A stretch of 50,801 nt of DNA from NCBI RefSeq assembly GCF_009687865.1, contig NZ_BLAE01000081.1:1-50801 (forward strand), written 5' to 3'. Below, in pieces: positions 1 to 50,801 of the stretch (position 1 is the stretch's first letter; the number at the start of each line of letters is the position of its first letter). The notes beneath the pieces are model-generated. The model had not been told where the DNA came from and ran no database searches. It saw only the letters and a program-made list of their open reading frames with translations. This DNA is from Acrocarpospora macrocephala. GTDB taxonomy: Bacteria > Actinomycetota > Actinomycetes > Streptosporangiales > Streptosporangiaceae. Made by a program: the position numbers and the translations under genes.

Positions 1-2532
1 GGCCATGAGGGGGTGGTGGGGGACGACTCGGACGGAGTAGCCGAAGGCGCCGGTGCGGTCTAGGGGGATGGTGCCGGTGAAGGGGGCTCGGCCGTCGTCG
101 CCGGGGGGGCCGGGGGTGAGGGTGACGTAGGTGGGGTCGATTAGTTCGTCGTGGGGGCCTACGCGGCCGTAGCCGGATTGCACGTGGATGTCTTCTGGGG
201 AGAGGTCGCCTAGGGCGATGGTGGCGGTGATTTCCATGGTGGCGCCTAGTTCGGGGGTGTCGCCGATGCCGGAGGTTTCCACGTGTTCGACGCGGATGCC
301 TGGCCAGGCCTGGGAGACGCGGAGTTTCCAGGCGGCGAAGGACTTGGCGCCGTGGTAGTGGTCGGCGGAGAGGGTGCGGGCCGAGTCGGCGGCGGGGGCG
401 TACAGCTCGATGACGTAGTCGCGGAGCATGCGGCCGGCCAGGACCTTGGGGCCGAGGGAGCTGAGGGTGTGTTTGACCATTTCCAGCCAGCGGCGCGGGA
501 GGCCGTCGGCGGCGCGGTCGTAGAAGCGGTCGGCGACCTCGCGTTCGATGAGGTCGTAGAGGGCGGCGGCTTCGAGTTCGTCGCGGCGGTCGGGGTCGGT
601 GACGCCGTCGGCGGTGGGGATGGCCCAGCCGTTGGTGCCGTCATACCACTCGTCCCACCAGCCGTCGCGGATGGAGAGGTTGAGTCCGCCGTTGAGGGCG
701 GCCTTCATGCCGGAGGTGCCGCAGGCTTCGAGCGGGCGCAGCGGGTTGTTCATCCACACGTCGCAGCCCTGGACGAGCAGCTGGCCGAGGGCCATGTCGT
801 AGTCGGGCAGGAAGACAATGCGATGCCGCACATCCTCCATGTCAGCGAATTTCACGATCTGCTGGATGAGCTTCTTGCCGCCCTCGTCGGCGGGGTGCGC
901 CTTGCCGGCGATCAGGATCTGCACCGGCTTCTCGGGGTCGAGCAGCAGGTCCCGCAGCCGGTCGGGGTCGCTGAGCATGAGCGTGAGCCGCTTGTAGGAC
1001 GGCACCCGCCGCGCGAACCCGATGGTCAGCACGCCGGGATCGAGCGCCTCGTCGGTCCAGCCGAGCTCGGCTTCCGACGCGCCACGCTCCCGCCAGGACC
1101 GCCGCAGCCGCTTGCGCGCGTCCTCGACCAGCCGGCCCCTGAGCTGGCCGCGAATGGTCCAGATATCGCCCTCTGACAGCTTTTGCACGCTGTCCCAGCC
1201 CTGCGTGCGATCGACCAGCGTCGGCAGTTCCTTCCCGGCGAGCTCCATCACCTCGCGCCCCACCCAGGTCGGCGCGTGCACGCCGTTGGTGATCGACCCG
1301 ATCGGCACCTCGGAGAGATCGAACCCGGGCCACAAGCCCTGGAACATCTCCCGGCTGACCTCGCCGTGCAGCACCGACACGCCGTTGACGCGCTGCGCCA
1401 GCCGCATGCCCATGACGGCCATGTTGAAGACGGCCTTCTCGCCGTCCCCGTCCGCCGCCTCGGGCTCGGCCCCGAGCTCCAGGATGCGATCGACGTCCAC
1501 GGTCGGCCAAGCGTTGTCGCCGCCGAACTGCCGCCCGATCATCTCCGCCGGGAACCGGTCGATCCCGGCCGGCACGGGCGTGTGCGTGGTGAACACCGTG
1601 CCCGCCCGCACCGCCTCCAGCGCTTCGTCGAAGGACAGCCGCGCCTCGGTGAGCTCGCGGATGCGCTCAAGCCCGAGGAAGCCCGCGTGGCCCTCGTTGG
1701 TGTGGAAGACCTCGGGTTCGGCGTGCCCGGTGATCCTGCAGTACGCGCGCAGCGCCCGTACGCCGCCGATGCCGAGCAGCAGCTCCTGCATGAGGCGGTG
1801 GTCGCCGCCGCCGCCGTAGAGGCGGTCGGTGACGTCGCGGGCGGCGGTGTCGTTGTCGGCGACGTCGGAGTCGAGCAGCAGCAGCGGGATGCGCCCGACC
1901 TGGGCCACCCAGATCTGGGCGTGCAGGGTGCGCCCGCCGGGCAGGCCGATCCGGATCCGGGACGGCGTGCCGTCCTCCTCCTTCAGCAGCGACAGCGGCA
2001 GGCCGCCGGGGTCCAGCGACGGGTAGTGCTCCTGCTGCCAGCCCTCCGGCGACAACGACTGGGAGAAGTAGCCGTGCCGGTAGAGCAGGCCGACCCCCAG
2101 GATCGGCACGCCCAGGTCGCTGGCGGCTTTCAGATGGTCTCCGGCGAGGATGCCCAGGCCGCCGGAATACTGCGGGAGCGCGGCGGCGATGCCGTACTCG
2201 GGGGAGAAATAGCCGATGGCGGCGGGGCCGCTGGGGAGGGTCTGGTACCACCGCGGGGCGGTCATGTACTCCCGGAGGTCGTCGGCCGCGTCGGCCAGGC
2301 GACGCAGGAAGCGGCGATCGCGGGCGAGTTCGCGCAGCCGGTCGGCGGCCACGGCGCCGAGCAACGCCACCGGATCGTGGCCGACGCGCTCCCACACGTC
2401 GGGGTCCACGTCGGCGAACAGGTCCATCGTCTCCGGGTGCCACGACCAGCGGAGATTCTGGACCAGCTCACCGAGCGGGGCGAGTTCGGCCGGAAGGACG
2501 GTACGGACGGTGAACCTGCGAATAGCTCTCAC
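1..2532 (-). CDS. glgP: Alpha-glucan (glycogen/maltodextrin) phosphorylase, 3' end cut by window edge
   Basis: Releases glucose-1-phosphate from the non-reducing ends of cytosolic alpha-1,4-glucan using PLP. All 844 visible codons are open, and actinobacterial homologues are only slightly longer, so just the C-terminal tail is missing. The N-terminus (RRFTVRTVLPAELAPL...NLRWSW) is typical of the long actinobacterial GlgP type. Mid-protein blocks include FSPEYGI, HTNEGHA and FTTHTPVPAG. The PLP lysine lies in GTSGMKAALNG at about K610. The start chosen is a GTG at 2532, with no strong Shine-Dalgarno upstream. The gene diverges from glgE, so glucan breakdown and GlgE-dependent glucan synthesis share a 319-bp intergenic region. 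Function is secure. Confidence 0.95.
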   Translation of the reverse strand, partial: MRAIRRFTVRTVLPAELAPLGELVQNLRWSWHPETMDLFADVDPDVWERVGHDPVALLGAVAADRLRELARDRRFLRRLADAADDLREYMTAPRWYQTLPSGPAAIGYFSPEYGIAAALPQYSGGLGILAGDHLKAASDLGVPILGVGLLYRHGYFSQSLSPEGWQQEHYPSLDPGGLPLSLLKEEDGTPSRIRIGLPGGRTLHAQIWVAQVGRIPLLLLDSDVADNDTAARDVTDRLYGGGGDHRLMQELLLGIGGVRALRAYCRITGHAEPEVFHTNEGHAGFLGLERIRELTEARLSFDEALEAVRAGTVFTTHTPVPAGIDRFPAEMIGRQFGGDNAWPTVDVDRILELGAEPEAADGDGEKAVFNMAVMGMRLAQRVNGVSVLHGEVSREMFQGLWPGFDLSEVPIGSITNGVHAPTWVGREVMELAGKELPTLVDRTQGWDSVQKLSEGDIWTIRGQLRGRLVEDARKRLRRSWRERGASEAELGWTDEALDPGVLTIGFARRVPSYKRLTLMLSDPDRLRDLLLDPEKPVQILIAGKAHPADEGGKKLIQQIVKFADMEDVRHRIVFLPDYDMALGQLLVQGCDVWMNNPLRPLEACGTSGMKAALNGGLNLSIRDGWWDEWYDGTNGWAIPTADGVTDPDRRDELEAAALYDLIEREVADRFYDRAADGLPRRWLEMVKHTLSSLGPKVLAGRMLRDYVIELYAPAADSARTLSADHYHGAKSFAAWKLRVSQAWPGIRVEHVETSGIGDTPELGATMEITATIALGDLSPEDIHVQSGYGRVGPHDELIDPTYVTLTPGPPGDDGRAPFTGTIPLDRTGAFGYSVRVVPHHPLMA

Positions 2533-2851
2533 GTGGCCAGACCCTAGGGGATGTGAGGGGGTGGAGGAGCACATACAGCTCTCACCATTGCCCTACTCGC
2601 TCAAACATCACAGATCCGCAGTCCTGCCCGTGAACCCACAGCCAGTCCACGGCTCGCCGGAAGGAGATGGAGTTGACCCCCGCCATGCTCTTTCATATGC
2701 ATGGGTAAACGTGGAGCATTGGGGCAACTCCTGTATGAGCCACCGGCCCGCTCGGCGGGTCGTGGTTCGTGCTGCCCGACTCCGAGCAAAGATCGATCCT
2801 GCCCTGTCAACTCCGGCGGCACCGGGTGTGCCGTCGCTACGTTGAGAAACG
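2533..2851. other. glgP-glgE divergent intergenic region
   Basis: No convincing gene lies here. The region must hold the promoters of glgP (leftward) and glgE (rightward). A rightward sigma-70-like promoter is annotated separately. No clear operator palindrome was seen. Confidence 0.6.
2673..2701 (+). promoter_or_regulatory. Candidate promoter of the glgE-treS-mak operon
   Basis: A TTGACC -35 hexamer (2673-2678) and a TATGCA -10 hexamer (2696-2701) are separated by 17 bp, close to the vegetative sigma consensus. This would give a 5' leader of roughly 140 nt before the glgE ATG at 2852. It is called from sequence alone. Confidence 0.4.
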
Positions 2852-4936
2852 ATGATCGGAAGAATTCCAATCCAGGACATCCACCCTGTCGTCGACTGCG
2901 GGAAGCGTCCCGCGAAGGCGGCCGCAGGGGAAACCTTCGAGATCAGCGCCACCGTGTTCCGGGAGGGACACGACGCGGTCGCCGCGGGGGTCGTGCTGAT
3001 CGATCCCCAGGGCGTGGCCGGGCGGCTGCAGCCCATGCGCGAGCTCGCGCCGGGCACCGATCGGTGGGGGGTGAGTGTGACCCTGCCCTCGGAAGGGTTG
3101 TGGTCCTTCCGGGTGGAGGCGTGGAGCGACCCGGTGGCGACCTGGCTGCACGACGCCGGGATCAAGATCCCCCGCGGACTCGACGCCGACCTGATGTGCG
3201 AAGAGGGCGCCCGCCTGTTCGAGCGCGCCGCCAAGGCGGTGCGGGCCGGTGACTGCCTGCCGGGCGCGAAACGGCTGGTGAAGGCGAGCGATCGGGCCCT
3301 GCTCCAGGCGGAGCTGCGGATGTGCGGGCACCGGGCCGCGCTGCTGGCGCTGGCCGCGCGGCTGCGGGACGACGAGGTGGATCCGCGGGCCAGGTTCGCG
3401 GTGGCGCAGCTGCCGGAGACGCTGGCGCTGGTCGCCGCGCATCCGCTGCGCGACCTGGTCACGAAGGCGACGCCGGCGCGGATCCGGGTGGACCGGCGGC
3501 GGGCGCTGTTCGGCTCCTGGTATGAGTTCTTCCCCCGCTCGGAGGGGGCGGTGATCGAGGACAGCGTGCCTGTCTCCGGCACGTTCGCCACGGCGGCCAA
3601 GCGCTTGCCCGCGGTCGCCCAGATGGGCTTCGACGTGGTCTACCTGCCGCCGATCCACCCGATCGGGGTGGCGTTCCGCAAGGGGCGCAACAACACGCTG
3701 ACCCCGGAGCCGTTCGATCCGGGCTCGCCGTGGGCGATCGGCGGGGAAGAGGGCGGGCACGACGCGATTCATCCGGATCTGGGAACGATCGAGGACTTTG
3801 ACGCCTTTGTCGCGCGGACCCGCGAGCTGGGCATGGAGGTCGCGCTCGATCTGGCGTTGCAGTGCTCGCCGGACCATCCGTGGGTGAAGGAACATCCGGA
3901 GTGGTTCAACATCCGGGCCGACGGATCCATCGCGTACGCCGAGAATCCGCCCAAGAAATACCAGGACATCTACCCGCTCAACTTCGACAAGGATCCGGCC
4001 GGGATCTACGCCGAGGTCAAGCGGGTGGTGCTGCACTGGATGGAGCACGGCGTACGGATCTTCCGGGTGGACAACCCGCACACCAAGCCGGTGGCGTTCT
4101 GGGAGCGGCTGCTGGCCGACATCAGGACCGACGACCCGGACGTGCTGTTCCTGTCGGAGGCGTTCACCCGTCCGGCCATGATGCGCGCGCTGGCGAAGGT
4201 CGGGTTCCACCAGTCGTACACGTACTACACCTGGAAGAACTCGCGGGCCGAGCTGGAGGAGTATCTCTCGGAGCTGGCCCACGAAACGGGACATTTTTTG
4301 CGCCCGAATCTGTTCGTCAACACTCCCGACATCTTGCACGAGTACCTTCAAAACGGCGGCATACCCGCCTTCAAGATCCGCGCGGTGCTGGCCGCGCTGA
4401 CGGCGCCGACCTGGGGGGTGTACGCGGGATATGAACTGGGCGAGAACGTCGCGGTCCGGCCGGGCAGCGAGGAATACCTGGACAGTGAGAAGTACCAGTA
4501 CCGGCCGAGGGACTGGGCGGCGGCCGAGCGGGAGGGGCGGAGCCTCGCTCCCCTCATCACGCACCTCAATTTGTTCAGAAGAGCACACCCGGCGCTCCAG
4601 GAATTGCGTAATCTACGGTTTCACAACTGCGATCAGCCGGATGTGATCTGCTTCTCGAAGCGGCTCCCCGGTGCCTACGACACGGCCACACGACGGCACG
4701 CCCTAGGCGACGTCGTTCTGGCTGTCGTCAACCTGGATCCGCACAACACCCATGAGGGCATCGTCCATCTGGACCTGCCGGCCCTCGGTCTCGACTGGCA
4801 TGCCGAGTTCGTCGTGGACGACGAGCTGTCGGGCGAGTCGTACCGCTGGCGGCAGTCCAATTACGTGCGCCTCGACCCACACGTCAATCCTGCACACGTC
4901 TTCACGCTGCGTCACGGGTCAGCGCACCGCCCGTGA
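2852..4936 (+). CDS. glgE: Alpha-1,4-glucan:maltose-1-phosphate maltosyltransferase GlgE
   Basis: Transfers maltosyl units from maltose-1-phosphate to the non-reducing end of alpha-1,4-glucan (GH13_3, EC 2.4.99.16). It has 694 residues, the usual family length. An N-terminal beta-sandwich domain precedes the barrel, which starts near residue 215 ([13 protein letters not shown]). The catalytic residues can be read directly: nucleophile D407 in [10 protein letters not shown], acid/base E436 in LSEAFTRP, and D493 in NTPDILHEY. Their 29- and 57-residue spacings equal those of Streptomyces coelicolor GlgE (394/423/480). The ATG at 2852 begins [11 protein letters not shown], a typical GlgE start. 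It is the first gene of glgE-treS-mak; its TGA is 32 bp before the treS start chosen here. Confidence 0.97.
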
Positions 4937-4968
4937 GGACAGCCCTTGCACAACCGGGGAGTACAACG

Positions 4969-6681
4969 GTGAGCCTTACGCCGATTCAGCATCAGCCCAT
5001 CCCGAACACCTTCACGCACGACAAACCCCGCGATCAGTACTGGTACAAGCGGGCGGTGTTCTATGAAGTGCTGATCCGGGGCTTCGCCGACTCCAACGGG
5101 GACGGCACGGGCGACATTCGCGGCCTGATCGAAAAGCTCGACTACTTCCAGTGGCTCGGGATCGACTGCCTCTGGCTGCTCCCGCTCTACGAGTCCCCCC
5201 TCAGAGACGGCGGATACGACATCGCCGACTTTATGAAGATTTTGCCCGAATTTGGGGACCTCGGGGACTTCGTGAGGCTGGTCGAGGAAGCCCACAAGCG
5301 CGGCATCCGGGTCATCGCCGACCTGGTCATGAACCACACCAGCGACCAGCACCCGTGGTTCCAGGCCTCCCGGCGTGACCCGGACGGCCCGTACGGCGAC
5401 TTCTACGTCTGGCACGACAACGACGAGAAGTACAAGGACGCCCGGATCATCTTCATCGACACCGAGACGTCCAACTGGACCCACGACCCGGTCCGCGGCC
5501 AGTACTACTGGCACCGCTTCTTCAGCCACCAGCCGGACCTCAACTACGAGAACCCGGACGTGCAGGAGGCGATGCTGGAGGTGCTGCGGTTCTGGCTGGA
5601 CCTCGGCATCGACGGGTTCCGGATGGACGCCATCCCCTACCTGTTCGAGCAGGAGGGCACCAACTGCGAGAACCTCCCGAGGACCCACGAATACCTCAAG
5701 CGGGTCCGCGCCGAGGTGGACCGCCTCTACCCCGACCGGGTGCTCCTGGCGGAGGCCAACCAGTGGCCGGCCGACGTGGTCGAATACTTCGGCGACCCGG
5801 TCACCGGCGGGGACGAGTGCCACATGGCGTTCCATTTCCCGCTGATGCCGCGCATCTTCATGGCCGTACGGCGGGAGTCGCGTTACCCGATCTCGGAGAT
5901 CATGGCGCAGACCCCGAAGATCCCGGAGAACTGCCAGTGGGGCATCTTCCTCCGCAACCACGACGAGCTCACCCTCGAAATGGTCACCGACGAAGAGCGC
6001 GACTACATGTACTCCGAGTACGCCAAGGACCCCCGGATGCGCGCGAACGTGGGCATCCGCCGCCGCCTGGCCCCCTTGCTGGAGAACGACAGGAACCAGA
6101 TCGAGCTCTTCACGGCGCTCCTTTTGTCCCTTCCGGGTTCACCGGTGCTCTATTACGGGGACGAAATCGGGATGGGGGACAACATCTGGCTGGGCGACCG
6201 CGACGGAGTCCGTACGCCCATGCAGTGGACGCCCGACCGGAACGCGGGCTTCTCCACCTGTGACCCGGGCCGGCTCTACCTGCCGCCGGTGATGGACCCG
6301 ATCTACGGCTACCAGGCGATCAACGTCGAGGCGCAGCAGAAGAGCTCGGGCTCGCTGCTGCACTGGACCAAGCGGATGATCGACATCCGCAAGCGGCACC
6401 CGGTGTTCGGCCTCGGCGAGTTCATCGAGCTCAACTCCTCCAACCCGAGCGTGCTGGCCTTCGTCCGGGAGCTGGGCGACGACCGGGTGCTCTGCGTCAA
6501 CAACCTGTCCCGCTTCCCGCAGCCGGTCGAACTGGACCTGCGGCGCTTCGAGGGCGCGGAACCGGTGGAGACCATGGGGGGCGTTCCCTTCCCCCGAATT
6601 GGTGAACTTCCGTATCTTTTGACGCTTCCGGGGCATGGTTTCTACTGGTTCACCATCCCACCGGTGTCACGGGAGGACTAA
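4969..6681 (+). CDS. treS: Trehalose synthase / maltose alpha-D-glucosyltransferase
   Basis: Interconverts trehalose and maltose (EC 5.4.99.16) and feeds maltose to the maltokinase encoded next. GH13_16 barrel of 570 residues; the N-terminal block [18 protein letters not shown] is diagnostic. Catalytic residues, numbered from the GTG at 4969, are D220 ([11 protein letters not shown]), E262 (LLAEANQWP) and D332 ([10 protein letters not shown]). Their 42- and 70-residue spacings match mycobacterial TreS (238/280/350). The 4969 start is preferred because GGGGA lies 8 nt upstream. An in-frame GTG at 4933 overlapping the glgE stop would add 12 residues. The mak gene follows after 4 bp. There is no fused maltokinase domain. 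Confidence 0.96.
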
Positions 6682-6685
6682 TAAC

Positions 6686-8029
6686 GTGCTGACCGAGCTC
6701 CTTACCGGCTGGATCGCCACTCAACGCTGGTTCGCCGGTAAGGGGCGCCCGATCGACGAGCTGTCGATCGAGTCGAGCACCCAGCTCGCGGCCGACGACC
6801 CGATCCTCGCCCATCTGATCATCTCGGTACGGCAAGGGGATCGGGTCACCCGCTACCAGCTGCTGCTGGGGCTGCGGGACGAGATTCCGGACCGGCTCAG
6901 GCACGCGATGATCGGGCGGACCGAATGGGGTGGCCGTGATCGTTACGCGTTCGACGCGGCGCACGACGCCGGCCTGACCCGCTGGCTGCTGACCGGTATG
7001 GACGTGAACCTCACGGTCGATCCGCTGGCCTTCCACCGGGTTCCCGGAGTCGAGATCGACACGACGCCGCGCAGCCTGGTGATGACGGCCGAGCAGTCCA
7101 ACACCTCGATCGTGTACGGCGACAAGTACATCCTCAAGCAGTTCCGCGCGCTGATCCCGGGGGTCAATCCGGAGCTGGAGATCGTGACCGCGCTGGCGGC
7201 ACAGGGGTCCTCGCATGTGGCGAAGCCGTACGGGTGGATCGAGACCACGCTGGACGGGGAGCCGACCACGCTGGCGATCATGCAGGAGTTCCTGTCCAAC
7301 TCCAGCGAGGGCTGGGCGATGGCGCTGACCAGCGTGCGCGATCTTTACGCCCAGCCCAGGGACGTGTCGGCGGCCGACGCCGGCGGGGACTTCGCGGCTG
7401 AGGCGCGGCGGCTGGGGACGGCGACCGCGCAGGTGCACCGGGATCTGGCCCGGGCCTTTCCGACGGCGGTGATCGAGCCGCCCGAGGTCAAGCGCATGAC
7501 CGAGCGGTTCAGGCGGCGGCTGGATCGGGCCATCGCGGAGGTGCCGCAACTGGACGCGCACGCGGAGGTGGCGCATGCGGCCTATGACCGGCTGGCGGAC
7601 ATCGACCGGCCGGTGGCCGTGCAGCGGGTGCACGGGGATTATCACCTCGGGCAGGTGATGCGGACGGCGGCCGACTGGGTGGTGCTCGACTTCGAAGGCG
7701 AGCCCGGGCAGCCGCTGGCCGAGCGGCGGGCGCTGGACTCGCCGCTGCGGGATGTGGCGGGCATGCTGCGCTCGATCGAGTACGCGGCCCGGCATCTGCT
7801 GGCCGACCATCCGGACGCGGCCTCGCTGGTGTCCCGGGCGCAGGAGTGGTCGGCGCGCAACCGCGCCGCCTTCCTGGCCGGTTACACCGAAGCCGGTGGC
7901 AACATCACGGGCGCGGACGCCGTGCTGCTGCACGCCTTGAAGCTCTCCAAGGCCGTGTACGAAGTCGTCTACGAGGCACGCAACCGACCCACGTGGCTGC
8001 CGATCCCGTTGGCCGCCTTCCAGGAATAA
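6686..8029 (+). CDS. mak: Maltokinase (Pep2/Mak)
   Basis: ATP-dependent kinase that phosphorylates maltose at C1 (EC 2.7.1.175), making the GlgE donor. It has 447 residues, the normal length for the stand-alone enzyme. The N-terminal cap (LLTGWIATQRWFAGKGR) is typical, and the eukaryotic-like kinase fold shows the catalytic loop HGDYHLGQV (D318) and the metal-binding segment VLDFEGEP (D335). The GTG start at 6686 lies 4 bp after the treS stop with GGGAGG just upstream; a longer in-frame extension inside treS is unlikely. It is the last gene of the operon. No glgB follows, and the next gene (sppA) converges 38 bp away. Confidence 0.94.
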   Translation: MLTELLTGWIATQRWFAGKGRPIDELSIESSTQLAADDPILAHLIISVRQGDRVTRYQLLLGLRDEIPDRLRHAMIGRTEWGGRDRYAFDAAHDAGLTRWLLTGMDVNLTVDPLAFHRVPGVEIDTTPRSLVMTAEQSNTSIVYGDKYILKQFRALIPGVNPELEIVTALAAQGSSHVAKPYGWIETTLDGEPTTLAIMQEFLSNSSEGWAMALTSVRDLYAQPRDVSAADAGGDFAAEARRLGTATAQVHRDLARAFPTAVIEPPEVKRMTERFRRRLDRAIAEVPQLDAHAEVAHAAYDRLADIDRPVAVQRVHGDYHLGQVMRTAADWVVLDFEGEPGQPLAERRALDSPLRDVAGMLRSIEYAARHLLADHPDAASLVSRAQEWSARNRAAFLAGYTEAGGNITGADAVLLHALKLSKAVYEVVYEARNRPTWLPIPLAAFQE

Positions 8030-8067
8030 CAGATCCCGAAATATCCGGCGGCCTTACTCGGGGACAG

Positions 8068-9762
8068 TCAGCGGATGGTCCACTGGCCGGGGAGGATCAG
8101 CGGGCCGCCGAAGGCGGGCAAGCCGAGCTCGGCCGCCAGGGCCGACATCGGGCCCCATGCCTCCAGGCGAATCCTGGTCAGCGCGGCGGCCTTGTCCTCG
8201 CTGGACTCCGCCGGGCGCAGCCGTTCCAGCGGGTTCAGCCGCGGATAGGAGCGAACGGGAGCGTCGACCGGCAGCCCGGCGCGCTTGCGAGCCAGCGTCA
8301 GCGCGTCCTCAAGACCGCCGAGCTCGTCGACCAGGCCGTTCTCCCGCGCGTCCGCGCCGGTCCAGACCCGGCCACGGGCCAGCTCGTGCGCCCGCTCCCG
8401 GCCCAGATTCCGCCCTTCGGCCACCTTGCCGACGAAGTCATCGTAAATCCGGTCCAGCCAGGCATTGACCCGTCCCCACTGGGCCTCCGAGAACCCCCGG
8501 GTGAGCGAGAACATCCCGGCGTTGGCGCCCTCGGTGATCGTCTCCGACACCACGCCGACCCGGTTGAGCAGCTCCCCCAGCACCGGCTTGCCGCCGAAGA
8601 CCCCGATCGAGCCGGTCAGCGTGCCCGGCTGAGCCATGATCACGTCGGCGGCCATGGACACGAAGTAACCACCCGACGCGGCCACGTCGCCCATCGAGAC
8701 GATCACCGACTTCCCGGCCTTGCGGGCCAGCACGACCTCCCGCCAGATCGTGTCGGACGCCACGTACGACCCCCCGGGGCTGTCCACCCGGAACACGATC
8801 GCGCGGACCTTGTCGTCGCGGCGCGCGGAGCGCAGCGCGGCGGCGATGGTGTCGGAACCCATCGCGCTGCCGCCACCCAGCGGGGATCGCCCGCTGCGGC
8901 CCATCCGGATCGGCCCCTCGCCCTGGACCAGCGCCACCACGTCCTCCCCCGGATGCGGCAACTTCCGGGGCCCGCCGAGCTTGGCATACCGCGCCACATA
9001 CTGAAGATGAGCGCCCTCGGGCACGACCTCGGCGTATACCTCGTCACGATATTTCAGGCCATCGATCAGCCCGGCCTCCAGCGCCTCCGCGCCGATGAAA
9101 GGCCCTTCGTCGATCAGCTCGCGCACCCGGACCGGCTCCAGCCGCCGCGACTCCGCGATCCCCGCCACGATCTGCTCGGTGACCGACTCCGCGATCCGAG
9201 ACGCCGACTCGCGATGCGCGTCGGTCATGTGATCCTGGGTGTACATGTTGGCCGCGGTCTTGTACTCGTGCCGCTGCCCGACCTGATACTCCACGCTCAG
9301 CTTGGCCAGCGCGTCCTTCACGAACCGCTGCTCCAGCGCGATCCCGGTCAGGCCCACGTCGCCGGACGGCTGCAGGTAGACCCGCTCGAACGCGCTGCCC
9401 AGGTAGTAGGGCACGGTTCCGGTGCCGAACTCGCCGAACGTCTCCGCATACGCCACGGTCAGCTTCCCGGCGGCCCGCAGCTTCACGACCGCGCCGCGCA
9501 GCTCCTGTACCATGCCGAGCCCCAGCGGGCCACCGCCGATCTTCACGATCAGCGCCTTGACCCGGGGATCCTTGCGGGCCCGGCGCAACCCCGCGAGCAC
9601 GTCGGCCAGGCGCGGCTTGCGCATGGTCAGCAGCGCGCCCAGCGGATCGGCGGGCGGACCCTCCGTCAGCCCTTCCGTCAGGTCCAGCTCAAGGACCAGG
9701 GGCCCCGTGCGGCGCTGCCGCATCCGCCCAACGGTCTCCACGATCGTCCTCGTCGCGTCCAT
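8068..9762 (-). CDS. sppA: Signal peptide peptidase SppA, 67-kDa type (peptidase S49)
   Basis: Ser/Lys protease expected to degrade signal peptides after preprotein processing. Two tandem S49 halves make up 564 residues. The base K168 lies in RHEYKTAANMY in the N-terminal half. The nucleophile S363 lies in VAASGGYFVSMAAD in the C-terminal half, preceded by FRVDSPGG. The 195-residue spacing resembles E. coli SppA (209/409). It starts directly with DATRTIVETVGRMRQRR and shows no obvious N-terminal membrane anchor, unlike E. coli SppA, so a peripheral or soluble form is likely. The upstream terminator at 9792-9819 separates it from the island operon. Confidence 0.92.
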   Translation of the reverse strand: MDATRTIVETVGRMRQRRTGPLVLELDLTEGLTEGPPADPLGALLTMRKPRLADVLAGLRRARKDPRVKALIVKIGGGPLGLGMVQELRGAVVKLRAAGKLTVAYAETFGEFGTGTVPYYLGSAFERVYLQPSGDVGLTGIALEQRFVKDALAKLSVEYQVGQRHEYKTAANMYTQDHMTDAHRESASRIAESVTEQIVAGIAESRRLEPVRVRELIDEGPFIGAEALEAGLIDGLKYRDEVYAEVVPEGAHLQYVARYAKLGGPRKLPHPGEDVVALVQGEGPIRMGRSGRSPLGGGSAMGSDTIAAALRSARRDDKVRAIVFRVDSPGGSYVASDTIWREVVLARKAGKSVIVSMGDVAASGGYFVSMAADVIMAQPGTLTGSIGVFGGKPVLGELLNRVGVVSETITEGANAGMFSLTRGFSEAQWGRVNAWLDRIYDDFVGKVAEGRNLGRERAHELARGRVWTGADARENGLVDELGGLEDALTLARKRAGLPVDAPVRSYPRLNPLERLRPAESSEDKAAALTRIRLEAWGPMSALAAELGLPAFGGPLILPGQWTIR

Positions 9763-9791
9763 ACCGCCACCCTAAGCGACCCCGACGACAA

Positions 9792-9819
9792 TGCGGCGGC
9801 CCTCGTGAGGGCCGCCGCA
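9792..9819 (-). terminator. Hairpin terminator of the ABC/catabolic operon
   Basis: Perfect 13-bp inverted repeat (TGCGGCGGCCCTC and its complement) with a 2-nt gap, just after the stop codon of the FG-GAP gene and before sppA. There is no strong T-run, as usual in actinomycetes. Confidence 0.65.
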
Positions 9820-9823
9820 CTGC

Positions 9824-11356
9824 TCAGCGGGCGGAGACGGTTCCGGCGCTGTTGATCATCATGAGCTTCAGCTGGCTACCGTCCAGGTACGTCTGCGCGG
9901 GCGTCAGGTACCCGTCGCTGGACGTGGCGGTGGACCGGTTGAACCTCTGCTGGAAGTGCGGGATGTAGCCGACCTCGGTGCGGAAGTTGGTCAGCGACGC
10001 CGTGCTCTCGTTCCAGTGGTACATGTTGGTCTGCCACTTCGGGTAGTAGTAGCCGGGCACGTCCGGCTCCCCGGCGTCGCGGGTCGGCGAGACGAGCCAG
10101 TCGTCCACCCCGTCCCCGTCGACGTCGGCGATGTCCCAGAGGAACAGGTCCTTGATGGCGTACCGATCGGTGGTGGCCCCGGGGTCCGAGATGTGCAGGT
10201 ACCAGCGCCCTCCGGTGTAGACGTTGTACGCGATCCGCGACGTGCCGCCGGTGCGCACGATGGGATTCGCCGGATACGACACCCGGTTCTCGTACTTGTT
10301 GCCGTCACTGTTGTCATGCGCGTACGAGTAGAACCGGTCATCGACGGTGTTCGAGCCGAGGTCGTAGACCGAGACGTGCCGCTCGATGCCACCCCACGGG
10401 TCGCGGGTCATGGTGCCGGAGAGCCGGTCCAGATAGAGGGAGTAGTTGCTGGTCCCGGCGACCAGCACCACCTTGCTGGAGTTGCCGGGGTCGACCGCGA
10501 CGACACCGTAGTTGCGCCCGCCGATGTCGGTGCGCCCACCGGTGAGGTAGGGCCGGTCGGCCACGAGCTGGCTCGCGCTCAACGGCCCGACCGCGTACTG
10601 CGCGACCCGGCCCGAGGTCCAGAACACCAGCCGTTGCTGCCCCGACACGTTGACGATGAGCCCGTTGGCCGCATGGGAGTTGGTGATGTACTTGGTGCCC
10701 GTCGGATACGTGTTGGCCAGGGCGTTGGTGTAGGTGGCGTCATACGACGACGTGGACGGGAAGTAGAGCGCCCCGTCGGTGCCGAACGAGCTGCCGTTGA
10801 AGCCGAAGAACCACGAGGTGCTCGCGTAGTACGGAGAAACCGCGATCTTGTTCGTGGGGCCCCACAGCACGCCGTTCTCGGTCCACTGATGGGTCGGATA
10901 GATCGTGCTGCCGAAGTTCCAGCAGATGTCCGTGAGCGGGGAGAGTGGCGTCTGCCGGGTTCCGGTCTGTCCGCTGTAGAAGTACAGCGTGGTGGTGACG
11001 ACCGGGGTGGTGCCACAGGTGGTGCCCGTGGACGCGGACACCACGACGAAGACGTCGGGCCAGCCGTCGGCGTCGTAGTCGAAGCCGCCGTAGGGTCCGT
11101 ACCCGGTGGTGCCGGCGGTCCAGAGCTGGGTGCCGGACTGGTCGACGGCGCGCAGGGTGCCGCCGGTGAGCTGGAAGCCGACGGCGCTGACGGTCGCGCT
11201 GCCGGTCACGGTGTAGACCGGCAGCACGACACCGCCGGAGAGGGTGATGACGTTGCCCACGGCGGGCGGATTCGCGGCTGCGGGCGCCACGCCGACCAGG
11301 CCGACAGCCGTGGTCATCAGCAGGCACATCGCTAATCGGGAGACGAGTCGGTTCAC
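9824..11356 (-). CDS. Secreted FG-GAP/VCBS-repeat protein
   Basis: 510 residues with a clear Sec signal peptide (NRLVSRLAMCLLMTT... ending APAAAN, about 29 residues). The mature part carries calcium-loop FG-GAP/VCBS motifs such as FDYDADGWPDVFVV and ADVDGDGVDDW, so a secreted beta-propeller is expected. The start is the GTG at 11356, with AAGGAG 5 nt upstream; a longer upstream frame would spoil the signal peptide. It lies 17 bp behind the Gfo/Idh gene and is the last gene of the ten-gene unit before a terminator. No catalytic motif was recognised. Glycan binding or a propeller-type lyase are possibilities, not conclusions. Confidence 0.85.
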   Translation of the reverse strand: MNRLVSRLAMCLLMTTAVGLVGVAPAAANPPAVGNVITLSGGVVLPVYTVTGSATVSAVGFQLTGGTLRAVDQSGTQLWTAGTTGYGPYGGFDYDADGWPDVFVVVSASTGTTCGTTPVVTTTLYFYSGQTGTRQTPLSPLTDICWNFGSTIYPTHQWTENGVLWGPTNKIAVSPYYASTSWFFGFNGSSFGTDGALYFPSTSSYDATYTNALANTYPTGTKYITNSHAANGLIVNVSGQQRLVFWTSGRVAQYAVGPLSASQLVADRPYLTGGRTDIGGRNYGVVAVDPGNSSKVVLVAGTSNYSLYLDRLSGTMTRDPWGGIERHVSVYDLGSNTVDDRFYSYAHDNSDGNKYENRVSYPANPIVRTGGTSRIAYNVYTGGRWYLHISDPGATTDRYAIKDLFLWDIADVDGDGVDDWLVSPTRDAGEPDVPGYYYPKWQTNMYHWNESTASLTNFRTEVGYIPHFQQRFNRSTATSSDGYLTPAQTYLDGSQLKLMMINSAGTVSAR

Positions 11357-11373
11357 ACGGACTCCTTGCTGGG

Positions 11374-12318
11374 TTATGGAACGGTCTCCAAGGCGTCCAG
11401 CACCCGCATGGCCGGCAGCACGTCTGCCACCGTGCAACGCGGGGCGCGGCCCTCGGCGACGGCGGCGAGGAAATCAGCGTCCTGTGCCTCGATCGCCGCG
11501 TCCTGGGTGGCCGCGACGCCGGGCGAGTCGACGATCACGCCGTCGGGCCCGTACAGGCGGCCGTCTCTGATGTGCAAGGTCTGGTCTTCGGCGATCAGGA
11601 GGTAGTCGCTGACCGGCTCGCGGGAGTGGTAGGACAGCGAGAGTGTGGCCAGGTCGCCGCCCGGGGTGGCCAGCACGGCGCCGACGTCCATCGGGCTGTC
11701 GCTGCCCGGCCAGGCCGGCCCGCACCGGCCGGACACGCTGACCTCGGGTGCGTCGAGCAGCCACAGCGCCGCGTCGACGAGATGCGCGCCATGGTGCCAG
11801 AGCACGCTGTCGGTCCAGTCCCGGGCCTTGCCGGTCCAGCCCACGTTGCTCTGCCGCAGTTGCAGCGACCGGGCCACGACGTGGCGTAGCCGCAACTCGC
11901 CGCGCTCGACCCGGGCCCGCACCTCCAGATGCGGCGCCCAGAACCGCAACGTGTGGCCCATCGCGACGGACCGTCCCGTCTCCGCGGCGGTACGCGCCAC
12001 CAGTTCGGCTTCGGCCAGCGACACCCCGGCCGGGATCTCGCACAGCACATCGCGCCCGGCCCGCAGCGCGGCGACGGTGAGCGAGGCGTGCACGGGGCTG
12101 GGCGCGGCGACCACGACCGCGTTCACCTCGTCATCGGCGAGCAGCGCCGTGGTGTCCCCATAGGCGCGTGGAATGTCGTGCTCGGCGGCGAACGCGGCGT
12201 TCTCCTCGGGCTTCGGCCCGGCCACCGCGACGATCCGGCCACCGGCCGCGCGGATCGCCCGAGCATGGCAGGCGCCGATCGCGCCCGGCCCGAGAATGCC
12301 GATGCCCGTAGCGTTCAT
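11374..12318 (-). CDS. Gfo/Idh/MocA-family NAD(P)-dependent oxidoreductase
   Basis: 314 residues. The N-terminal Rossmann domain shows the dinucleotide motif GILGPGAIGACHARAI (residues ~7-22), then VVAAPSPVHASL and the CEIPAGVSLAEAE block, where family members usually have EKP. The C-terminal domain carries WHHGAHLVDAALWLLD, with histidines at the usual catalytic place. The family oxidises sugars, inositols or related polyols. Its stop-start overlap with the amidohydrolase gene (ATGA, 12315-12318) and a GGAGGG ribosome site fix the start. With a lactonase-type amidohydrolase next door, oxidation of a sugar to a lactone is a reasonable inference. The substrate cannot be read from the sequence. 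Confidence 0.88.
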   Translation of the reverse strand: MNATGIGILGPGAIGACHARAIRAAGGRIVAVAGPKPEENAAFAAEHDIPRAYGDTTALLADDEVNAVVVAAPSPVHASLTVAALRAGRDVLCEIPAGVSLAEAELVARTAAETGRSVAMGHTLRFWAPHLEVRARVERGELRLRHVVARSLQLRQSNVGWTGKARDWTDSVLWHHGAHLVDAALWLLDAPEVSVSGRCGPAWPGSDSPMDVGAVLATPGGDLATLSLSYHSREPVSDYLLIAEDQTLHIRDGRLYGPDGVIVDSPGVAATQDAAIEAQDADFLAAVAEGRAPRCTVADVLPAMRVLDALETVP

Positions 12319-13094
12319 GGAGTCCCTCCGAAGATCGTGTCGGCGCTGCGGCCCAGCACCCGGTCCTGGTCCTCGTCGCTGAGGAACGGCATGTGGCCGG
12401 TGACATGGTCGACGGCCGCGGCATAGTCGGCGTCGGTGCCGCCCGCCCGGTTCCAGTCCCCGCTCCACATGAGACGGTCCGCCCCGAAAGCCGCCAGGGA
12501 CATCCGCAGGTACGGCTCCGCGTCCGGATAGGGGTACGGGGTGCCGGCGTTGAGGAAGAAGCCCGACCACGAGGTGGAGGTGTTCGGGCGCTCGGCCAGC
12601 CCGAGGAATCGCCGGAATCCGCGATACGGCGGGGGATCGTCGGCCAGCTTCAGCCAGCCGAGATGCTCGAGCCGGAAGTGCACGCCTGGGTGCCGGTCGA
12701 CGATATCCAGAAACGCGTCGTCGGTGACGTCGGCGAACGGCCCGGTGACGCTGGCGACCAGCCGATGCGTGTCCATCGCCCGCCACACGCCGGATGGCGT
12801 GCCGCCGGCCGGCAGCCGTACCCCCTTCAGCACGCCGCGCTCGCCGATCTCGTGGACGAGGCGCGGCGCGCGGGAATCCTGGGGGTCCACCAGAGCGACT
12901 CCGGCGAACAGGTCGGGGCGCTCGCGCACGCAGCGCTCGAGGTACTCGTTGTCGGGGTTCCCCAGATGCTGCACGAGGACGGCACGGGCGATCCCGTGCG
13001 TCTTCATGGCGTCGAGATAGTCGTCGATCGGGCGGTATTTGGTGAGTCCCACGTGGACGTGACAGTCGACGATCACGCGGTCAGTCCCCGGCAC
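12315..13094 (-). CDS. Amidohydrolase_2-family hydrolase (possible sugar lactonase)
   Basis: 259 residues. TIM-barrel metal hydrolase with the HxH motif in VDCHVHVG (residues ~10-17), the strand-end histidine in FRLEHLGW and the late aspartate in LMWSGDWN. The family includes L-rhamnono- and L-fucono-lactonases, 4-sulfomuconolactonase and decarboxylases. In this operon a lactonase step between the Gfo/Idh dehydrogenase and the sugar-acid dehydratase would fit. The GTG start at 13094 overlaps the preceding gene by 14 bp; a GTG six codons later (13076) is also possible. Operon membership is certain from overlaps on both sides. The exact reaction is inference. Confidence 0.85.
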   Translation of the reverse strand: MPGTDRVIVDCHVHVGLTKYRPIDDYLDAMKTHGIARAVLVQHLGNPDNEYLERCVRERPDLFAGVALVDPQDSRAPRLVHEIGERGVLKGVRLPAGGTPSGVWRAMDTHRLVASVTGPFADVTDDAFLDIVDRHPGVHFRLEHLGWLKLADDPPPYRGFRRFLGLAERPNTSTSWSGFFLNAGTPYPYPDAEPYLRMSLAAFGADRLMWSGDWNRAGGTDADYAAAVDHVTGHMPFLSDEDQDRVLGRSADTIFGGTP

Positions 13095-13827
13095 GGCCGC
13101 CTGCCAACCGCGCGCAGGCCGCCGTGAACTGCGCTGACGTGGCGGTGTATCCCACGTTGGACTCGATGTACCGGATCGCCAGCAGGTTGGCCAGCTCGCC
13201 CTCGCGCGTCTCCGGATACTCGAATGTCCGTACGCAGTCGCGCAGGACCACCACCCGGTAGCCCCGGTACATCGCCTCGGTGACCGTGTTGCCGAGGCAG
13301 ATCCGGCTGTCGAAGCCGACCACCACCAGGTCCCGGATGTCGCGCGCCCGCAGCGTGGAGTCCAGTGTGGTCTCGTAGAAGCCGCTGTACATCTGCTTGC
13401 GGATCAGCGGTTCGCCGTCACCCGGCGCGATCACCTTGGAGAAGGCCAGGATGTCGTTGGGTTCCCGCCACGCCTCCAGAACGTCCACGTCGCAGGTGCG
13501 CATGGAGAGGTTGCGCCACTCGGTGCGCTCCGTGAGGCCGGGCGAGAGATGGTTGGTGAGGTAGACGACCGGCAGACCGGCCTGCCGCGCCGCCTCCCGG
13601 GCCGGCACGATGTGCTCCCGGACGATCTCCTTCACGACGGGGTCGGGGGCGTAGATTCCGGTCAGGTCGGGATGCTCTTCCTCGTCGTCGAAGCCCTGGC
13701 CGTAGGCGTCCACGATGAGGAATCCGGTTCGCGCCGGGTCGAGTTCCAGCTCTTCCTCCGCGTGGCCGAGCGGGTTGTCGAACGACGGGTACATCCGGTA
13801 GTACCGGCCGGTCAGGGTCAGCGTCAT
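13081..13827 (-). CDS. Isochorismatase-family cysteine hydrolase
   Basis: 248 residues. The catalytic triad is visible: D40 in FLIVDAYG, K144 in LIRKQMYSGF and C177 in DSRICLGNTVTEA. The family covers nicotinamidase, N-carbamoylsarcosine amidohydrolase, ureidoacrylate amidohydrolase (RutB) and isochorismatase. A conserved cysteine nucleophile favours an amidase-type reaction over true isochorismatase. An N-terminal extension of about 30 residues (YYRMYPSFDNPLG) precedes the core. The start overlaps the upstream gene by 4 bp (13824-13827). It could cleave an amide or carbamoyl group from the imported substrate; that role is inferred from context only. Confidence 0.88.
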   Translation of the reverse strand: MTLTLTGRYYRMYPSFDNPLGHAEEELELDPARTGFLIVDAYGQGFDDEEEHPDLTGIYAPDPVVKEIVREHIVPAREAARQAGLPVVYLTNHLSPGLTERTEWRNLSMRTCDVDVLEAWREPNDILAFSKVIAPGDGEPLIRKQMYSGFYETTLDSTLRARDIRDLVVVGFDSRICLGNTVTEAMYRGYRVVVLRDCVRTFEYPETREGELANLLAIRYIESNVGYTATSAQFTAACARLAGGRAGD

Positions 13828-14696
13828 CGTTGTCCTTCACTGGGGAGGGCCGGCTGGGTCTGGGAGATGAGGGCCTGCGTTCCCCGATCTCCGCCGAGCG
13901 CGTCGATTACCGCCTGGCACAGCTCGCGGACCAGGCTGGTGCCGGGCAGCCGGCGGGCGTCGCCGACCTCGTCGAGGGCCAGGCCGAGGTCCTTGGCCAG
14001 GTGCGCCACCTTGAATCCGGGCTCCAGGTCGCCGTTGCTCAGCCGGGGCCAGGCGAAGTCGAGCAGCGGCGAACCCGCCACCCCGACCCGTACCGACTCG
14101 TGCACCCGTGCCGGATCGAGCCCGGCCGCCTCGGCGACGGCGTAGGCCTCGCAGATGCCGAGCGTCACGTTCGCCACGAGCGCCTGGTTGACCAGCTTCG
14201 CGGCCTGCCCGGCGCCGGCGGGGCCGTGGTGCACGACGGTCGAGCCGAGCACCTCGAAGACCGGCCGGACCCGCTCGAACGCGTCGGCGGCACCGCCCAC
14301 GAAGATGGAGAGCGCGCCGCTCTGCGCCCCGGCGGGCCCGCCGCTGACCGGAGCGTCCAGAACCGAACCTCCGGTGATGTCGGCCAGCCGCCGGGCCAGC
14401 GCGGGCGACGACGTCGACATGTCCACCGCGATGGTGCCGGGCGAGGCGTTCGCGAGGATGCCGTCAGGACCCAGGTAGGCCGCCTCGACGTCGGCGGGAA
14501 ACGGCAGCATGGTGATGACCACGTCGCGATCCCGGGCCGCCGCCGCGATCGAGCCGGCCCAGCCCGCGCCCAGGGCCAGCAGCGGTTCCGCCCTGGCCGG
14601 GGTCCGGTTGTGCACGGTCACCTGGTGCCCGGCCGCGACCAGCCGCGCCACCATCGGCGCGCCCATCAGGCCCGTGCCGATCCAGCCGATCCTCAT
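13824..14696 (-). CDS. 3-hydroxyisobutyrate dehydrogenase-family NAD(P) oxidoreductase
   Basis: 290 residues, beta-hydroxyacid dehydrogenase family. The Rossmann motif IGWIGTGLMGAPMV starts at residue 3. The substrate-binding DAPVSGGPAGAQSG follows at ~125, and the catalytic lysine lies in GQAAKLVNQ. Known relatives act on 3-hydroxyisobutyrate, tartronate semialdehyde, threonate or glucuronate. Here it might reduce or oxidise the aldehyde fragment left by the aldolase; this is inference. The ATG at 14696 overlaps the stop of the upstream ATPase gene by 4 bp, and its own stop overlaps the isochorismatase gene. A longer frame read upstream is just the shadow of the ATPase gene. Confidence 0.9.
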   Translation of the reverse strand: MRIGWIGTGLMGAPMVARLVAAGHQVTVHNRTPARAEPLLALGAGWAGSIAAAARDRDVVITMLPFPADVEAAYLGPDGILANASPGTIAVDMSTSSPALARRLADITGGSVLDAPVSGGPAGAQSGALSIFVGGAADAFERVRPVFEVLGSTVVHHGPAGAGQAAKLVNQALVANVTLGICEAYAVAEAAGLDPARVHESVRVGVAGSPLLDFAWPRLSNGDLEPGFKVAHLAKDLGLALDEVGDARRLPGTSLVRELCQAVIDALGGDRGTQALISQTQPALPSEGQR

Positions 14697-15727
14697 GCGT
14701 GCCCTCCCGAAGGCTGCCCGGCCAGATTCGCCGCGAGCGGGGGCGACGACTCGGCGAAATGGCAGGCGGCCATGCCGCCGCCGGCCGCCGGGCGCAGTAG
14801 CGGGCGCTCCTCGCGGCAGCGCGCCGGCTGGCCCATTTCCCGCCACAGGGGGCATCTGGGCGCGAAATGACAGCCTGCCGTGACCGGCCCGGAGTCCGAG
14901 ATCTCGCCCTTGATCACCGTACGGGTGAAGCCGCCACCCGGCCGGAACACCGGTATCGAACCGATCAACGCCCGCGTGTACGGGTGCACCGGGTTCTCCA
15001 GCAGCGTGCGCCGTGGACCGATCTCCACCAGCCGGCCGAGGTACAACACCGCGATCCGCTCGCACAGGAAGTAGACAGCGCGCAGATCGTGGCTGATGAA
15101 CAGCATGGCCAGGCCGAGTTCCCGGCGGAGTTCGGCGAACAGGTTGAGCACCTGCGCCTGCACCGAGACATCCAGCCCGGAGACCGGCTCGTCGGCCACC
15201 ACCAGAGCGGGCTGAACGGAGAGCGCCCGGGCGATGCCAAGGCGCTGCCGCTGCCCGCCGCTGAACTGCTGCGGATACCGGTCCAGCATCGCGGGCGTGA
15301 GACCGACCTGGCGCAGAAGCGCCCCCATCCGCTCGTCCAGGTCCGCTCCGGCCGCGAGCCGATGAATCTGGTACGGATCAGAAAGCACCGAACGAACTGT
15401 GCGCCGCGGATTGAAGGCGTTCTGCGTGTTCTGGAAGATCATCTGTACGTCCCGGCGGAACTCCAGCAATCGCCGCCCCGACAGTCCCCGCAGATCCTGC
15501 CCGCGCAACTCGATCTGACCAGCGGTCGGTTCCTCCAGCCGCACGATGAGCCGCCCGATCGTCGTCTTGCCCGAACCGCTCTCCCCCACCAGGCCCAGCG
15601 TCTCGCCGGGAAACACGTCGAAGGACACGTCGTCGACCGCCCGTACCGTCGACCGCCCGGGCCCGAAACCGCGCTCCCGGAAGTCCTTCACCAGACCGCG
15701 CACCGACAGCAGCGGCTCCCCGGTCAC
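14693..15727 (-). CDS. ABC transporter ATPase, oligopeptide/nickel type (DppF/OppF-like)
   Basis: 344 residues, cytoplasmic ATPase of the importer. Walker A is GESGSGKTT, the signature is [15 protein letters not shown] and Walker B is [12 protein letters not shown]. The C-terminal oligo_HPY extension has the [10 protein letters not shown] cysteine motif seen in Dpp/Opp ATPases. The preferred start is the GTG at 15727, giving the same 4-bp overlap (GTGA) used elsewhere in this operon; a start nine codons upstream is possible. It pairs with the adjacent DppD-like ATPase to make the heterodimeric motor. Confidence 0.92.
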
Positions 15728-16722
15728 CGGACCACCGCCTCGGTGAAGTGGCACCGGCTGCGCCGCTCAGACTCAAGGTCAGCGAGGTCCGGGGCGAGCG
15801 AGGTGCACTTCTCCGGGTTGCCCAGCCGCTCGCGCAGCCAGCACCGTTCGGCGAAGCGGCACCCGGCCGGCCAGGCGCGCGGATCGGGCGGCGCGCCCGG
15901 AATCGTGGTCAGCTGCTCGGGCGGATCGCCGCCCAGCGGCGGTATGGCGTCGAGCAAGGCCCGGGTGTACGGGTGGGCCGGAGCGGTGCACACCTCGACC
16001 ACGGGACCCGACTCCACGATCTGGCCGGCGTACATGACCAGGACCCGGTCGCAGATCTCCGCCACCGTGGTCATGTCGTGGGTGACGAACAGGATGCCGG
16101 TGCCCGACTGCTCGCGTACATCGAGCAGCAGGCGGAGGATCTGGGCCTGGATGGTGACGTCGAGCGCGGTCGTCGGCTCGTCGGCGATCAGCAGGTCCGG
16201 CCCGAGCTGGACCCCCATCGCCACGGCCACCCGTTGCTGCATCCCGCCGGACAGTTCGTGCGGATACCGCCGGACCTGGTGCTCAGGGCGCGGCAACCCG
16301 ACCCGCCGGAGGATGTCCAGGATCCGGCCCGGCCGCTCGGCCCGCGGCAGGTCGGGCAGGTGGGCGGCGAGCCCCTCGCCGACCTGGGCGCCGATCCGGG
16401 TCACCGGGTTCAGCGCGGCGCCCGCGTCAGACGGGATGAGCGCCATCTGGCGGCCCCGCAACTGGGCCAGCTCCCGGAGGCTGAGCGTGCCCAGGTCGAT
16501 GTCGCGCAGCCGCACCGAACCGGCCACGATCCGGCCCGGCCGGGGGACGAGCCCGAGCAACGCCAGCATGGTCACGCTCTTGCCGCTGCCGGATTCGCCG
16601 ACCATGCCGACGATCTCACCGGCGCGCACGTCGAAACCGACCCCGTCCACGGCCCGCGCCACGCTCCCGCGCAGCGAGAACTCCACGGCGAGATCCCGTA
16701 CTTGGAGCACGACAGTGGCCAT
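15724..16722 (-). CDS. ABC transporter ATPase, oligopeptide/nickel type (DppD/OppD-like)
   Basis: 332 residues. Walker A is [12 protein letters not shown], the signature is [14 protein letters not shown] and Walker B is [12 protein letters not shown]. The C-terminal oligo_HPY region has [12 protein letters not shown]. In related transporters the C-terminal extension can hold an Fe-S cluster, and the cysteines fit that. The ATG at 16722 shares one base with the TGA of the upstream permease gene. It is one of two ATPases of the five-gene importer. The sequence does not define the substrate. Confidence 0.92.
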
Positions 16723-17582
16723 CAGCCGGTCCTCTTCGCGTCGAGCCGATCGCGGAGCGAATCGGAGAGCAGGTTCATGGCGAAGACCGCGAGCACGATG
16801 GGGACGCCCGCGACCAGCGCCAACTCGGGATGCGCCAGGATGAACTCCCGGCTCTCCGCGAGGCGCGAGCCCCACGAGGCCTGCGGCGGCTGCACGCCCA
16901 GCCCGAGGAAGCCCAGCGCGGCCTCATCGAGGATGGCGAAGCCGAGCAGCACCGTCGTCTGGACCAGCACCAGCGGGACCAGCCCGGTCAGGATGTCGGT
17001 CCTGATCACCCGCAGCCGGGACGCGCCGAGCACCCGGGCCGCGTCGACGTAGGGCCGGGACCGGATGCCCACCACCGCAGCCCTGATCAGCCGGGTGTAG
17101 AACGGCCAGTACGACAAGCCGAGCGCCAGGATGGTCGTGGTCAGCGAAGGACCGAAGAGCCCGACCACGCCGATCGCCACCAGCAGCGACGGGATCGCGA
17201 AGAACAGGTCGACCACCCGGGTGACCACGAGATCCACCCAGCCACCGAGGAACCCGGTCAGCACGCCCAGCGGAATGGCGATGGCCGTGGCCAGGGCCAC
17301 CGCGCCAAGCGCGATCAACGCGGTCGCCCGCGCGCCGTGCGCGATCCGGCTCGCCACGTCCCGCCCGAGCTCGTCGGTGCCCAGCCAGTGCGCCGCGCTC
17401 GGACCGGCGAACCGGTTGCCGACGTCGATGGCGTACGGATCCTTGCCGATCAGCCACGGGCCGATCACGATGGTGAGCAACACCAGCAGTCCCAGGATCG
17501 CGCCGACCACCGTGAGCAGCGGCGTCCGCCGCCGGCCCACCGCCCGGGGCTCGGTGACGAGAACAGCGGCCGGCGCGGTCAT
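16722..17582 (-). CDS. ABC transporter permease, DppC/OppC-like
   Basis: 286 residues. A cytosolic N-terminal tail is followed by TM1 (LLTVVGAILGLLVLLTIVIG), the periplasmic motif HWLGTDELGRDV typical of DppC/OppC, and the remaining helices. The EAA loop is seen around AARVLGASRLRVIRTDIL. About six membrane segments are expected. It follows the DppB-like gene after 34 bp and shares one base with the next ATPase gene. It forms the pore with the DppB-like subunit. Confidence 0.92.
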   Translation of the reverse strand: MTAPAAVLVTEPRAVGRRRTPLLTVVGAILGLLVLLTIVIGPWLIGKDPYAIDVGNRFAGPSAAHWLGTDELGRDVASRIAHGARATALIALGAVALATAIAIPLGVLTGFLGGWVDLVVTRVVDLFFAIPSLLVAIGVVGLFGPSLTTTILALGLSYWPFYTRLIRAAVVGIRSRPYVDAARVLGASRLRVIRTDILTGLVPLVLVQTTVLLGFAILDEAALGFLGLGVQPPQASWGSRLAESREFILAHPELALVAGVPIVLAVFAMNLLSDSLRDRLDAKRTG

Positions 17583-17616
17583 CTCGCCGCCTCAGCGGGG
17601 GAGAACACCTCGGCGG

Positions 17617-18561
17617 TCACGTCAGCCTGACCCTCGGGTCGAGGAGGCTCTGGGCTATCTCGCAGGCTAGGTTGACCGCGATGAACAGGCCGCCGTAGAT
17701 GAGCAGTAACGCCTCCACCATCGCGTAGTCCCGCTCGGTGACCGCGCCGGTGACCAGGCGACCGGTGCCGGGCCAGTTGAACAGCGCCTCCACCACGATC
17801 GAGCCGGCCATCAGCGAGGCGACCGTCAGCCCCAGCGCGGCGACGAGCGAGGGCAGGGCGTTGCGCAGCACATACCCGATGGAGATCTTCCGTGGTGCCA
17901 GGCCCTTCGCGCGGGCGAACGGCACGAACGGCTCCTGGGCTGTCTCGAGCACCGCGGATCGGGTCAACCGGGCCAGGTACGGACTGATCGCCAGTCCGAG
18001 CGTCAGCGCCGGCAACACCGTCAGCCGGAGGCTCTGCGCCGGGTCGTCGGCGAAGGGCACGTATCCCTGGGACGGCACTAGGTTCAGCTTCAACGAGAAG
18101 AAGAGCATCAACAGGGTGCCCAGGAAGAACGCCGGCACCGCGAGCCCGAACAGGGTCGCCGACGTGATCAGCGAGTCCAGCCGGGAGCCCGGGCGCATTC
18201 CGGCGGCCACCCCCGCCGGGATGGCGATCAGCAACGACACCACCAGCCCGGCGCCCGCCAGCTGGAGCGTGGCCGGGATCCGGTCGACGATGATCGTGCT
18301 GATCGGCAGTTGGGAACGGAAGGAGACCCCGAAGTCCCCGCGCATCACCCCGGCGAGCCAGTCGCCGTACTGGCCGAGCAGGGGGCGGTCCAGGCCGAAC
18401 TGCTCGCGCAGCTGGGCCACGACGGTGGGATTGCTGTTCACACCGAGCATCGCGGTGACCGGATCGCCGGGAATCAGCCTGACGTAGACGAACGAGAGCA
18501 CGGACAGCCCGAAGAGCAGAGGCACCGCGAGCAGGATTCTGCCCAGTGCGTACCGGAGCAT
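17617..18561 (-). CDS. ABC transporter permease, DppB/OppB-like
   Basis: 314 residues. It starts MLRYALGRILLAVPLLFGLSV, the canonical DppB N-terminus with TM1, followed by RLIPGDPVTAMLG and about five further helices. The EAA motif lies in PFARAKGLAPRKISIGYVLRNAL. It is preceded by an 86-bp gap after the binding-protein gene that holds a strong hairpin (18583-18620), and AAGGAAGG lies close to the ATG. A much longer frame in another phase over the same DNA is a shadow. Confidence 0.92.
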   Translation of the reverse strand: MLRYALGRILLAVPLLFGLSVLSFVYVRLIPGDPVTAMLGVNSNPTVVAQLREQFGLDRPLLGQYGDWLAGVMRGDFGVSFRSQLPISTIIVDRIPATLQLAGAGLVVSLLIAIPAGVAAGMRPGSRLDSLITSATLFGLAVPAFFLGTLLMLFFSLKLNLVPSQGYVPFADDPAQSLRLTVLPALTLGLAISPYLARLTRSAVLETAQEPFVPFARAKGLAPRKISIGYVLRNALPSLVAALGLTVASLMAGSIVVEALFNWPGTGRLVTGAVTERDYAMVEALLLIYGGLFIAVNLACEIAQSLLDPRVRLT

Positions 18562-18582
18562 CGCCCACCTTCCTTTCCCAGG

Positions 18583-18620
18583 ATCGGTGGTGACCGGCGC
18601 TCCCGCCGATCACCACCGAT
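18583..18620 (-). promoter_or_regulatory. Intercistronic hairpin between binding protein and permease genes
   Basis: An inverted repeat with arms of about 17 bp (ATCGGTGGTGACCGGCG against CGCCGATCACCACCGAT) with one mismatched base pair and a loop of a few bases. It lies in the 86-bp gap downstream of the binding-protein stop. Such hairpins typically protect the upstream message or partly terminate, so more binding protein than permease is made. Its role here is inferred. Confidence 0.65.
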
Positions 18621-18647
18621 TCAGTCAACCGCCGCGCCGGCACCGGT

Positions 18648-20249
18648 TCAGCCGACGCTGGCCCGCACCAGGCTGTAGGAGTCGTCGTCCAGCGGCGCGG
18701 TGAAGTTCTTCACCCGCTTGCTGACCGCGACCTGGGGCCACTGGTAGCCGACCACCAGCATCGGCACCTCGTCAGCCTGCCACTGCTCCAGTTCCTTGAA
18801 GATGGCGGTGGCGTCCGCAGGGGTGCCCGCGCCGAGCGCCTGATCGATCTTGGCGTCCAGCGACTCATCGGCCAGATGGGTGGTCAGCGAGGTGAGCGAA
18901 CCGCCGGTGTGGAACCAGTTCTGGTAGAGGTCCGCGGCTCCGCTGGCGCCGGCGCCGCCGTGGTACATGGCGAACTTGCCCTTGGCCACGTCGCCCCAGT
19001 ACGCCGCCGGATCGTACTTCTCCGGGGTCACCTGGATGCCGACGTCCTTCAGGTTCTGCTGCAGCACCTGGACGTGGCAGCCGGCGGCCGGCCAGTTGGA
19101 CTCGTAGGGCACGGAGACCTTGAACGGGGTGCCGTCATCCACTCCGGCCACACCCTTGGCGGTCCGGGTCCCCCCGGCGCCCTGCACCCAGCCGGCCGCG
19201 TCGAGCAGCGCGCCGGCCTTGCTGATCGCATCCGCCCGGCTCGACGTCTGATACGTGGAGATCTCTGTGTAGTTCGGATCCCACGGCCGCAGGATGTTGC
19301 CGTACGTGACCCCGCCGGTGCCCGACCAGCAGGCGGTCTGCCGGCCCTCGCGGTCCACGGCGAAGGCCACCGCCTGGCGGACCTTCTTGTCGGAGAACGG
19401 GGGCTTGGTCCGGTCCCAGCCCCAGAACAGGGGGGCCAGAGCGTCGGACTGGAGCACCTGCACCGAGCCGCCGCTCTTGAGCCGCTCGGCGTCGGTGTAA
19501 CCGATGTTGGCGATGTCGCCGGAGCCGCTCTCGATGGCGGCGGCGTGCCCGGACGGGTCCTCCGAGAACGTGTACCGAATCTTGCTGATCTTCGGCGGCG
19601 TCGGGTAGTGCGGGTTGACGTCGAAGATCGCGCTGCCCTTCGGGACATAGGACGTGAGTTGCCACGGCCCGGAGGTGGCGGTCGGAAGGGTGAAGTAGTC
19701 GGGCTTGGCCTCCACCGCCTTCTTCGAGAGGATCGCCGCGCTGCCCGGCCGGCTGGCCGTCTCCGGGAAGATCCGCGACGGCGCGGAGAGGGTGAACCGC
19801 ACCGTCTTCTGATCCACCGCCTCGACGCCGGTCAGCGTCGAGAGCAGGCCCTTCATCACCTCGCCGGTCTTCATCCGGTCGAAAGAGAACTTGACGTCCT
19901 CGGCGGTCACCGGGGTCCCGTCGCTGAAGGCGGCGTTGCCCTTGAGGGTGAACGTGTAGGTCGTGTTGTCCGGCGAGGACTCCCACTTCTCCGCGAGCGC
20001 GCCGACGAGCTTGCCGTTCTCGTCGCGCTCGGTGAGGGTCTCGTACATCATCGCCATCGGGATACGCGAGGCATCGGCGGCGGCGATATTGGGATCGAGC
20101 CCTTGGCTCGGCTCGGGTTGCAACATGGTGATCTCGGTGATCGCGGTGCTCGGGGTGCTCGATGCACCGGGTTCCGAGCCGCCACAGCCGGCCAGCGCGG
20201 ACACGCCGACCAGCACAAAGGCCCCGGTAAGCGCCGTTGTTCGCCGCAT
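18648..20249 (-). CDS. Extracellular solute-binding lipoprotein, family 5 (DppA/OppA type)
   Basis: 533 residues, first gene of the ten-gene unit. The lipoprotein signal ends in the lipobox SALAGC (C22), so it is membrane-anchored outside the cell. Family-5 landmarks include LAEKWESSPDNTTYTFTLKGNAAFSDGTPVTAEDVKFSFDR in short blocks over residues ~88-130, and VRQAVAFAVDREG at ~290. The family binds peptides, nickel, opines, oligosaccharides or their derivatives, so the name 'peptide' should not be taken literally. AAGGAGG lies just before the ATG, and a good sigma-70-like promoter lies upstream. Confidence 0.93.
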   Translation of the reverse strand: MRRTTALTGAFVLVGVSALAGCGGSEPGASSTPSTAITEITMLQPEPSQGLDPNIAAADASRIPMAMMYETLTERDENGKLVGALAEKWESSPDNTTYTFTLKGNAAFSDGTPVTAEDVKFSFDRMKTGEVMKGLLSTLTGVEAVDQKTVRFTLSAPSRIFPETASRPGSAAILSKKAVEAKPDYFTLPTATSGPWQLTSYVPKGSAIFDVNPHYPTPPKISKIRYTFSEDPSGHAAAIESGSGDIANIGYTDAERLKSGGSVQVLQSDALAPLFWGWDRTKPPFSDKKVRQAVAFAVDREGRQTACWSGTGGVTYGNILRPWDPNYTEISTYQTSSRADAISKAGALLDAAGWVQGAGGTRTAKGVAGVDDGTPFKVSVPYESNWPAAGCHVQVLQQNLKDVGIQVTPEKYDPAAYWGDVAKGKFAMYHGGAGASGAADLYQNWFHTGGSLTSLTTHLADESLDAKIDQALGAGTPADATAIFKELEQWQADEVPMLVVGYQWPQVAVSKRVKNFTAPLDDDSYSLVRASVG

Positions 20250-20283
20250 CCCGCCTCCTTAGGGTTCCACGTAACTAGCGCAG

Positions 20284-20313
20284 AGATTAGGGCGCGATCC
20301 AAGCCGCGGTCAA
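20284..20313 (-). promoter_or_regulatory. Candidate promoter of the ABC/catabolic operon
   Basis: Read leftward, a TTGACC -35 (20308-20313) and a TAATCT -10 (20284-20289) are 18 bp apart, placing the transcript start some 30 bp before the binding-protein ATG. The candidate operator at 20321-20349 lies directly upstream of the -35. Confidence 0.5.
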
Positions 20314-20320
20314 GACCCCT

Positions 20321-20349
20321 GACTTAGGTCATAAGTGTTACATTGACCT
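20321..20349. promoter_or_regulatory. Candidate GntR operator A (between binding-protein and aldolase genes)
   Basis: Contains TGACTTAGG (20320-20328) and GTTACATTG (20337-20345), plus the inverted repeat AGGTCA (20326-20331) / TGACCT (20344-20349) with a 12-bp spacer. The two 9-mers recur, with TGACCTAGG in place of TGACTTAGG, before the dehydratase gene (24126-24156). They probably mark a shared regulator, most simply the GntR protein of this island. Confidence 0.5.
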
Positions 20350-20370
20350 CACACGCACGAGAGGACGGTC

Positions 20371-21270
20371 ATGCAACCCACCACCATCTGGGGCGGGATC
20401 TTCCCCGCCGCCCTGACAATGTTCGACGCGCACGGCCGGCTCGACGAGGACGCCAGTGCCGCCCACGTGGACTGGTTGATCGGTCAGGGCGCGCACGGCG
20501 TGGTCGTCGCCGGGACCAGCGGCGAGTTCATCTCCCTGTCCGGCCGGGAACGGCGCCGGCTCTTCGAGGTCACCGTGAAGGCCGCGGCCGGCCGGGTCCC
20601 GGTCATCGCCGGCACCGGCGCGTTCAGCACCACGGAGACGGTCGAGCTGACCCAGGGCGCCGCCGAGGCCGGTGCCTCCGGTGCGATCGTGATCCTGCCG
20701 TACTACCAGCGCCCGCACCGCGACGAGGTGCTGGCGCACTTCCGGGCGGTCGGGCGGGCCGCCGAGATCCCGATCATGGTCTACAACAATCCGGCCAACT
20801 CGGGGACCGAGCCGCTGACCGCCGCCGACCTCGCCACCCTGTACGTGGAGGGCGCCGCGCAGGCGGTGAAGAGCACGTTCCCGACCGTGCACCAGGTCCA
20901 CGAGGCAAGAGCAGCCACCGACGAGGGCTTCCGCGTCTTCTACGGCAGCTTCATGGCTCCGCTTGAGGGGATGGCCGGTGGCGCGCACGGCTGGGTGAGC
21001 GGGATCCTCAACGTGGCGACCCCGGACGCGGTCGCCCTGTGGGAGGCCGTGCAGCGCGGTGATCTGCCCGCCGCCAGGGCCGCCTGGGCGCGCATCCTGC
21101 CGATCAAGTATCTCTACACGCGGCAGCCCCTCGGGCCGGTCAGCGATCTGGCGATCTACCGGGAGATGCTGGCGATGCGGGGCCTGCCGGGCGGGCACAG
21201 CCGCGCGCCGCTGCTCCCGCTGACCTCGGACCAGCGCGAGACCCTGGCCCGCCTGCTCGCCGAGAGCTGA
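20371..21270 (+). CDS. DHDPS/N-acetylneuraminate lyase-family aldolase or dehydratase
   Basis: 299 residues, class I Schiff-base TIM barrel. The pyruvate/carboxylate loop GTSGEF is at ~50. The catalytic tyrosine Y138 lies in VYNNPANSG, and the Schiff-base lysine K167 in AVKSTFPTV. True DHDPS, KDG aldolase, KDG dehydratase and NAL all share this plan. Next to a galactonate-dehydratase-like enzyme, cleavage or dehydration of a 2-keto-3-deoxy sugar acid is the most likely job; lysine biosynthesis is unlikely in this context. It is divergent from the ABC operon, with the shared operator in between, and ends at a bidirectional terminator. Confidence 0.88.
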   Translation: MQPTTIWGGIFPAALTMFDAHGRLDEDASAAHVDWLIGQGAHGVVVAGTSGEFISLSGRERRRLFEVTVKAAAGRVPVIAGTGAFSTTETVELTQGAAEAGASGAIVILPYYQRPHRDEVLAHFRAVGRAAEIPIMVYNNPANSGTEPLTAADLATLYVEGAAQAVKSTFPTVHQVHEARAATDEGFRVFYGSFMAPLEGMAGGAHGWVSGILNVATPDAVALWEAVQRGDLPAARAAWARILPIKYLYTRQPLGPVSDLAIYREMLAMRGLPGGHSRAPLLPLTSDQRETLARLLAES

Positions 21271-21278
21271 GCTGGAAC

Positions 21279-21306
21279 CGGGCTGCCCCGCACGCGGGGC
21301 AGCCCG
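21279..21306. terminator. Bidirectional terminator hairpin
   Basis: Perfect 13-bp stem (CGGGCTGCCCCGC and its complement) with a 2-nt gap, between the convergent stops of the aldolase gene (21270) and the D-aminoacylase gene (21311). Confidence 0.75.
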
Positions 21307-21310
21307 CGAG

Positions 21311-22924
21311 TCAGCAGGTGGCGCCGGGTCCGCGCAGGGCGCGGCCCGGAGTCGCCCCGGTGAGCACGCCGTCGTCGAGCACCAGCCGGCCGTTCACCGC
21401 CACATAGGACATACCCAGCGCGAGTTCCCGAGGGCGTTCGAAGCTGGCGGGCGCGTGCACCGTGGCCGGGTCGAAGACCACCAGGTCCGCCTTCATCCCG
21501 TCGCGCACCAGCCCGCGATCCGAGAGGCCGAGCCGCTGCGCCGGGAACGAGGTCATCTTGCGGATGGCCTCGGGCAGCGAGAGCAGCCGCTCCTCGCGGA
21601 CGAAGTCGCCCAGCACCCGGGCGAAACATCCGTACGCCCGGGGGCTCGGGTACGCCCCGATCAGCACCGCGTCGCTGGCGATCATCCCGAGCGGATGGCA
21701 GACGAACTTCCACAGGGTCATCGCCTGCGGGCTGGGCCTGGTGAACGTGGCGCCCGGGTTGGCCGCGGCCAGCACGCACAGCGTCTCGGTGAGGTCACCG
21801 CCCCACTCGGTGACCACCTCGGCGAGATTCCAGCCCTCGAACCGCGCGTGGGCCGGATCGTTCAGGTTCCCCAGCCGTACGTCGGCGAAGGGCCGGCTCA
21901 CCACGTACTGCCGGACCGCCGCGCTGTCCTGCAACTCCGCGCGCAACCGGTCGCGTAGCGCCGGATCGGCGAGCCGTTCCTGGAGCGGGTCCGGTCCATC
22001 CGCCTGCAGCCAGCCGGGCAGCAGCCGGACCAGCCGGGTGCCGCCCCACTCGTACGGATACGTATCGAACGTGACGTCGAGCCCGTCCGTACGCGCGCCC
22101 TCCACGAGGTCGAGCATGCGCTGGGCGCCGCCGGTGTACGTGGCCCGCATCGAGCGGGAGAAATGGGTTAACTGCACAGGAATGTCGGCCCGCCGGCCGA
22201 TCTCCAGCGCCTCCAGGAACGGGTCGAGGTAGGTGTCTCCCAACGCGTACCGCACATGGGTGTGGTAGATCCCGCCGAACCTCGCGGCCTCCTTCGCCAG
22301 CTCGACCAGTTCGTCGGTGTCCGCGTGGCTGCCCGGCGGATAGTCCAGGCCGGTGGACAAGCCGAGGGCGCCGTCGCGCATCGCGTCCCGGACGATCCCG
22401 CGCATCCGGTCCAGCGCGACCTTACCGGCCGGCGCGTCCGACCAGCCGAGCGCGCTGATCCTGGGCGCGGTGTTGCCCACGAAGACCCCGACGTTGACCG
22501 AGGCGCCGCCGTCATAGCGGGCCAGCAGGTCGGCTACGGACCGCCAGGAGTAGTCGATCTCCGGGTGGCCGGCGATGCCGGCGTTCATCCGGACGAATCG
22601 CAGCAGGTCGGCTGGGTCGTCGAAGGGCGCGTAGGACAGGCCGTCCACTCCCAGGATCTCGGTGGTCACCCCCTGCCGTACCTTCATCTCCAGCGTCGGG
22701 TCGACCATCAGCACCAGATCCGAGTGCGAGTGCGCGTCGATGAAGCCCGGGGCGACGACGAGGCCGCGGGCGTCGATCCGGCGCTCGGCGGGCACCTGGG
22801 ACACGTCGCCGCGCAGCACGTACGCCCGGTCGCCGCGGACCCCGACGGCGGCGTGGAACCCGGGGTTTCCCGACCCGTCCACGACAAGCCCGGAGTGGAT
22901 GATCAGCTGGTAGGGCTCGCTCAT
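21311..22924 (-). CDS. N-acyl-D-amino-acid deacylase-like amidohydrolase
   Basis: 537 residues, amidohydrolase superfamily, D-aminoacylase group. The metal motif GFIDAHSHSD is near residue 65. The later histidines lie in IYHTHVRYA and PVQLTHFSRS, and the catalytic aspartate is probably in MIASDAVLIG. The position that in classical D-aminoacylases is the zinc-ligand cysteine (GNCG) reads GVDGLSYAP here, so this is a variant subgroup. The start overlaps the dehydratase stop by 4 bp, so the two enzymes are translated together. It could remove an N-acyl or amide group from the imported compound. True substrates are unknown. Confidence 0.85.
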   Translation of the reverse strand: MSEPYQLIIHSGLVVDGSGNPGFHAAVGVRGDRAYVLRGDVSQVPAERRIDARGLVVAPGFIDAHSHSDLVLMVDPTLEMKVRQGVTTEILGVDGLSYAPFDDPADLLRFVRMNAGIAGHPEIDYSWRSVADLLARYDGGASVNVGVFVGNTAPRISALGWSDAPAGKVALDRMRGIVRDAMRDGALGLSTGLDYPPGSHADTDELVELAKEAARFGGIYHTHVRYALGDTYLDPFLEALEIGRRADIPVQLTHFSRSMRATYTGGAQRMLDLVEGARTDGLDVTFDTYPYEWGGTRLVRLLPGWLQADGPDPLQERLADPALRDRLRAELQDSAAVRQYVVSRPFADVRLGNLNDPAHARFEGWNLAEVVTEWGGDLTETLCVLAAANPGATFTRPSPQAMTLWKFVCHPLGMIASDAVLIGAYPSPRAYGCFARVLGDFVREERLLSLPEAIRKMTSFPAQRLGLSDRGLVRDGMKADLVVFDPATVHAPASFERPRELALGMSYVAVNGRLVLDDGVLTGATPGRALRGPGATC

Positions 22925-24096
22925 CGGGTGCCCCCTCGGTCGAGCTCGGGTTTGAACGGGTGCTTGACGATCTCCTCGACCCGCAGCCGCGGCCCGAGCC
23001 CGGGCGCGTCCGTGACCACCCACTCGCCGTTCTCCACCCGCGGCGGATCCTCGGTATACCGCTCCCAGTACTGCATCTGGGCCGGTGTGATCATCGACTC
23101 GGAGATCAGCAGATTCGGCAGGGTGGCCGCGAGCTGCCAGGTCGCCGCGCTCTGCAGCGGCCCGAACGGGTTATGGAACGCGATCGAAAGACCGTGCACC
23201 TCCGCGCAGGTGGCGATCTTGCGAGCCGCCGTGATCCCGCCGCAGATCCCGACATCCGGCTGCACCACCGCCACCGCGTGCGCGCCGATGAACGGGGCCG
23301 AGGCGAAGTGGTTGCCCCATCGTTCGCCGGCCGCGATCGGGGTGGTCGAACGGCGGCTCACCTCGAGCATCCAGTCCACCCGATCCGCCGGCACCGGCTC
23401 CTCGATGAAGGTCAGGTCATAGGGCGCGAGCGCTTCGCAGAGCCGGATCGCGTTGGCCACGTTCAGCCGGCCGTGGCAGTCGAGCATCAGATGGACATCC
23501 GGGCCGACCGCCTCCCTGGCCGCCGCGAAATACTCCGCGATCACCTTGAACGTCCAGGTGGGCAGTAACTCGGTCTCGGTCTGCCGGGCCGGGATCAGCG
23601 CGGGCCGATCGTGCTTGACGCTGGTCACCTTCTCGTAGAAGCCGGGCAGCGTGGTCTTCACCGCCGTGAAGCCCCGGTCCACCCGGTCCCGGATCTCGGC
23701 CGCGAGCTCCTCCGGCGAGCCCCCGGCCTTCGCGTGCGTGTAGACCGGCACCCGATCCCGGAACTTCCCCCCGAGCAACCGGTGGACCGGGACGCCCAGC
23801 GCCCGGCCGTTGAGGTCCCAGAGCGCCTGGTCGATCGCGCTGATCCCGATGGTGAGCAGGGTGCCGCCGAGGAACGCGTCCCGGTACATGCGCTCGGCGT
23901 GCTGCTCGATCCGGGTGGGGTCACGCCCGATCAGGTATTCGGACAGCTCCTCGATCAGGGCGGCGACCGACCGCGTGCGCCTGCGCATCGCCACCTCGGC
24001 CTCCCCCACCACACCTTCATCGGTCTCGATCCGGACGTAGATGGCGTTGTAGAACCCGAAATCGGCGATCCACTGGCGGACACCGGTGACTCGCAT
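22921..24096 (-). CDS. Enolase-superfamily (mandelate racemase group) sugar-acid dehydratase, galactonate-dehydratase type
   Basis: 391 residues. Metal ligands can be placed: D206 (LMLDCHGRLN), E232 (FIEEPVP) and E258 (AAGERWG). Their 26/26-residue spacing is identical to E. coli galactonate dehydratase DgoD (183/209/235). H208 and H308 (AFHNPFGP) occupy the positions of DgoD H185 and H285, the latter 50 residues after the third ligand. Dehydration of an aldonate to a 2-keto-3-deoxy acid is therefore strongly suggested, though the sugar is unknown. The start is the ATG at 24096 with GGGAGG 4 nt upstream; an in-frame start four codons earlier lacks one. The promoter region carries the shared operator motifs. 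Confidence 0.9.
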   Translation of the reverse strand: MRVTGVRQWIADFGFYNAIYVRIETDEGVVGEAEVAMRRRTRSVAALIEELSEYLIGRDPTRIEQHAERMYRDAFLGGTLLTIGISAIDQALWDLNGRALGVPVHRLLGGKFRDRVPVYTHAKAGGSPEELAAEIRDRVDRGFTAVKTTLPGFYEKVTSVKHDRPALIPARQTETELLPTWTFKVIAEYFAAAREAVGPDVHLMLDCHGRLNVANAIRLCEALAPYDLTFIEEPVPADRVDWMLEVSRRSTTPIAAGERWGNHFASAPFIGAHAVAVVQPDVGICGGITAARKIATCAEVHGLSIAFHNPFGPLQSAATWQLAATLPNLLISESMITPAQMQYWERYTEDPPRVENGEWVVTDAPGLGPRLRVEEIVKHPFKPELDRGGTR

Positions 24097-24125
24097 GACA
24101 CCTCCCACAGCTCAGCTCACTGCGA

Positions 24126-24156
24126 CAATGTAACCCAGGTTAGGCCCTAGGTCATA
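24126..24156. promoter_or_regulatory. Candidate GntR operator B (between dehydratase and gntR genes)
   Basis: On the reverse strand this reads TGACCTAGG, an 11-bp spacer, then GTTACATTG. It matches operator A (TGACTTAGG, 8-bp spacer, GTTACATTG). In both places GTTACATTG lies 25-38 bp before the ATG of the enzyme gene. It lies in the intergenic region of the divergent regulator gene, so autoregulation is plausible. Confidence 0.5.
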
Positions 24157-24252
24157 CCTCCTGTGTCCTGGGTGGCACGGAAGGCGCTACGCTGTCCCAC
24201 AGGTGGCCGACTTGGCCGGTCGGCAGCGGCCGATTCTGGAAGGGTGACCGGC

Positions 24253-24999
24253 GTGACCATGGGGGAGTCAGCACCACAGGGGCAGTGGCGGCACACCCGG
24301 GTCCCGCTCGGGAAGCAGATCGCCGACCAGATCCGAGACCTCATCAAGACCGAGGGGTTGATCGACGGCGACCCCCTGCCCTCCGAGTCCGACCTGGCCA
24401 ACCGGTATGGCGTGAGCCAGCGGGTGGTCCGCGACGCCCTTCGCACGCTGACCAACCAGGGCGTCGTGGAGACCCGCCAGGGCAAGCGGGCCACGGTCAG
24501 CGGGCTGCGCCCGGTCGCGGTGGAGGACTACTTCCGGCTCGCCGTGGACGCCCACGAGGAAGCCATCGACGAGCTCCTCGAACTGCGGCTGGCCATCGAG
24601 ACCAAGGCCGCCGGGCTGGCCGCCACCCGGGCGACGGCCGTCGAGATCGCCGAACTCCGCACGGTCATGGCCCAGCTCAACGACGCGGAGGACGATCTGA
24701 CCCGCCGGGTCGAGTTGGACATGGCATTCCACAGCGCGATCGCCCGCGCCTCGCGCAACAGGTTCTTCCAGTCGATCCTGGACGCGCTGGCCGAAGCGCT
24801 CACCGCCGAGCGGCATCGCGGCGGTCAGCTCACCGAGGCGGCCGGGCTGACCCACGCCGAGACCAACACCCAGCACCAGGCGCTGCTGCTGGCCCTGGAA
24901 GCACGTGACGCCCAGCTCGCCGAGCAGTGCATGCGGGCGATACTGGAGCGCGCCCGGCACTACTTCCGGGACCTGGACAGCACAGCGCCGGGTGCCTAA
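24253..24999 (+). CDS. GntR-family transcriptional regulator, FadR/FCD subgroup
   Basis: 248 residues. The N-terminal winged helix shows LGKQIADQIRDLIKTE then LPSESDLANRYGVSQRVVRDAL, followed by GVVETRQGKRATVSG. The C-terminal FCD domain (~95-235) has LELRLAIETKAAGLAA, DMAFHSAIARAS and HAETNTQHQALL, whose aspartate and histidines are the usual metal/ligand-binding set. The chosen start is the GTG at 24253, 9 nt after GGAAGG; the ATG at 24259 is also possible. As the only regulator in the island it most likely senses a pathway acid and controls operators A and B. The effector is unknown. Confidence 0.9.
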   Translation: MTMGESAPQGQWRHTRVPLGKQIADQIRDLIKTEGLIDGDPLPSESDLANRYGVSQRVVRDALRTLTNQGVVETRQGKRATVSGLRPVAVEDYFRLAVDAHEEAIDELLELRLAIETKAAGLAATRATAVEIAELRTVMAQLNDAEDDLTRRVELDMAFHSAIARASRNRFFQSILDALAEALTAERHRGGQLTEAAGLTHAETNTQHQALLLALEARDAQLAEQCMRAILERARHYFRDLDSTAPGA

Positions 25000-25043
25000 C
25001 CTCGATTCTGAACTCTGTCCTAAGACAGACTTTGGGGGTCGAG

Positions 25044-27620
25044 GTGTCAGAGTGGTGGACCGCGCGTGGCGATGGCCGCAACCTCGGGCGTACAGACCTT
25101 CCAGGCGGATACCGCCACGCGCCGGTGGAGGTCTGGCAGCTCGACACCGGCGGGGACGTGCGATTCGCCCGTACTGTGCGGGTCCGGGGCGCCGAAGCCT
25201 TGCTGGTCCAGGCAGGCGGCACGCTCGCCGCGACCGGCTGGGACGGCAGGCCGATCTGGCGCGCGGACACGCTCGGCGTCACCCGGGTGCTGCACGCCGG
25301 GCGGTTCGGCGCGCCCGACGCGTGGCAGGCGCTGATCACCACCGACGAGCGCACCGTGGCTCTGGTCGACCTGGACACCGGTACGCCGGTGTGGACCTGG
25401 AGCACGGAGGCGCGGGCCAACCTCGCCGGGCCCGGCGCGTCCAAGGTGTTCGGCTCCCCCGGCGCGCTGCGCTGGGTGTGCTTCCCGACCTACTCGACCC
25501 GGGGCCGGTGTGTCGATTTCTCCGATCCTGGCCGGCCGTCCGTGGTGTGGGACGTGGACTACGGGGACGCGTACGACGCCGGGTTCGGGCCCACCGTGGT
25601 AGTCGCGGACGTGACCGGGGGCGGCCAGGCCGAGGTGCTGGTGTCCAGTCGCTGCGGCACGGGTTATGCCAGTGCCGACACCGAGGCGCTGGTGCTCGGG
25701 CGCGAGGACGGCCGGCTTTACCAGGCGGTGATCGACGCCGGGACCGGTGCGGTGCGGCTCGTCACGCGCTATCGGCCCGATCCCGGCGACTACCCGTGCG
25801 CCCGCCCGTACGGGCTCCTGCAAGCCGTGTCGCCGGACGGCGGCCCACGACTCGGCGCCGTCCTGGTGAGCTGCCAGGTCGAGGAGTACCTGGCGGTGAC
25901 CGGGCACTCCCCCGCGGGACTCCATCGCGCCTGGGGTCACTTCGTGGAGAAGGACTGGCCCGAGGACCATCGTGAGCTGCGCCCGCAGATCACCTCGGTC
26001 GCGGACGTTCGCGGGACTGGGCGGCCCGATCTCGTCGTCGGCCTCTGGCAGGACGGTCGGTGGCGCACGCTCGTTCTCGATCTCTCCGCCGGTCTGTCCG
26101 GCGGTGACCTGGCGGCCGGGGCGTCGTCCGTGTTGCCGGGACGGTACTTCTGGGGATGCCATGACCTCGATGGCGATGGGCGTCCCGAACTCGTGGTGAG
26201 CCGCGAATCCGAGCGCCGGCCAGCGGGCCGTACCGTGCTGGAGATCGTGGACGGCACGACCCTGGAGACGCTGGCCACGCTGGCCGATGCCGCGCTGCTC
26301 ACCTCGAGCGACTCGGCGCTTCCCGAACACGTCAACTTCCACGCGGACCGGCGGAGCGCGGTCGAGGTGCGGGACGGTTCAGGTTCGCCCGGACTGCTGG
26401 TCCGCCGTGACGATGGCATCCATGTGTGGAACGGGCGGACGTCGCGGCGGCTGGCCGGGCCGGAGTACACCCGGGCCGACTGGTACGGCGGGGAGCTCAT
26501 CCTTTCCACCGCGGACGGCCGGGTCAGCCGGTGCGGTCCCGATCTGTCCCCGGTCGGCGACCCCGTACCGGCCTCGGGGCGGTTCTGCCAGCCTTTGGTG
26601 TGGACGCGGGACCACGGCCCCGAGATCGTCACCGACCTGGCCGGCGGGCAGGTCATCGGCGGGACACCAGGGCCCGGAGGATTGGACCGTGAGTGGCGGG
26701 TGCCAGGCGCGTTGCCGGCGCTGCACCGCGACGCCGGGGGTACGCACCGGCTAGTCGTGTCCACTGTGGACGGTGACCGCCCAGCGGCGACGGTGCACCG
26801 TGAACCGGGTGGCCAGGACGCGACGGCGATCACGATCGCGCTGGCCGCGCCGCCGGCTCTGGCGCTCGTCCCGTTCGGCCTGACCTTCCGGCTGCTCGCC
26901 AACCTGCACACCGGCGTGCACACCGCGGCGCTGGCCCTGTACGACGAGCGCGGTGCCCCACTTTGGGCCGATCCTCTGCACGGCGGGCATCCGGCCCGGC
27001 CCGGCGTGGTGCCGCTGGGCGGGGACACGTGGCTGATCGCGGCCGACGACCATGGCCGGCTGCGCCTGTACGACGAAACCGGGAAGGTCCGCGCGGAAAA
27101 CGACTGGACCGCCGCGTACACCACCCCGATCGCGGTGCCGGGCACCGCCGCGCTGCTGCGCGCGGACGGGATCCATGGCCTGGAACTGATCGGCCTCGAC
27201 GGCGAGACGGTGTGGCGGGTCAACACCGAACTGTGGCGCTACTTCCCGGGCCGCTCCGCGCTGGCCCGCGCGCCGGAGCCGGGACAGTGGCTGCTCGGAG
27301 CGGTGTCGCGCGACGGCCGGTTCGCGGCGTTTGACGGGCTCACCGGGGAGGTGCGCTGGCAGCTCGACACCGGACCGGCCATCCCGGAGCGCGCGGTCGC
27401 CGCCGGTGACCTGGACGGCGACGGGCGCGACGAGTTCCTGGTCGGCACCCGGGCCGGCCGGCTGCTGTGCCTGCGCGATGGCGAAATCGTCTGGGAACAC
27501 CAGTTTCCCGCCGCGGTCACCAACCCGGTGCTGGCCGATGTGAACGGTGACGGCCGGGTGGAGATCCTGGTGGCCACCGCGGACGGAATGCTCCGGCTGC
27601 TCGGCACGGCCAATGAGTGA
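25044..27620 (+). CDS. Large FG-GAP/PQQ-like beta-propeller protein without signal peptide
   Basis: 858 residues. Repeated blades carry two kinds of motif: PQQ-like ones (VDLDTGTPVWTWS, FDGLTGEVRWQLDTG, DGETVWRVN) and calcium-type FG-GAP ones (HDLDGDGRPELVV, AAGDLDGDGRDEFLVGT, ADVNGDGRVEILVAT). It starts at the GTG at 25044 (SEWWTARGDGRNLGR) after a G-rich ribosome site. No Sec or Tat signal is visible, which is odd for this fold. It follows gntR after 44 bp on the same strand and ends at a strong terminator. It is probably part of the island, alongside the secreted FG-GAP protein at the far end. No catalytic function was recognised. Confidence 0.8.
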   Translation: MSEWWTARGDGRNLGRTDLPGGYRHAPVEVWQLDTGGDVRFARTVRVRGAEALLVQAGGTLAATGWDGRPIWRADTLGVTRVLHAGRFGAPDAWQALITTDERTVALVDLDTGTPVWTWSTEARANLAGPGASKVFGSPGALRWVCFPTYSTRGRCVDFSDPGRPSVVWDVDYGDAYDAGFGPTVVVADVTGGGQAEVLVSSRCGTGYASADTEALVLGREDGRLYQAVIDAGTGAVRLVTRYRPDPGDYPCARPYGLLQAVSPDGGPRLGAVLVSCQVEEYLAVTGHSPAGLHRAWGHFVEKDWPEDHRELRPQITSVADVRGTGRPDLVVGLWQDGRWRTLVLDLSAGLSGGDLAAGASSVLPGRYFWGCHDLDGDGRPELVVSRESERRPAGRTVLEIVDGTTLETLATLADAALLTSSDSALPEHVNFHADRRSAVEVRDGSGSPGLLVRRDDGIHVWNGRTSRRLAGPEYTRADWYGGELILSTADGRVSRCGPDLSPVGDPVPASGRFCQPLVWTRDHGPEIVTDLAGGQVIGGTPGPGGLDREWRVPGALPALHRDAGGTHRLVVSTVDGDRPAATVHREPGGQDATAITIALAAPPALALVPFGLTFRLLANLHTGVHTAALALYDERGAPLWADPLHGGHPARPGVVPLGGDTWLIAADDHGRLRLYDETGKVRAENDWTAAYTTPIAVPGTAALLRADGIHGLELIGLDGETVWRVNTELWRYFPGRSALARAPEPGQWLLGAVSRDGRFAAFDGLTGEVRWQLDTGPAIPERAVAAGDLDGDGRDEFLVGTRAGRLLCLRDGEIVWEHQFPAAVTNPVLADVNGDGRVEILVATADGMLRLLGTANE

Positions 27621-27652
27621 CGGCCCTCGCGTCTGCAGACGCGAGGGCCGTC
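27619..27652. terminator. Perfect 34-nt palindromic terminator
   Basis: GACGGCCCTCGCGTC, TGCA, then the exact complement: a 15-bp stem whose loop is itself self-complementary. It overlaps the stop of the propeller gene and lies between convergent genes, so it can stop transcription from both sides. Confidence 0.8.
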
Positions 27653-27690
27653 GATCCTCCGGGGATGGGGTCGAGCCGACCCCGAGGATC
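27653..27690 (-). terminator. Terminator hairpin of the chitinase gene
   Basis: A second stem (GATCCTC with GAGGATC, then GGGGTCG with CGACCCC around an AGC loop) immediately downstream of the chitinase stop at 27700. Together with 27619-27652 it forms a double terminator. Confidence 0.6.
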
Positions 27691-27699
27691 CGGGGGTGG

Positions 27700-29307
<1,608 letters not shown>

Positions 29308-29346
29308 GGGTTGCTCCAGGTCAGATAGGGTCAGTCCTTCGTACTA

Positions 29347-29363
29347 ATAGGAAAGTTTCCTAT
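29347..29363. promoter_or_regulatory. Palindromic operator upstream of the chitinase gene
   Basis: ATAGGAAAGTTTCCTAT is a perfect palindrome with 8-bp arms around a central G, 40 bp before the chitinase start, where a repressor would block RNA polymerase. The regulator cannot be named from the window. Confidence 0.6.
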
Positions 29364-29418
29364 GAGTTGTTCCGGAGCGTATGGTCAATCATGGGGCAGG
29401 GTCAATGGGGCGACATCG

Positions 29419-29439
29419 GGGTTAATGTCCGCTTAACCC
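29419..29439. repeat. Inverted repeat GGGTTAA-N7-TTAACCC
   Basis: Perfect 7-bp arms, between the chitinase promoter and the end of the small gene at 29462-29680. It could be that gene's terminator or a second operator site for the chitinase. Confidence 0.45.
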
Positions 29440-29461
29440 TGACCTAAGGCGCGGCCGTCGA

Positions 29462-29680
29462 TCAGTTGAAGACGACCTTGATTTCGATCATGCGGCGCGT
29501 GCCGGTGGACAGGTTCGGCGCGGTGTAGCCGACGCTGATGGAGCAGCCGGCGGCGGTGACGCCCGCGGGGCGGACGGTGGCCACGATGTCGACGTCCTCG
29601 CGGAGGGCTTTGGCGACGGGCATGAGGGTGCGGCGCAGGAAGTCCTCGTCGAACTGGTTCAGGGACAACAACCGGCGCAC
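29462..29680 (-). CDS. Small protein of unknown function (72 aa)
   Basis: Not recognised. The 72-residue frame reads RRLLSLNQFDEDFLRRTLMP, then a charged middle (KALREDVDIVATVRP) and a beta-like end (SISVGYTAPN ... RRMIEIKVVFN). The composition is protein-like rather than the Arg/Pro-rich pattern of shadow frames. The GTG start at 29680 has only a weak ribosome site and lies at the inner edge of an inverted repeat (29665-29714). It has no signal peptide or membrane segment. The opposite-strand frame over the same DNA looks less natural. Confidence 0.45.
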   Translation of the reverse strand: MRRLLSLNQFDEDFLRRTLMPVAKALREDVDIVATVRPAGVTAAGCSISVGYTAPNLSTGTRRMIEIKVVFN

Positions 29681-29714
29681 GTGTCGATCATCCGAATTGT
29701 GCGCCGGTCGTTGT
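29665..29714. repeat. 16-bp inverted repeat spanning the start of the small gene
   Basis: ACAACAACCGGCGCAC (29665-29680) pairs with GTGCGCCGGTCGTTGT (29699-29714) with one mismatch and an 18-nt spacer. One arm contains the first codons of the 72-aa gene, so a leader RNA would sequester its start codon, or a repressor could bind here. Confidence 0.55.
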
Positions 29715-29809
29715 TCTAATCACGGGCGGGCTTGGCTGAAGTGCTGCCCGCCAATATTGCTCCCATGAAGGGAACGACGCGGCGCAGACGCCACGAGAAG
29801 GAATATCAA

Positions 29810-29828
29810 CGCGTCACCGGGTGACGCG
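29810..29828 (-). terminator. Terminator hairpin after the 80-aa gene
   Basis: CGCGTCACC, one base, then the exact complement, 18 bp downstream of the stop of the leftward gene at 29846-30088 and followed by a T/A-rich stretch. Confidence 0.55.
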
Positions 29829-29845
29829 GTTTCGGGTACTGAGGT

Positions 29846-30088
29846 CTAGTCGCGGGGTTTCAGGGCGGTGGGAATGGAGTCGATGATGGTGGTGTCCTGG
29901 GTTTTCTCCCGGGCGTCGGTGGGGCAGGTGGCTTCGCGGCCGGGTGCGTCGACGCAGGGGAGCAGGACTGGCCGGGCCGGGCCGGCTGGGATGCCGGGCA
30001 GGCCGACGTCGACCATCGCGCCGCCTGCCTCCGCGTAGGTGGCGCACGTGGTGGCCACGGCACGCCGGAAGTAGATCTGACCTCGCAT
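29846..30088 (-). CDS. Small cysteine-containing protein of unknown function (80 aa)
   Basis: Not recognised. It is a credible gene because AGGAGGAG lies 9 nt before its ATG and a terminator hairpin follows its stop. The sequence begins RGQIYFRRAVATTCATYAEA, has a Gly/Pro-rich middle (DVGLPGIPAGPARPVLLPC) and ends SIPTALKPRD. Three cysteines are present, with no signal peptide or membrane segment. It is a monocistronic unit with a palindrome (30115-30130) just upstream. A small regulator-associated or peptide-type product is possible, but nothing in the sequence settles it. Confidence 0.6.
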   Translation of the reverse strand: MRGQIYFRRAVATTCATYAEAGGAMVDVGLPGIPAGPARPVLLPCVDAPGREATCPTDAREKTQDTTIIDSIPTALKPRD

Positions 30089-30114
30089 GAGGTAGCACTC
30101 CTCCTATGTGGGAA

Positions 30115-30130
30115 GAAATTCCGGAATTTC
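30115..30130. promoter_or_regulatory. 16-bp perfect palindrome upstream of the 80-aa gene
   Basis: GAAATTCCGGAATTTC, 27 bp before the ATG at 30088, between the presumed promoter and the ribosome site. It is probably an operator or a leader hairpin. The rest of 30131-30246, up to the glgB stop, is AT-rich for this genome and shows nothing else. Confidence 0.5.
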
Positions 30131-30246
30131 GTATCCCGACGCCATTACCGCCGAGACACTTCCAATCCAGACATCGCCACGAAAGAGTGCAGTCGAACTC
30201 TAATGCACGTTAATAAATCCCAAGGTCATTCATTTCGCCTATTTAA

Positions 30247-32418
30247 TTAGATGTCGGAAATTTCCGATTTGTGGAGGAGCCAGACGGCGCCCAGAGGGGG
30301 TACCCGGAGGTGGGTGGAGCAGGGCAAACCGTGATGGGGGTCGTCGGTGGCGATGACCTCGCCGAGGTTACCGATGCCGCTGCCGGCGTATTCGTACGCG
30401 TCGGTGTTGAGCACCTCCTCCCAGCGCCCTTCCCGCGGCAGCCCGAGGTGATAGTCCTCGTGCGGGCCGCCGGAGAAGTTGGCCACGCAGGCCAGAACCG
30501 AGCCGTCGGAGCCGTACCTGAGGAAGGAGAAAACGTTCCCCGGCGCGTCGTCCGCGTCGATCCAGCGGAATCCGTCGGGGGTGAAATCCTGCGAGAAGAG
30601 GGCGGGCGTCGACGCGTACACCCGGTTCAGGTCCTTGACCAGGCGTTGCACGCCCTGATGGAAGTCGAAATCCAGGACCCACCAGTCGAGCCCCTTCGAC
30701 TCCGACCATTCCGAGCCCTGGCCGAACTCGCCGCCCATGAACAGCAGCTGCTTGCCCGGATGCGCCCACATGAACGCGTACAGGCCGCGCAGATTCGCGA
30801 AGCGCTGCCATTCGTCGCCGGGCATCTTGGCCAGCAGCGAACCCTTCAGATGCACCACCTCGTCGTGCGAGAGCGGCAGCACGAAATTCTCCGAGTAGGC
30901 GTACATCAAGGAGAAGGTCAGCTGGTGATGGTGATACTGCCGGAACACCGGCTCGTGCTTCATGTACGCCAGGGCGTCGTGCATCCACCCCATGTTCCAT
31001 TTGAAGCCGAACCCGAGCCCGCCCAGGTGCACCGGCCGCGACACCCCGGGCCAGGCGGTGGATTCCTCCGCGATCGTCACGATCCCGGGGGCCTCCCGGT
31101 AGGCGAGCGTGTTCATCTCCTTGAGGAACTCGATCGCGTCCAGGTTCTCCCTGCCGCCGTAGATGTTGGGCGTCCACTCGCCGTCCCGGCGCGAGTAGTC
31201 CAGGTAGAGCATCGAGGCCACCGCGTCCACCCGCAGCCCGTCGACATGGAACTCGCGCAGCCAGTAGACCGCGTTGGCGACCAGGAAGTTGCGCACCTCG
31301 CGGCGGCCGAAGTCGAACACGTAGGTGCCCCAGTCGGGGTGCTCGCCGCGTTCTGGGTCGGCGTGCTCGTAGAGCGGGGTGCCGTCGAAGCGGGCCAGCG
31401 CCCACTCGTCCATCGGGAAGTGCGCGGGCACCCAGTCGACGATCACGCCGATCCCGGCCTGGTGCAGGGTGTCGACGAGGAACCGGAAGTCGTCGGGGCC
31501 GCCGAACCTGGACGTCGGCGCGTAGTAGGACGTCACCTGGTAGCCCCAGGAGCCGCCGAACGGGTGCTCGGCGACGGGCAGGAACTCGACGTGGGTGAAC
31601 CCCATGTCCGTGACGTACGCGGTGAGTTGCTCGGCCAGTTCCCGATAGGAGAGCCCGGGCCGCCACGACCCGAGATGCACCTCGTAGGTGCTCATCGGCG
31701 CGGCCAGCGCGTCCCGCGCCGAACGCTCGGCCAGCCACTCCTCGTCGTTCCAGACATATTCGGATTTGTCGACTACGGAGGCGGTCTGCGGGGGGACCTC
31801 GGTGCGCCGGGCCATCGGGTCGGCCTTGCTCCGCCATACCCCGTCCACGCCGAGGATCTCGAACTTGTACCGTGAGCCCGCCTCGACTCCGGGGATGAAC
31901 AGCTCCCAGACCCCCGACCGGCCCAGCGACCGCATCGGGTGGCCTCCCCCGTTCCAGTGGTTGAACTCGCCGATGACCCGCACGCCCAGCGCGTTGGGGG
32001 CCCAGACCGCGAAAGCCGTACCCACCTCGCCGTCGTGGTCGAGCACCCGCGCACCGAGCACCTCCCAGAGCCGCTCGTGCCGCCCCTCCCCGATCAGGTG
32101 CAGGTCCACCTCCCCGAGCGTGGGCCAGTGCCGGTACGGATCCCCCGCCTCATACGGCTCCTCGCCCGAATAGGCGACCCTGATCTGATACGCCGGGATC
32201 TTATCCAGCCCCGGCAAAACCACCTCGAACACCCCGAACGCCACATGCCGCAGCGCATACGCCGCCCCGTCGACCAGCGCCTCGACCTTCTCCGCGAACG
32301 GCCGCAACACCCGGATGACGACCCCGTCCGCGGTCAGATGACCGCCCAGGATCGCATGCGGATCGTGATGCGCCCCTCCGGCCAGCCGGTCCAAATCCCT
32401 ACGCGTCTGGTCATCCAC
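30247..32418 (-). CDS. glgB: 1,4-alpha-glucan branching enzyme GlgB
   Basis: Introduces alpha-1,6 branches into glycogen/alpha-glucan (GH13_9). 723 residues, usual for actinobacteria: N-terminal modules ([11 protein letters not shown]), CBM48 ([23 protein letters not shown]) and the catalytic barrel. Catalytic residues are D398 ([17 protein letters not shown]), E451 ([11 protein letters not shown]) and D519 ([10 protein letters not shown]). Their spacings of 53 and 68 equal those of E. coli GlgB (405/458/526). The GTG at 32418 has AAGGAG 9 nt upstream. It stands alone, 22 kb from glgE-treS-mak and on the opposite strand. Part of its 5' coding region was duplicated to 33572-33763. Confidence 0.96.
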
Positions 32419-32578
32419 GCTGCCTCACTCCTTGCCTCACCCGCCGCCCTCCTACCCTGCCCCAGAACCTCCCCCACACCCACCCCCCGCGCCCGAAAGA
32501 TTCTTTTCACCACACCGGAACGCCTGCGTGAATCCGGCTACAGTGACCGACATTTGATCATTCAGGAGGACACGTCCC

Positions 32579-33544
32579 GTGACCAAATACCGTTACGCGG
32601 TTCTCGGCCTGCTCCTCGCGGGCGGCTACTGCGCGCTGAAGGGCGCGATCTTGGCCCGCTACTACTTCACCTGGCACGAGACCGCCACGTGGACACTTGA
32701 CGTAGACCCCCTCGACTCGGCTCTCGTCACCTTCATCTGGGCCACGGGGGCGAGCCTGCTGATCGCCTGGGCGCTCTGGCAGGTCGCGCGCGGCCCGGCC
32801 AGGACCGTGCCGAAGCTCGCCACGCCATTGCGCAGCGGAGGCAACGACGGCCTGCGCCGCGCGCTCTACTGGCTGGCCGGAATACAGCTGGCGTTCATCA
32901 TCATGGATGACACACCACTGTCGATCACCGGCATATTAGAGATCATCGTGGCCGCGATTGTCGTGATCCTCTTCCATCGCGTGCTCACGCGCACATCCGC
33001 AATGCTCCGGTGGACCGCGACGATCTTCGGGGCGATCGGAATCGTGGGCAAGGTCACGTCTTTCTCCATCTTTTTCGGCAGCCTCGCCCCGGTAGAGCTG
33101 GCCATGATCCAGGTCGCCGTCTACCTCGGGCCCGCAATCTGGCTAATCATGATCTTGATCGCCCAGCACAGGGACGGCCGCTGGACCTGGACCGCACTGT
33201 GGCCTGGCTGGCTGTCACTGATCGCGGCCAACCTCCTGACGCTGATACTGATCGGTCCTGACGTCCTCTACCGGGAGGTGATCGCGTCGGGTCTGGCCCT
33301 CCAGTTGCTGGCCGTGCTATCCGACACGAACGTATTCGCTCCGCTCTGGGCCGTACGGTCGGCGCATCAGTTAGCCGACGGGGAGGCAACAGGAGCGGAG
33401 CCGTACCAGGACGGACCTGAAGAAGGTGTGGTCGCCGACGGGAACGACGCGGGTGGTCTCGGCTTCGAGGGCGGCGACGCCGCCATCGATAAGGAGCGCC
33501 TCGGAGACGGTGCCCCGGTGGTGCGGGGTGCCGGCGAGGAGTAG
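32579..33544 (+). CDS. Multi-pass membrane protein, paralogue A
   Basis: Function not recognised. 321 residues with about seven or eight hydrophobic helices (for example [36 protein letters not shown]). It shares short conserved blocks with paralogue B (33892-34908): [38 protein letters not shown] and WAVRSAH-LADG--TGAEPYQ. The GTG at 32579 follows AGGAGGA by 8 nt. The last ~60 residues, Gly/Asp/Glu-rich, are read from the antisense of a flavin-reductase remnant and are unlikely to be a conserved domain. A -10-like TACAGT lies upstream in the glgB divergent region (32419-32578). Confidence 0.7.
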
Positions 33545-33569
33545 GCGGGCGCCGGGGCGGCTGGGGGCA
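33371..33569 (-). pseudogene. Flavin reductase gene remnant (3' part)
   Basis: On the reverse strand the frame reads [18 protein letters not shown] and [19 protein letters not shown], then jumps to RSVLVRLRS. It matches the intact flavin reductase (34696-35175), except that about 14 residues are lost near the end and everything upstream of the junction at ~33570 is missing. No start codon context remains. Confidence 0.75.
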
Positions 33570-33571
33570 AT

Positions 33572-33763
33572 CTTGTACCGCGAGCCCGCCTCGACTCCGG
33601 GGATGAACAGCTCCCAGACCCCCGAGCGACCGCATCGGATGGCCCCCGTTCCAGTGGTTGAACTCGCCGATGACCCGCACGCCCAGCGCGTTGGGGGCCC
33701 AGACCGCGAAAGCCGTACCCGCCTTCGAGTACCCGCGCGTCGAGCACCTCCCAGAGCCGCTCA
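33572..33763 (-). pseudogene. glgB 5' fragment (CBM48 region remnant)
   Basis: Copy of glgB 31864-32077. Reverse-strand translation still gives YKIAP-like junction sequence, then [17 protein letters not shown]-type and [19 protein letters not shown]-type blocks, broken by small deletions and a frameshift. It is followed at 33766 by a copy of the glgB upstream region. Confidence 0.75.
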
Positions 33764-33891
33764 TGCCCTGCCCCAGAACCTCCCCCGCACCCACCCACCC
33801 CCGCGCCCGAAAGATTCACTTCGCTCCTCCTGAAGCCTCGCGTGAGTCCCGATAATGAGGGCGACATTTGATCATTCAGGAGGACACGCGC

Positions 33892-34908
33892 ATGAGCAGA
33901 TATCGCTTCTGGGTCATTGGTGTGATCCTCGCCAGCGGATATGCCGTGATCTTCACGGCGGCGAGCGCCTACCTCAATCTCGTGGGCGACGACCTCCCCG
34001 ACTGGATGATCGCGCAGACCTGGTATCCGCCGTTCGATGAGGCGGCGATCTTCGCGCCGCTGCGGATCGCGGCAGCGGTGATCATCGTCTGGGCGATCTG
34101 GCAAGTTGCCCGGGGACCCGCCAGGACGACTCCCCCGCTGCGGTCGCCCTGGTGGACCGGAGGCGTCGACGGCCTACGCCGAACTCTCTACTGGGCCGCC
34201 GGAGGCTACCTGCTGCTCTGGTTTCTCCAATACATCGCCCCAAGTCTCATCCCCTGGCCCGCGACGATCCTGATGAATGTCCTGCTTGTCGTCCTGTTTC
34301 ACCCGGTCCTGACCGGCACGAGACCGCTGTTCCTGTGGCTGACTTCGATCTTCGGCGCGATCAGTGTCATGGAAATGATCGCGGTCTACGTCGTCTTCGA
34401 AATTCTCGCCCTGCCCATGTCCATTGAATGGATCTTTGTCTTCAACCTCAATTCGGTCGTGCACTCGATCTGGCTAGGGATGATCTTGGTCGCCCAACGG
34501 CTGGACGGCCGCTGGTCCTGGCGAGCACTGTGGCCGGCCTGGGCCAACCTGGCGGGAGGTCACATGATCTGGTGGCACCAGCTGGACTTGCCGACCATCG
34601 TCCCCATTCCCTCAATCTTCTGGCGGATTGTCGTTCAGTCCTCCGGCATGATCAGCGCCCTCCTGGCGGTCTGGGCGGTTCGGTCGGCGCATGCGCTAGC
34701 CGACGGCGCGGTAACGGGAGCGGAGCCGTACCAGGGGGGACCTGACGGTGTCGACGTAGTCGACGGAGAGGACGGTGGCGAGGAAGAGGGTGTGGTCGCC
34801 GGCGGGGACGACGCGGGTGGTTTCGGCTTCGAGGGCGGCGACGCCGTCGTCGATGAGGAGCGCCTCGGAAATGGTGCCGCGGTGGTGCGGGGTGCCGGCG
34901 AGGAGTAG
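33892..34908 (+). CDS. Multi-pass membrane protein, paralogue B
   Basis: Function not recognised. 338 residues from the ATG at 33892 (SRYRFWVIGVILASGYAVIF), with AGGAGG 8 nt upstream. About seven to eight hydrophobic helices, e.g. [21 protein letters not shown] and LLVVLFHPVLTGTRPLFLWL. It is paralogous to 32579-33544. A -10-like GATAAT lies at 33851-33856. Its last ~70 codons run antisense through the 3' third of the flavin reductase gene, a 213-bp convergent overlap. The real functional protein probably ends its conserved part near WAVRSAHALADG. Confidence 0.72.
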   Translation: MSRYRFWVIGVILASGYAVIFTAASAYLNLVGDDLPDWMIAQTWYPPFDEAAIFAPLRIAAAVIIVWAIWQVARGPARTTPPLRSPWWTGGVDGLRRTLYWAAGGYLLLWFLQYIAPSLIPWPATILMNVLLVVLFHPVLTGTRPLFLWLTSIFGAISVMEMIAVYVVFEILALPMSIEWIFVFNLNSVVHSIWLGMILVAQRLDGRWSWRALWPAWANLAGGHMIWWHQLDLPTIVPIPSIFWRIVVQSSGMISALLAVWAVRSAHALADGAVTGAEPYQGGPDGVDVVDGEDGGEEEGVVAGGDDAGGFGFEGGDAVVDEERLGNGAAVVRGAGEE

Positions 34909-35175
34909 GCGGGCGCCGGGGCGGCCGGGGGTGGCGAAGCGGGAGGCGATGGCCTGCTGGCCGTCGGCGAGCAGGCTGGCCGCCCAGCGGTCCTGGCGGA
35001 GCAGGAGTTCGGCCAGGTAGCTGGAGGAGGTCAGGCTGACCAGGATCAAGGGGGGGTCGGCGGAGACCGAGAGCAGGGTGCTGACCGTGTTGCCGACGTC
35101 GTCGCGGCCGTCCCGGACTGTGACCACGGCCACTCCCCCGGCCAACTGCGCCATCGCCTCGGTGAACTCGCTCAC
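34696..35175 (-). CDS. Flavin reductase-like domain protein
   Basis: 159 residues, FMN-binding split-barrel fold (flavin_reduct). It starts AMAQLAGGVAVVTVRDG, then VSTLLSVSADPPLILVSLT, a typical FMN-site block, and [15 protein letters not shown]. Relatives supply reduced flavin to two-component monooxygenases. No partner oxygenase is seen nearby, so its role is open. The GTG start at 35175 has no clear Shine-Dalgarno. The 3' third overlaps the convergent paralogue B gene, and a decayed copy lies at 33371-33569. Confidence 0.85.
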   Translation of the reverse strand: MSEFTEAMAQLAGGVAVVTVRDGRDDVGNTVSTLLSVSADPPLILVSLTSSSYLAELLLRQDRWAASLLADGQQAIASRFATPGRPGARLLLAGTPHHRGTISEALLIDDGVAALEAETTRVVPAGDHTLFLATVLSVDYVDTVRSPLVRLRSRYRAVG

Positions 35176-35180
35176 CGGAA

Positions 35181-35210
35181 AACCCTAGCCCCCACGTGGG
35201 GGCCAGGGTT
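35181..35210 (-). terminator. Terminator of the osmoprotectant operon
   Basis: AACCCTAGCCCCCAC pairs with GTGGGGGCCAGGGTT: 15-bp arms with a single mismatch and no spacer, between the binding-protein stop (35263) and the flavin reductase start (35175). Confidence 0.7.
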
Positions 35211-35262
35211 CCAGGTGGCTAGACAGCCCGCTGCGGCTGTCCAGATCACGACTTTCCCATTG

Positions 35263-36177
35263 CTACAGCAGGCCGTTCTGGGTCAGCCAGTCCTTGGCGA
35301 CCACGGGCGGGTCGGCCTTGTCGACGGCGATCTTCTTCATCATGTCGAGCAGGCCCTGGGTGGTGAGCTTGGCCGAGATCGCGTCCAGGGTGGACTTCAC
35401 GGTGTCGTCCACGCCGGCCTTGAAGACGAGCGGAGTGACGTTCTCGGCCGCGAACGCGCTCTTGTTGTCCTCGAGGGAGACCAGGTCGTTGAGGATGATC
35501 TTGGGGTCGGTGGTGAAGACGTTGCCGACCTGGATGGTGCCGGTCTTGATGGCGTCGGCGGTGGTGGCGCCGGTCGGCTCCCACTGCTTGAACTCCAGGC
35601 CGTAGACGGTCTTGAAGTTCGCCTCCTGGCGGTCCTTGAACTCCGGCGGGCCGCCCACGATGTAGTCCTTGGAGACCTTGGCCAGGTCCTCGATCGTCTT
35701 CAGGTTGTCCTTGGTGGCGGTCTCCTTGCTGACCGTCAGCGAGTTGTTGTCCTGCGCCGCCGACGGGGCGAGGACCTGCAGCTCGGGCGGGAGGGCGGTG
35801 CCCAGCGCGGTCACCACGTCCGTGGTGCTCTTGGCGGTGGCGTTCTTGTCGACGAAGGCCAGCAGGGAGCCGATGTACTCCGGCAGGATGGTCAGGCCGC
35901 CGCTCTTGATCTGGTCGTAGACGATCTCGCGGCTGCCGATGTTGGGCTTCTCCGTGACCGTCACGCCCTTGGCTTGCAGGGCCTGGGCGTAGATCGAGGC
36001 GAGCAGCACGCTCTCCGGGAAGTCGAACGAGCCGACGGTGACGCTGGCGGCGGTCGTTCCCCCCGAACTGGCCGGCGCGGCGGCGGTGGGAGTGGCCTGA
36101 CTGAGCGGATCGGATCCGCCCCCGCACGCGGACAGAGTGAACACCGCGGCGACCGCGGTGAGTATGAGGCGTTTCAT
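35263..36177 (-). CDS. Osmoprotectant (glycine betaine/choline) ABC transporter substrate-binding lipoprotein
   Basis: 304 residues. Lipoprotein signal with lipobox LSAC (C18), then the QAT-family fold: VGSFDFPESVLLASIYAQAL, EKPNIGSREIVYDQIKSGGLTILPEYIGSLL in blocks over ~50-105, and VFTTDPKIILNDLVSLED at ~220. It binds compatible solutes outside the membrane for OpuC/ProU-type import. The ATG at 36177 removes an unlikely six-residue upstream extension. It is the last gene of ATPase-permease-permease-binding protein, ended by the hairpin at 35181-35210. Choline, betaine or carnitine cannot be told apart here. Confidence 0.92.
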   Translation of the reverse strand: MKRLILTAVAAVFTLSACGGGSDPLSQATPTAAAPASSGGTTAASVTVGSFDFPESVLLASIYAQALQAKGVTVTEKPNIGSREIVYDQIKSGGLTILPEYIGSLLAFVDKNATAKSTTDVVTALGTALPPELQVLAPSAAQDNNSLTVSKETATKDNLKTIEDLAKVSKDYIVGGPPEFKDRQEANFKTVYGLEFKQWEPTGATTADAIKTGTIQVGNVFTTDPKIILNDLVSLEDNKSAFAAENVTPLVFKAGVDDTVKSTLDAISAKLTTQGLLDMMKKIAVDKADPPVVAKDWLTQNGLL

Positions 36178-36216
36178 CGAGAAATATCCCTTCAAATTCG
36201 GGGGGTAAAGGTGAGA

Positions 36217-36879
36217 TTAGCGGACCTGGCGCACCCCCGGCGAGACGACCACCCGGTTGAGCAGCGCGAAGCCGAACTGCACGGCCAGCGCCAGCAGCAC
36301 GACCAGCACCGCTCCCCCGAAGACACTGGGATAGTCCTTGGTGGCCAGACCGTCGATGATGTAGCGGCCCAGACCGCCAAGCCCGACGTACGCGGCGACG
36401 GTGGCCGTGGCCACCACCTGGATCGCAGCCAGCCGCAGCCCCAGCAGGATCAGCGGCAGCGCGACCGGGACCAGCGCGCTGAACAGCACCTGCCGCCCGC
36501 GCAGCCCCATGCCGTAGGCGGCGTCGCGCAGATCCGCGTCCGCGTTCCTGATGCCCTCGTAGGTGTTGACCAGGATCGGCGGGACCGCCAGCGCGATCAG
36601 CGGGATCAGCACCGGCCAGATCGTGCCCACCCCGATGAGCAGCACGACCAGCACCAGCAGGCCCAGCGTCGGCAGCGCCCTGGCGGCATTGGCCGACAGC
36701 ACCACGAGCACGGCGCCGCGCCCGGTGTGGCCGACCCACAGCCCGAGCGGCAGCGCGATGATCGCGGCGATCGCGAACGCGAGCAGGGAGAACTCGACGT
36801 GCTGGAGCAACCGGGTGGGAATGCCGTCGGGACCCGACCAGTTGGCCGGCTCCCCGAAGAAGTCGATCAGCCAGTTCAC
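36217..36879 (-). CDS. Osmoprotectant ABC transporter permease (OpuCB/D-like), first of two
   Basis: 220 residues, six-helix permease. It starts GTG (NWLIDFFGEPANWSG) with AGGAGG 5 nt upstream. It contains LPLGLWVGHTGRG, the ALPTLGLLVLVVLLIGVG helix, the EAA-type loop DLRDAAYGMGLRGRQVLF and AAYVGLGGLGRYIIDGL, typical of this transporter type. It overlaps the stop of the other permease gene by 4 bp. It would form the channel as a heterodimer with the 36876-37547 product. Confidence 0.92.
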   Translation of the reverse strand: MNWLIDFFGEPANWSGPDGIPTRLLQHVEFSLLAFAIAAIIALPLGLWVGHTGRGAVLVVLSANAARALPTLGLLVLVVLLIGVGTIWPVLIPLIALAVPPILVNTYEGIRNADADLRDAAYGMGLRGRQVLFSALVPVALPLILLGLRLAAIQVVATATVAAYVGLGGLGRYIIDGLATKDYPSVFGGAVLVVLLALAVQFGFALLNRVVVSPGVRQVR

Positions 36880-37547
36880 GCCGACCTCCTGGCCCGCGAC
36901 CACGGCGTCAGCAGCCGTTGCAGCACGATCAGCACCAGGTCGGCGGCGACGGCCAGCAGGACGATCAGGGCGATGCCCACGATGATCGGCGTGGAGAACT
37001 GCCGCTGCCAGCCGTCGGTGAAGAGCGCGCCCAAGCCGCCCTGGCCGATCAGCGCGCCGACGCTGACCAGGCTGATGCTGGCCACGGTGGCCACCCGGGT
37101 CCCGGCCAGCACCACCGGCGTGGCGATCGGCAGCTCGACCAGGATCAGCCGCCGCAGCGGCCGGAAGCCCATCGCCGTGGCCGACTGCCGCACGTGATCG
37201 GGGACCGAGGTCATCCCGTCCACCACGGACGGGATCAGCACGGCCAGCGAGAACAGCGTCAACGGGATGATCACGGTGGTCTGGGTGAGCCCGGTCACCG
37301 ACAGCAGGATGGAGAACAGGGCGAGCGAGGGCATGGCGTACACGATGTTCATCAGGGCGGTGGTGGGCTGGTAGAGCAGCCGCCAGCGGGCGCAGGCCAG
37401 GCCGAGGGGGATCGCCAGGATCAGCCCGAAGACGACCGGTACGAACGCCATGACGATGTGGTTCTCCAGCAGGGTCCTGATCGCGAGCGGGCTGCCGTTG
37501 TCCCAGTTCCTGGCGATCCAGTCCCACCGGATGAGCGGCTCATCCAC
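36876..37547 (-). CDS. Osmoprotectant ABC transporter permease (OpuCB/D-like), second
   Basis: 223 residues. Short N-terminus (DEPLIRWDWIARNWDNG), then HIVMAFVPVVFGLILAIPLG, the NIVYAMPSLALFSILL helix, the EAA loop VRQSATAMGFRPLRRLILVE and VGALIGQGGLGALFTDG. The GTG start at 37547 lies inside the last codons of the ATPase gene (8-bp overlap), implying translational coupling. It partners the permease encoded next. Confidence 0.92.
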   Translation of the reverse strand: MDEPLIRWDWIARNWDNGSPLAIRTLLENHIVMAFVPVVFGLILAIPLGLACARWRLLYQPTTALMNIVYAMPSLALFSILLSVTGLTQTTVIIPLTLFSLAVLIPSVVDGMTSVPDHVRQSATAMGFRPLRRLILVELPIATPVVLAGTRVATVASISLVSVGALIGQGGLGALFTDGWQRQFSTPIIVGIALIVLLAVAADLVLIVLQRLLTPWSRARRSA

Positions 37548-38547
37548 GGGCCACTCCCGACACGGCGGCGTCCAGGGCGTCCCTGGCGACCACGCCGAGC
37601 ACCTTGCCGTCGCCGTCCACGGCCACCGCCACGCCGTTCACCGACAGCAGCGCCGCGTCCAGCGCGGCCCGCAGCGAGTCCGTCGCCGGATTGAAGCTCC
37701 CGTACGGCCGCGTCCCGTCGTCGGACTTCCATCCCACCGGCTTGCCGTCGTCCACCACGAGGGTGTCAGGCGGCGGGCTCAGCGGCACGTCCGCGGCCGG
37801 GACGAACGACAGGCGGCGGATGCCGCGGTCGCGGCCGAGGAACTCGCGCACGAAGTCGTCGGCGGGCGCGCTCAGCAGCGTGGCCGGATCGCTGATCTGG
37901 GCCAGATGCCCGCCGACCCGGAAGACCGCGACCGTGTCCCCCAGCTTGACCGCCTCGTCGATGTCGTGGGTGACGAACACGATGGTCTTGTGCAACTCGG
38001 ACTGCAGCCGCAGGAGTTCCTCCTGCAGGCTCGTCCGGACGATCGGGTCGACCGCGCTGAACGGCTCGTCCATGAGCAGCACCGGCGGATCGGCGGCCAG
38101 CGCCCGGGCCACGCCGACCCGCTGCTGCTGCCCGCCGGACAGCTGGAACGGATACCGCTTGGCCAGCTTCGGGTCCAGGCCCACCCGTTCGAGCAGCTCC
38201 ATGGCCCGCGCCCTGGCCTTCTTCCGGTCCCAGCCCAGCAGGTACGGCACGGTGGCGATGTTGTCCACGATCGTGCGATGCGGGAAGAGCCCGGCCTGCT
38301 GGATGACGTAGCCGATGCCGCGGCGGAGGGTGGCCGGTTCGATGGCCTTGACGTCCTGGCCGTCCAGCGTGATCCGGCCCGTGGTGGCGTCGATCATTCG
38401 ATTGATCATGCGCAGCGAGGTGGTCTTGCCACAGCCGGAGGGCCCGACGAAGACGGTGATCGTCCCGCTCGCCGCCTCCAGGCTGAGGTTGTCCACAGCC
38501 ACGGTCCCGTCCGCGTAGCGCTTGGTGACGCCGTCAAATTTGATCAC
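37540..38547 (-). CDS. Osmoprotectant ABC transporter ATPase (ProV/OpuCA-like)
   Basis: 335 residues. Walker A is GPSGCGKTTSLRMINR, followed by the Q-loop block GYVIQQAGLFPHRTI. The signature is LSGGQQQRVGVARALA and Walker B is VLLMDEPFSAVDP. The C-terminal ~90 residues resemble a shortened CBS-type regulatory region (LRAALDAALLSVNGVAVAVDGDGKVLGVVARDAL) that in OpuA senses ionic strength; only one repeat is clear. The GTG start at 38547 has AAAGGTC upstream. It is the first gene of the four-gene operon. Confidence 0.92.
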   Translation of the reverse strand: MIKFDGVTKRYADGTVAVDNLSLEAASGTITVFVGPSGCGKTTSLRMINRMIDATTGRITLDGQDVKAIEPATLRRGIGYVIQQAGLFPHRTIVDNIATVPYLLGWDRKKARARAMELLERVGLDPKLAKRYPFQLSGGQQQRVGVARALAADPPVLLMDEPFSAVDPIVRTSLQEELLRLQSELHKTIVFVTHDIDEAVKLGDTVAVFRVGGHLAQISDPATLLSAPADDFVREFLGRDRGIRRLSFVPAADVPLSPPPDTLVVDDGKPVGWKSDDGTRPYGSFNPATDSLRAALDAALLSVNGVAVAVDGDGKVLGVVARDALDAAVSGVARG

Positions 38548-38815
38548 TCGTGACCTTTGCTATGGCCGCGCCTCCGGCACGGCGGACTTGGCCGCCCCTC
38601 AGCCAAGCTGTCCCTGCAGTCGATCTCGCCAGCCAGCCTACGAGGCGGCTGTCTGTTCTGTCGCCTGGGGCAACCTAATTGGAACTTCGGAATGATCTAT
38701 CGATAAGCCGCACCAAATATCCAATCAAAAAGGCGGCTATATAGTGCGCCGGAGGGCGCGACCTTGGCATGATTGCTCTTACGATCCCTCCACAGGAACC
38801 CCAGAGGTACCGGCC
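38548..38815. other. Divergent promoter region, osmoprotectant operon / sigma-like gene
   Basis: 268 bp without a gene. An AT-rich patch (38690-38750) containing GGCGGCTATATAGTGC is the likeliest promoter area. No clear -35/-10 pair or operator palindrome could be fixed. Confidence 0.4.
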
Positions 38816-40291
38816 GTGACACAACCGCTCACCGGTCATCGCTCCCGGAGCGATCTGATCGCCGAGCTCTACGAGCGTCACGCCGCCGGGCTGTTCGCGT
38901 ACTGTCACGATCAGCTCGGTGAAACCGCCTCCGCCGCCGACGCCCTGGTGGCCGTGCTCACCAGCGTTCCCGGCAGCGAGCCGCAGCGTGCCGCCCTGTA
39001 CGCGCTCGCCCGCCGCGAGATCTACCGTCGCGACGTCAGCTACGCCCTGCCCGCCGTCGACTCGGTGGCCGACCCGGCGACCGCGCTGATCGAGCGCGTG
39101 TTCCGGGACATCCGGCCGCACCAGCGCGAGGTGCTGCTCCTGTCCGCGGTCTGCGGGCTGAACGTCAGCGAGCTCTCCTGGGTGCTCGACGTGGCCGTCG
39201 ACACCGCCACCGAGCTGACCACCAGCGCCAGGAACCGTTTCGGCCAGACCCTCGCGACCGCCGTGACCGCCGCCCGCGAGGCTCCGTTCGTTCCGCCGGA
39301 CGTGGCCGAGATCTACGACGCCATCGGCGTCGCCCCGATCGAGGACGTGCTGGCCCGGTTGCCGTGGCGGCAGCCCGCCCACGGTGTACGCCAGCGCGTG
39401 CTGTCGGCGCTCCCTTTTGAGGAGCCGTCGGCGGCGCAACCCTCTGGTCTGATCACCAAGAAGTTATGGCCGACCACGCCGGTGTGGCCGTTGCCGTTGA
39501 AGTCTCCGGACGAGGTCAGCAACGCCTGCCTGGTGCAGGCCGAGGGGCTCGCGGAGCCCGCCGAGCAGGTCAAGCCGCAGGGGCGGCGGCGGCACGAGGC
39601 GCCGACCGAGCCGATGCCGCGGATCCGCGGGTCGATTCTGCGGGTGCTGTCGGATACCTATCCCCGGCGGAAGCGGATCGCGCCGAAGGCTCCGCTGCGG
39701 CCGGTCGACCAGGTGGAGGCGCTGGTCGAGGAGGGTCTGGCGACCTTCGAGAAGATGGAGTCGTTCGACGCCTTCACGCCCACGGAAGCGGAGGAGGTGG
39801 CTGGAAATTCGGCCGAGCCCGAAGCCGGAACCAGGGCCGACGCTCAAGTCGATGCCAGGCTCGATGCCCCGGCCGAATCCCGGGCCGAAGCGAATGTCGA
39901 CGTCAAGGCCGACGCTAAGGTCGAAGTCGCGGTAGCGCCCACGGTGGAACCCGTGGCCAAGCCGGTGGGCGCGGCTGCTGCCGAGGAAGCTCGGGTCGAA
40001 GAGACTCCTCGGGAGGTTCGGGTCGAGGCTGCCGCCACGCTTCCGGTGCTGGATGACGATCTTCCTGGTGGCACGACCACGGTGGACGACACGCCCAGCG
40101 CGCTGGCGCGGGCCGTCCAGGCCGGGCGCGAGAGTGAGCGGCCGAGGCAGCGCAAGCGGAAGCGGAAGGTCAAGCCGATCAAGGTGGGCGAGCACCACTA
40201 CGACTGGCTGTGGGAGCTGATCGGGTTCGCCATCTGCCTGGCCATCGCGCTGCTGGTGTTCTTCTCGGTGCCGACGCTGGTGACGCCCTAA
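38816..40291 (+). CDS. Sigma-70-like protein with charged linker and C-terminal membrane anchor
   Basis: 491 residues from the GTG at 38816 (AGAGGT upstream). The N-terminal ~150 residues resemble an ECF-type sigma factor: a region-2-like start (SDLIAELYERHAAGLFAYCHDQLG) and a region-4-like helix-turn-helix (RPHQREVLLLSAVCGLNVSELSWVL). The middle is disordered, with Ala/Glu/Asp/Val runs such as ADAQVDARLDAPAESRAEAN at ~340-380 and a basic patch RQRKRKRKVKPIK at ~440. One C-terminal helix follows (LWELIGFAICLAIALLVFF), then a short tail. Whether it is an active sigma factor, a tethered one or a degenerate relative is open. Its stop overlaps the ltp2-like stop by 3 bp, with no terminator between. 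Confidence 0.75.
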   Translation: MTQPLTGHRSRSDLIAELYERHAAGLFAYCHDQLGETASAADALVAVLTSVPGSEPQRAALYALARREIYRRDVSYALPAVDSVADPATALIERVFRDIRPHQREVLLLSAVCGLNVSELSWVLDVAVDTATELTTSARNRFGQTLATAVTAAREAPFVPPDVAEIYDAIGVAPIEDVLARLPWRQPAHGVRQRVLSALPFEEPSAAQPSGLITKKLWPTTPVWPLPLKSPDEVSNACLVQAEGLAEPAEQVKPQGRRRHEAPTEPMPRIRGSILRVLSDTYPRRKRIAPKAPLRPVDQVEALVEEGLATFEKMESFDAFTPTEAEEVAGNSAEPEAGTRADAQVDARLDAPAESRAEANVDVKADAKVEVAVAPTVEPVAKPVGAAAAEEARVEETPREVRVEAAATLPVLDDDLPGGTTTVDDTPSALARAVQAGRESERPRQRKRKRKVKPIKVGEHHYDWLWELIGFAICLAIALLVFFSVPTLVTP

Positions 40292-41448
40292 CCTCGGGTC
40301 AGGATCAGGCCGCTGGTCGGGACTCCGGTGCCGGCGGTGACCAGGATGTTTTCCAGGTCGGCGACCTGGTTGACCGAGGTGCCTCTGATTTGGCGTACGC
40401 CTTCGGCTATGCCGTTCATGCCGTGGATGTACGCTTCGCCCAGCTGGCCGCCGTGGGGGTTGACGGGGAGGTGGCCGTCGATCTCGATGCCGCCGTCGCG
40501 GATGAAATCCTTGGCTTCGCCGCGGGCGCAGAACCCCAGTTCTTCCAGCTGCGTCAGGACAAACGGGGTGAAATGATCATAAAGAATGGCCGCCTGCATA
40601 TCCGACGGCCTGAGTCCCGAAATTTCCCACAATTTGCGGCCGACTACGCCCATCTCGGCTAGGCCGGTCATGTCATCGCGGTAGTAGCTGGTCATCATCA
40701 TCTGGCCGGCTCCCGCGCCCTGGGCCGCCGCCGAGATCAACGCGGGGGTGCACCGAAGATCGCGCGCCCGGTCGGCAGAGGTGACGACGAGGGCCACAGC
40801 GCCGTCGCTCTCCTGACAGCAGTCCAGCAGGTGCAGCGGCTCCACGATCCACTTCGAAGCCTGGTGATCGGCCAGCGTGATCGGCCGCTCATAGAACCAG
40901 GCCGCCGGATTGCTGGCCGCATGCCGCCGCATCGCCACCGCCACCCGCCCGAAATCTTCGGATTTAACGCCATATTCGTGCATATAACGCTGCGCGAACA
41001 TGGCCACCCACGCGGCCGGAGTCATCAGCCCATACGGCACATGCCAGCTCATCTCCAGCCCCATCGACGACGGCTCGCCTCCGAGCCCCGCGTCGGGCTG
41101 CCCGAACCTGCGCCCGGACCTCTCGTTGAACGCTCGATAGCAGACGACCACCTCCGCAGCTCCCGTGGTCACCGCCATCGCGGCGTGCGCGACCGTGCCA
41201 CAGGCCGCGCCGCCGCCGTAGTGCACCCTGGAGAAATAGGTCAGATCGCCGATGCCGACCTCACGCGCGAGCGCGATCTCCTGGTTGCTGTCCTGCGTAT
41301 AAGTGACCAGACCATCCACATCCGAGGGGGCGAGTCCGGCGTCGTCGAGGGCGGCGAAGACCGCTTCCGCGGCCAGCTGGAGTTCGGATCTGCCGGAGTT
41401 CTTGGAGAACTCGGTCGCTCCGATGCCCGCGAGTGCCGTACCAGCCAT
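40288..41448 (-). CDS. ltp2: Thiolase-like lipid-transfer protein, steroid side-chain retro-aldolase (Ltp2-like)
   Basis: 386 residues. Thiolase fold (AGIGATEFSKNSGRSELQLAAEAV; GGAACGTVAHAAMAV; NPHGGQLGEAYIHGMNG), but without the standard thiolase Cys-His-Cys pattern, as in SCP-x/Ltp proteins. In actinobacteria Ltp2 works with the DUF35 domain of ChsH2 to release propionyl-CoA from the steroid side chain. Here it is the last gene after chsH2 and chsH1, the same order as mycobacterial igr. The ATG at 41448 has GAGAGG 6 nt upstream. Assignment rests on family plus synteny. Confidence 0.9.
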   Translation of the reverse strand: MAGTALAGIGATEFSKNSGRSELQLAAEAVFAALDDAGLAPSDVDGLVTYTQDSNQEIALAREVGIGDLTYFSRVHYGGGAACGTVAHAAMAVTTGAAEVVVCYRAFNERSGRRFGQPDAGLGGEPSSMGLEMSWHVPYGLMTPAAWVAMFAQRYMHEYGVKSEDFGRVAVAMRRHAASNPAAWFYERPITLADHQASKWIVEPLHLLDCCQESDGAVALVVTSADRARDLRCTPALISAAAQGAGAGQMMMTSYYRDDMTGLAEMGVVGRKLWEISGLRPSDMQAAILYDHFTPFVLTQLEELGFCARGEAKDFIRDGGIEIDGHLPVNPHGGQLGEAYIHGMNGIAEGVRQIRGTSVNQVADLENILVTAGTGVPTSGLILTRG

Positions 41449-41479
41449 GGAGAACCTCTCGTTTCGGAGGGGACAGCGT

Positions 41480-41872
41480 TCAGAGAGAAAAGCGGACTGT
41501 GCCCGTGGCGTGGGCGCCCAGCGAGACCGTGCCGCGCACGTCGACGGTCCCGATGTCGCCGTCACGCTCCGCGACGGTGCCGGTGAAGGTGAGGGTATCC
41601 CCCGCGTACGCCGGAACACCGAGTTTGACGTTGATGCCGCGGATCAGAGCCTCCGGGCCGGCCCAATCGGTGACGAAACGCTCCATCAGGCCCATCGTCG
41701 TCAGGATGTTGAGGAAGATGTCCTGGGAGCCTTGAGCGCGGGCGATTTCGACGTCGTGGTGGACGGGGGTGAAGTCGCGGGTCGCGAGCGCGGTTGAGAT
41801 GATCAGGGTCGGGGTCAGTGGGATCACCAGCTCGGGGAGCGTGGTGCCGACGGCCATCTCCAGCGTTCGCAT
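41480..41872 (-). CDS. chsH1: MaoC-like enoyl-CoA hydratase subunit (ChsH1-like)
   Basis: 130 residues, one hotdog domain. The hydratase motif region DFTPVHHDVEIARAQGSQDIF holds the aspartate-histidine pair used for water addition. ChsH1 pairs with the MaoC half of ChsH2 to hydrate the C17 side-chain enoyl-CoA of cholesterol-derived CoA esters. It is separated by 1 bp from chsH2 and 31 bp from ltp2. The length and partner agree with Rv3541c-type proteins. Confidence 0.9.
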   Translation of the reverse strand: MRTLEMAVGTTLPELVIPLTPTLIISTALATRDFTPVHHDVEIARAQGSQDIFLNILTTMGLMERFVTDWAGPEALIRGINVKLGVPAYAGDTLTFTGTVAERDGDIGTVDVRGTVSLGAHATGTVRFSL

Positions 41873-41873
41873 G

Positions 41874-42776
41874 TCAGGACTCTCCCGGTGTCCACAAGGG
41901 CAGCGTCAGTTCGTCGTCCATCTCGCGGAAGGTGACCCGGACGGGCATGCCGATCTCCACCTCCGCTGGTGCGCAGTCCACGACGTTCCCCACGATCCGT
42001 ACCCCTTCCGGCAGTTCCACAACAGCGACGACGAAAGGCGTCTCGCGTCCCGGAACCGGCGGGTTGTGGTGCACGACGTAGCTGTAGACCACACCGGTGC
42101 CCGCCGCCACCGCGTACGTGCGCTTGACAGAGCGGCACGACGGGCAGACAGGGCCCGGGGGATGTCGCAGCTCACCGCAGTCGCCGCACTTCTGGATCCG
42201 GAGCTCTCCGCTCCTGGCACCTTCCCAGAAGAACTCCGTGTCCCGGTTCACCGCCGGTCGCAGGGGGTACGGCTTCCGCCCCTCGGAGGGGGATCTTTCC
42301 TCCCGGGGGCGGAACTTAAGCAACCTGAAGATCATTTCCGCGACCGGTTCGTCCTGTGCGTACCAGGTGACCTGCCAGGTCACGAAATATCCGTCACCGA
42401 GCGCAGTCTTCTTCAGGCCGGTCATATCGGTCGTCCGGGTGGCGGAGGTGAGTTCCTCGCCGGGGACGAGCGGGCGGTGGTAGATGTGTTCGCAGTTGGT
42501 GGCCACGACGCCGGTGTATCCGGCCGCGTCGAGGGCGTCGAGCAGGTCGTCGAGAGGGGCGCGGGTCCGCTTCCTGCCGTTCAGGCCGTCCATGCTCCAG
42601 ACCTGGATCATGGCGGGGGGCGCGATCGCGTCGGGGCCCTGGTAGCGCGGGTTGGTGTCGCCCATCGCCTCGGTCCAGTGCCGGATCGTCGTGCGATCCA
42701 CCGGGCTGGGCGTGGGCAGCCGCGGGCCCTCGCCTTCGGCGATGACCTTCGCGGCCAGGTCGTGGAGGTCGGTCAT
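41874..42776 (-). CDS. chsH2: ChsH2-like protein: MaoC hydratase domain fused to DUF35 OB-fold
   Basis: 300 residues in two parts. The N-terminal hotdog/MaoC-like domain (~1-165) has HWTEAMGDTNPRY and HIYHRPLVPGEEL. The C-terminal DUF35 domain (~175-300) has a zinc ribbon CGDCGELRHPPGPVCPSC followed by an OB-fold (GVVYSYVVHHNPP). In known systems the first half forms the hydratase with ChsH1, and the DUF35 half binds and activates the Ltp2 aldolase. Start and stop couple tightly with the neighbours (4-bp overlap with chsE2, 1-bp gap to chsH1). Confidence 0.92.
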   Translation of the reverse strand: MTDLHDLAAKVIAEGEGPRLPTPSPVDRTTIRHWTEAMGDTNPRYQGPDAIAPPAMIQVWSMDGLNGRKRTRAPLDDLLDALDAAGYTGVVATNCEHIYHRPLVPGEELTSATRTTDMTGLKKTALGDGYFVTWQVTWYAQDEPVAEMIFRLLKFRPREERSPSEGRKPYPLRPAVNRDTEFFWEGARSGELRIQKCGDCGELRHPPGPVCPSCRSVKRTYAVAAGTGVVYSYVVHHNPPVPGRETPFVVAVVELPEGVRIVGNVVDCAPAEVEIGMPVRVTFREMDDELTLPLWTPGES

Positions 42777-43927
42777 CGGGGCGGCCTCGGGAGCCCCAGG
42801 CCGAGCATGGCGATCAGCTCGCGCTGGACCTCGTTGACGCCGCCGCCGAAGGTGAGGACGAGGCCGCCCTTGACGCCGCGGTCCACCCGCTCCATCAGGT
42901 CGCGGGTCTGCTCGTCGGCGGGGTCGCCCAATCTGGCGAGGGTCTCGCCGACGATCCGGCCGACGTCCTGCATGCGCTCCGAGCCGTAGATCTTGGTGGC
43001 GGAGGCGTCGGGGGCGCCCAGCCAGCCGAGGTCCATGTTGGCGGCGACCTGCCAGTTGAGCAGCTCGTTGGTCCGGAAATATGCGTATATCTGGGCCAGA
43101 GCTCGGCGAACGGCTGGGTGTTCGATCAGGCCGGTGTCGCGGGCCCAGCGCTCGAACCTGAGGTAGGTATGGGCGATGTTGCCCGCCGGGCCCAGCGTCA
43201 CCCGCTCGTGGTTGAGCTGGTTGACGATCAGATCCCAGCCCTTGTTCTCCTCGCCGACCACCATGCTTACCGGTATCCGGACATCGGTGTAGTAGGTGGC
43301 GTTCGTGTGGTGGCGTCCGTCCATCGTGACGATCGGGGTCCAGGAGTAGCCGGGATCGTCAGTGTCGGCGATCATCATCGTGATGCCCCGGTGTTTCTTC
43401 GCGTCCGGGTCGGTGCGGACGGCCAGCCAGATGTACTGCGCGTAGTGCGCGCCCGAGGTGAAGACCTTCTGGCCGTTGACGATGTAGTGGTCACCGTCCC
43501 GGACCGCGGTGGTGCGCAGCGAGGCCAGGTCGGTACCAGCGCCCGGTTCGCTGTAGCCGATGGCGAAATGGCATTCCCCGGCGAGGATGCGCGGCAGGAA
43601 GAACTCCTTCTGCTCCGCCGTGCCGTACTGCATCAGGGTCGGGCCGACCGTCTGCAGGGTGATGATCGGGTACGGCACCTCGGCGCGGGCGATCTCGTTG
43701 GCGAAGATCTGCTGTTCCAGCGGGCCGTAGCCGCGGCCGCCGTACTCGGTGGGCCAGCCCATGCCGAGCATGCCGTCGCTGCCGAGGCGGCGGCAGTGCG
43801 CCATGTACGCCTCGCCGAACGGGTCCTCGGCGATCTTCTTGCGCTCTTCGGCGGTGAGACAGGTGGTGAAATATTCGCGCAGTTCATCGCGCAGGGCCTG
43901 CTGCTGGGCGTTGAGTTCGATGAACAT
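42773..43927 (-). CDS. chsE2: Acyl-CoA dehydrogenase subunit, FadE29/ChsE2-like
   Basis: 384 residues. It opens FIELNAQQQALRDELREYF and keeps the FadE29 landmarks LQTVGPTLMQYG, HFAIGYSEPGAGTDLASLRT, DGDHYIVNGQKVFTSGAH and GGGVNEVQRELIA. The catalytic base is likely E241 in LNHERVTLGP. With the ChsE1-like partner it forms the alpha2beta2 dehydrogenase for short steroid side-chain CoA esters. The ATG at 43927 shares one base with the chsE1 stop, and its stop overlaps chsH2. A longer in-frame extension upstream lies within chsE1. Confidence 0.92.
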   Translation of the reverse strand: MFIELNAQQQALRDELREYFTTCLTAEERKKIAEDPFGEAYMAHCRRLGSDGMLGMGWPTEYGGRGYGPLEQQIFANEIARAEVPYPIITLQTVGPTLMQYGTAEQKEFFLPRILAGECHFAIGYSEPGAGTDLASLRTTAVRDGDHYIVNGQKVFTSGAHYAQYIWLAVRTDPDAKKHRGITMMIADTDDPGYSWTPIVTMDGRHHTNATYYTDVRIPVSMVVGEENKGWDLIVNQLNHERVTLGPAGNIAHTYLRFERWARDTGLIEHPAVRRALAQIYAYFRTNELLNWQVAANMDLGWLGAPDASATKIYGSERMQDVGRIVGETLARLGDPADEQTRDLMERVDRGVKGGLVLTFGGGVNEVQRELIAMLGLGLPRPPR

Positions 43928-44988
43928 CAGACCAGAGCTCCGATCAGGTCCAGCTGGGCGTCTGGGCCGCCGAGCAGGTGGGCGGCGTGTTTGCCCCAGG
44001 CGAAGTAGCGGTGCAACGGGTAGGAGACGTCCAGGCCGATGCCGCCGTGCAGGTGCTGGCAGGTGTAAAGGGCGCGGAGCGCGGAGTCGGCGGTGTGTAA
44101 GGCCGCGATCGCCAGGTCCTGCTCGGCCGGAAGTCCCTGGGCCAGCCGCCACGCGCCCGACCAGACGGCGACGTCGAGCGCGCGGCCGGCGATGTAGACG
44201 TCGGCGATCTGCACTGTTACGGCCTGGAATTCGGCGAGGGCGCGGTCGAACTGGCGGCGGGTCTTGATGTAGACGGTGGTGAGGGTGAGGGCGCCGGAGA
44301 GCACGCCGGAGGCGGTGGCGGTGATCGCGGCGAGGGCGTTGAGCTTGAGCGCCTCGGCCGCGTCGGCGTCGCCGACGGGCTGGCCGGGGGTGTCCTGGAG
44401 GGTGATCACCGAGCCGGGTTCGCCGGTGGAGAGGGGGGCGTCGGTGATGGTGACGTCCGCCGGGTCGACGAGATAGAGCTGGGTGTGGGTGCCTGTGTCG
44501 GCGGTCAGCAGGATTCCGGCGGACTCAGCGGCGTACGAGACGAGGCTTTTGCGGCCGGTTAGGCGGTTGTCGGTGGCGGTGGTCTTGGGGGGATCCTGGA
44601 GGTCGGCGCCGGGTTCCCTGAGGGCGTAGGTCAGGATGATCTCGCCTTCGGCCAGGGGGGCGAGGGCGTCTTTCTGGGCTTGTGTCCCGTGCTGGGCGAT
44701 CGTCAGGCCGGCGACGAGGCTGGGGGCGAGGGGCACGGGGGCGACCCGTGCGCCCGCTTCGCGAAGGATCACCGCCAGTTCGACCGGGCCGTATCCGGCG
44801 CCACCCGCCGATTCGGGGAGGCAGATGCCTATAAGTCCTGCTTTGGCGAGCGCTTGCCAGAGGTCCGCGTCGTAGGGCTCGCCGCTCTTGTCGTACGCCT
44901 CCAGCCGGGCCGGGGTGGCCTCCCGGGTGAGGAGGTCGGCCGCGAGGGTGCGGATCTCGGTCTGTGTTTCGTCCAGATTGAAGTCCAC
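43927..44988 (-). CDS. chsE1: Acyl-CoA dehydrogenase subunit, FadE28/ChsE1-like
   Basis: 353 residues, first gene of the steroid side-chain operon. It has the acyl-CoA dehydrogenase fold with the FAD/dimer block YIKTRRQFDRALAEFQAV and QHLHGGIGLDVSYPLHRYF near the C-terminus. A shorter, divergent subunit is typical of FadE28, which needs its FadE29-like partner. The GTG start at 44988 gives DFNLDETQTEIRTLA. A KstR-type operator lies 57-70 bp upstream. CYP125, which precedes fadE28 in mycobacteria, is absent here. Confidence 0.9.
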   Translation of the reverse strand: MDFNLDETQTEIRTLAADLLTREATPARLEAYDKSGEPYDADLWQALAKAGLIGICLPESAGGAGYGPVELAVILREAGARVAPVPLAPSLVAGLTIAQHGTQAQKDALAPLAEGEIILTYALREPGADLQDPPKTTATDNRLTGRKSLVSYAAESAGILLTADTGTHTQLYLVDPADVTITDAPLSTGEPGSVITLQDTPGQPVGDADAAEALKLNALAAITATASGVLSGALTLTTVYIKTRRQFDRALAEFQAVTVQIADVYIAGRALDVAVWSGAWRLAQGLPAEQDLAIAALHTADSALRALYTCQHLHGGIGLDVSYPLHRYFAWGKHAAHLLGGPDAQLDLIGALV

Positions 44989-45045
44989 CGGCGCTCCAGG
45001 GTGTGCTCACAGGCGTACTGGATTCAGGCCAACCGAGAGGCAAAG

Positions 45046-45059
45046 TAGAACAGATTCTA
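45046..45059. promoter_or_regulatory. KstR-type operator 1 (steroid operon promoter)
   Basis: TAGAACAGATTCTA fits the KstR consensus TNNAACNNGTTNNA at every fixed position but one and is nearly palindromic. It is preceded by CAAAG, as is operator 3. Upstream of the chsE1 start. Confidence 0.75.
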
Positions 45060-45178
45060 TTCCGTGTCCATAGCCGGGCCGGATTGCACAGGCATTACAT
45101 GTGGATAAATCGTGAAATACGTGCGTGTTGGTGGTGGCTTGTGACCGGTGAGTAACCAGTCGGGACGGAGGGAAATCA

Positions 45179-45192
45179 GATAACGTGTTCTT
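45179..45192. promoter_or_regulatory. KstR-type operator 2 (autoregulatory, at the kstR start)
   Basis: GATAACGTGTTCTT holds the perfect core AACGTGTT but not the outermost T/A. It abuts the ATG at 45193. TAACGT (45181-45186) sits where the -10 of a leaderless transcript would be, so regulator binding would block the gene's own promoter. Confidence 0.55.
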
Positions 45193-45855
45193 ATGCGCTC
45201 TACACGGGTGATCACGGACGTGGCCGAGGTGGGCCCCGGCGTTGATCCTGTGCCCAGACAGGCCTCCGCCCCCGGCTCCGCTGCCCATGGTGTCCGTACC
45301 CGGAATCAGCATCAACGGCGCAAGCGGATCGTGCAGGCGGCCGCGGCGCTGGCGTCCCGTGGCGGGGTCGAGGCGATGCAGATGCGCACGGTGGCCGAAC
45401 GCGCGGGCGTCGCACTTGGCACGCTCTATCGGTATTTCCCGTCCAAGATGGATCTGGTGGTCGCCGTCGTCGGCGAGGAGCTCGATCTGCTGGAGTCGAG
45501 CATCGAGCGGCGGCCTCCGCAGGCGGCGACCCCGGCGGGACGGGCGGTCGACGTGCTGATGCGCGCCACCCGGGGGCTGATGCGGGAGCCTGAGCTGGCG
45601 GACGCGCTGATCCGATCTCTGATCATGGCCGAGGTGGACACCCCGTTCGGCGATCGGATGACCGGGCTGCTGCTGCGGGTCGCGGCCGACGGGCTCACCC
45701 CCGAGCTCGCCACCGAGGAGCAGTTCGCGCTGGCCGGGTCGCTGTCCAGCGTGTGGGTGCACGAGCTGCTGGAGATGTTGCGCAGCCGCAGGACGTACGA
45801 GCAGATCCAGCGGCGCATCGAGATCGCGGCGGACCGGCTGCTGGCGGACTTCTAG
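45193..45855 (+). CDS. kstR: TetR-family repressor of steroid catabolism, KstR-like
   Basis: 220 residues. The TetR helix-turn-helix (~43-90) reads RIVQAAAALASRGGVEAMQM, then RTVAERAGVALGTLYRYFPSK, closely resembling KstR of M. tuberculosis. The ligand domain has ATPAGRAVDVLMRATRGLM, and ends RIEIAADRLLADF as KstR does. KstR represses cholesterol genes until a steroid-CoA binds. The ATG at 45193 has no ribosome site but matches a leaderless start; in-frame GTGs at 45208-45250 would shorten a non-conserved N-terminus. It is divergent from the chsE operon and followed by the FadA5-type gene. Confidence 0.88.
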   Translation: MRSTRVITDVAEVGPGVDPVPRQASAPGSAAHGVRTRNQHQRRKRIVQAAAALASRGGVEAMQMRTVAERAGVALGTLYRYFPSKMDLVVAVVGEELDLLESSIERRPPQAATPAGRAVDVLMRATRGLMREPELADALIRSLIMAEVDTPFGDRMTGLLLRVAADGLTPELATEEQFALAGSLSSVWVHELLEMLRSRRTYEQIQRRIEIAADRLLADF

Positions 45856-45870
45856 GCTTTCGGTCCAAAG

Positions 45871-47043
<1,173 letters not shown>

Positions 47044-47070
47044 CGCACGAGAAGCCGCCTGAACCAAGGG

Positions 47071-47088
47071 CTATACCTCGCCTATACC
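47071..47088. repeat. Direct heptamer repeat CTATACC, 11-bp period
   Basis: CTATACC at 47071-47077 and again at 47082-47088, one helical turn apart, about 60 bp before the secreted-protein gene. The spacing resembles SARP-type activator sites, though no -10 box is obvious. Confidence 0.35.
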
Positions 47089-47146
47089 GGCGCGTCCGAT
47101 GCTCGGCTGACCGCGTTCGATCAGCTCAATCGGAGGGGTAACGCAC

Positions 47147-47554
47147 ATGAAGATGTCATCGTCGGGGAGCGTCCGCCGTATGAGTACGGTGGCTGCTGTA
47201 TTCGTGCTGGCCACGATGGGTACGGGCACGGCACTGGCGCAGGCGGCGACCAGTATGAGTTTGCGGCACGCGAACTGCACGTGGCCGCTGTGCGGAAGCG
47301 TCCACAACGAGACCAGCAATTACATCCAGGTGTCGCAGAACTACACCAGCGGCGGCGGATGCGTAGGCCCGTACGCCGGGGTCGCTCCGGGCGCGAGTTC
47401 GTACAACAACCCCTATAAGGACACCGATTGCGTGCGATCTAATTTCTGCAACTTCTCCGTCATCGGCCGGTTCAACACTTTCCGAGGCGCCATGTACCAG
47501 TGGGTACGAATCCACAACGAACCCACCGACTACAGAGTCATCTGCATCCCCTGA
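47147..47554 (+). CDS. Small secreted cysteine-rich protein of unknown function
   Basis: Not recognised. 135 residues. A Sec signal (SVRRMSTVAAVFVLATMGTG ... ALAQA, ~32 residues) is followed by a ~100-residue mature part with six cysteines (NCTWPLCG, GGCVG, DCVRSNFC, VICIP), enough for three disulfides, and many aromatic and Asn residues. The ATG at 47147 has GGAGGGG 8 nt upstream. It is a single-gene unit preceded by the direct repeat at 47071-47088. It could be a small extracellular inhibitor or a stress/development protein; no family is claimed. Confidence 0.8.
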   Translation: MKMSSSGSVRRMSTVAAVFVLATMGTGTALAQAATSMSLRHANCTWPLCGSVHNETSNYIQVSQNYTSGGGCVGPYAGVAPGASSYNNPYKDTDCVRSNFCNFSVIGRFNTFRGAMYQWVRIHNEPTDYRVICIP

Positions 47555-47704
47555 CCTTGCGGCGGCCCTTTGTTACGCCCCGGCCGGGTGATAGAACGTC
47601 ACGGAACCTCGTGGAACGCCTACAGACGGAACCGGAGAGACGCTGCGGCCAGGTCCGGGAACGGGTGGTCCGGCCGTGGCGACCGTATGAGAGGTGAAGT
47701 TCAC

Positions 47705-47827
47705 ATGGAAATCGACGTTCGCGCGCTGGAGCTCCTGCCCACGGAGGCCCCGGGGCTGCGCCAGTGTCAGGTCATCACCTGTGTTTGGTTCACCATCGTG
47801 GTGCATGCCAAGAACACGAACGGTTAA
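47705..47827 (+). CDS. RiPP-precursor-like peptide (40 aa)
   Basis: A 40-residue frame with AGAGGTGA 7 nt before the ATG at 47705. The acidic, leader-like half (MEIDVRALELLPTEAPGLRQ) has the ALxLLP pattern seen in some actinobacterial lanthipeptide leaders. A hydrophobic, core-like half follows, starting CQVITCVWFT and holding C21, C26, T25, T30 and T38. Cys and Thr spacing would allow thioether rings. A hairpin terminator follows 17 bp after the stop. No modification enzyme or transporter is visible between here and 50801, so the product and function are guesses. A longer upstream in-frame extension is Arg/Gly-rich and not protein-like. Confidence 0.5.
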   Translation: MEIDVRALELLPTEAPGLRQCQVITCVWFTIVVHAKNTNG

Positions 47828-47843
47828 AGGCCGGAGCGAATTC

Positions 47844-47872
47844 GTGGAGTGGGTCGTCGCGGTCCACTCCGC
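47844..47872 (+). terminator. Terminator hairpin after the small peptide gene
   Basis: GTGGAGTGG and CCACTCCGC pair (one G-T type mismatch) around an 11-nt loop, followed by ATTCCTGTT. Confidence 0.55.
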
Positions 47873-48353
47873 ATTCCTGTTGGGACAATAGAACGCGAGG
47901 ACGGCCTGCAGAGCTGAAGGAGTTCTCAGACGGTGAGACCAAGAGCGATCAGCGGGTTGTGAAAGTCGTCGCGGGCCCAGCGGGTTCCGTCGGCGGTGTT
48001 GGTGAAGTTGAGCAGGCGTAGCGCGCCGATCGCGTAGCTACGCATGGTGGCCGGGATCGACAGGGCCGAGGCGGTGCGAACCCGGCAGCGGTCCTCCCCG
48101 ACGGTTACGTCCCGGACGTAATGATCGCGATTGTCGATGGCCACTGGCCGTGGACGAGTTCGGCCAGGCGGCGGGGACCAGCTGGCGTCACGGTCGGGTT
48201 GGTGACGCCCGGCACCGCCACGCCCGGCAAGGGCTTGCAGTTCAAGGTCGAAGGCGTGAGGTTCGACGAGGTACACCTGTTTGAGGTGCGGGAACCGGGT
48301 TGTGGGCGGGGCGGGTCGGACCTGGATGGTATGGGATCCCGATCCGGCCTCGG

Positions 48354-48394
48354 TCGTCGGTCGTCCGTCGTCCGTCGTCCGTCGTCCGTCGTCG
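48354..48394. repeat. Heptanucleotide tandem repeat TCGTCCG
   Basis: About 5.8 units of TCGTCCG (first unit TCGTCGG, last partial). A 7-bp period shifts frame with each unit, so changes in copy number break the transposase frame. Confidence 0.85.
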
Positions 48395-48409
48395 AGGAGA
48401 TTGGGACCT

Positions 48410-48445
48410 GGTTCCAGGCCAGGTTCCAGGCCAGGTTCCAGGCCA
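48410..48445. repeat. 12-bp tandem repeat GGTTCCAGGCCA x3
   Basis: Three exact copies inside the transposase remnant. In the transposase frame each adds LAWN, turning LAWNQVPI into LAWN-LAWN-LAWNQVPI. Confidence 0.85.
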
Positions 48446-48633
48446 GGGTGTCGAGCTGGTCGAACAGGCCGGGCTGGTTCCCGCCAGCCGGGAAGAGGAG
48501 CGCCCAGGCCTGGCGGGGGTCGGTGATGTGCACGGGTTCGCCGCCCTTTGCTCACCTGTCCGTGCTGGTCAGAGTGGTTGGCGATGGCGTGGATGGCGGG
48601 CAGGACCGGCAGTGTGGCCGACTGCACGGACAA

Positions 48634-48929
48634 CGAGATCCCGTTGATCGACCCGTTGATCGGTTGTGTGTGGTAACCGCCGTTCTGTGGGGTCTTGTTG
48701 CGTTTCCGGCCACGCCATGCTGTAGGCGATCATCCGGTGACCTGCGGCGCTTCACCCGCTGTCCCAGGATCGGGGAACTCTCTCAACCCGGGGGTGGTGG
48801 TGGGTAGATCTTTTCACGGGATGCGTGACCTGCGGTTTTGTCGTGGATCAAGGCCGGGTTTTGTCGTAGCCGCCCGATAGCGTGAGGGTAGTTGTTCGGA
48901 TCCACCGGTGCGAAAGGGGGGCGCCTTCC
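48634..48929. other. Region without a recognised gene upstream of the DUF222 gene
   Basis: Probably the remaining, unrecognisable part of the decayed transposase insertion followed by the promoter of the DUF222 gene. No clear promoter boxes or terminal repeats were seen. Confidence 0.35.
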
Positions 48930-50801
48930 ATGCTCGGGTCTCCGCTCGACGTGCTGGATCCCTCCCGTGCGGGGGGTGCCCGCGGACGCGAGCTGCCCGC
49001 GTTCCTGAAGGGCACGGTGCTGGACCCGGACTACGTCCCGCCCCAGCGTTCCGCCGACGACGCCTACAGCGACACATACGGCAACATGTACGGCGAAAAC
49101 ATATACGGCGAGGCAGACGGCGACGCAGGGCAGCAGAACGCACGGCAGCAGTTCCTCCACGGCCGCTCCCCCGACACCGACTCCTCCACAGGCGCCGGCC
49201 ACTCCACCGAGGCTGGCCCTTCGGCCGACAGCCCCACTGATGCTGGCCGTTCCACTGACGCTGGCCGCTGCACCGGCGGCGCCTGCCCGGGGCCGGAGGG
49301 CTCTGCCGAGCCGGGGGATTCCGGGGTGCTGGTGGCCGAGATGCGACAGCTCGCCTCCCGGATTGCGGTGACCGACCTGCCGGAGGGCTGCGGGTTGTGC
49401 GTGGGTGAGACGGAGGATCTGCTGTTCGCGCAGGATCGGTTGAGCTCGGCGATCGCCGCGCGGGTGGGGCGGGTGCATGCGACCGGTGAGGCCAGGAGTG
49501 CCGGCAGCGGCGGGCACGCTTCGACCGGGACGTGGCTGCGCGCCTCAGCGGGGATGAGCGATGCGGGCGCCTCCCGTCTGATCCGGCTGGCCATGCAGTT
49601 GGCTCGGCTGCCTCTGGTCCGGGATCGGTTCGCGTCCGGCACGCTGGCTGAGGGGTCGGTCGAGGCGATCAGCCAGGTCACCACCCACCTGAACGATGCG
49701 CAGGCGGCGTTGGCCGAGCCGATCCTGCTGGATTTGGCCGACAGCGCGTCCCCGGCGGAGATCGGCAAGGCGGGGCGGTACCTGCGGGAGCTGCTGGACC
49801 CGGGCACTCTGGAGGCTGACGCCGAAACCGATTACGCCGCCCGTTTCCTGCTGGTGCGCCCGTCCAGTACTGGCGGTGTGGAGGGGGAGTTCCGGCTGCC
49901 CCGGGAGGCCGGCGCCCGCCTGCGTGAGTTCCTCACCGCCTACGCCCGGCCGAAAGGCAAAGACGACGACCGCCCGCTCCGGCTCCGGCAGGCCGACGCG
50001 CTGTCGGCGCTGTTGAGTAAGAAGGTCACCACCGAACTGCTGGTCCTGGTCCGCGCCGAATCCCTCCCCACCGACCACCCCACCACCGGCGACCACCCCA
50101 CCACCGGCCACCCCACACATGACGCCAACTCCACCCATACGGCCTCCACCGCGGCGCCCGGCACACCCGCCACACCAGGCACGGGGGCGCCGCCCTCACC
50201 GAGCGCATCCGGACGCGCCGACACCGCTGACCCCGACACAGCCGCAGCCGACACCGCTGACCCCGACACCGCTAACCCCGACACAGCCAACGCCCACACC
50301 GCCGGCTCCAGCGATACTCGGCCCGGGACACCTCCGGCCGGTGACCGCCCGACCTGCCGCGCGAGCGGCCCTCGCCAGACTGGAAGCACGGGTTCAGCCG
50401 GAACCGGTGCCGACAGCACGGGCACGGGTTCAGCCAGAGCCGGTACCAGCAGCGCGAGCACGGGTTCGGCCAGGGCAGGTGCCAGCAGCGCGGACACAGG
50501 TTCAGCCAGAGCCGATACCAGCAGCACAGACACCGGTTCGGCCAGGGCAGGTACCGACGGCGCGGACACAGGTTCAGCCAGAGTCGGTGCCAGTAGCACA
50601 GACACGGGTTCAGCCGGAGCCGGTGCCAGCAGTACGGGCGCGGGTTCGGCCAGGGCAGGTGTCGGCAGCGCTGATGCGGGTTCGGCCGGGACGGGTGCCG
50701 GCAGCGCGGGCACGGGTGAGGGGCCGGTGGGGGATGCGTGCAGGACCTGTGGGCACGCGCCGGACCGGCTGGCACCCGGACTGCTGATCGCCACCGGGCA
50801 G
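48930..50801 (+). CDS. DUF222/13E12-repeat family protein (HNH-endonuclease type), 3' end cut by window edge
   Basis: 624 codons are open to the window edge. The ATG at 48930 has AAGGGGGG ~8 nt upstream. A low-complexity Asp/Ser/Gly-rich N-terminus (~45-115) precedes the DUF222 core (~130-365): ETEDLLFAQDRLSSAIAARV, STGTWLRASAGMS, LARLPLVRDRFASGTLAEGS and FRLPREAGARLREFLTAYA. A long Thr/Ala/Pro/Asp region follows, then nine 12-residue TGSARAGxSSAD repeats (~487-594), and DACRTCGHAPDRLAPG at the edge. A C-terminal HNH nuclease motif, usual for this family, would lie outside the window. These proteins are numerous in actinobacteria and of uncertain role. Confidence 0.85.
   Translation, partial: MLGSPLDVLDPSRAGGARGRELPAFLKGTVLDPDYVPPQRSADDAYSDTYGNMYGENIYGEADGDAGQQNARQQFLHGRSPDTDSSTGAGHSTEAGPSADSPTDAGRSTDAGRCTGGACPGPEGSAEPGDSGVLVAEMRQLASRIAVTDLPEGCGLCVGETEDLLFAQDRLSSAIAARVGRVHATGEARSAGSGGHASTGTWLRASAGMSDAGASRLIRLAMQLARLPLVRDRFASGTLAEGSVEAISQVTTHLNDAQAALAEPILLDLADSASPAEIGKAGRYLRELLDPGTLEADAETDYAARFLLVRPSSTGGVEGEFRLPREAGARLREFLTAYARPKGKDDDRPLRLRQADALSALLSKKVTTELLVLVRAESLPTDHPTTGDHPTTGHPTHDANSTHTASTAAPGTPATPGTGAPPSPSASGRADTADPDTAAADTADPDTANPDTANAHTAGSSDTRPGTPPAGDRPTCRASGPRQTGSTGSAGTGADSTGTGSARAGTSSASTGSARAGASSADTGSARADTSSTDTGSARAGTDGADTGSARVGASSTDTGSAGAGASSTGAGSARAGVGSADAGSAGTGAGSAGTGEGPVGDACRTCGHAPDRLAPGLLIATGQ
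50388..50711 (+). repeat. 36-bp coding minisatellite (9 units)
   Basis: Nine consecutive 36-bp units within the DUF222 gene, each encoding a variant of TGSARAGTSSAD. Units begin ACGGGTTCAGCC or ACGGGTTCGGCC. The period is a multiple of three, so the frame is kept. Confidence 0.9.

Follow-up and report, generated by a model that had tools for sequence, protein, structure and literature searches.

A probably mobile 15-gene sugar-acid island in Acrocarpospora macrocephala, tentatively assigned to an N-acylated acidic sugar

Results

The stretch analysed, hereafter the window, comprises 50,801 nucleotides of Acrocarpospora macrocephala and contains, at positions 9824-27620, an island of 15 genes (Table 1). 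Our tentative reading, to which we give a probability of about 0.4, is that we are dealing with a self-contained catabolic unit that spreads horizontally and serves the breakdown of an N-acylated acidic sugar. Its gene content and conservation, the motifs, the acylase clade and the neighbour counts are all observations.

Table 1. Features of the island and its edges in the window
Feature	Position	Strand	Basis or remark
Island, missing from the site in two sister species	9781..27619		sppA and GH18 genes are the neighbours there
GC-rich hairpin, left edge	9789..9822		inverted repeat of 16 nt, 94% complementary; terminator-like by eye
510-aa protein, weak FG-GAP match	9824..11356	-	profile match; signal-like N terminus by eye
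Gfo/Idh oxidoreductase, PmdC type; proposed to oxidise a lactol to a lactone	11374..12318	-	homology, kept residues
Amidohydro_2 protein; proposed lactonase	12315..13094	-	homology, motifs
Isochorismatase-like protein (cysteine hydrolase), possible amidase	13081..13827	-	D, K and C motifs kept in 6/6 compared
Beta-hydroxyacid dehydrogenase; best model tartronate-semialdehyde reductase	13824..14696	-	model scores
ABC ATPase, OppF/DppF type	14693..15727	-	family match
ABC ATPase, OppD/DppD type	15724..16722	-	family match
ABC permease, DppC type	16722..17582	-	family match
ABC permease, DppB type	17617..18561	-	family match
Extracellular solute-binding protein, SBP_bac_5	18648..20249	-	family match
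DHDPS/NAL-family protein; proposed 2-keto-3-deoxy acid aldolase	20371..21270	+	family match, motifs
D-aminoacylase-fold amidohydrolase, 'GxDG, no Lys' clade; candidate deacylase of an N-acyl amino sugar acid	21311..22924	-	homology, tree, neighbours
Enolase-superfamily (MR/MLE) dehydratase, DgoD type	22921..24096	-	motifs, model scores
GntR/FCD transcriptional regulator	24163..24999	+	family match
858-aa protein, PQQ and FG-GAP repeats	25044..27620	+	all-beta model, low confidence; open frame starts at 24927
Hairpin, right edge	27619..27652		perfect, 17 nt; terminator-like by eye

The original prediction of a coherent catabolic island with its own importer is borne out, since the families are present and a search for the same gene set elsewhere found it conserved in five other genomes of three genera. 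Synteny extends over all 15 genes in A. pleiomorpha, two Dactylosporangium genomes and Rhizohabitans, and it also holds in A. corrugata, where the gene of the 510-aa secreted protein is present as fragments only (the protein is 85-96% identical in the four other islands); this synteny is more than chance. In both sister species examined the site is empty, with 123 bp (L126) and 91 bp (L128) separating the sppA and GH18 matches, and homology to the empty site ends near 9780 and restarts near 27620 (L126) or 27706 (L128). Besides the window, sppA and GH18 were found next to the island in A. pleiomorpha only. Ten genes share one strand, from that of the binding protein through that of the secreted protein, and seven of their nine gaps measure -14 to +17 bp, the remaining two being 34 and 86 bp. 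The Opp/Dpp-type importer genes span 14693-20249 and encode a binding protein, two permeases and two ATPases. The FG-GAP/propeller-type proteins at both ends, which did not figure in the original prediction, travel with the island. The sugar-acid island is a block that travels as a unit, and it is probably both horizontally mobile and catabolic.

The Gfo/Idh protein had been expected to make a lactone, which is plausible and agrees with its kept motifs, but it is not of the usual type: the EKP lysine is absent, and its best solved relative is PmdC (E 3.8e-44, the runner-up at 5.1e-17). PmdC residues H177, H178, H181, D172, R157 and R168 are retained in all 12 Gfo/Idh proteins compared. Among them are all three catalytic His in the RSWTDHLLWHHxxHxxDxF signature and one pair of carboxylate-binding Arg, as far as described in the part of PMC11489326 consulted. 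The Arg contacts, however, derive from a docked model, and in the alignment the second carboxylate site is not kept, R126 and T240 of PmdC being Leu and Asp in the window; both points count against our reading. The Amidohydro_2 protein keeps its motifs and may be the lactonase it was taken for; its sole solved relative at E 0.001 is 2ffi, a putative 2-pyrone-4,6-dicarboxylic acid hydrolase (E 1.6e-8), and it scores 21.4 of 400 bits against the NCBIfam fuconolactonase model. The lactone step is better supported because the Gfo/Idh protein has PmdC, and the Amidohydro_2 protein this putative hydrolase, as nearest solved relative.

The DxHGR, IEEP, GER and HxPxGP motifs are present in seven of seven aligned dehydratases, DgoD included; the expected DgoD-type assignment is plausible. 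Aligned with E. coli DgoD, the island enzyme keeps the motifs that we take to hold the metal ligands and the His acid/base. The aldolase likewise belongs to the expected DHDPS/NAL family and keeps its motifs, and its predicted role is plausible. The reductase, described beforehand as 3-hydroxyisobutyrate-dehydrogenase-like, is plausible as a reductase, but the top model for all four proteins scanned is tartronate-semialdehyde reductase, and the island enzyme shares 39% identity with E. coli GarR. It counts against our reading that no enzyme tested reached an equivalog cut-off: the dehydratase has 275.4 bits against 311 for PRK14017 (DgoD), and the reductase 240.9 against 340.75 for TIGR01505. 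The isochorismatase domain of the predicted hydrolase lies where expected, and its D, K and C presumably form the catalytic triad.

The acylase matches D-aminoacylase 1m7j (E 2.5e-70) and PpOngB 9kb1 (E 4e-50), so that the predicted D-aminoacylase likeness holds for fold and sequence, but not for the Cys and Lys of the characterised enzymes. The GNCG motif, whose Cys we assume to be a metal ligand in D-aminoacylases, is replaced by GVDG in the window acylase and six close relatives. This assumption agrees with the Cys/His/His described in the part of PMC12017989 consulted, where Lys254 of PpOngB, which binds carboxylate, is also described as conserved across OngB-, AfDam- and BbDam-like sequences; here HFS stands instead of HHK, and the Lys is absent. 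The loss of the two residues counts against our reading. The phmmer alignments to D-aminoacylases (the five shown, without OngB) break off across the insertion domain that holds the substrate-selecting Gln298 and Ser292 of OngB.

These GxDG acylases form one group in the tree (support 100/98), separate from characterised relatives. All 11 clade loci read outside the window's own group adjoin a PLP deaminase-type gene (D-ser_dehydrat-type in ten, DgaE-like in one), and nine have a KDG-kinase-like gene nearby, the corresponding counts at 15 comparison loci of other types being two, none and none. Such neighbours indirectly point to an N-acylated amino sugar acid as substrate, and to this extent the N-acyl group first suggested for the island is upheld. 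The window's own group does not share them: KDG-kinase-like, D-ser_dehydrat, DgaE-like and GntP genes occur at none of its seven loci in the stretches read. Eight of the 11 loci, moreover, belong to one genus, and an unlinked D-ser_dehydrat or OngC-like homologue elsewhere in the genome of the window also counts against our reading; at E 1e-15 no OngC-like homologue was found in either of the two Dactylosporangium genomes or in a Chloroflexota MAG. The MAG carries consecutive genes for an aldolase, a dehydratase, an acylase and a second dehydratase.

Discussion

We infer the substrates, the order of steps and the part of the isochorismatase-like hydrolase, which perhaps acts on a second amide. 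The importer would take up an N-acylated acidic sugar, the Gfo/Idh protein would convert a cyclic hemiacetal, probably with one carboxylate, to a lactone, and the Amidohydro_2 protein would open the ring. The GxDG-clade amidohydrolase would then strip the N-acyl group off a 2-amino sugar acid, from which the dehydratase would abstract the alpha proton and eliminate the beta hydroxyl. An amino acid substrate would thereby give an enamine or imine that hydrolyses to a 2-keto-3-deoxy acid and ammonia, and the dehydratase would in this way take over from the PLP deaminase that serves the oxidative chitin (ong) route. According to the part of PMC5144071 consulted, LhpJ, another member of the enolase superfamily, dehydrates an alpha-amino-beta-hydroxy acid; it counts against our reading that its subclass is the muconate-lactonizing one, unlike that of DgoD. 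The aldolase would release pyruvate; the other fragment, a C3 aldehyde, would be tartronate semialdehyde from a uronate and otherwise glyceraldehyde, and the GarR-like enzyme would reduce it. The likeness to DgoD points to an aldonate, whereas the kept Arg pair and the GarR-like reductase point to a uronate or aldarate, and the two indications are not reconciled. The lack of a kinase among the 15 genes also counts against this route.

It is quite possible, though we lean away from it, that the core genes form an ordinary non-phosphorylated route for an aldose/aldonate or a uronate/aldarate that involves no nitrogen chemistry, and that the acylase and isochorismatase-like proteins merely trim a substituent of the imported molecule. 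In the stretches read from Phytoactinopolyspora, Occultella and three Nonomuraea genomes, the Gfo/Idh, Amidohydro_2, dehydratase, aldolase, reductase and regulator genes stand together without acylase or isochorismatase-like genes, near beta-helix/pectate-lyase-like or DUF4838 proteins, which counts against our reading, and the similarity of dehydratase and reductase to E. coli DgoD and GarR fits such a route too. However, acylase and dehydratase genes share 4 bases in the island and are paired again in the Chloroflexota MAG, and the acylase clade is elsewhere linked to deaminase-type genes.

We think it very unlikely that the island serves to break down N-acyl-D-amino acids or peptides of D-amino acids, such as those released from peptidoglycan, and that importer and acylase form its centre. 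The Opp/Dpp importer and the D-aminoacylase fold would suit this, as would three of five plasmid loci with acylase relatives (Dpp-type transporters and an M81 gene at L104; Dpp, GH3 and MurR genes at L105; a dipeptide epimerase at L106), but the other two have no such neighbours, a deaminase, racemase and peptidase are absent among the 15 genes, the acylase is without the Cys and Lys of D-aminoacylases, and the remaining enzymes look like sugar-acid enzymes. Least probable of all is the completion of an aromatic ring-cleavage product by the PmdC-like and Amidohydro_2 proteins as in protocatechuate 4,5-cleavage, for although their closest solved relatives and the only NCBIfam hit of the Occultella Amidohydro_2 protein (4-sulfomuconolactone hydrolase, 31.6 of 500 bits) agree with it, the island has no ring-cleavage dioxygenase, one of the two PmdC carboxylate sites is lost, and the MR/MLE protein carries DgoD motifs.

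Oxidised and acidic amino sugars arise by LPMO action on chitin, and bacterial polysaccharides are a further source. If an N-acylated acidic sugar is indeed the substrate, actinomycetes own a separate acylase clade for such compounds, and some of them use a metal enzyme as an alternative to a PLP deaminase. A bolder version, which we consider unlikely, is a previously undescribed non-phosphorylated route for hexosaminuronic or hexosaminic acids that are N-acylated and possibly also amidated. The DgoD-type dehydratase would then perform the alpha,beta-elimination and deamination otherwise done by PLP enzymes, and the GxDG acylases would mark a broader, unrecognised set of pathways for amino sugar acids in actinobacteria, one of them an ong-like cluster that combines deaminase, acylase, KDG kinase and gluconate-type permease. 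As the island is compact and mobile and its site is empty in sister species, gain-of-function growth tests are straightforward.

Comparison with known systems

Each kind of step in the route is already known, and we found no description of the combination of genes in the literature. Close known systems are the D-glucarate/galactarate route, which uses GarL, GarR and GarK, the GarL-type aldolase being of the HpaI family, and the oxidative uronate routes. The island resembles them in oxidation, lactone opening, dehydration, aldol cleavage and the GarR-like reductase; it differs from them in its PmdC-type Gfo/Idh protein, DgoD-type dehydratase, DHDPS-family instead of GarL-type aldolase, lack of a kinase, and additional acylase and isochorismatase-like hydrolase. 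With the E. coli galactonate route it shares the dehydratase type and a pyruvate-forming aldolase family, but not the 2-keto-3-deoxygalactonate kinase and phospho-aldolase, and its dehydratase scores below the DgoD model cut-off. Like the lactone-forming CHMS dehydrogenase PmdC/LigC, the Gfo/Idh protein has the RxWxDxxxWHHxxHxxD signature, and it adjoins an Amidohydro_2 protein; unlike the protocatechuate 4,5-cleavage system with its 2-pyrone-4,6-dicarboxylate lactonase, the island has no ring-cleavage genes, sugar-acid-type neighbours and a lost second carboxylate site. The ong cluster of the oxidative chitin (GlcNAc1A) pathway in Pseudoalteromonas (PMC9537276, PMC12017989), located in Gammaproteobacteria and one Betaproteobacterium according to the part of PMC9537276 consulted, likewise leads from a D-aminoacylase-fold deacylase to a 2-keto-3-deoxy acid, by direct deacylation and without phosphorylation. 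The PLP deaminase (OngC), KdgK kinase, GH20 (OngA) and RidA are absent from the 15 genes, and two OngB residues are missing from the acylase. The island has an Opp/Dpp importer where ong has one of the SSS type, and an enolase-superfamily dehydratase in place of the PLP deaminase.

Genomic setting of the island

The 15 genes between sppA and the GH18/CBM2 gene in contig C81, the window of this 12.1-Mb genome, are a mobile unit. In two sister species of the same genus (G374 and G401), which have no match to the dehydratase at E 1e-70, the spacing from sppA to GH18 is 123 and 91 bp, respectively (loci L126 and L128). The homology of the window to these empty sites breaks off around position 9780; it picks up again around 27620 for L126 and around 27706 for L128. 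The original prediction had delimited the gene set at 9824-27620, almost exactly the span of this insertion of roughly 17.8 kb, and the GH18 gene lies outside it. We considered the GH18 chitinase as a member of the system and ruled it out, since it adjoins sppA in both empty-site species.

Features of the window discussed in the text
Feature	Position (strand)	Remark
sppA	8068-9762	left neighbour of the 15-gene island
secreted protein, 510 aa	9824-11356 (-)	propeller/FG-GAP-type
Gfo/Idh	11374-12318
Amidohydro_2	12315-13094
beta-hydroxyacid dehydrogenase	13824-14696	reductase
DHDPS-family protein	20371-21270	aldolase
D-aminoacylase-fold amidohydrolase	21311-22924 (-)	acylase
MR/MLE protein	22921-24096 (-)	dehydratase
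858-aa protein	25044-27620 (+)	propeller/FG-GAP-type
GH18/CBM2 gene	27700-29307	right neighbour of the 15-gene island

Ten of the island genes form a minus-strand run, in the order SBP_bac_5, two permeases, two ATPases, beta-hydroxyacid dehydrogenase, isochorismatase-like, Amidohydro_2, Gfo/Idh and secreted protein, where seven of the nine gaps measure -14 to +17 bp and the remaining two 34 and 86 bp. The MR/MLE dehydratase and the D-aminoacylase-fold amidohydrolase are a minus-strand pair with a 4-base overlap. The plus strand carries the DHDPS-family gene as well as a GntR/FCD regulator, divergent from the dehydratase-acylase pair and followed by the 858-aa PQQ/FG-GAP repeat protein. Hairpins were found at both island edges and, as judged by eye, also at the empty site; a promoter scan found no promoter.

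With the dehydratase as query, 84,980 species genomes yielded 11 loci; such a scan reaches only close relatives. The proposed search for the same gene set elsewhere bore out its conservation, as five of the loci (A. corrugata, A. pleiomorpha, two Dactylosporangium and Rhizohabitans) have the set in an unchanged order, with the 858-aa protein at one end and the secreted protein at the other. The secreted gene of A. corrugata matches as fragments only (L039:17449-17912), and the other 14 island genes match there at nearly full length. When the flanks sppA, GH18 and glgB were tested, island-adjacent matches were found in A. pleiomorpha only.

In the wider surroundings, glgP/glgE/treS/mak-type genes and glgB (1-8029 and 30247-32418) enclose sppA, the island and GH18, and in L126 and L128 sppA and GH18 occupy the same glg-flanked place without the island. 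An open frame at 33147-33794 repeats part of the N-terminal portion of glgB, as if a glgB fragment had been duplicated, and two adjacent, similar-looking hydrophobic proteins are encoded at 32579-33544 and 33868-34908. Elsewhere the genome encodes three AA10 LPMOs, and given these, C1-oxidised chitin fragments could be available; no link to the island was found.

The proposed catabolic enzymes

Among solved structures, PmdC is the best relative of the window's Gfo/Idh protein, aligning over its full length at E 3.8e-44 against 5.1e-17 for the next one. The usual motif of the family is EKP; both proteins have EIP, as do all 12 proteins compared, and a role as an inositol/glucose-type dehydrogenase was ruled out because the usual lysine is replaced in 12 of 12 and the protein matches PmdC far better. 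The PmdC study reports that H177, H178 or H181 mutants lose 83-98% of the activity, and that in a docked model one carboxylate is held by R157 and R168, the other by R126 and T240 (PMC11489326). H177, H178, H181, D172, R157 and R168 are kept in all 12 proteins, a set from both arrangements of the genes and the Chloroflexota protein that includes a Phytoactinopolyspora match overrunning a stop codon by a few residues near its end. R126 and T240 are Leu and Asp in the window's protein. From these residues we infer that the single kept carboxylate site would fit a uronate hemiacetal better than CHMS. The Amidohydro_2 protein has a single solved relative at E 0.001 (its own value is E 1.6e-8), annotated as a putative 2-pyrone-4,6-dicarboxylic acid hydrolase.

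Against the galactonate dehydratase model (cut-off 311) the MR/MLE protein reaches 275.4 bits; it is 35% identical to E. coli DgoD over 317 residues and shares the metal-ligand and His acid/base motifs of that enzyme. It has one other match in the 295 genomes of the phylum sample (41% identical, E 1e-60). The aldolase carries the DHDPS/NAL-family motifs GTSGEF, YNNP and VKST; it scores highest with the dapA model, though short of the cut-off. For the reductase, which is 39% identical to GarR, the best model was tartronate-semialdehyde reductase in all four proteins scanned, each time below cut-off. It had been described as 3-hydroxyisobutyrate-dehydrogenase-like, and the family holds; that specific reading and a sulfolactaldehyde enzyme were both rejected, as their models score 181 and 134 bits, respectively, vs 241 for tartronate-semialdehyde reductase. 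The binding protein was rejected as a guide to the substrate: nickel, opine, glutathione and peptide models make up most of its NCBIfam matches, and none of the matches reaches its cut-off.

The acylase and its relatives

The acylase groups by sequence with D-aminoacylases and PpOngB, and has GVDG and HFS where AfDam has GNCG and HHK; membership in OngB was ruled out because two residues fail. A tree of 37 relatives unites the 18 proteins that have GxDG but not the Lys in one group (100/98), and a neighbouring group holds four haloarchaeal proteins with GxDG that retain the Lys.

At E 1e-70 the 295-genome phylum sample contains 27 acylase matches outside the window. We took in the surroundings of 26 (the second match of genome G177 was left out), up to 20 kb with some contigs shorter, and queried them at E 1e-10 with neighbours from loci L079 and L082. 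The GxDG/no-Lys type accounts for 11 of these; the 15 of other types comprise 13 with Cys and 2 with Glu. Directly beside ten of the 11 lies a D-ser_dehydrat-type gene, and beside the remaining one a DgaE-like gene (192.8 of 385.3 bits); nine have a KDG-kinase-like gene (183.5 of 400 bits) in their vicinity and seven a GntP permease. The 15 other loci gave two D-ser_dehydrat matches and none to DgaE-like, KDG-kinase-like or GntP genes. These deaminase-type and KDG-kinase-like neighbours would tie the GxDG/no-Lys clade to amino sugar acids, as judged from gene context at loci of which eight of 11 come from one genus. The N-acyl group suggested for the substrate is favoured indirectly by deaminase-type genes beside all 11 clade loci elsewhere, but none of the four neighbour genes was found in the stretches read at the seven loci of the window's own acylase group.

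At nine loci (L077-L080 and L083-L087, eight from one genus and one from another family) D-ser_dehydrat-type, GxDG acylase, KDG-kinase-like and IclR genes lie together, with GntP in seven. It is possible that this deaminase-acylase-kinase cluster is an actinobacterial counterpart of the ong pathway of oxidative chitin breakdown. In plasmid searches, which yielded 10 and 15 records, no identity exceeded 41%. A Haladaptatus plasmid (L104) carries a Dpp-like ABC transporter beside the genes for an M81 peptidase and two D-aminoacylases, both of the kind that has GxDG together with the Lys.

A possible route for removal of nitrogen

Should the acylase set a 2-amino sugar acid free, the nitrogen would then have to be removed, and none of the 15 island genes encodes a PLP enzyme. 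At E 1e-15 an OngC-like homologue occurs elsewhere in four of seven genomes (the window's own, both other Acrocarpospora and Rhizohabitans) and in neither the two Dactylosporangium genomes nor the Chloroflexota MAG. DgaE-family matches were found in all seven, all below cut-off, the best at 103 of 385 bits. The dehydratase itself could be the nitrogen-removing enzyme: it would abstract the alpha proton and expel the beta hydroxyl of the amino acid, giving an enamine that would hydrolyse to the keto acid and ammonia. An enolase-superfamily enzyme from the muconate-lactonizing subclass, LhpJ, reportedly converts cis-3-hydroxy-L-proline to a cyclic imine by dehydration (PMC5144071). Chitinase clusters of Natrarchaeobius carry a gene labelled galactonate dehydratase, to which the passages covered of a 2025 paper ascribe no nitrogen-removing role (PMC12343721).

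A second arrangement and the Chloroflexota locus

Five of the 11 loci (Phytoactinopolyspora, Occultella and three Nonomuraea) have a second arrangement, with relatives of the dehydratase (74-77% identical), aldolase, regulator, reductase, Amidohydro_2 and Gfo/Idh. The stretches covered (L018-L022, L044-L048) gave no match at E 1e-10 to the acylase, isochorismatase-like, binding-protein, DppB and propeller-type genes. All five have an additional MR/MLE gene and beta-helix, pectate-lyase-like or DUF4838 proteins close by, and four a sugar-epimerase-like gene. The three Nonomuraea have a creatininase-family gene directly beside Gfo/Idh, in Occultella an M81 gene is next but one to it, and neither was found in the Phytoactinopolyspora stretch. 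Both families include amide hydrolases, and the creatininase family also 3-dehydro-scyllo-inosose hydrolase (NF041098 match). The position of these genes by Gfo/Idh (L046-L048, L019) would fit a single step for which different hydrolases are used.

At the eleventh locus, in a Chloroflexota MAG, the genes for aldolase, dehydratase, acylase and another dehydratase follow one upon the other. On another contig of this MAG (L049:10110-14648) a homologue of the 858-aa protein, at 36% by tblastn and 37% in alignment A1 (from which the Rhizohabitans copy was left out), has GntR, MR/MLE and Gfo/Idh genes as neighbours. This connects the propeller-type protein with such pathways outside the island.

The end proteins

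The models of the secreted and the 858-aa protein have pLDDT values of 34 and 53. The best 50 of 1647 Foldseek matches to the latter are all unrelated proteins, mostly large propeller-bearing assemblies, with TM-scores of at most 0.25 by query. Phylum samples, with a few candidates scored in each genome, gave no further copy of these two or of the isochorismatase-like protein; they covered 295 other genomes at E 1e-15 for the 858-aa protein, 295 at E 1e-10 for the secreted protein and 245 at E 1e-25 for the isochorismatase-like one.

Comparison with known systems

No description of the gene set came up in searches of the open-licence literature on Streptomyces GlcNAc1A, N-acetylglucosaminic acid, enolase-superfamily glucosaminate enzymes and hexosaminuronate catabolism. 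The oxidative chitin pathway used for comparison is that of PMC9537276 and PMC12017989. Each kind of enzyme in the island is already known, and it is their combination that appears to be new.
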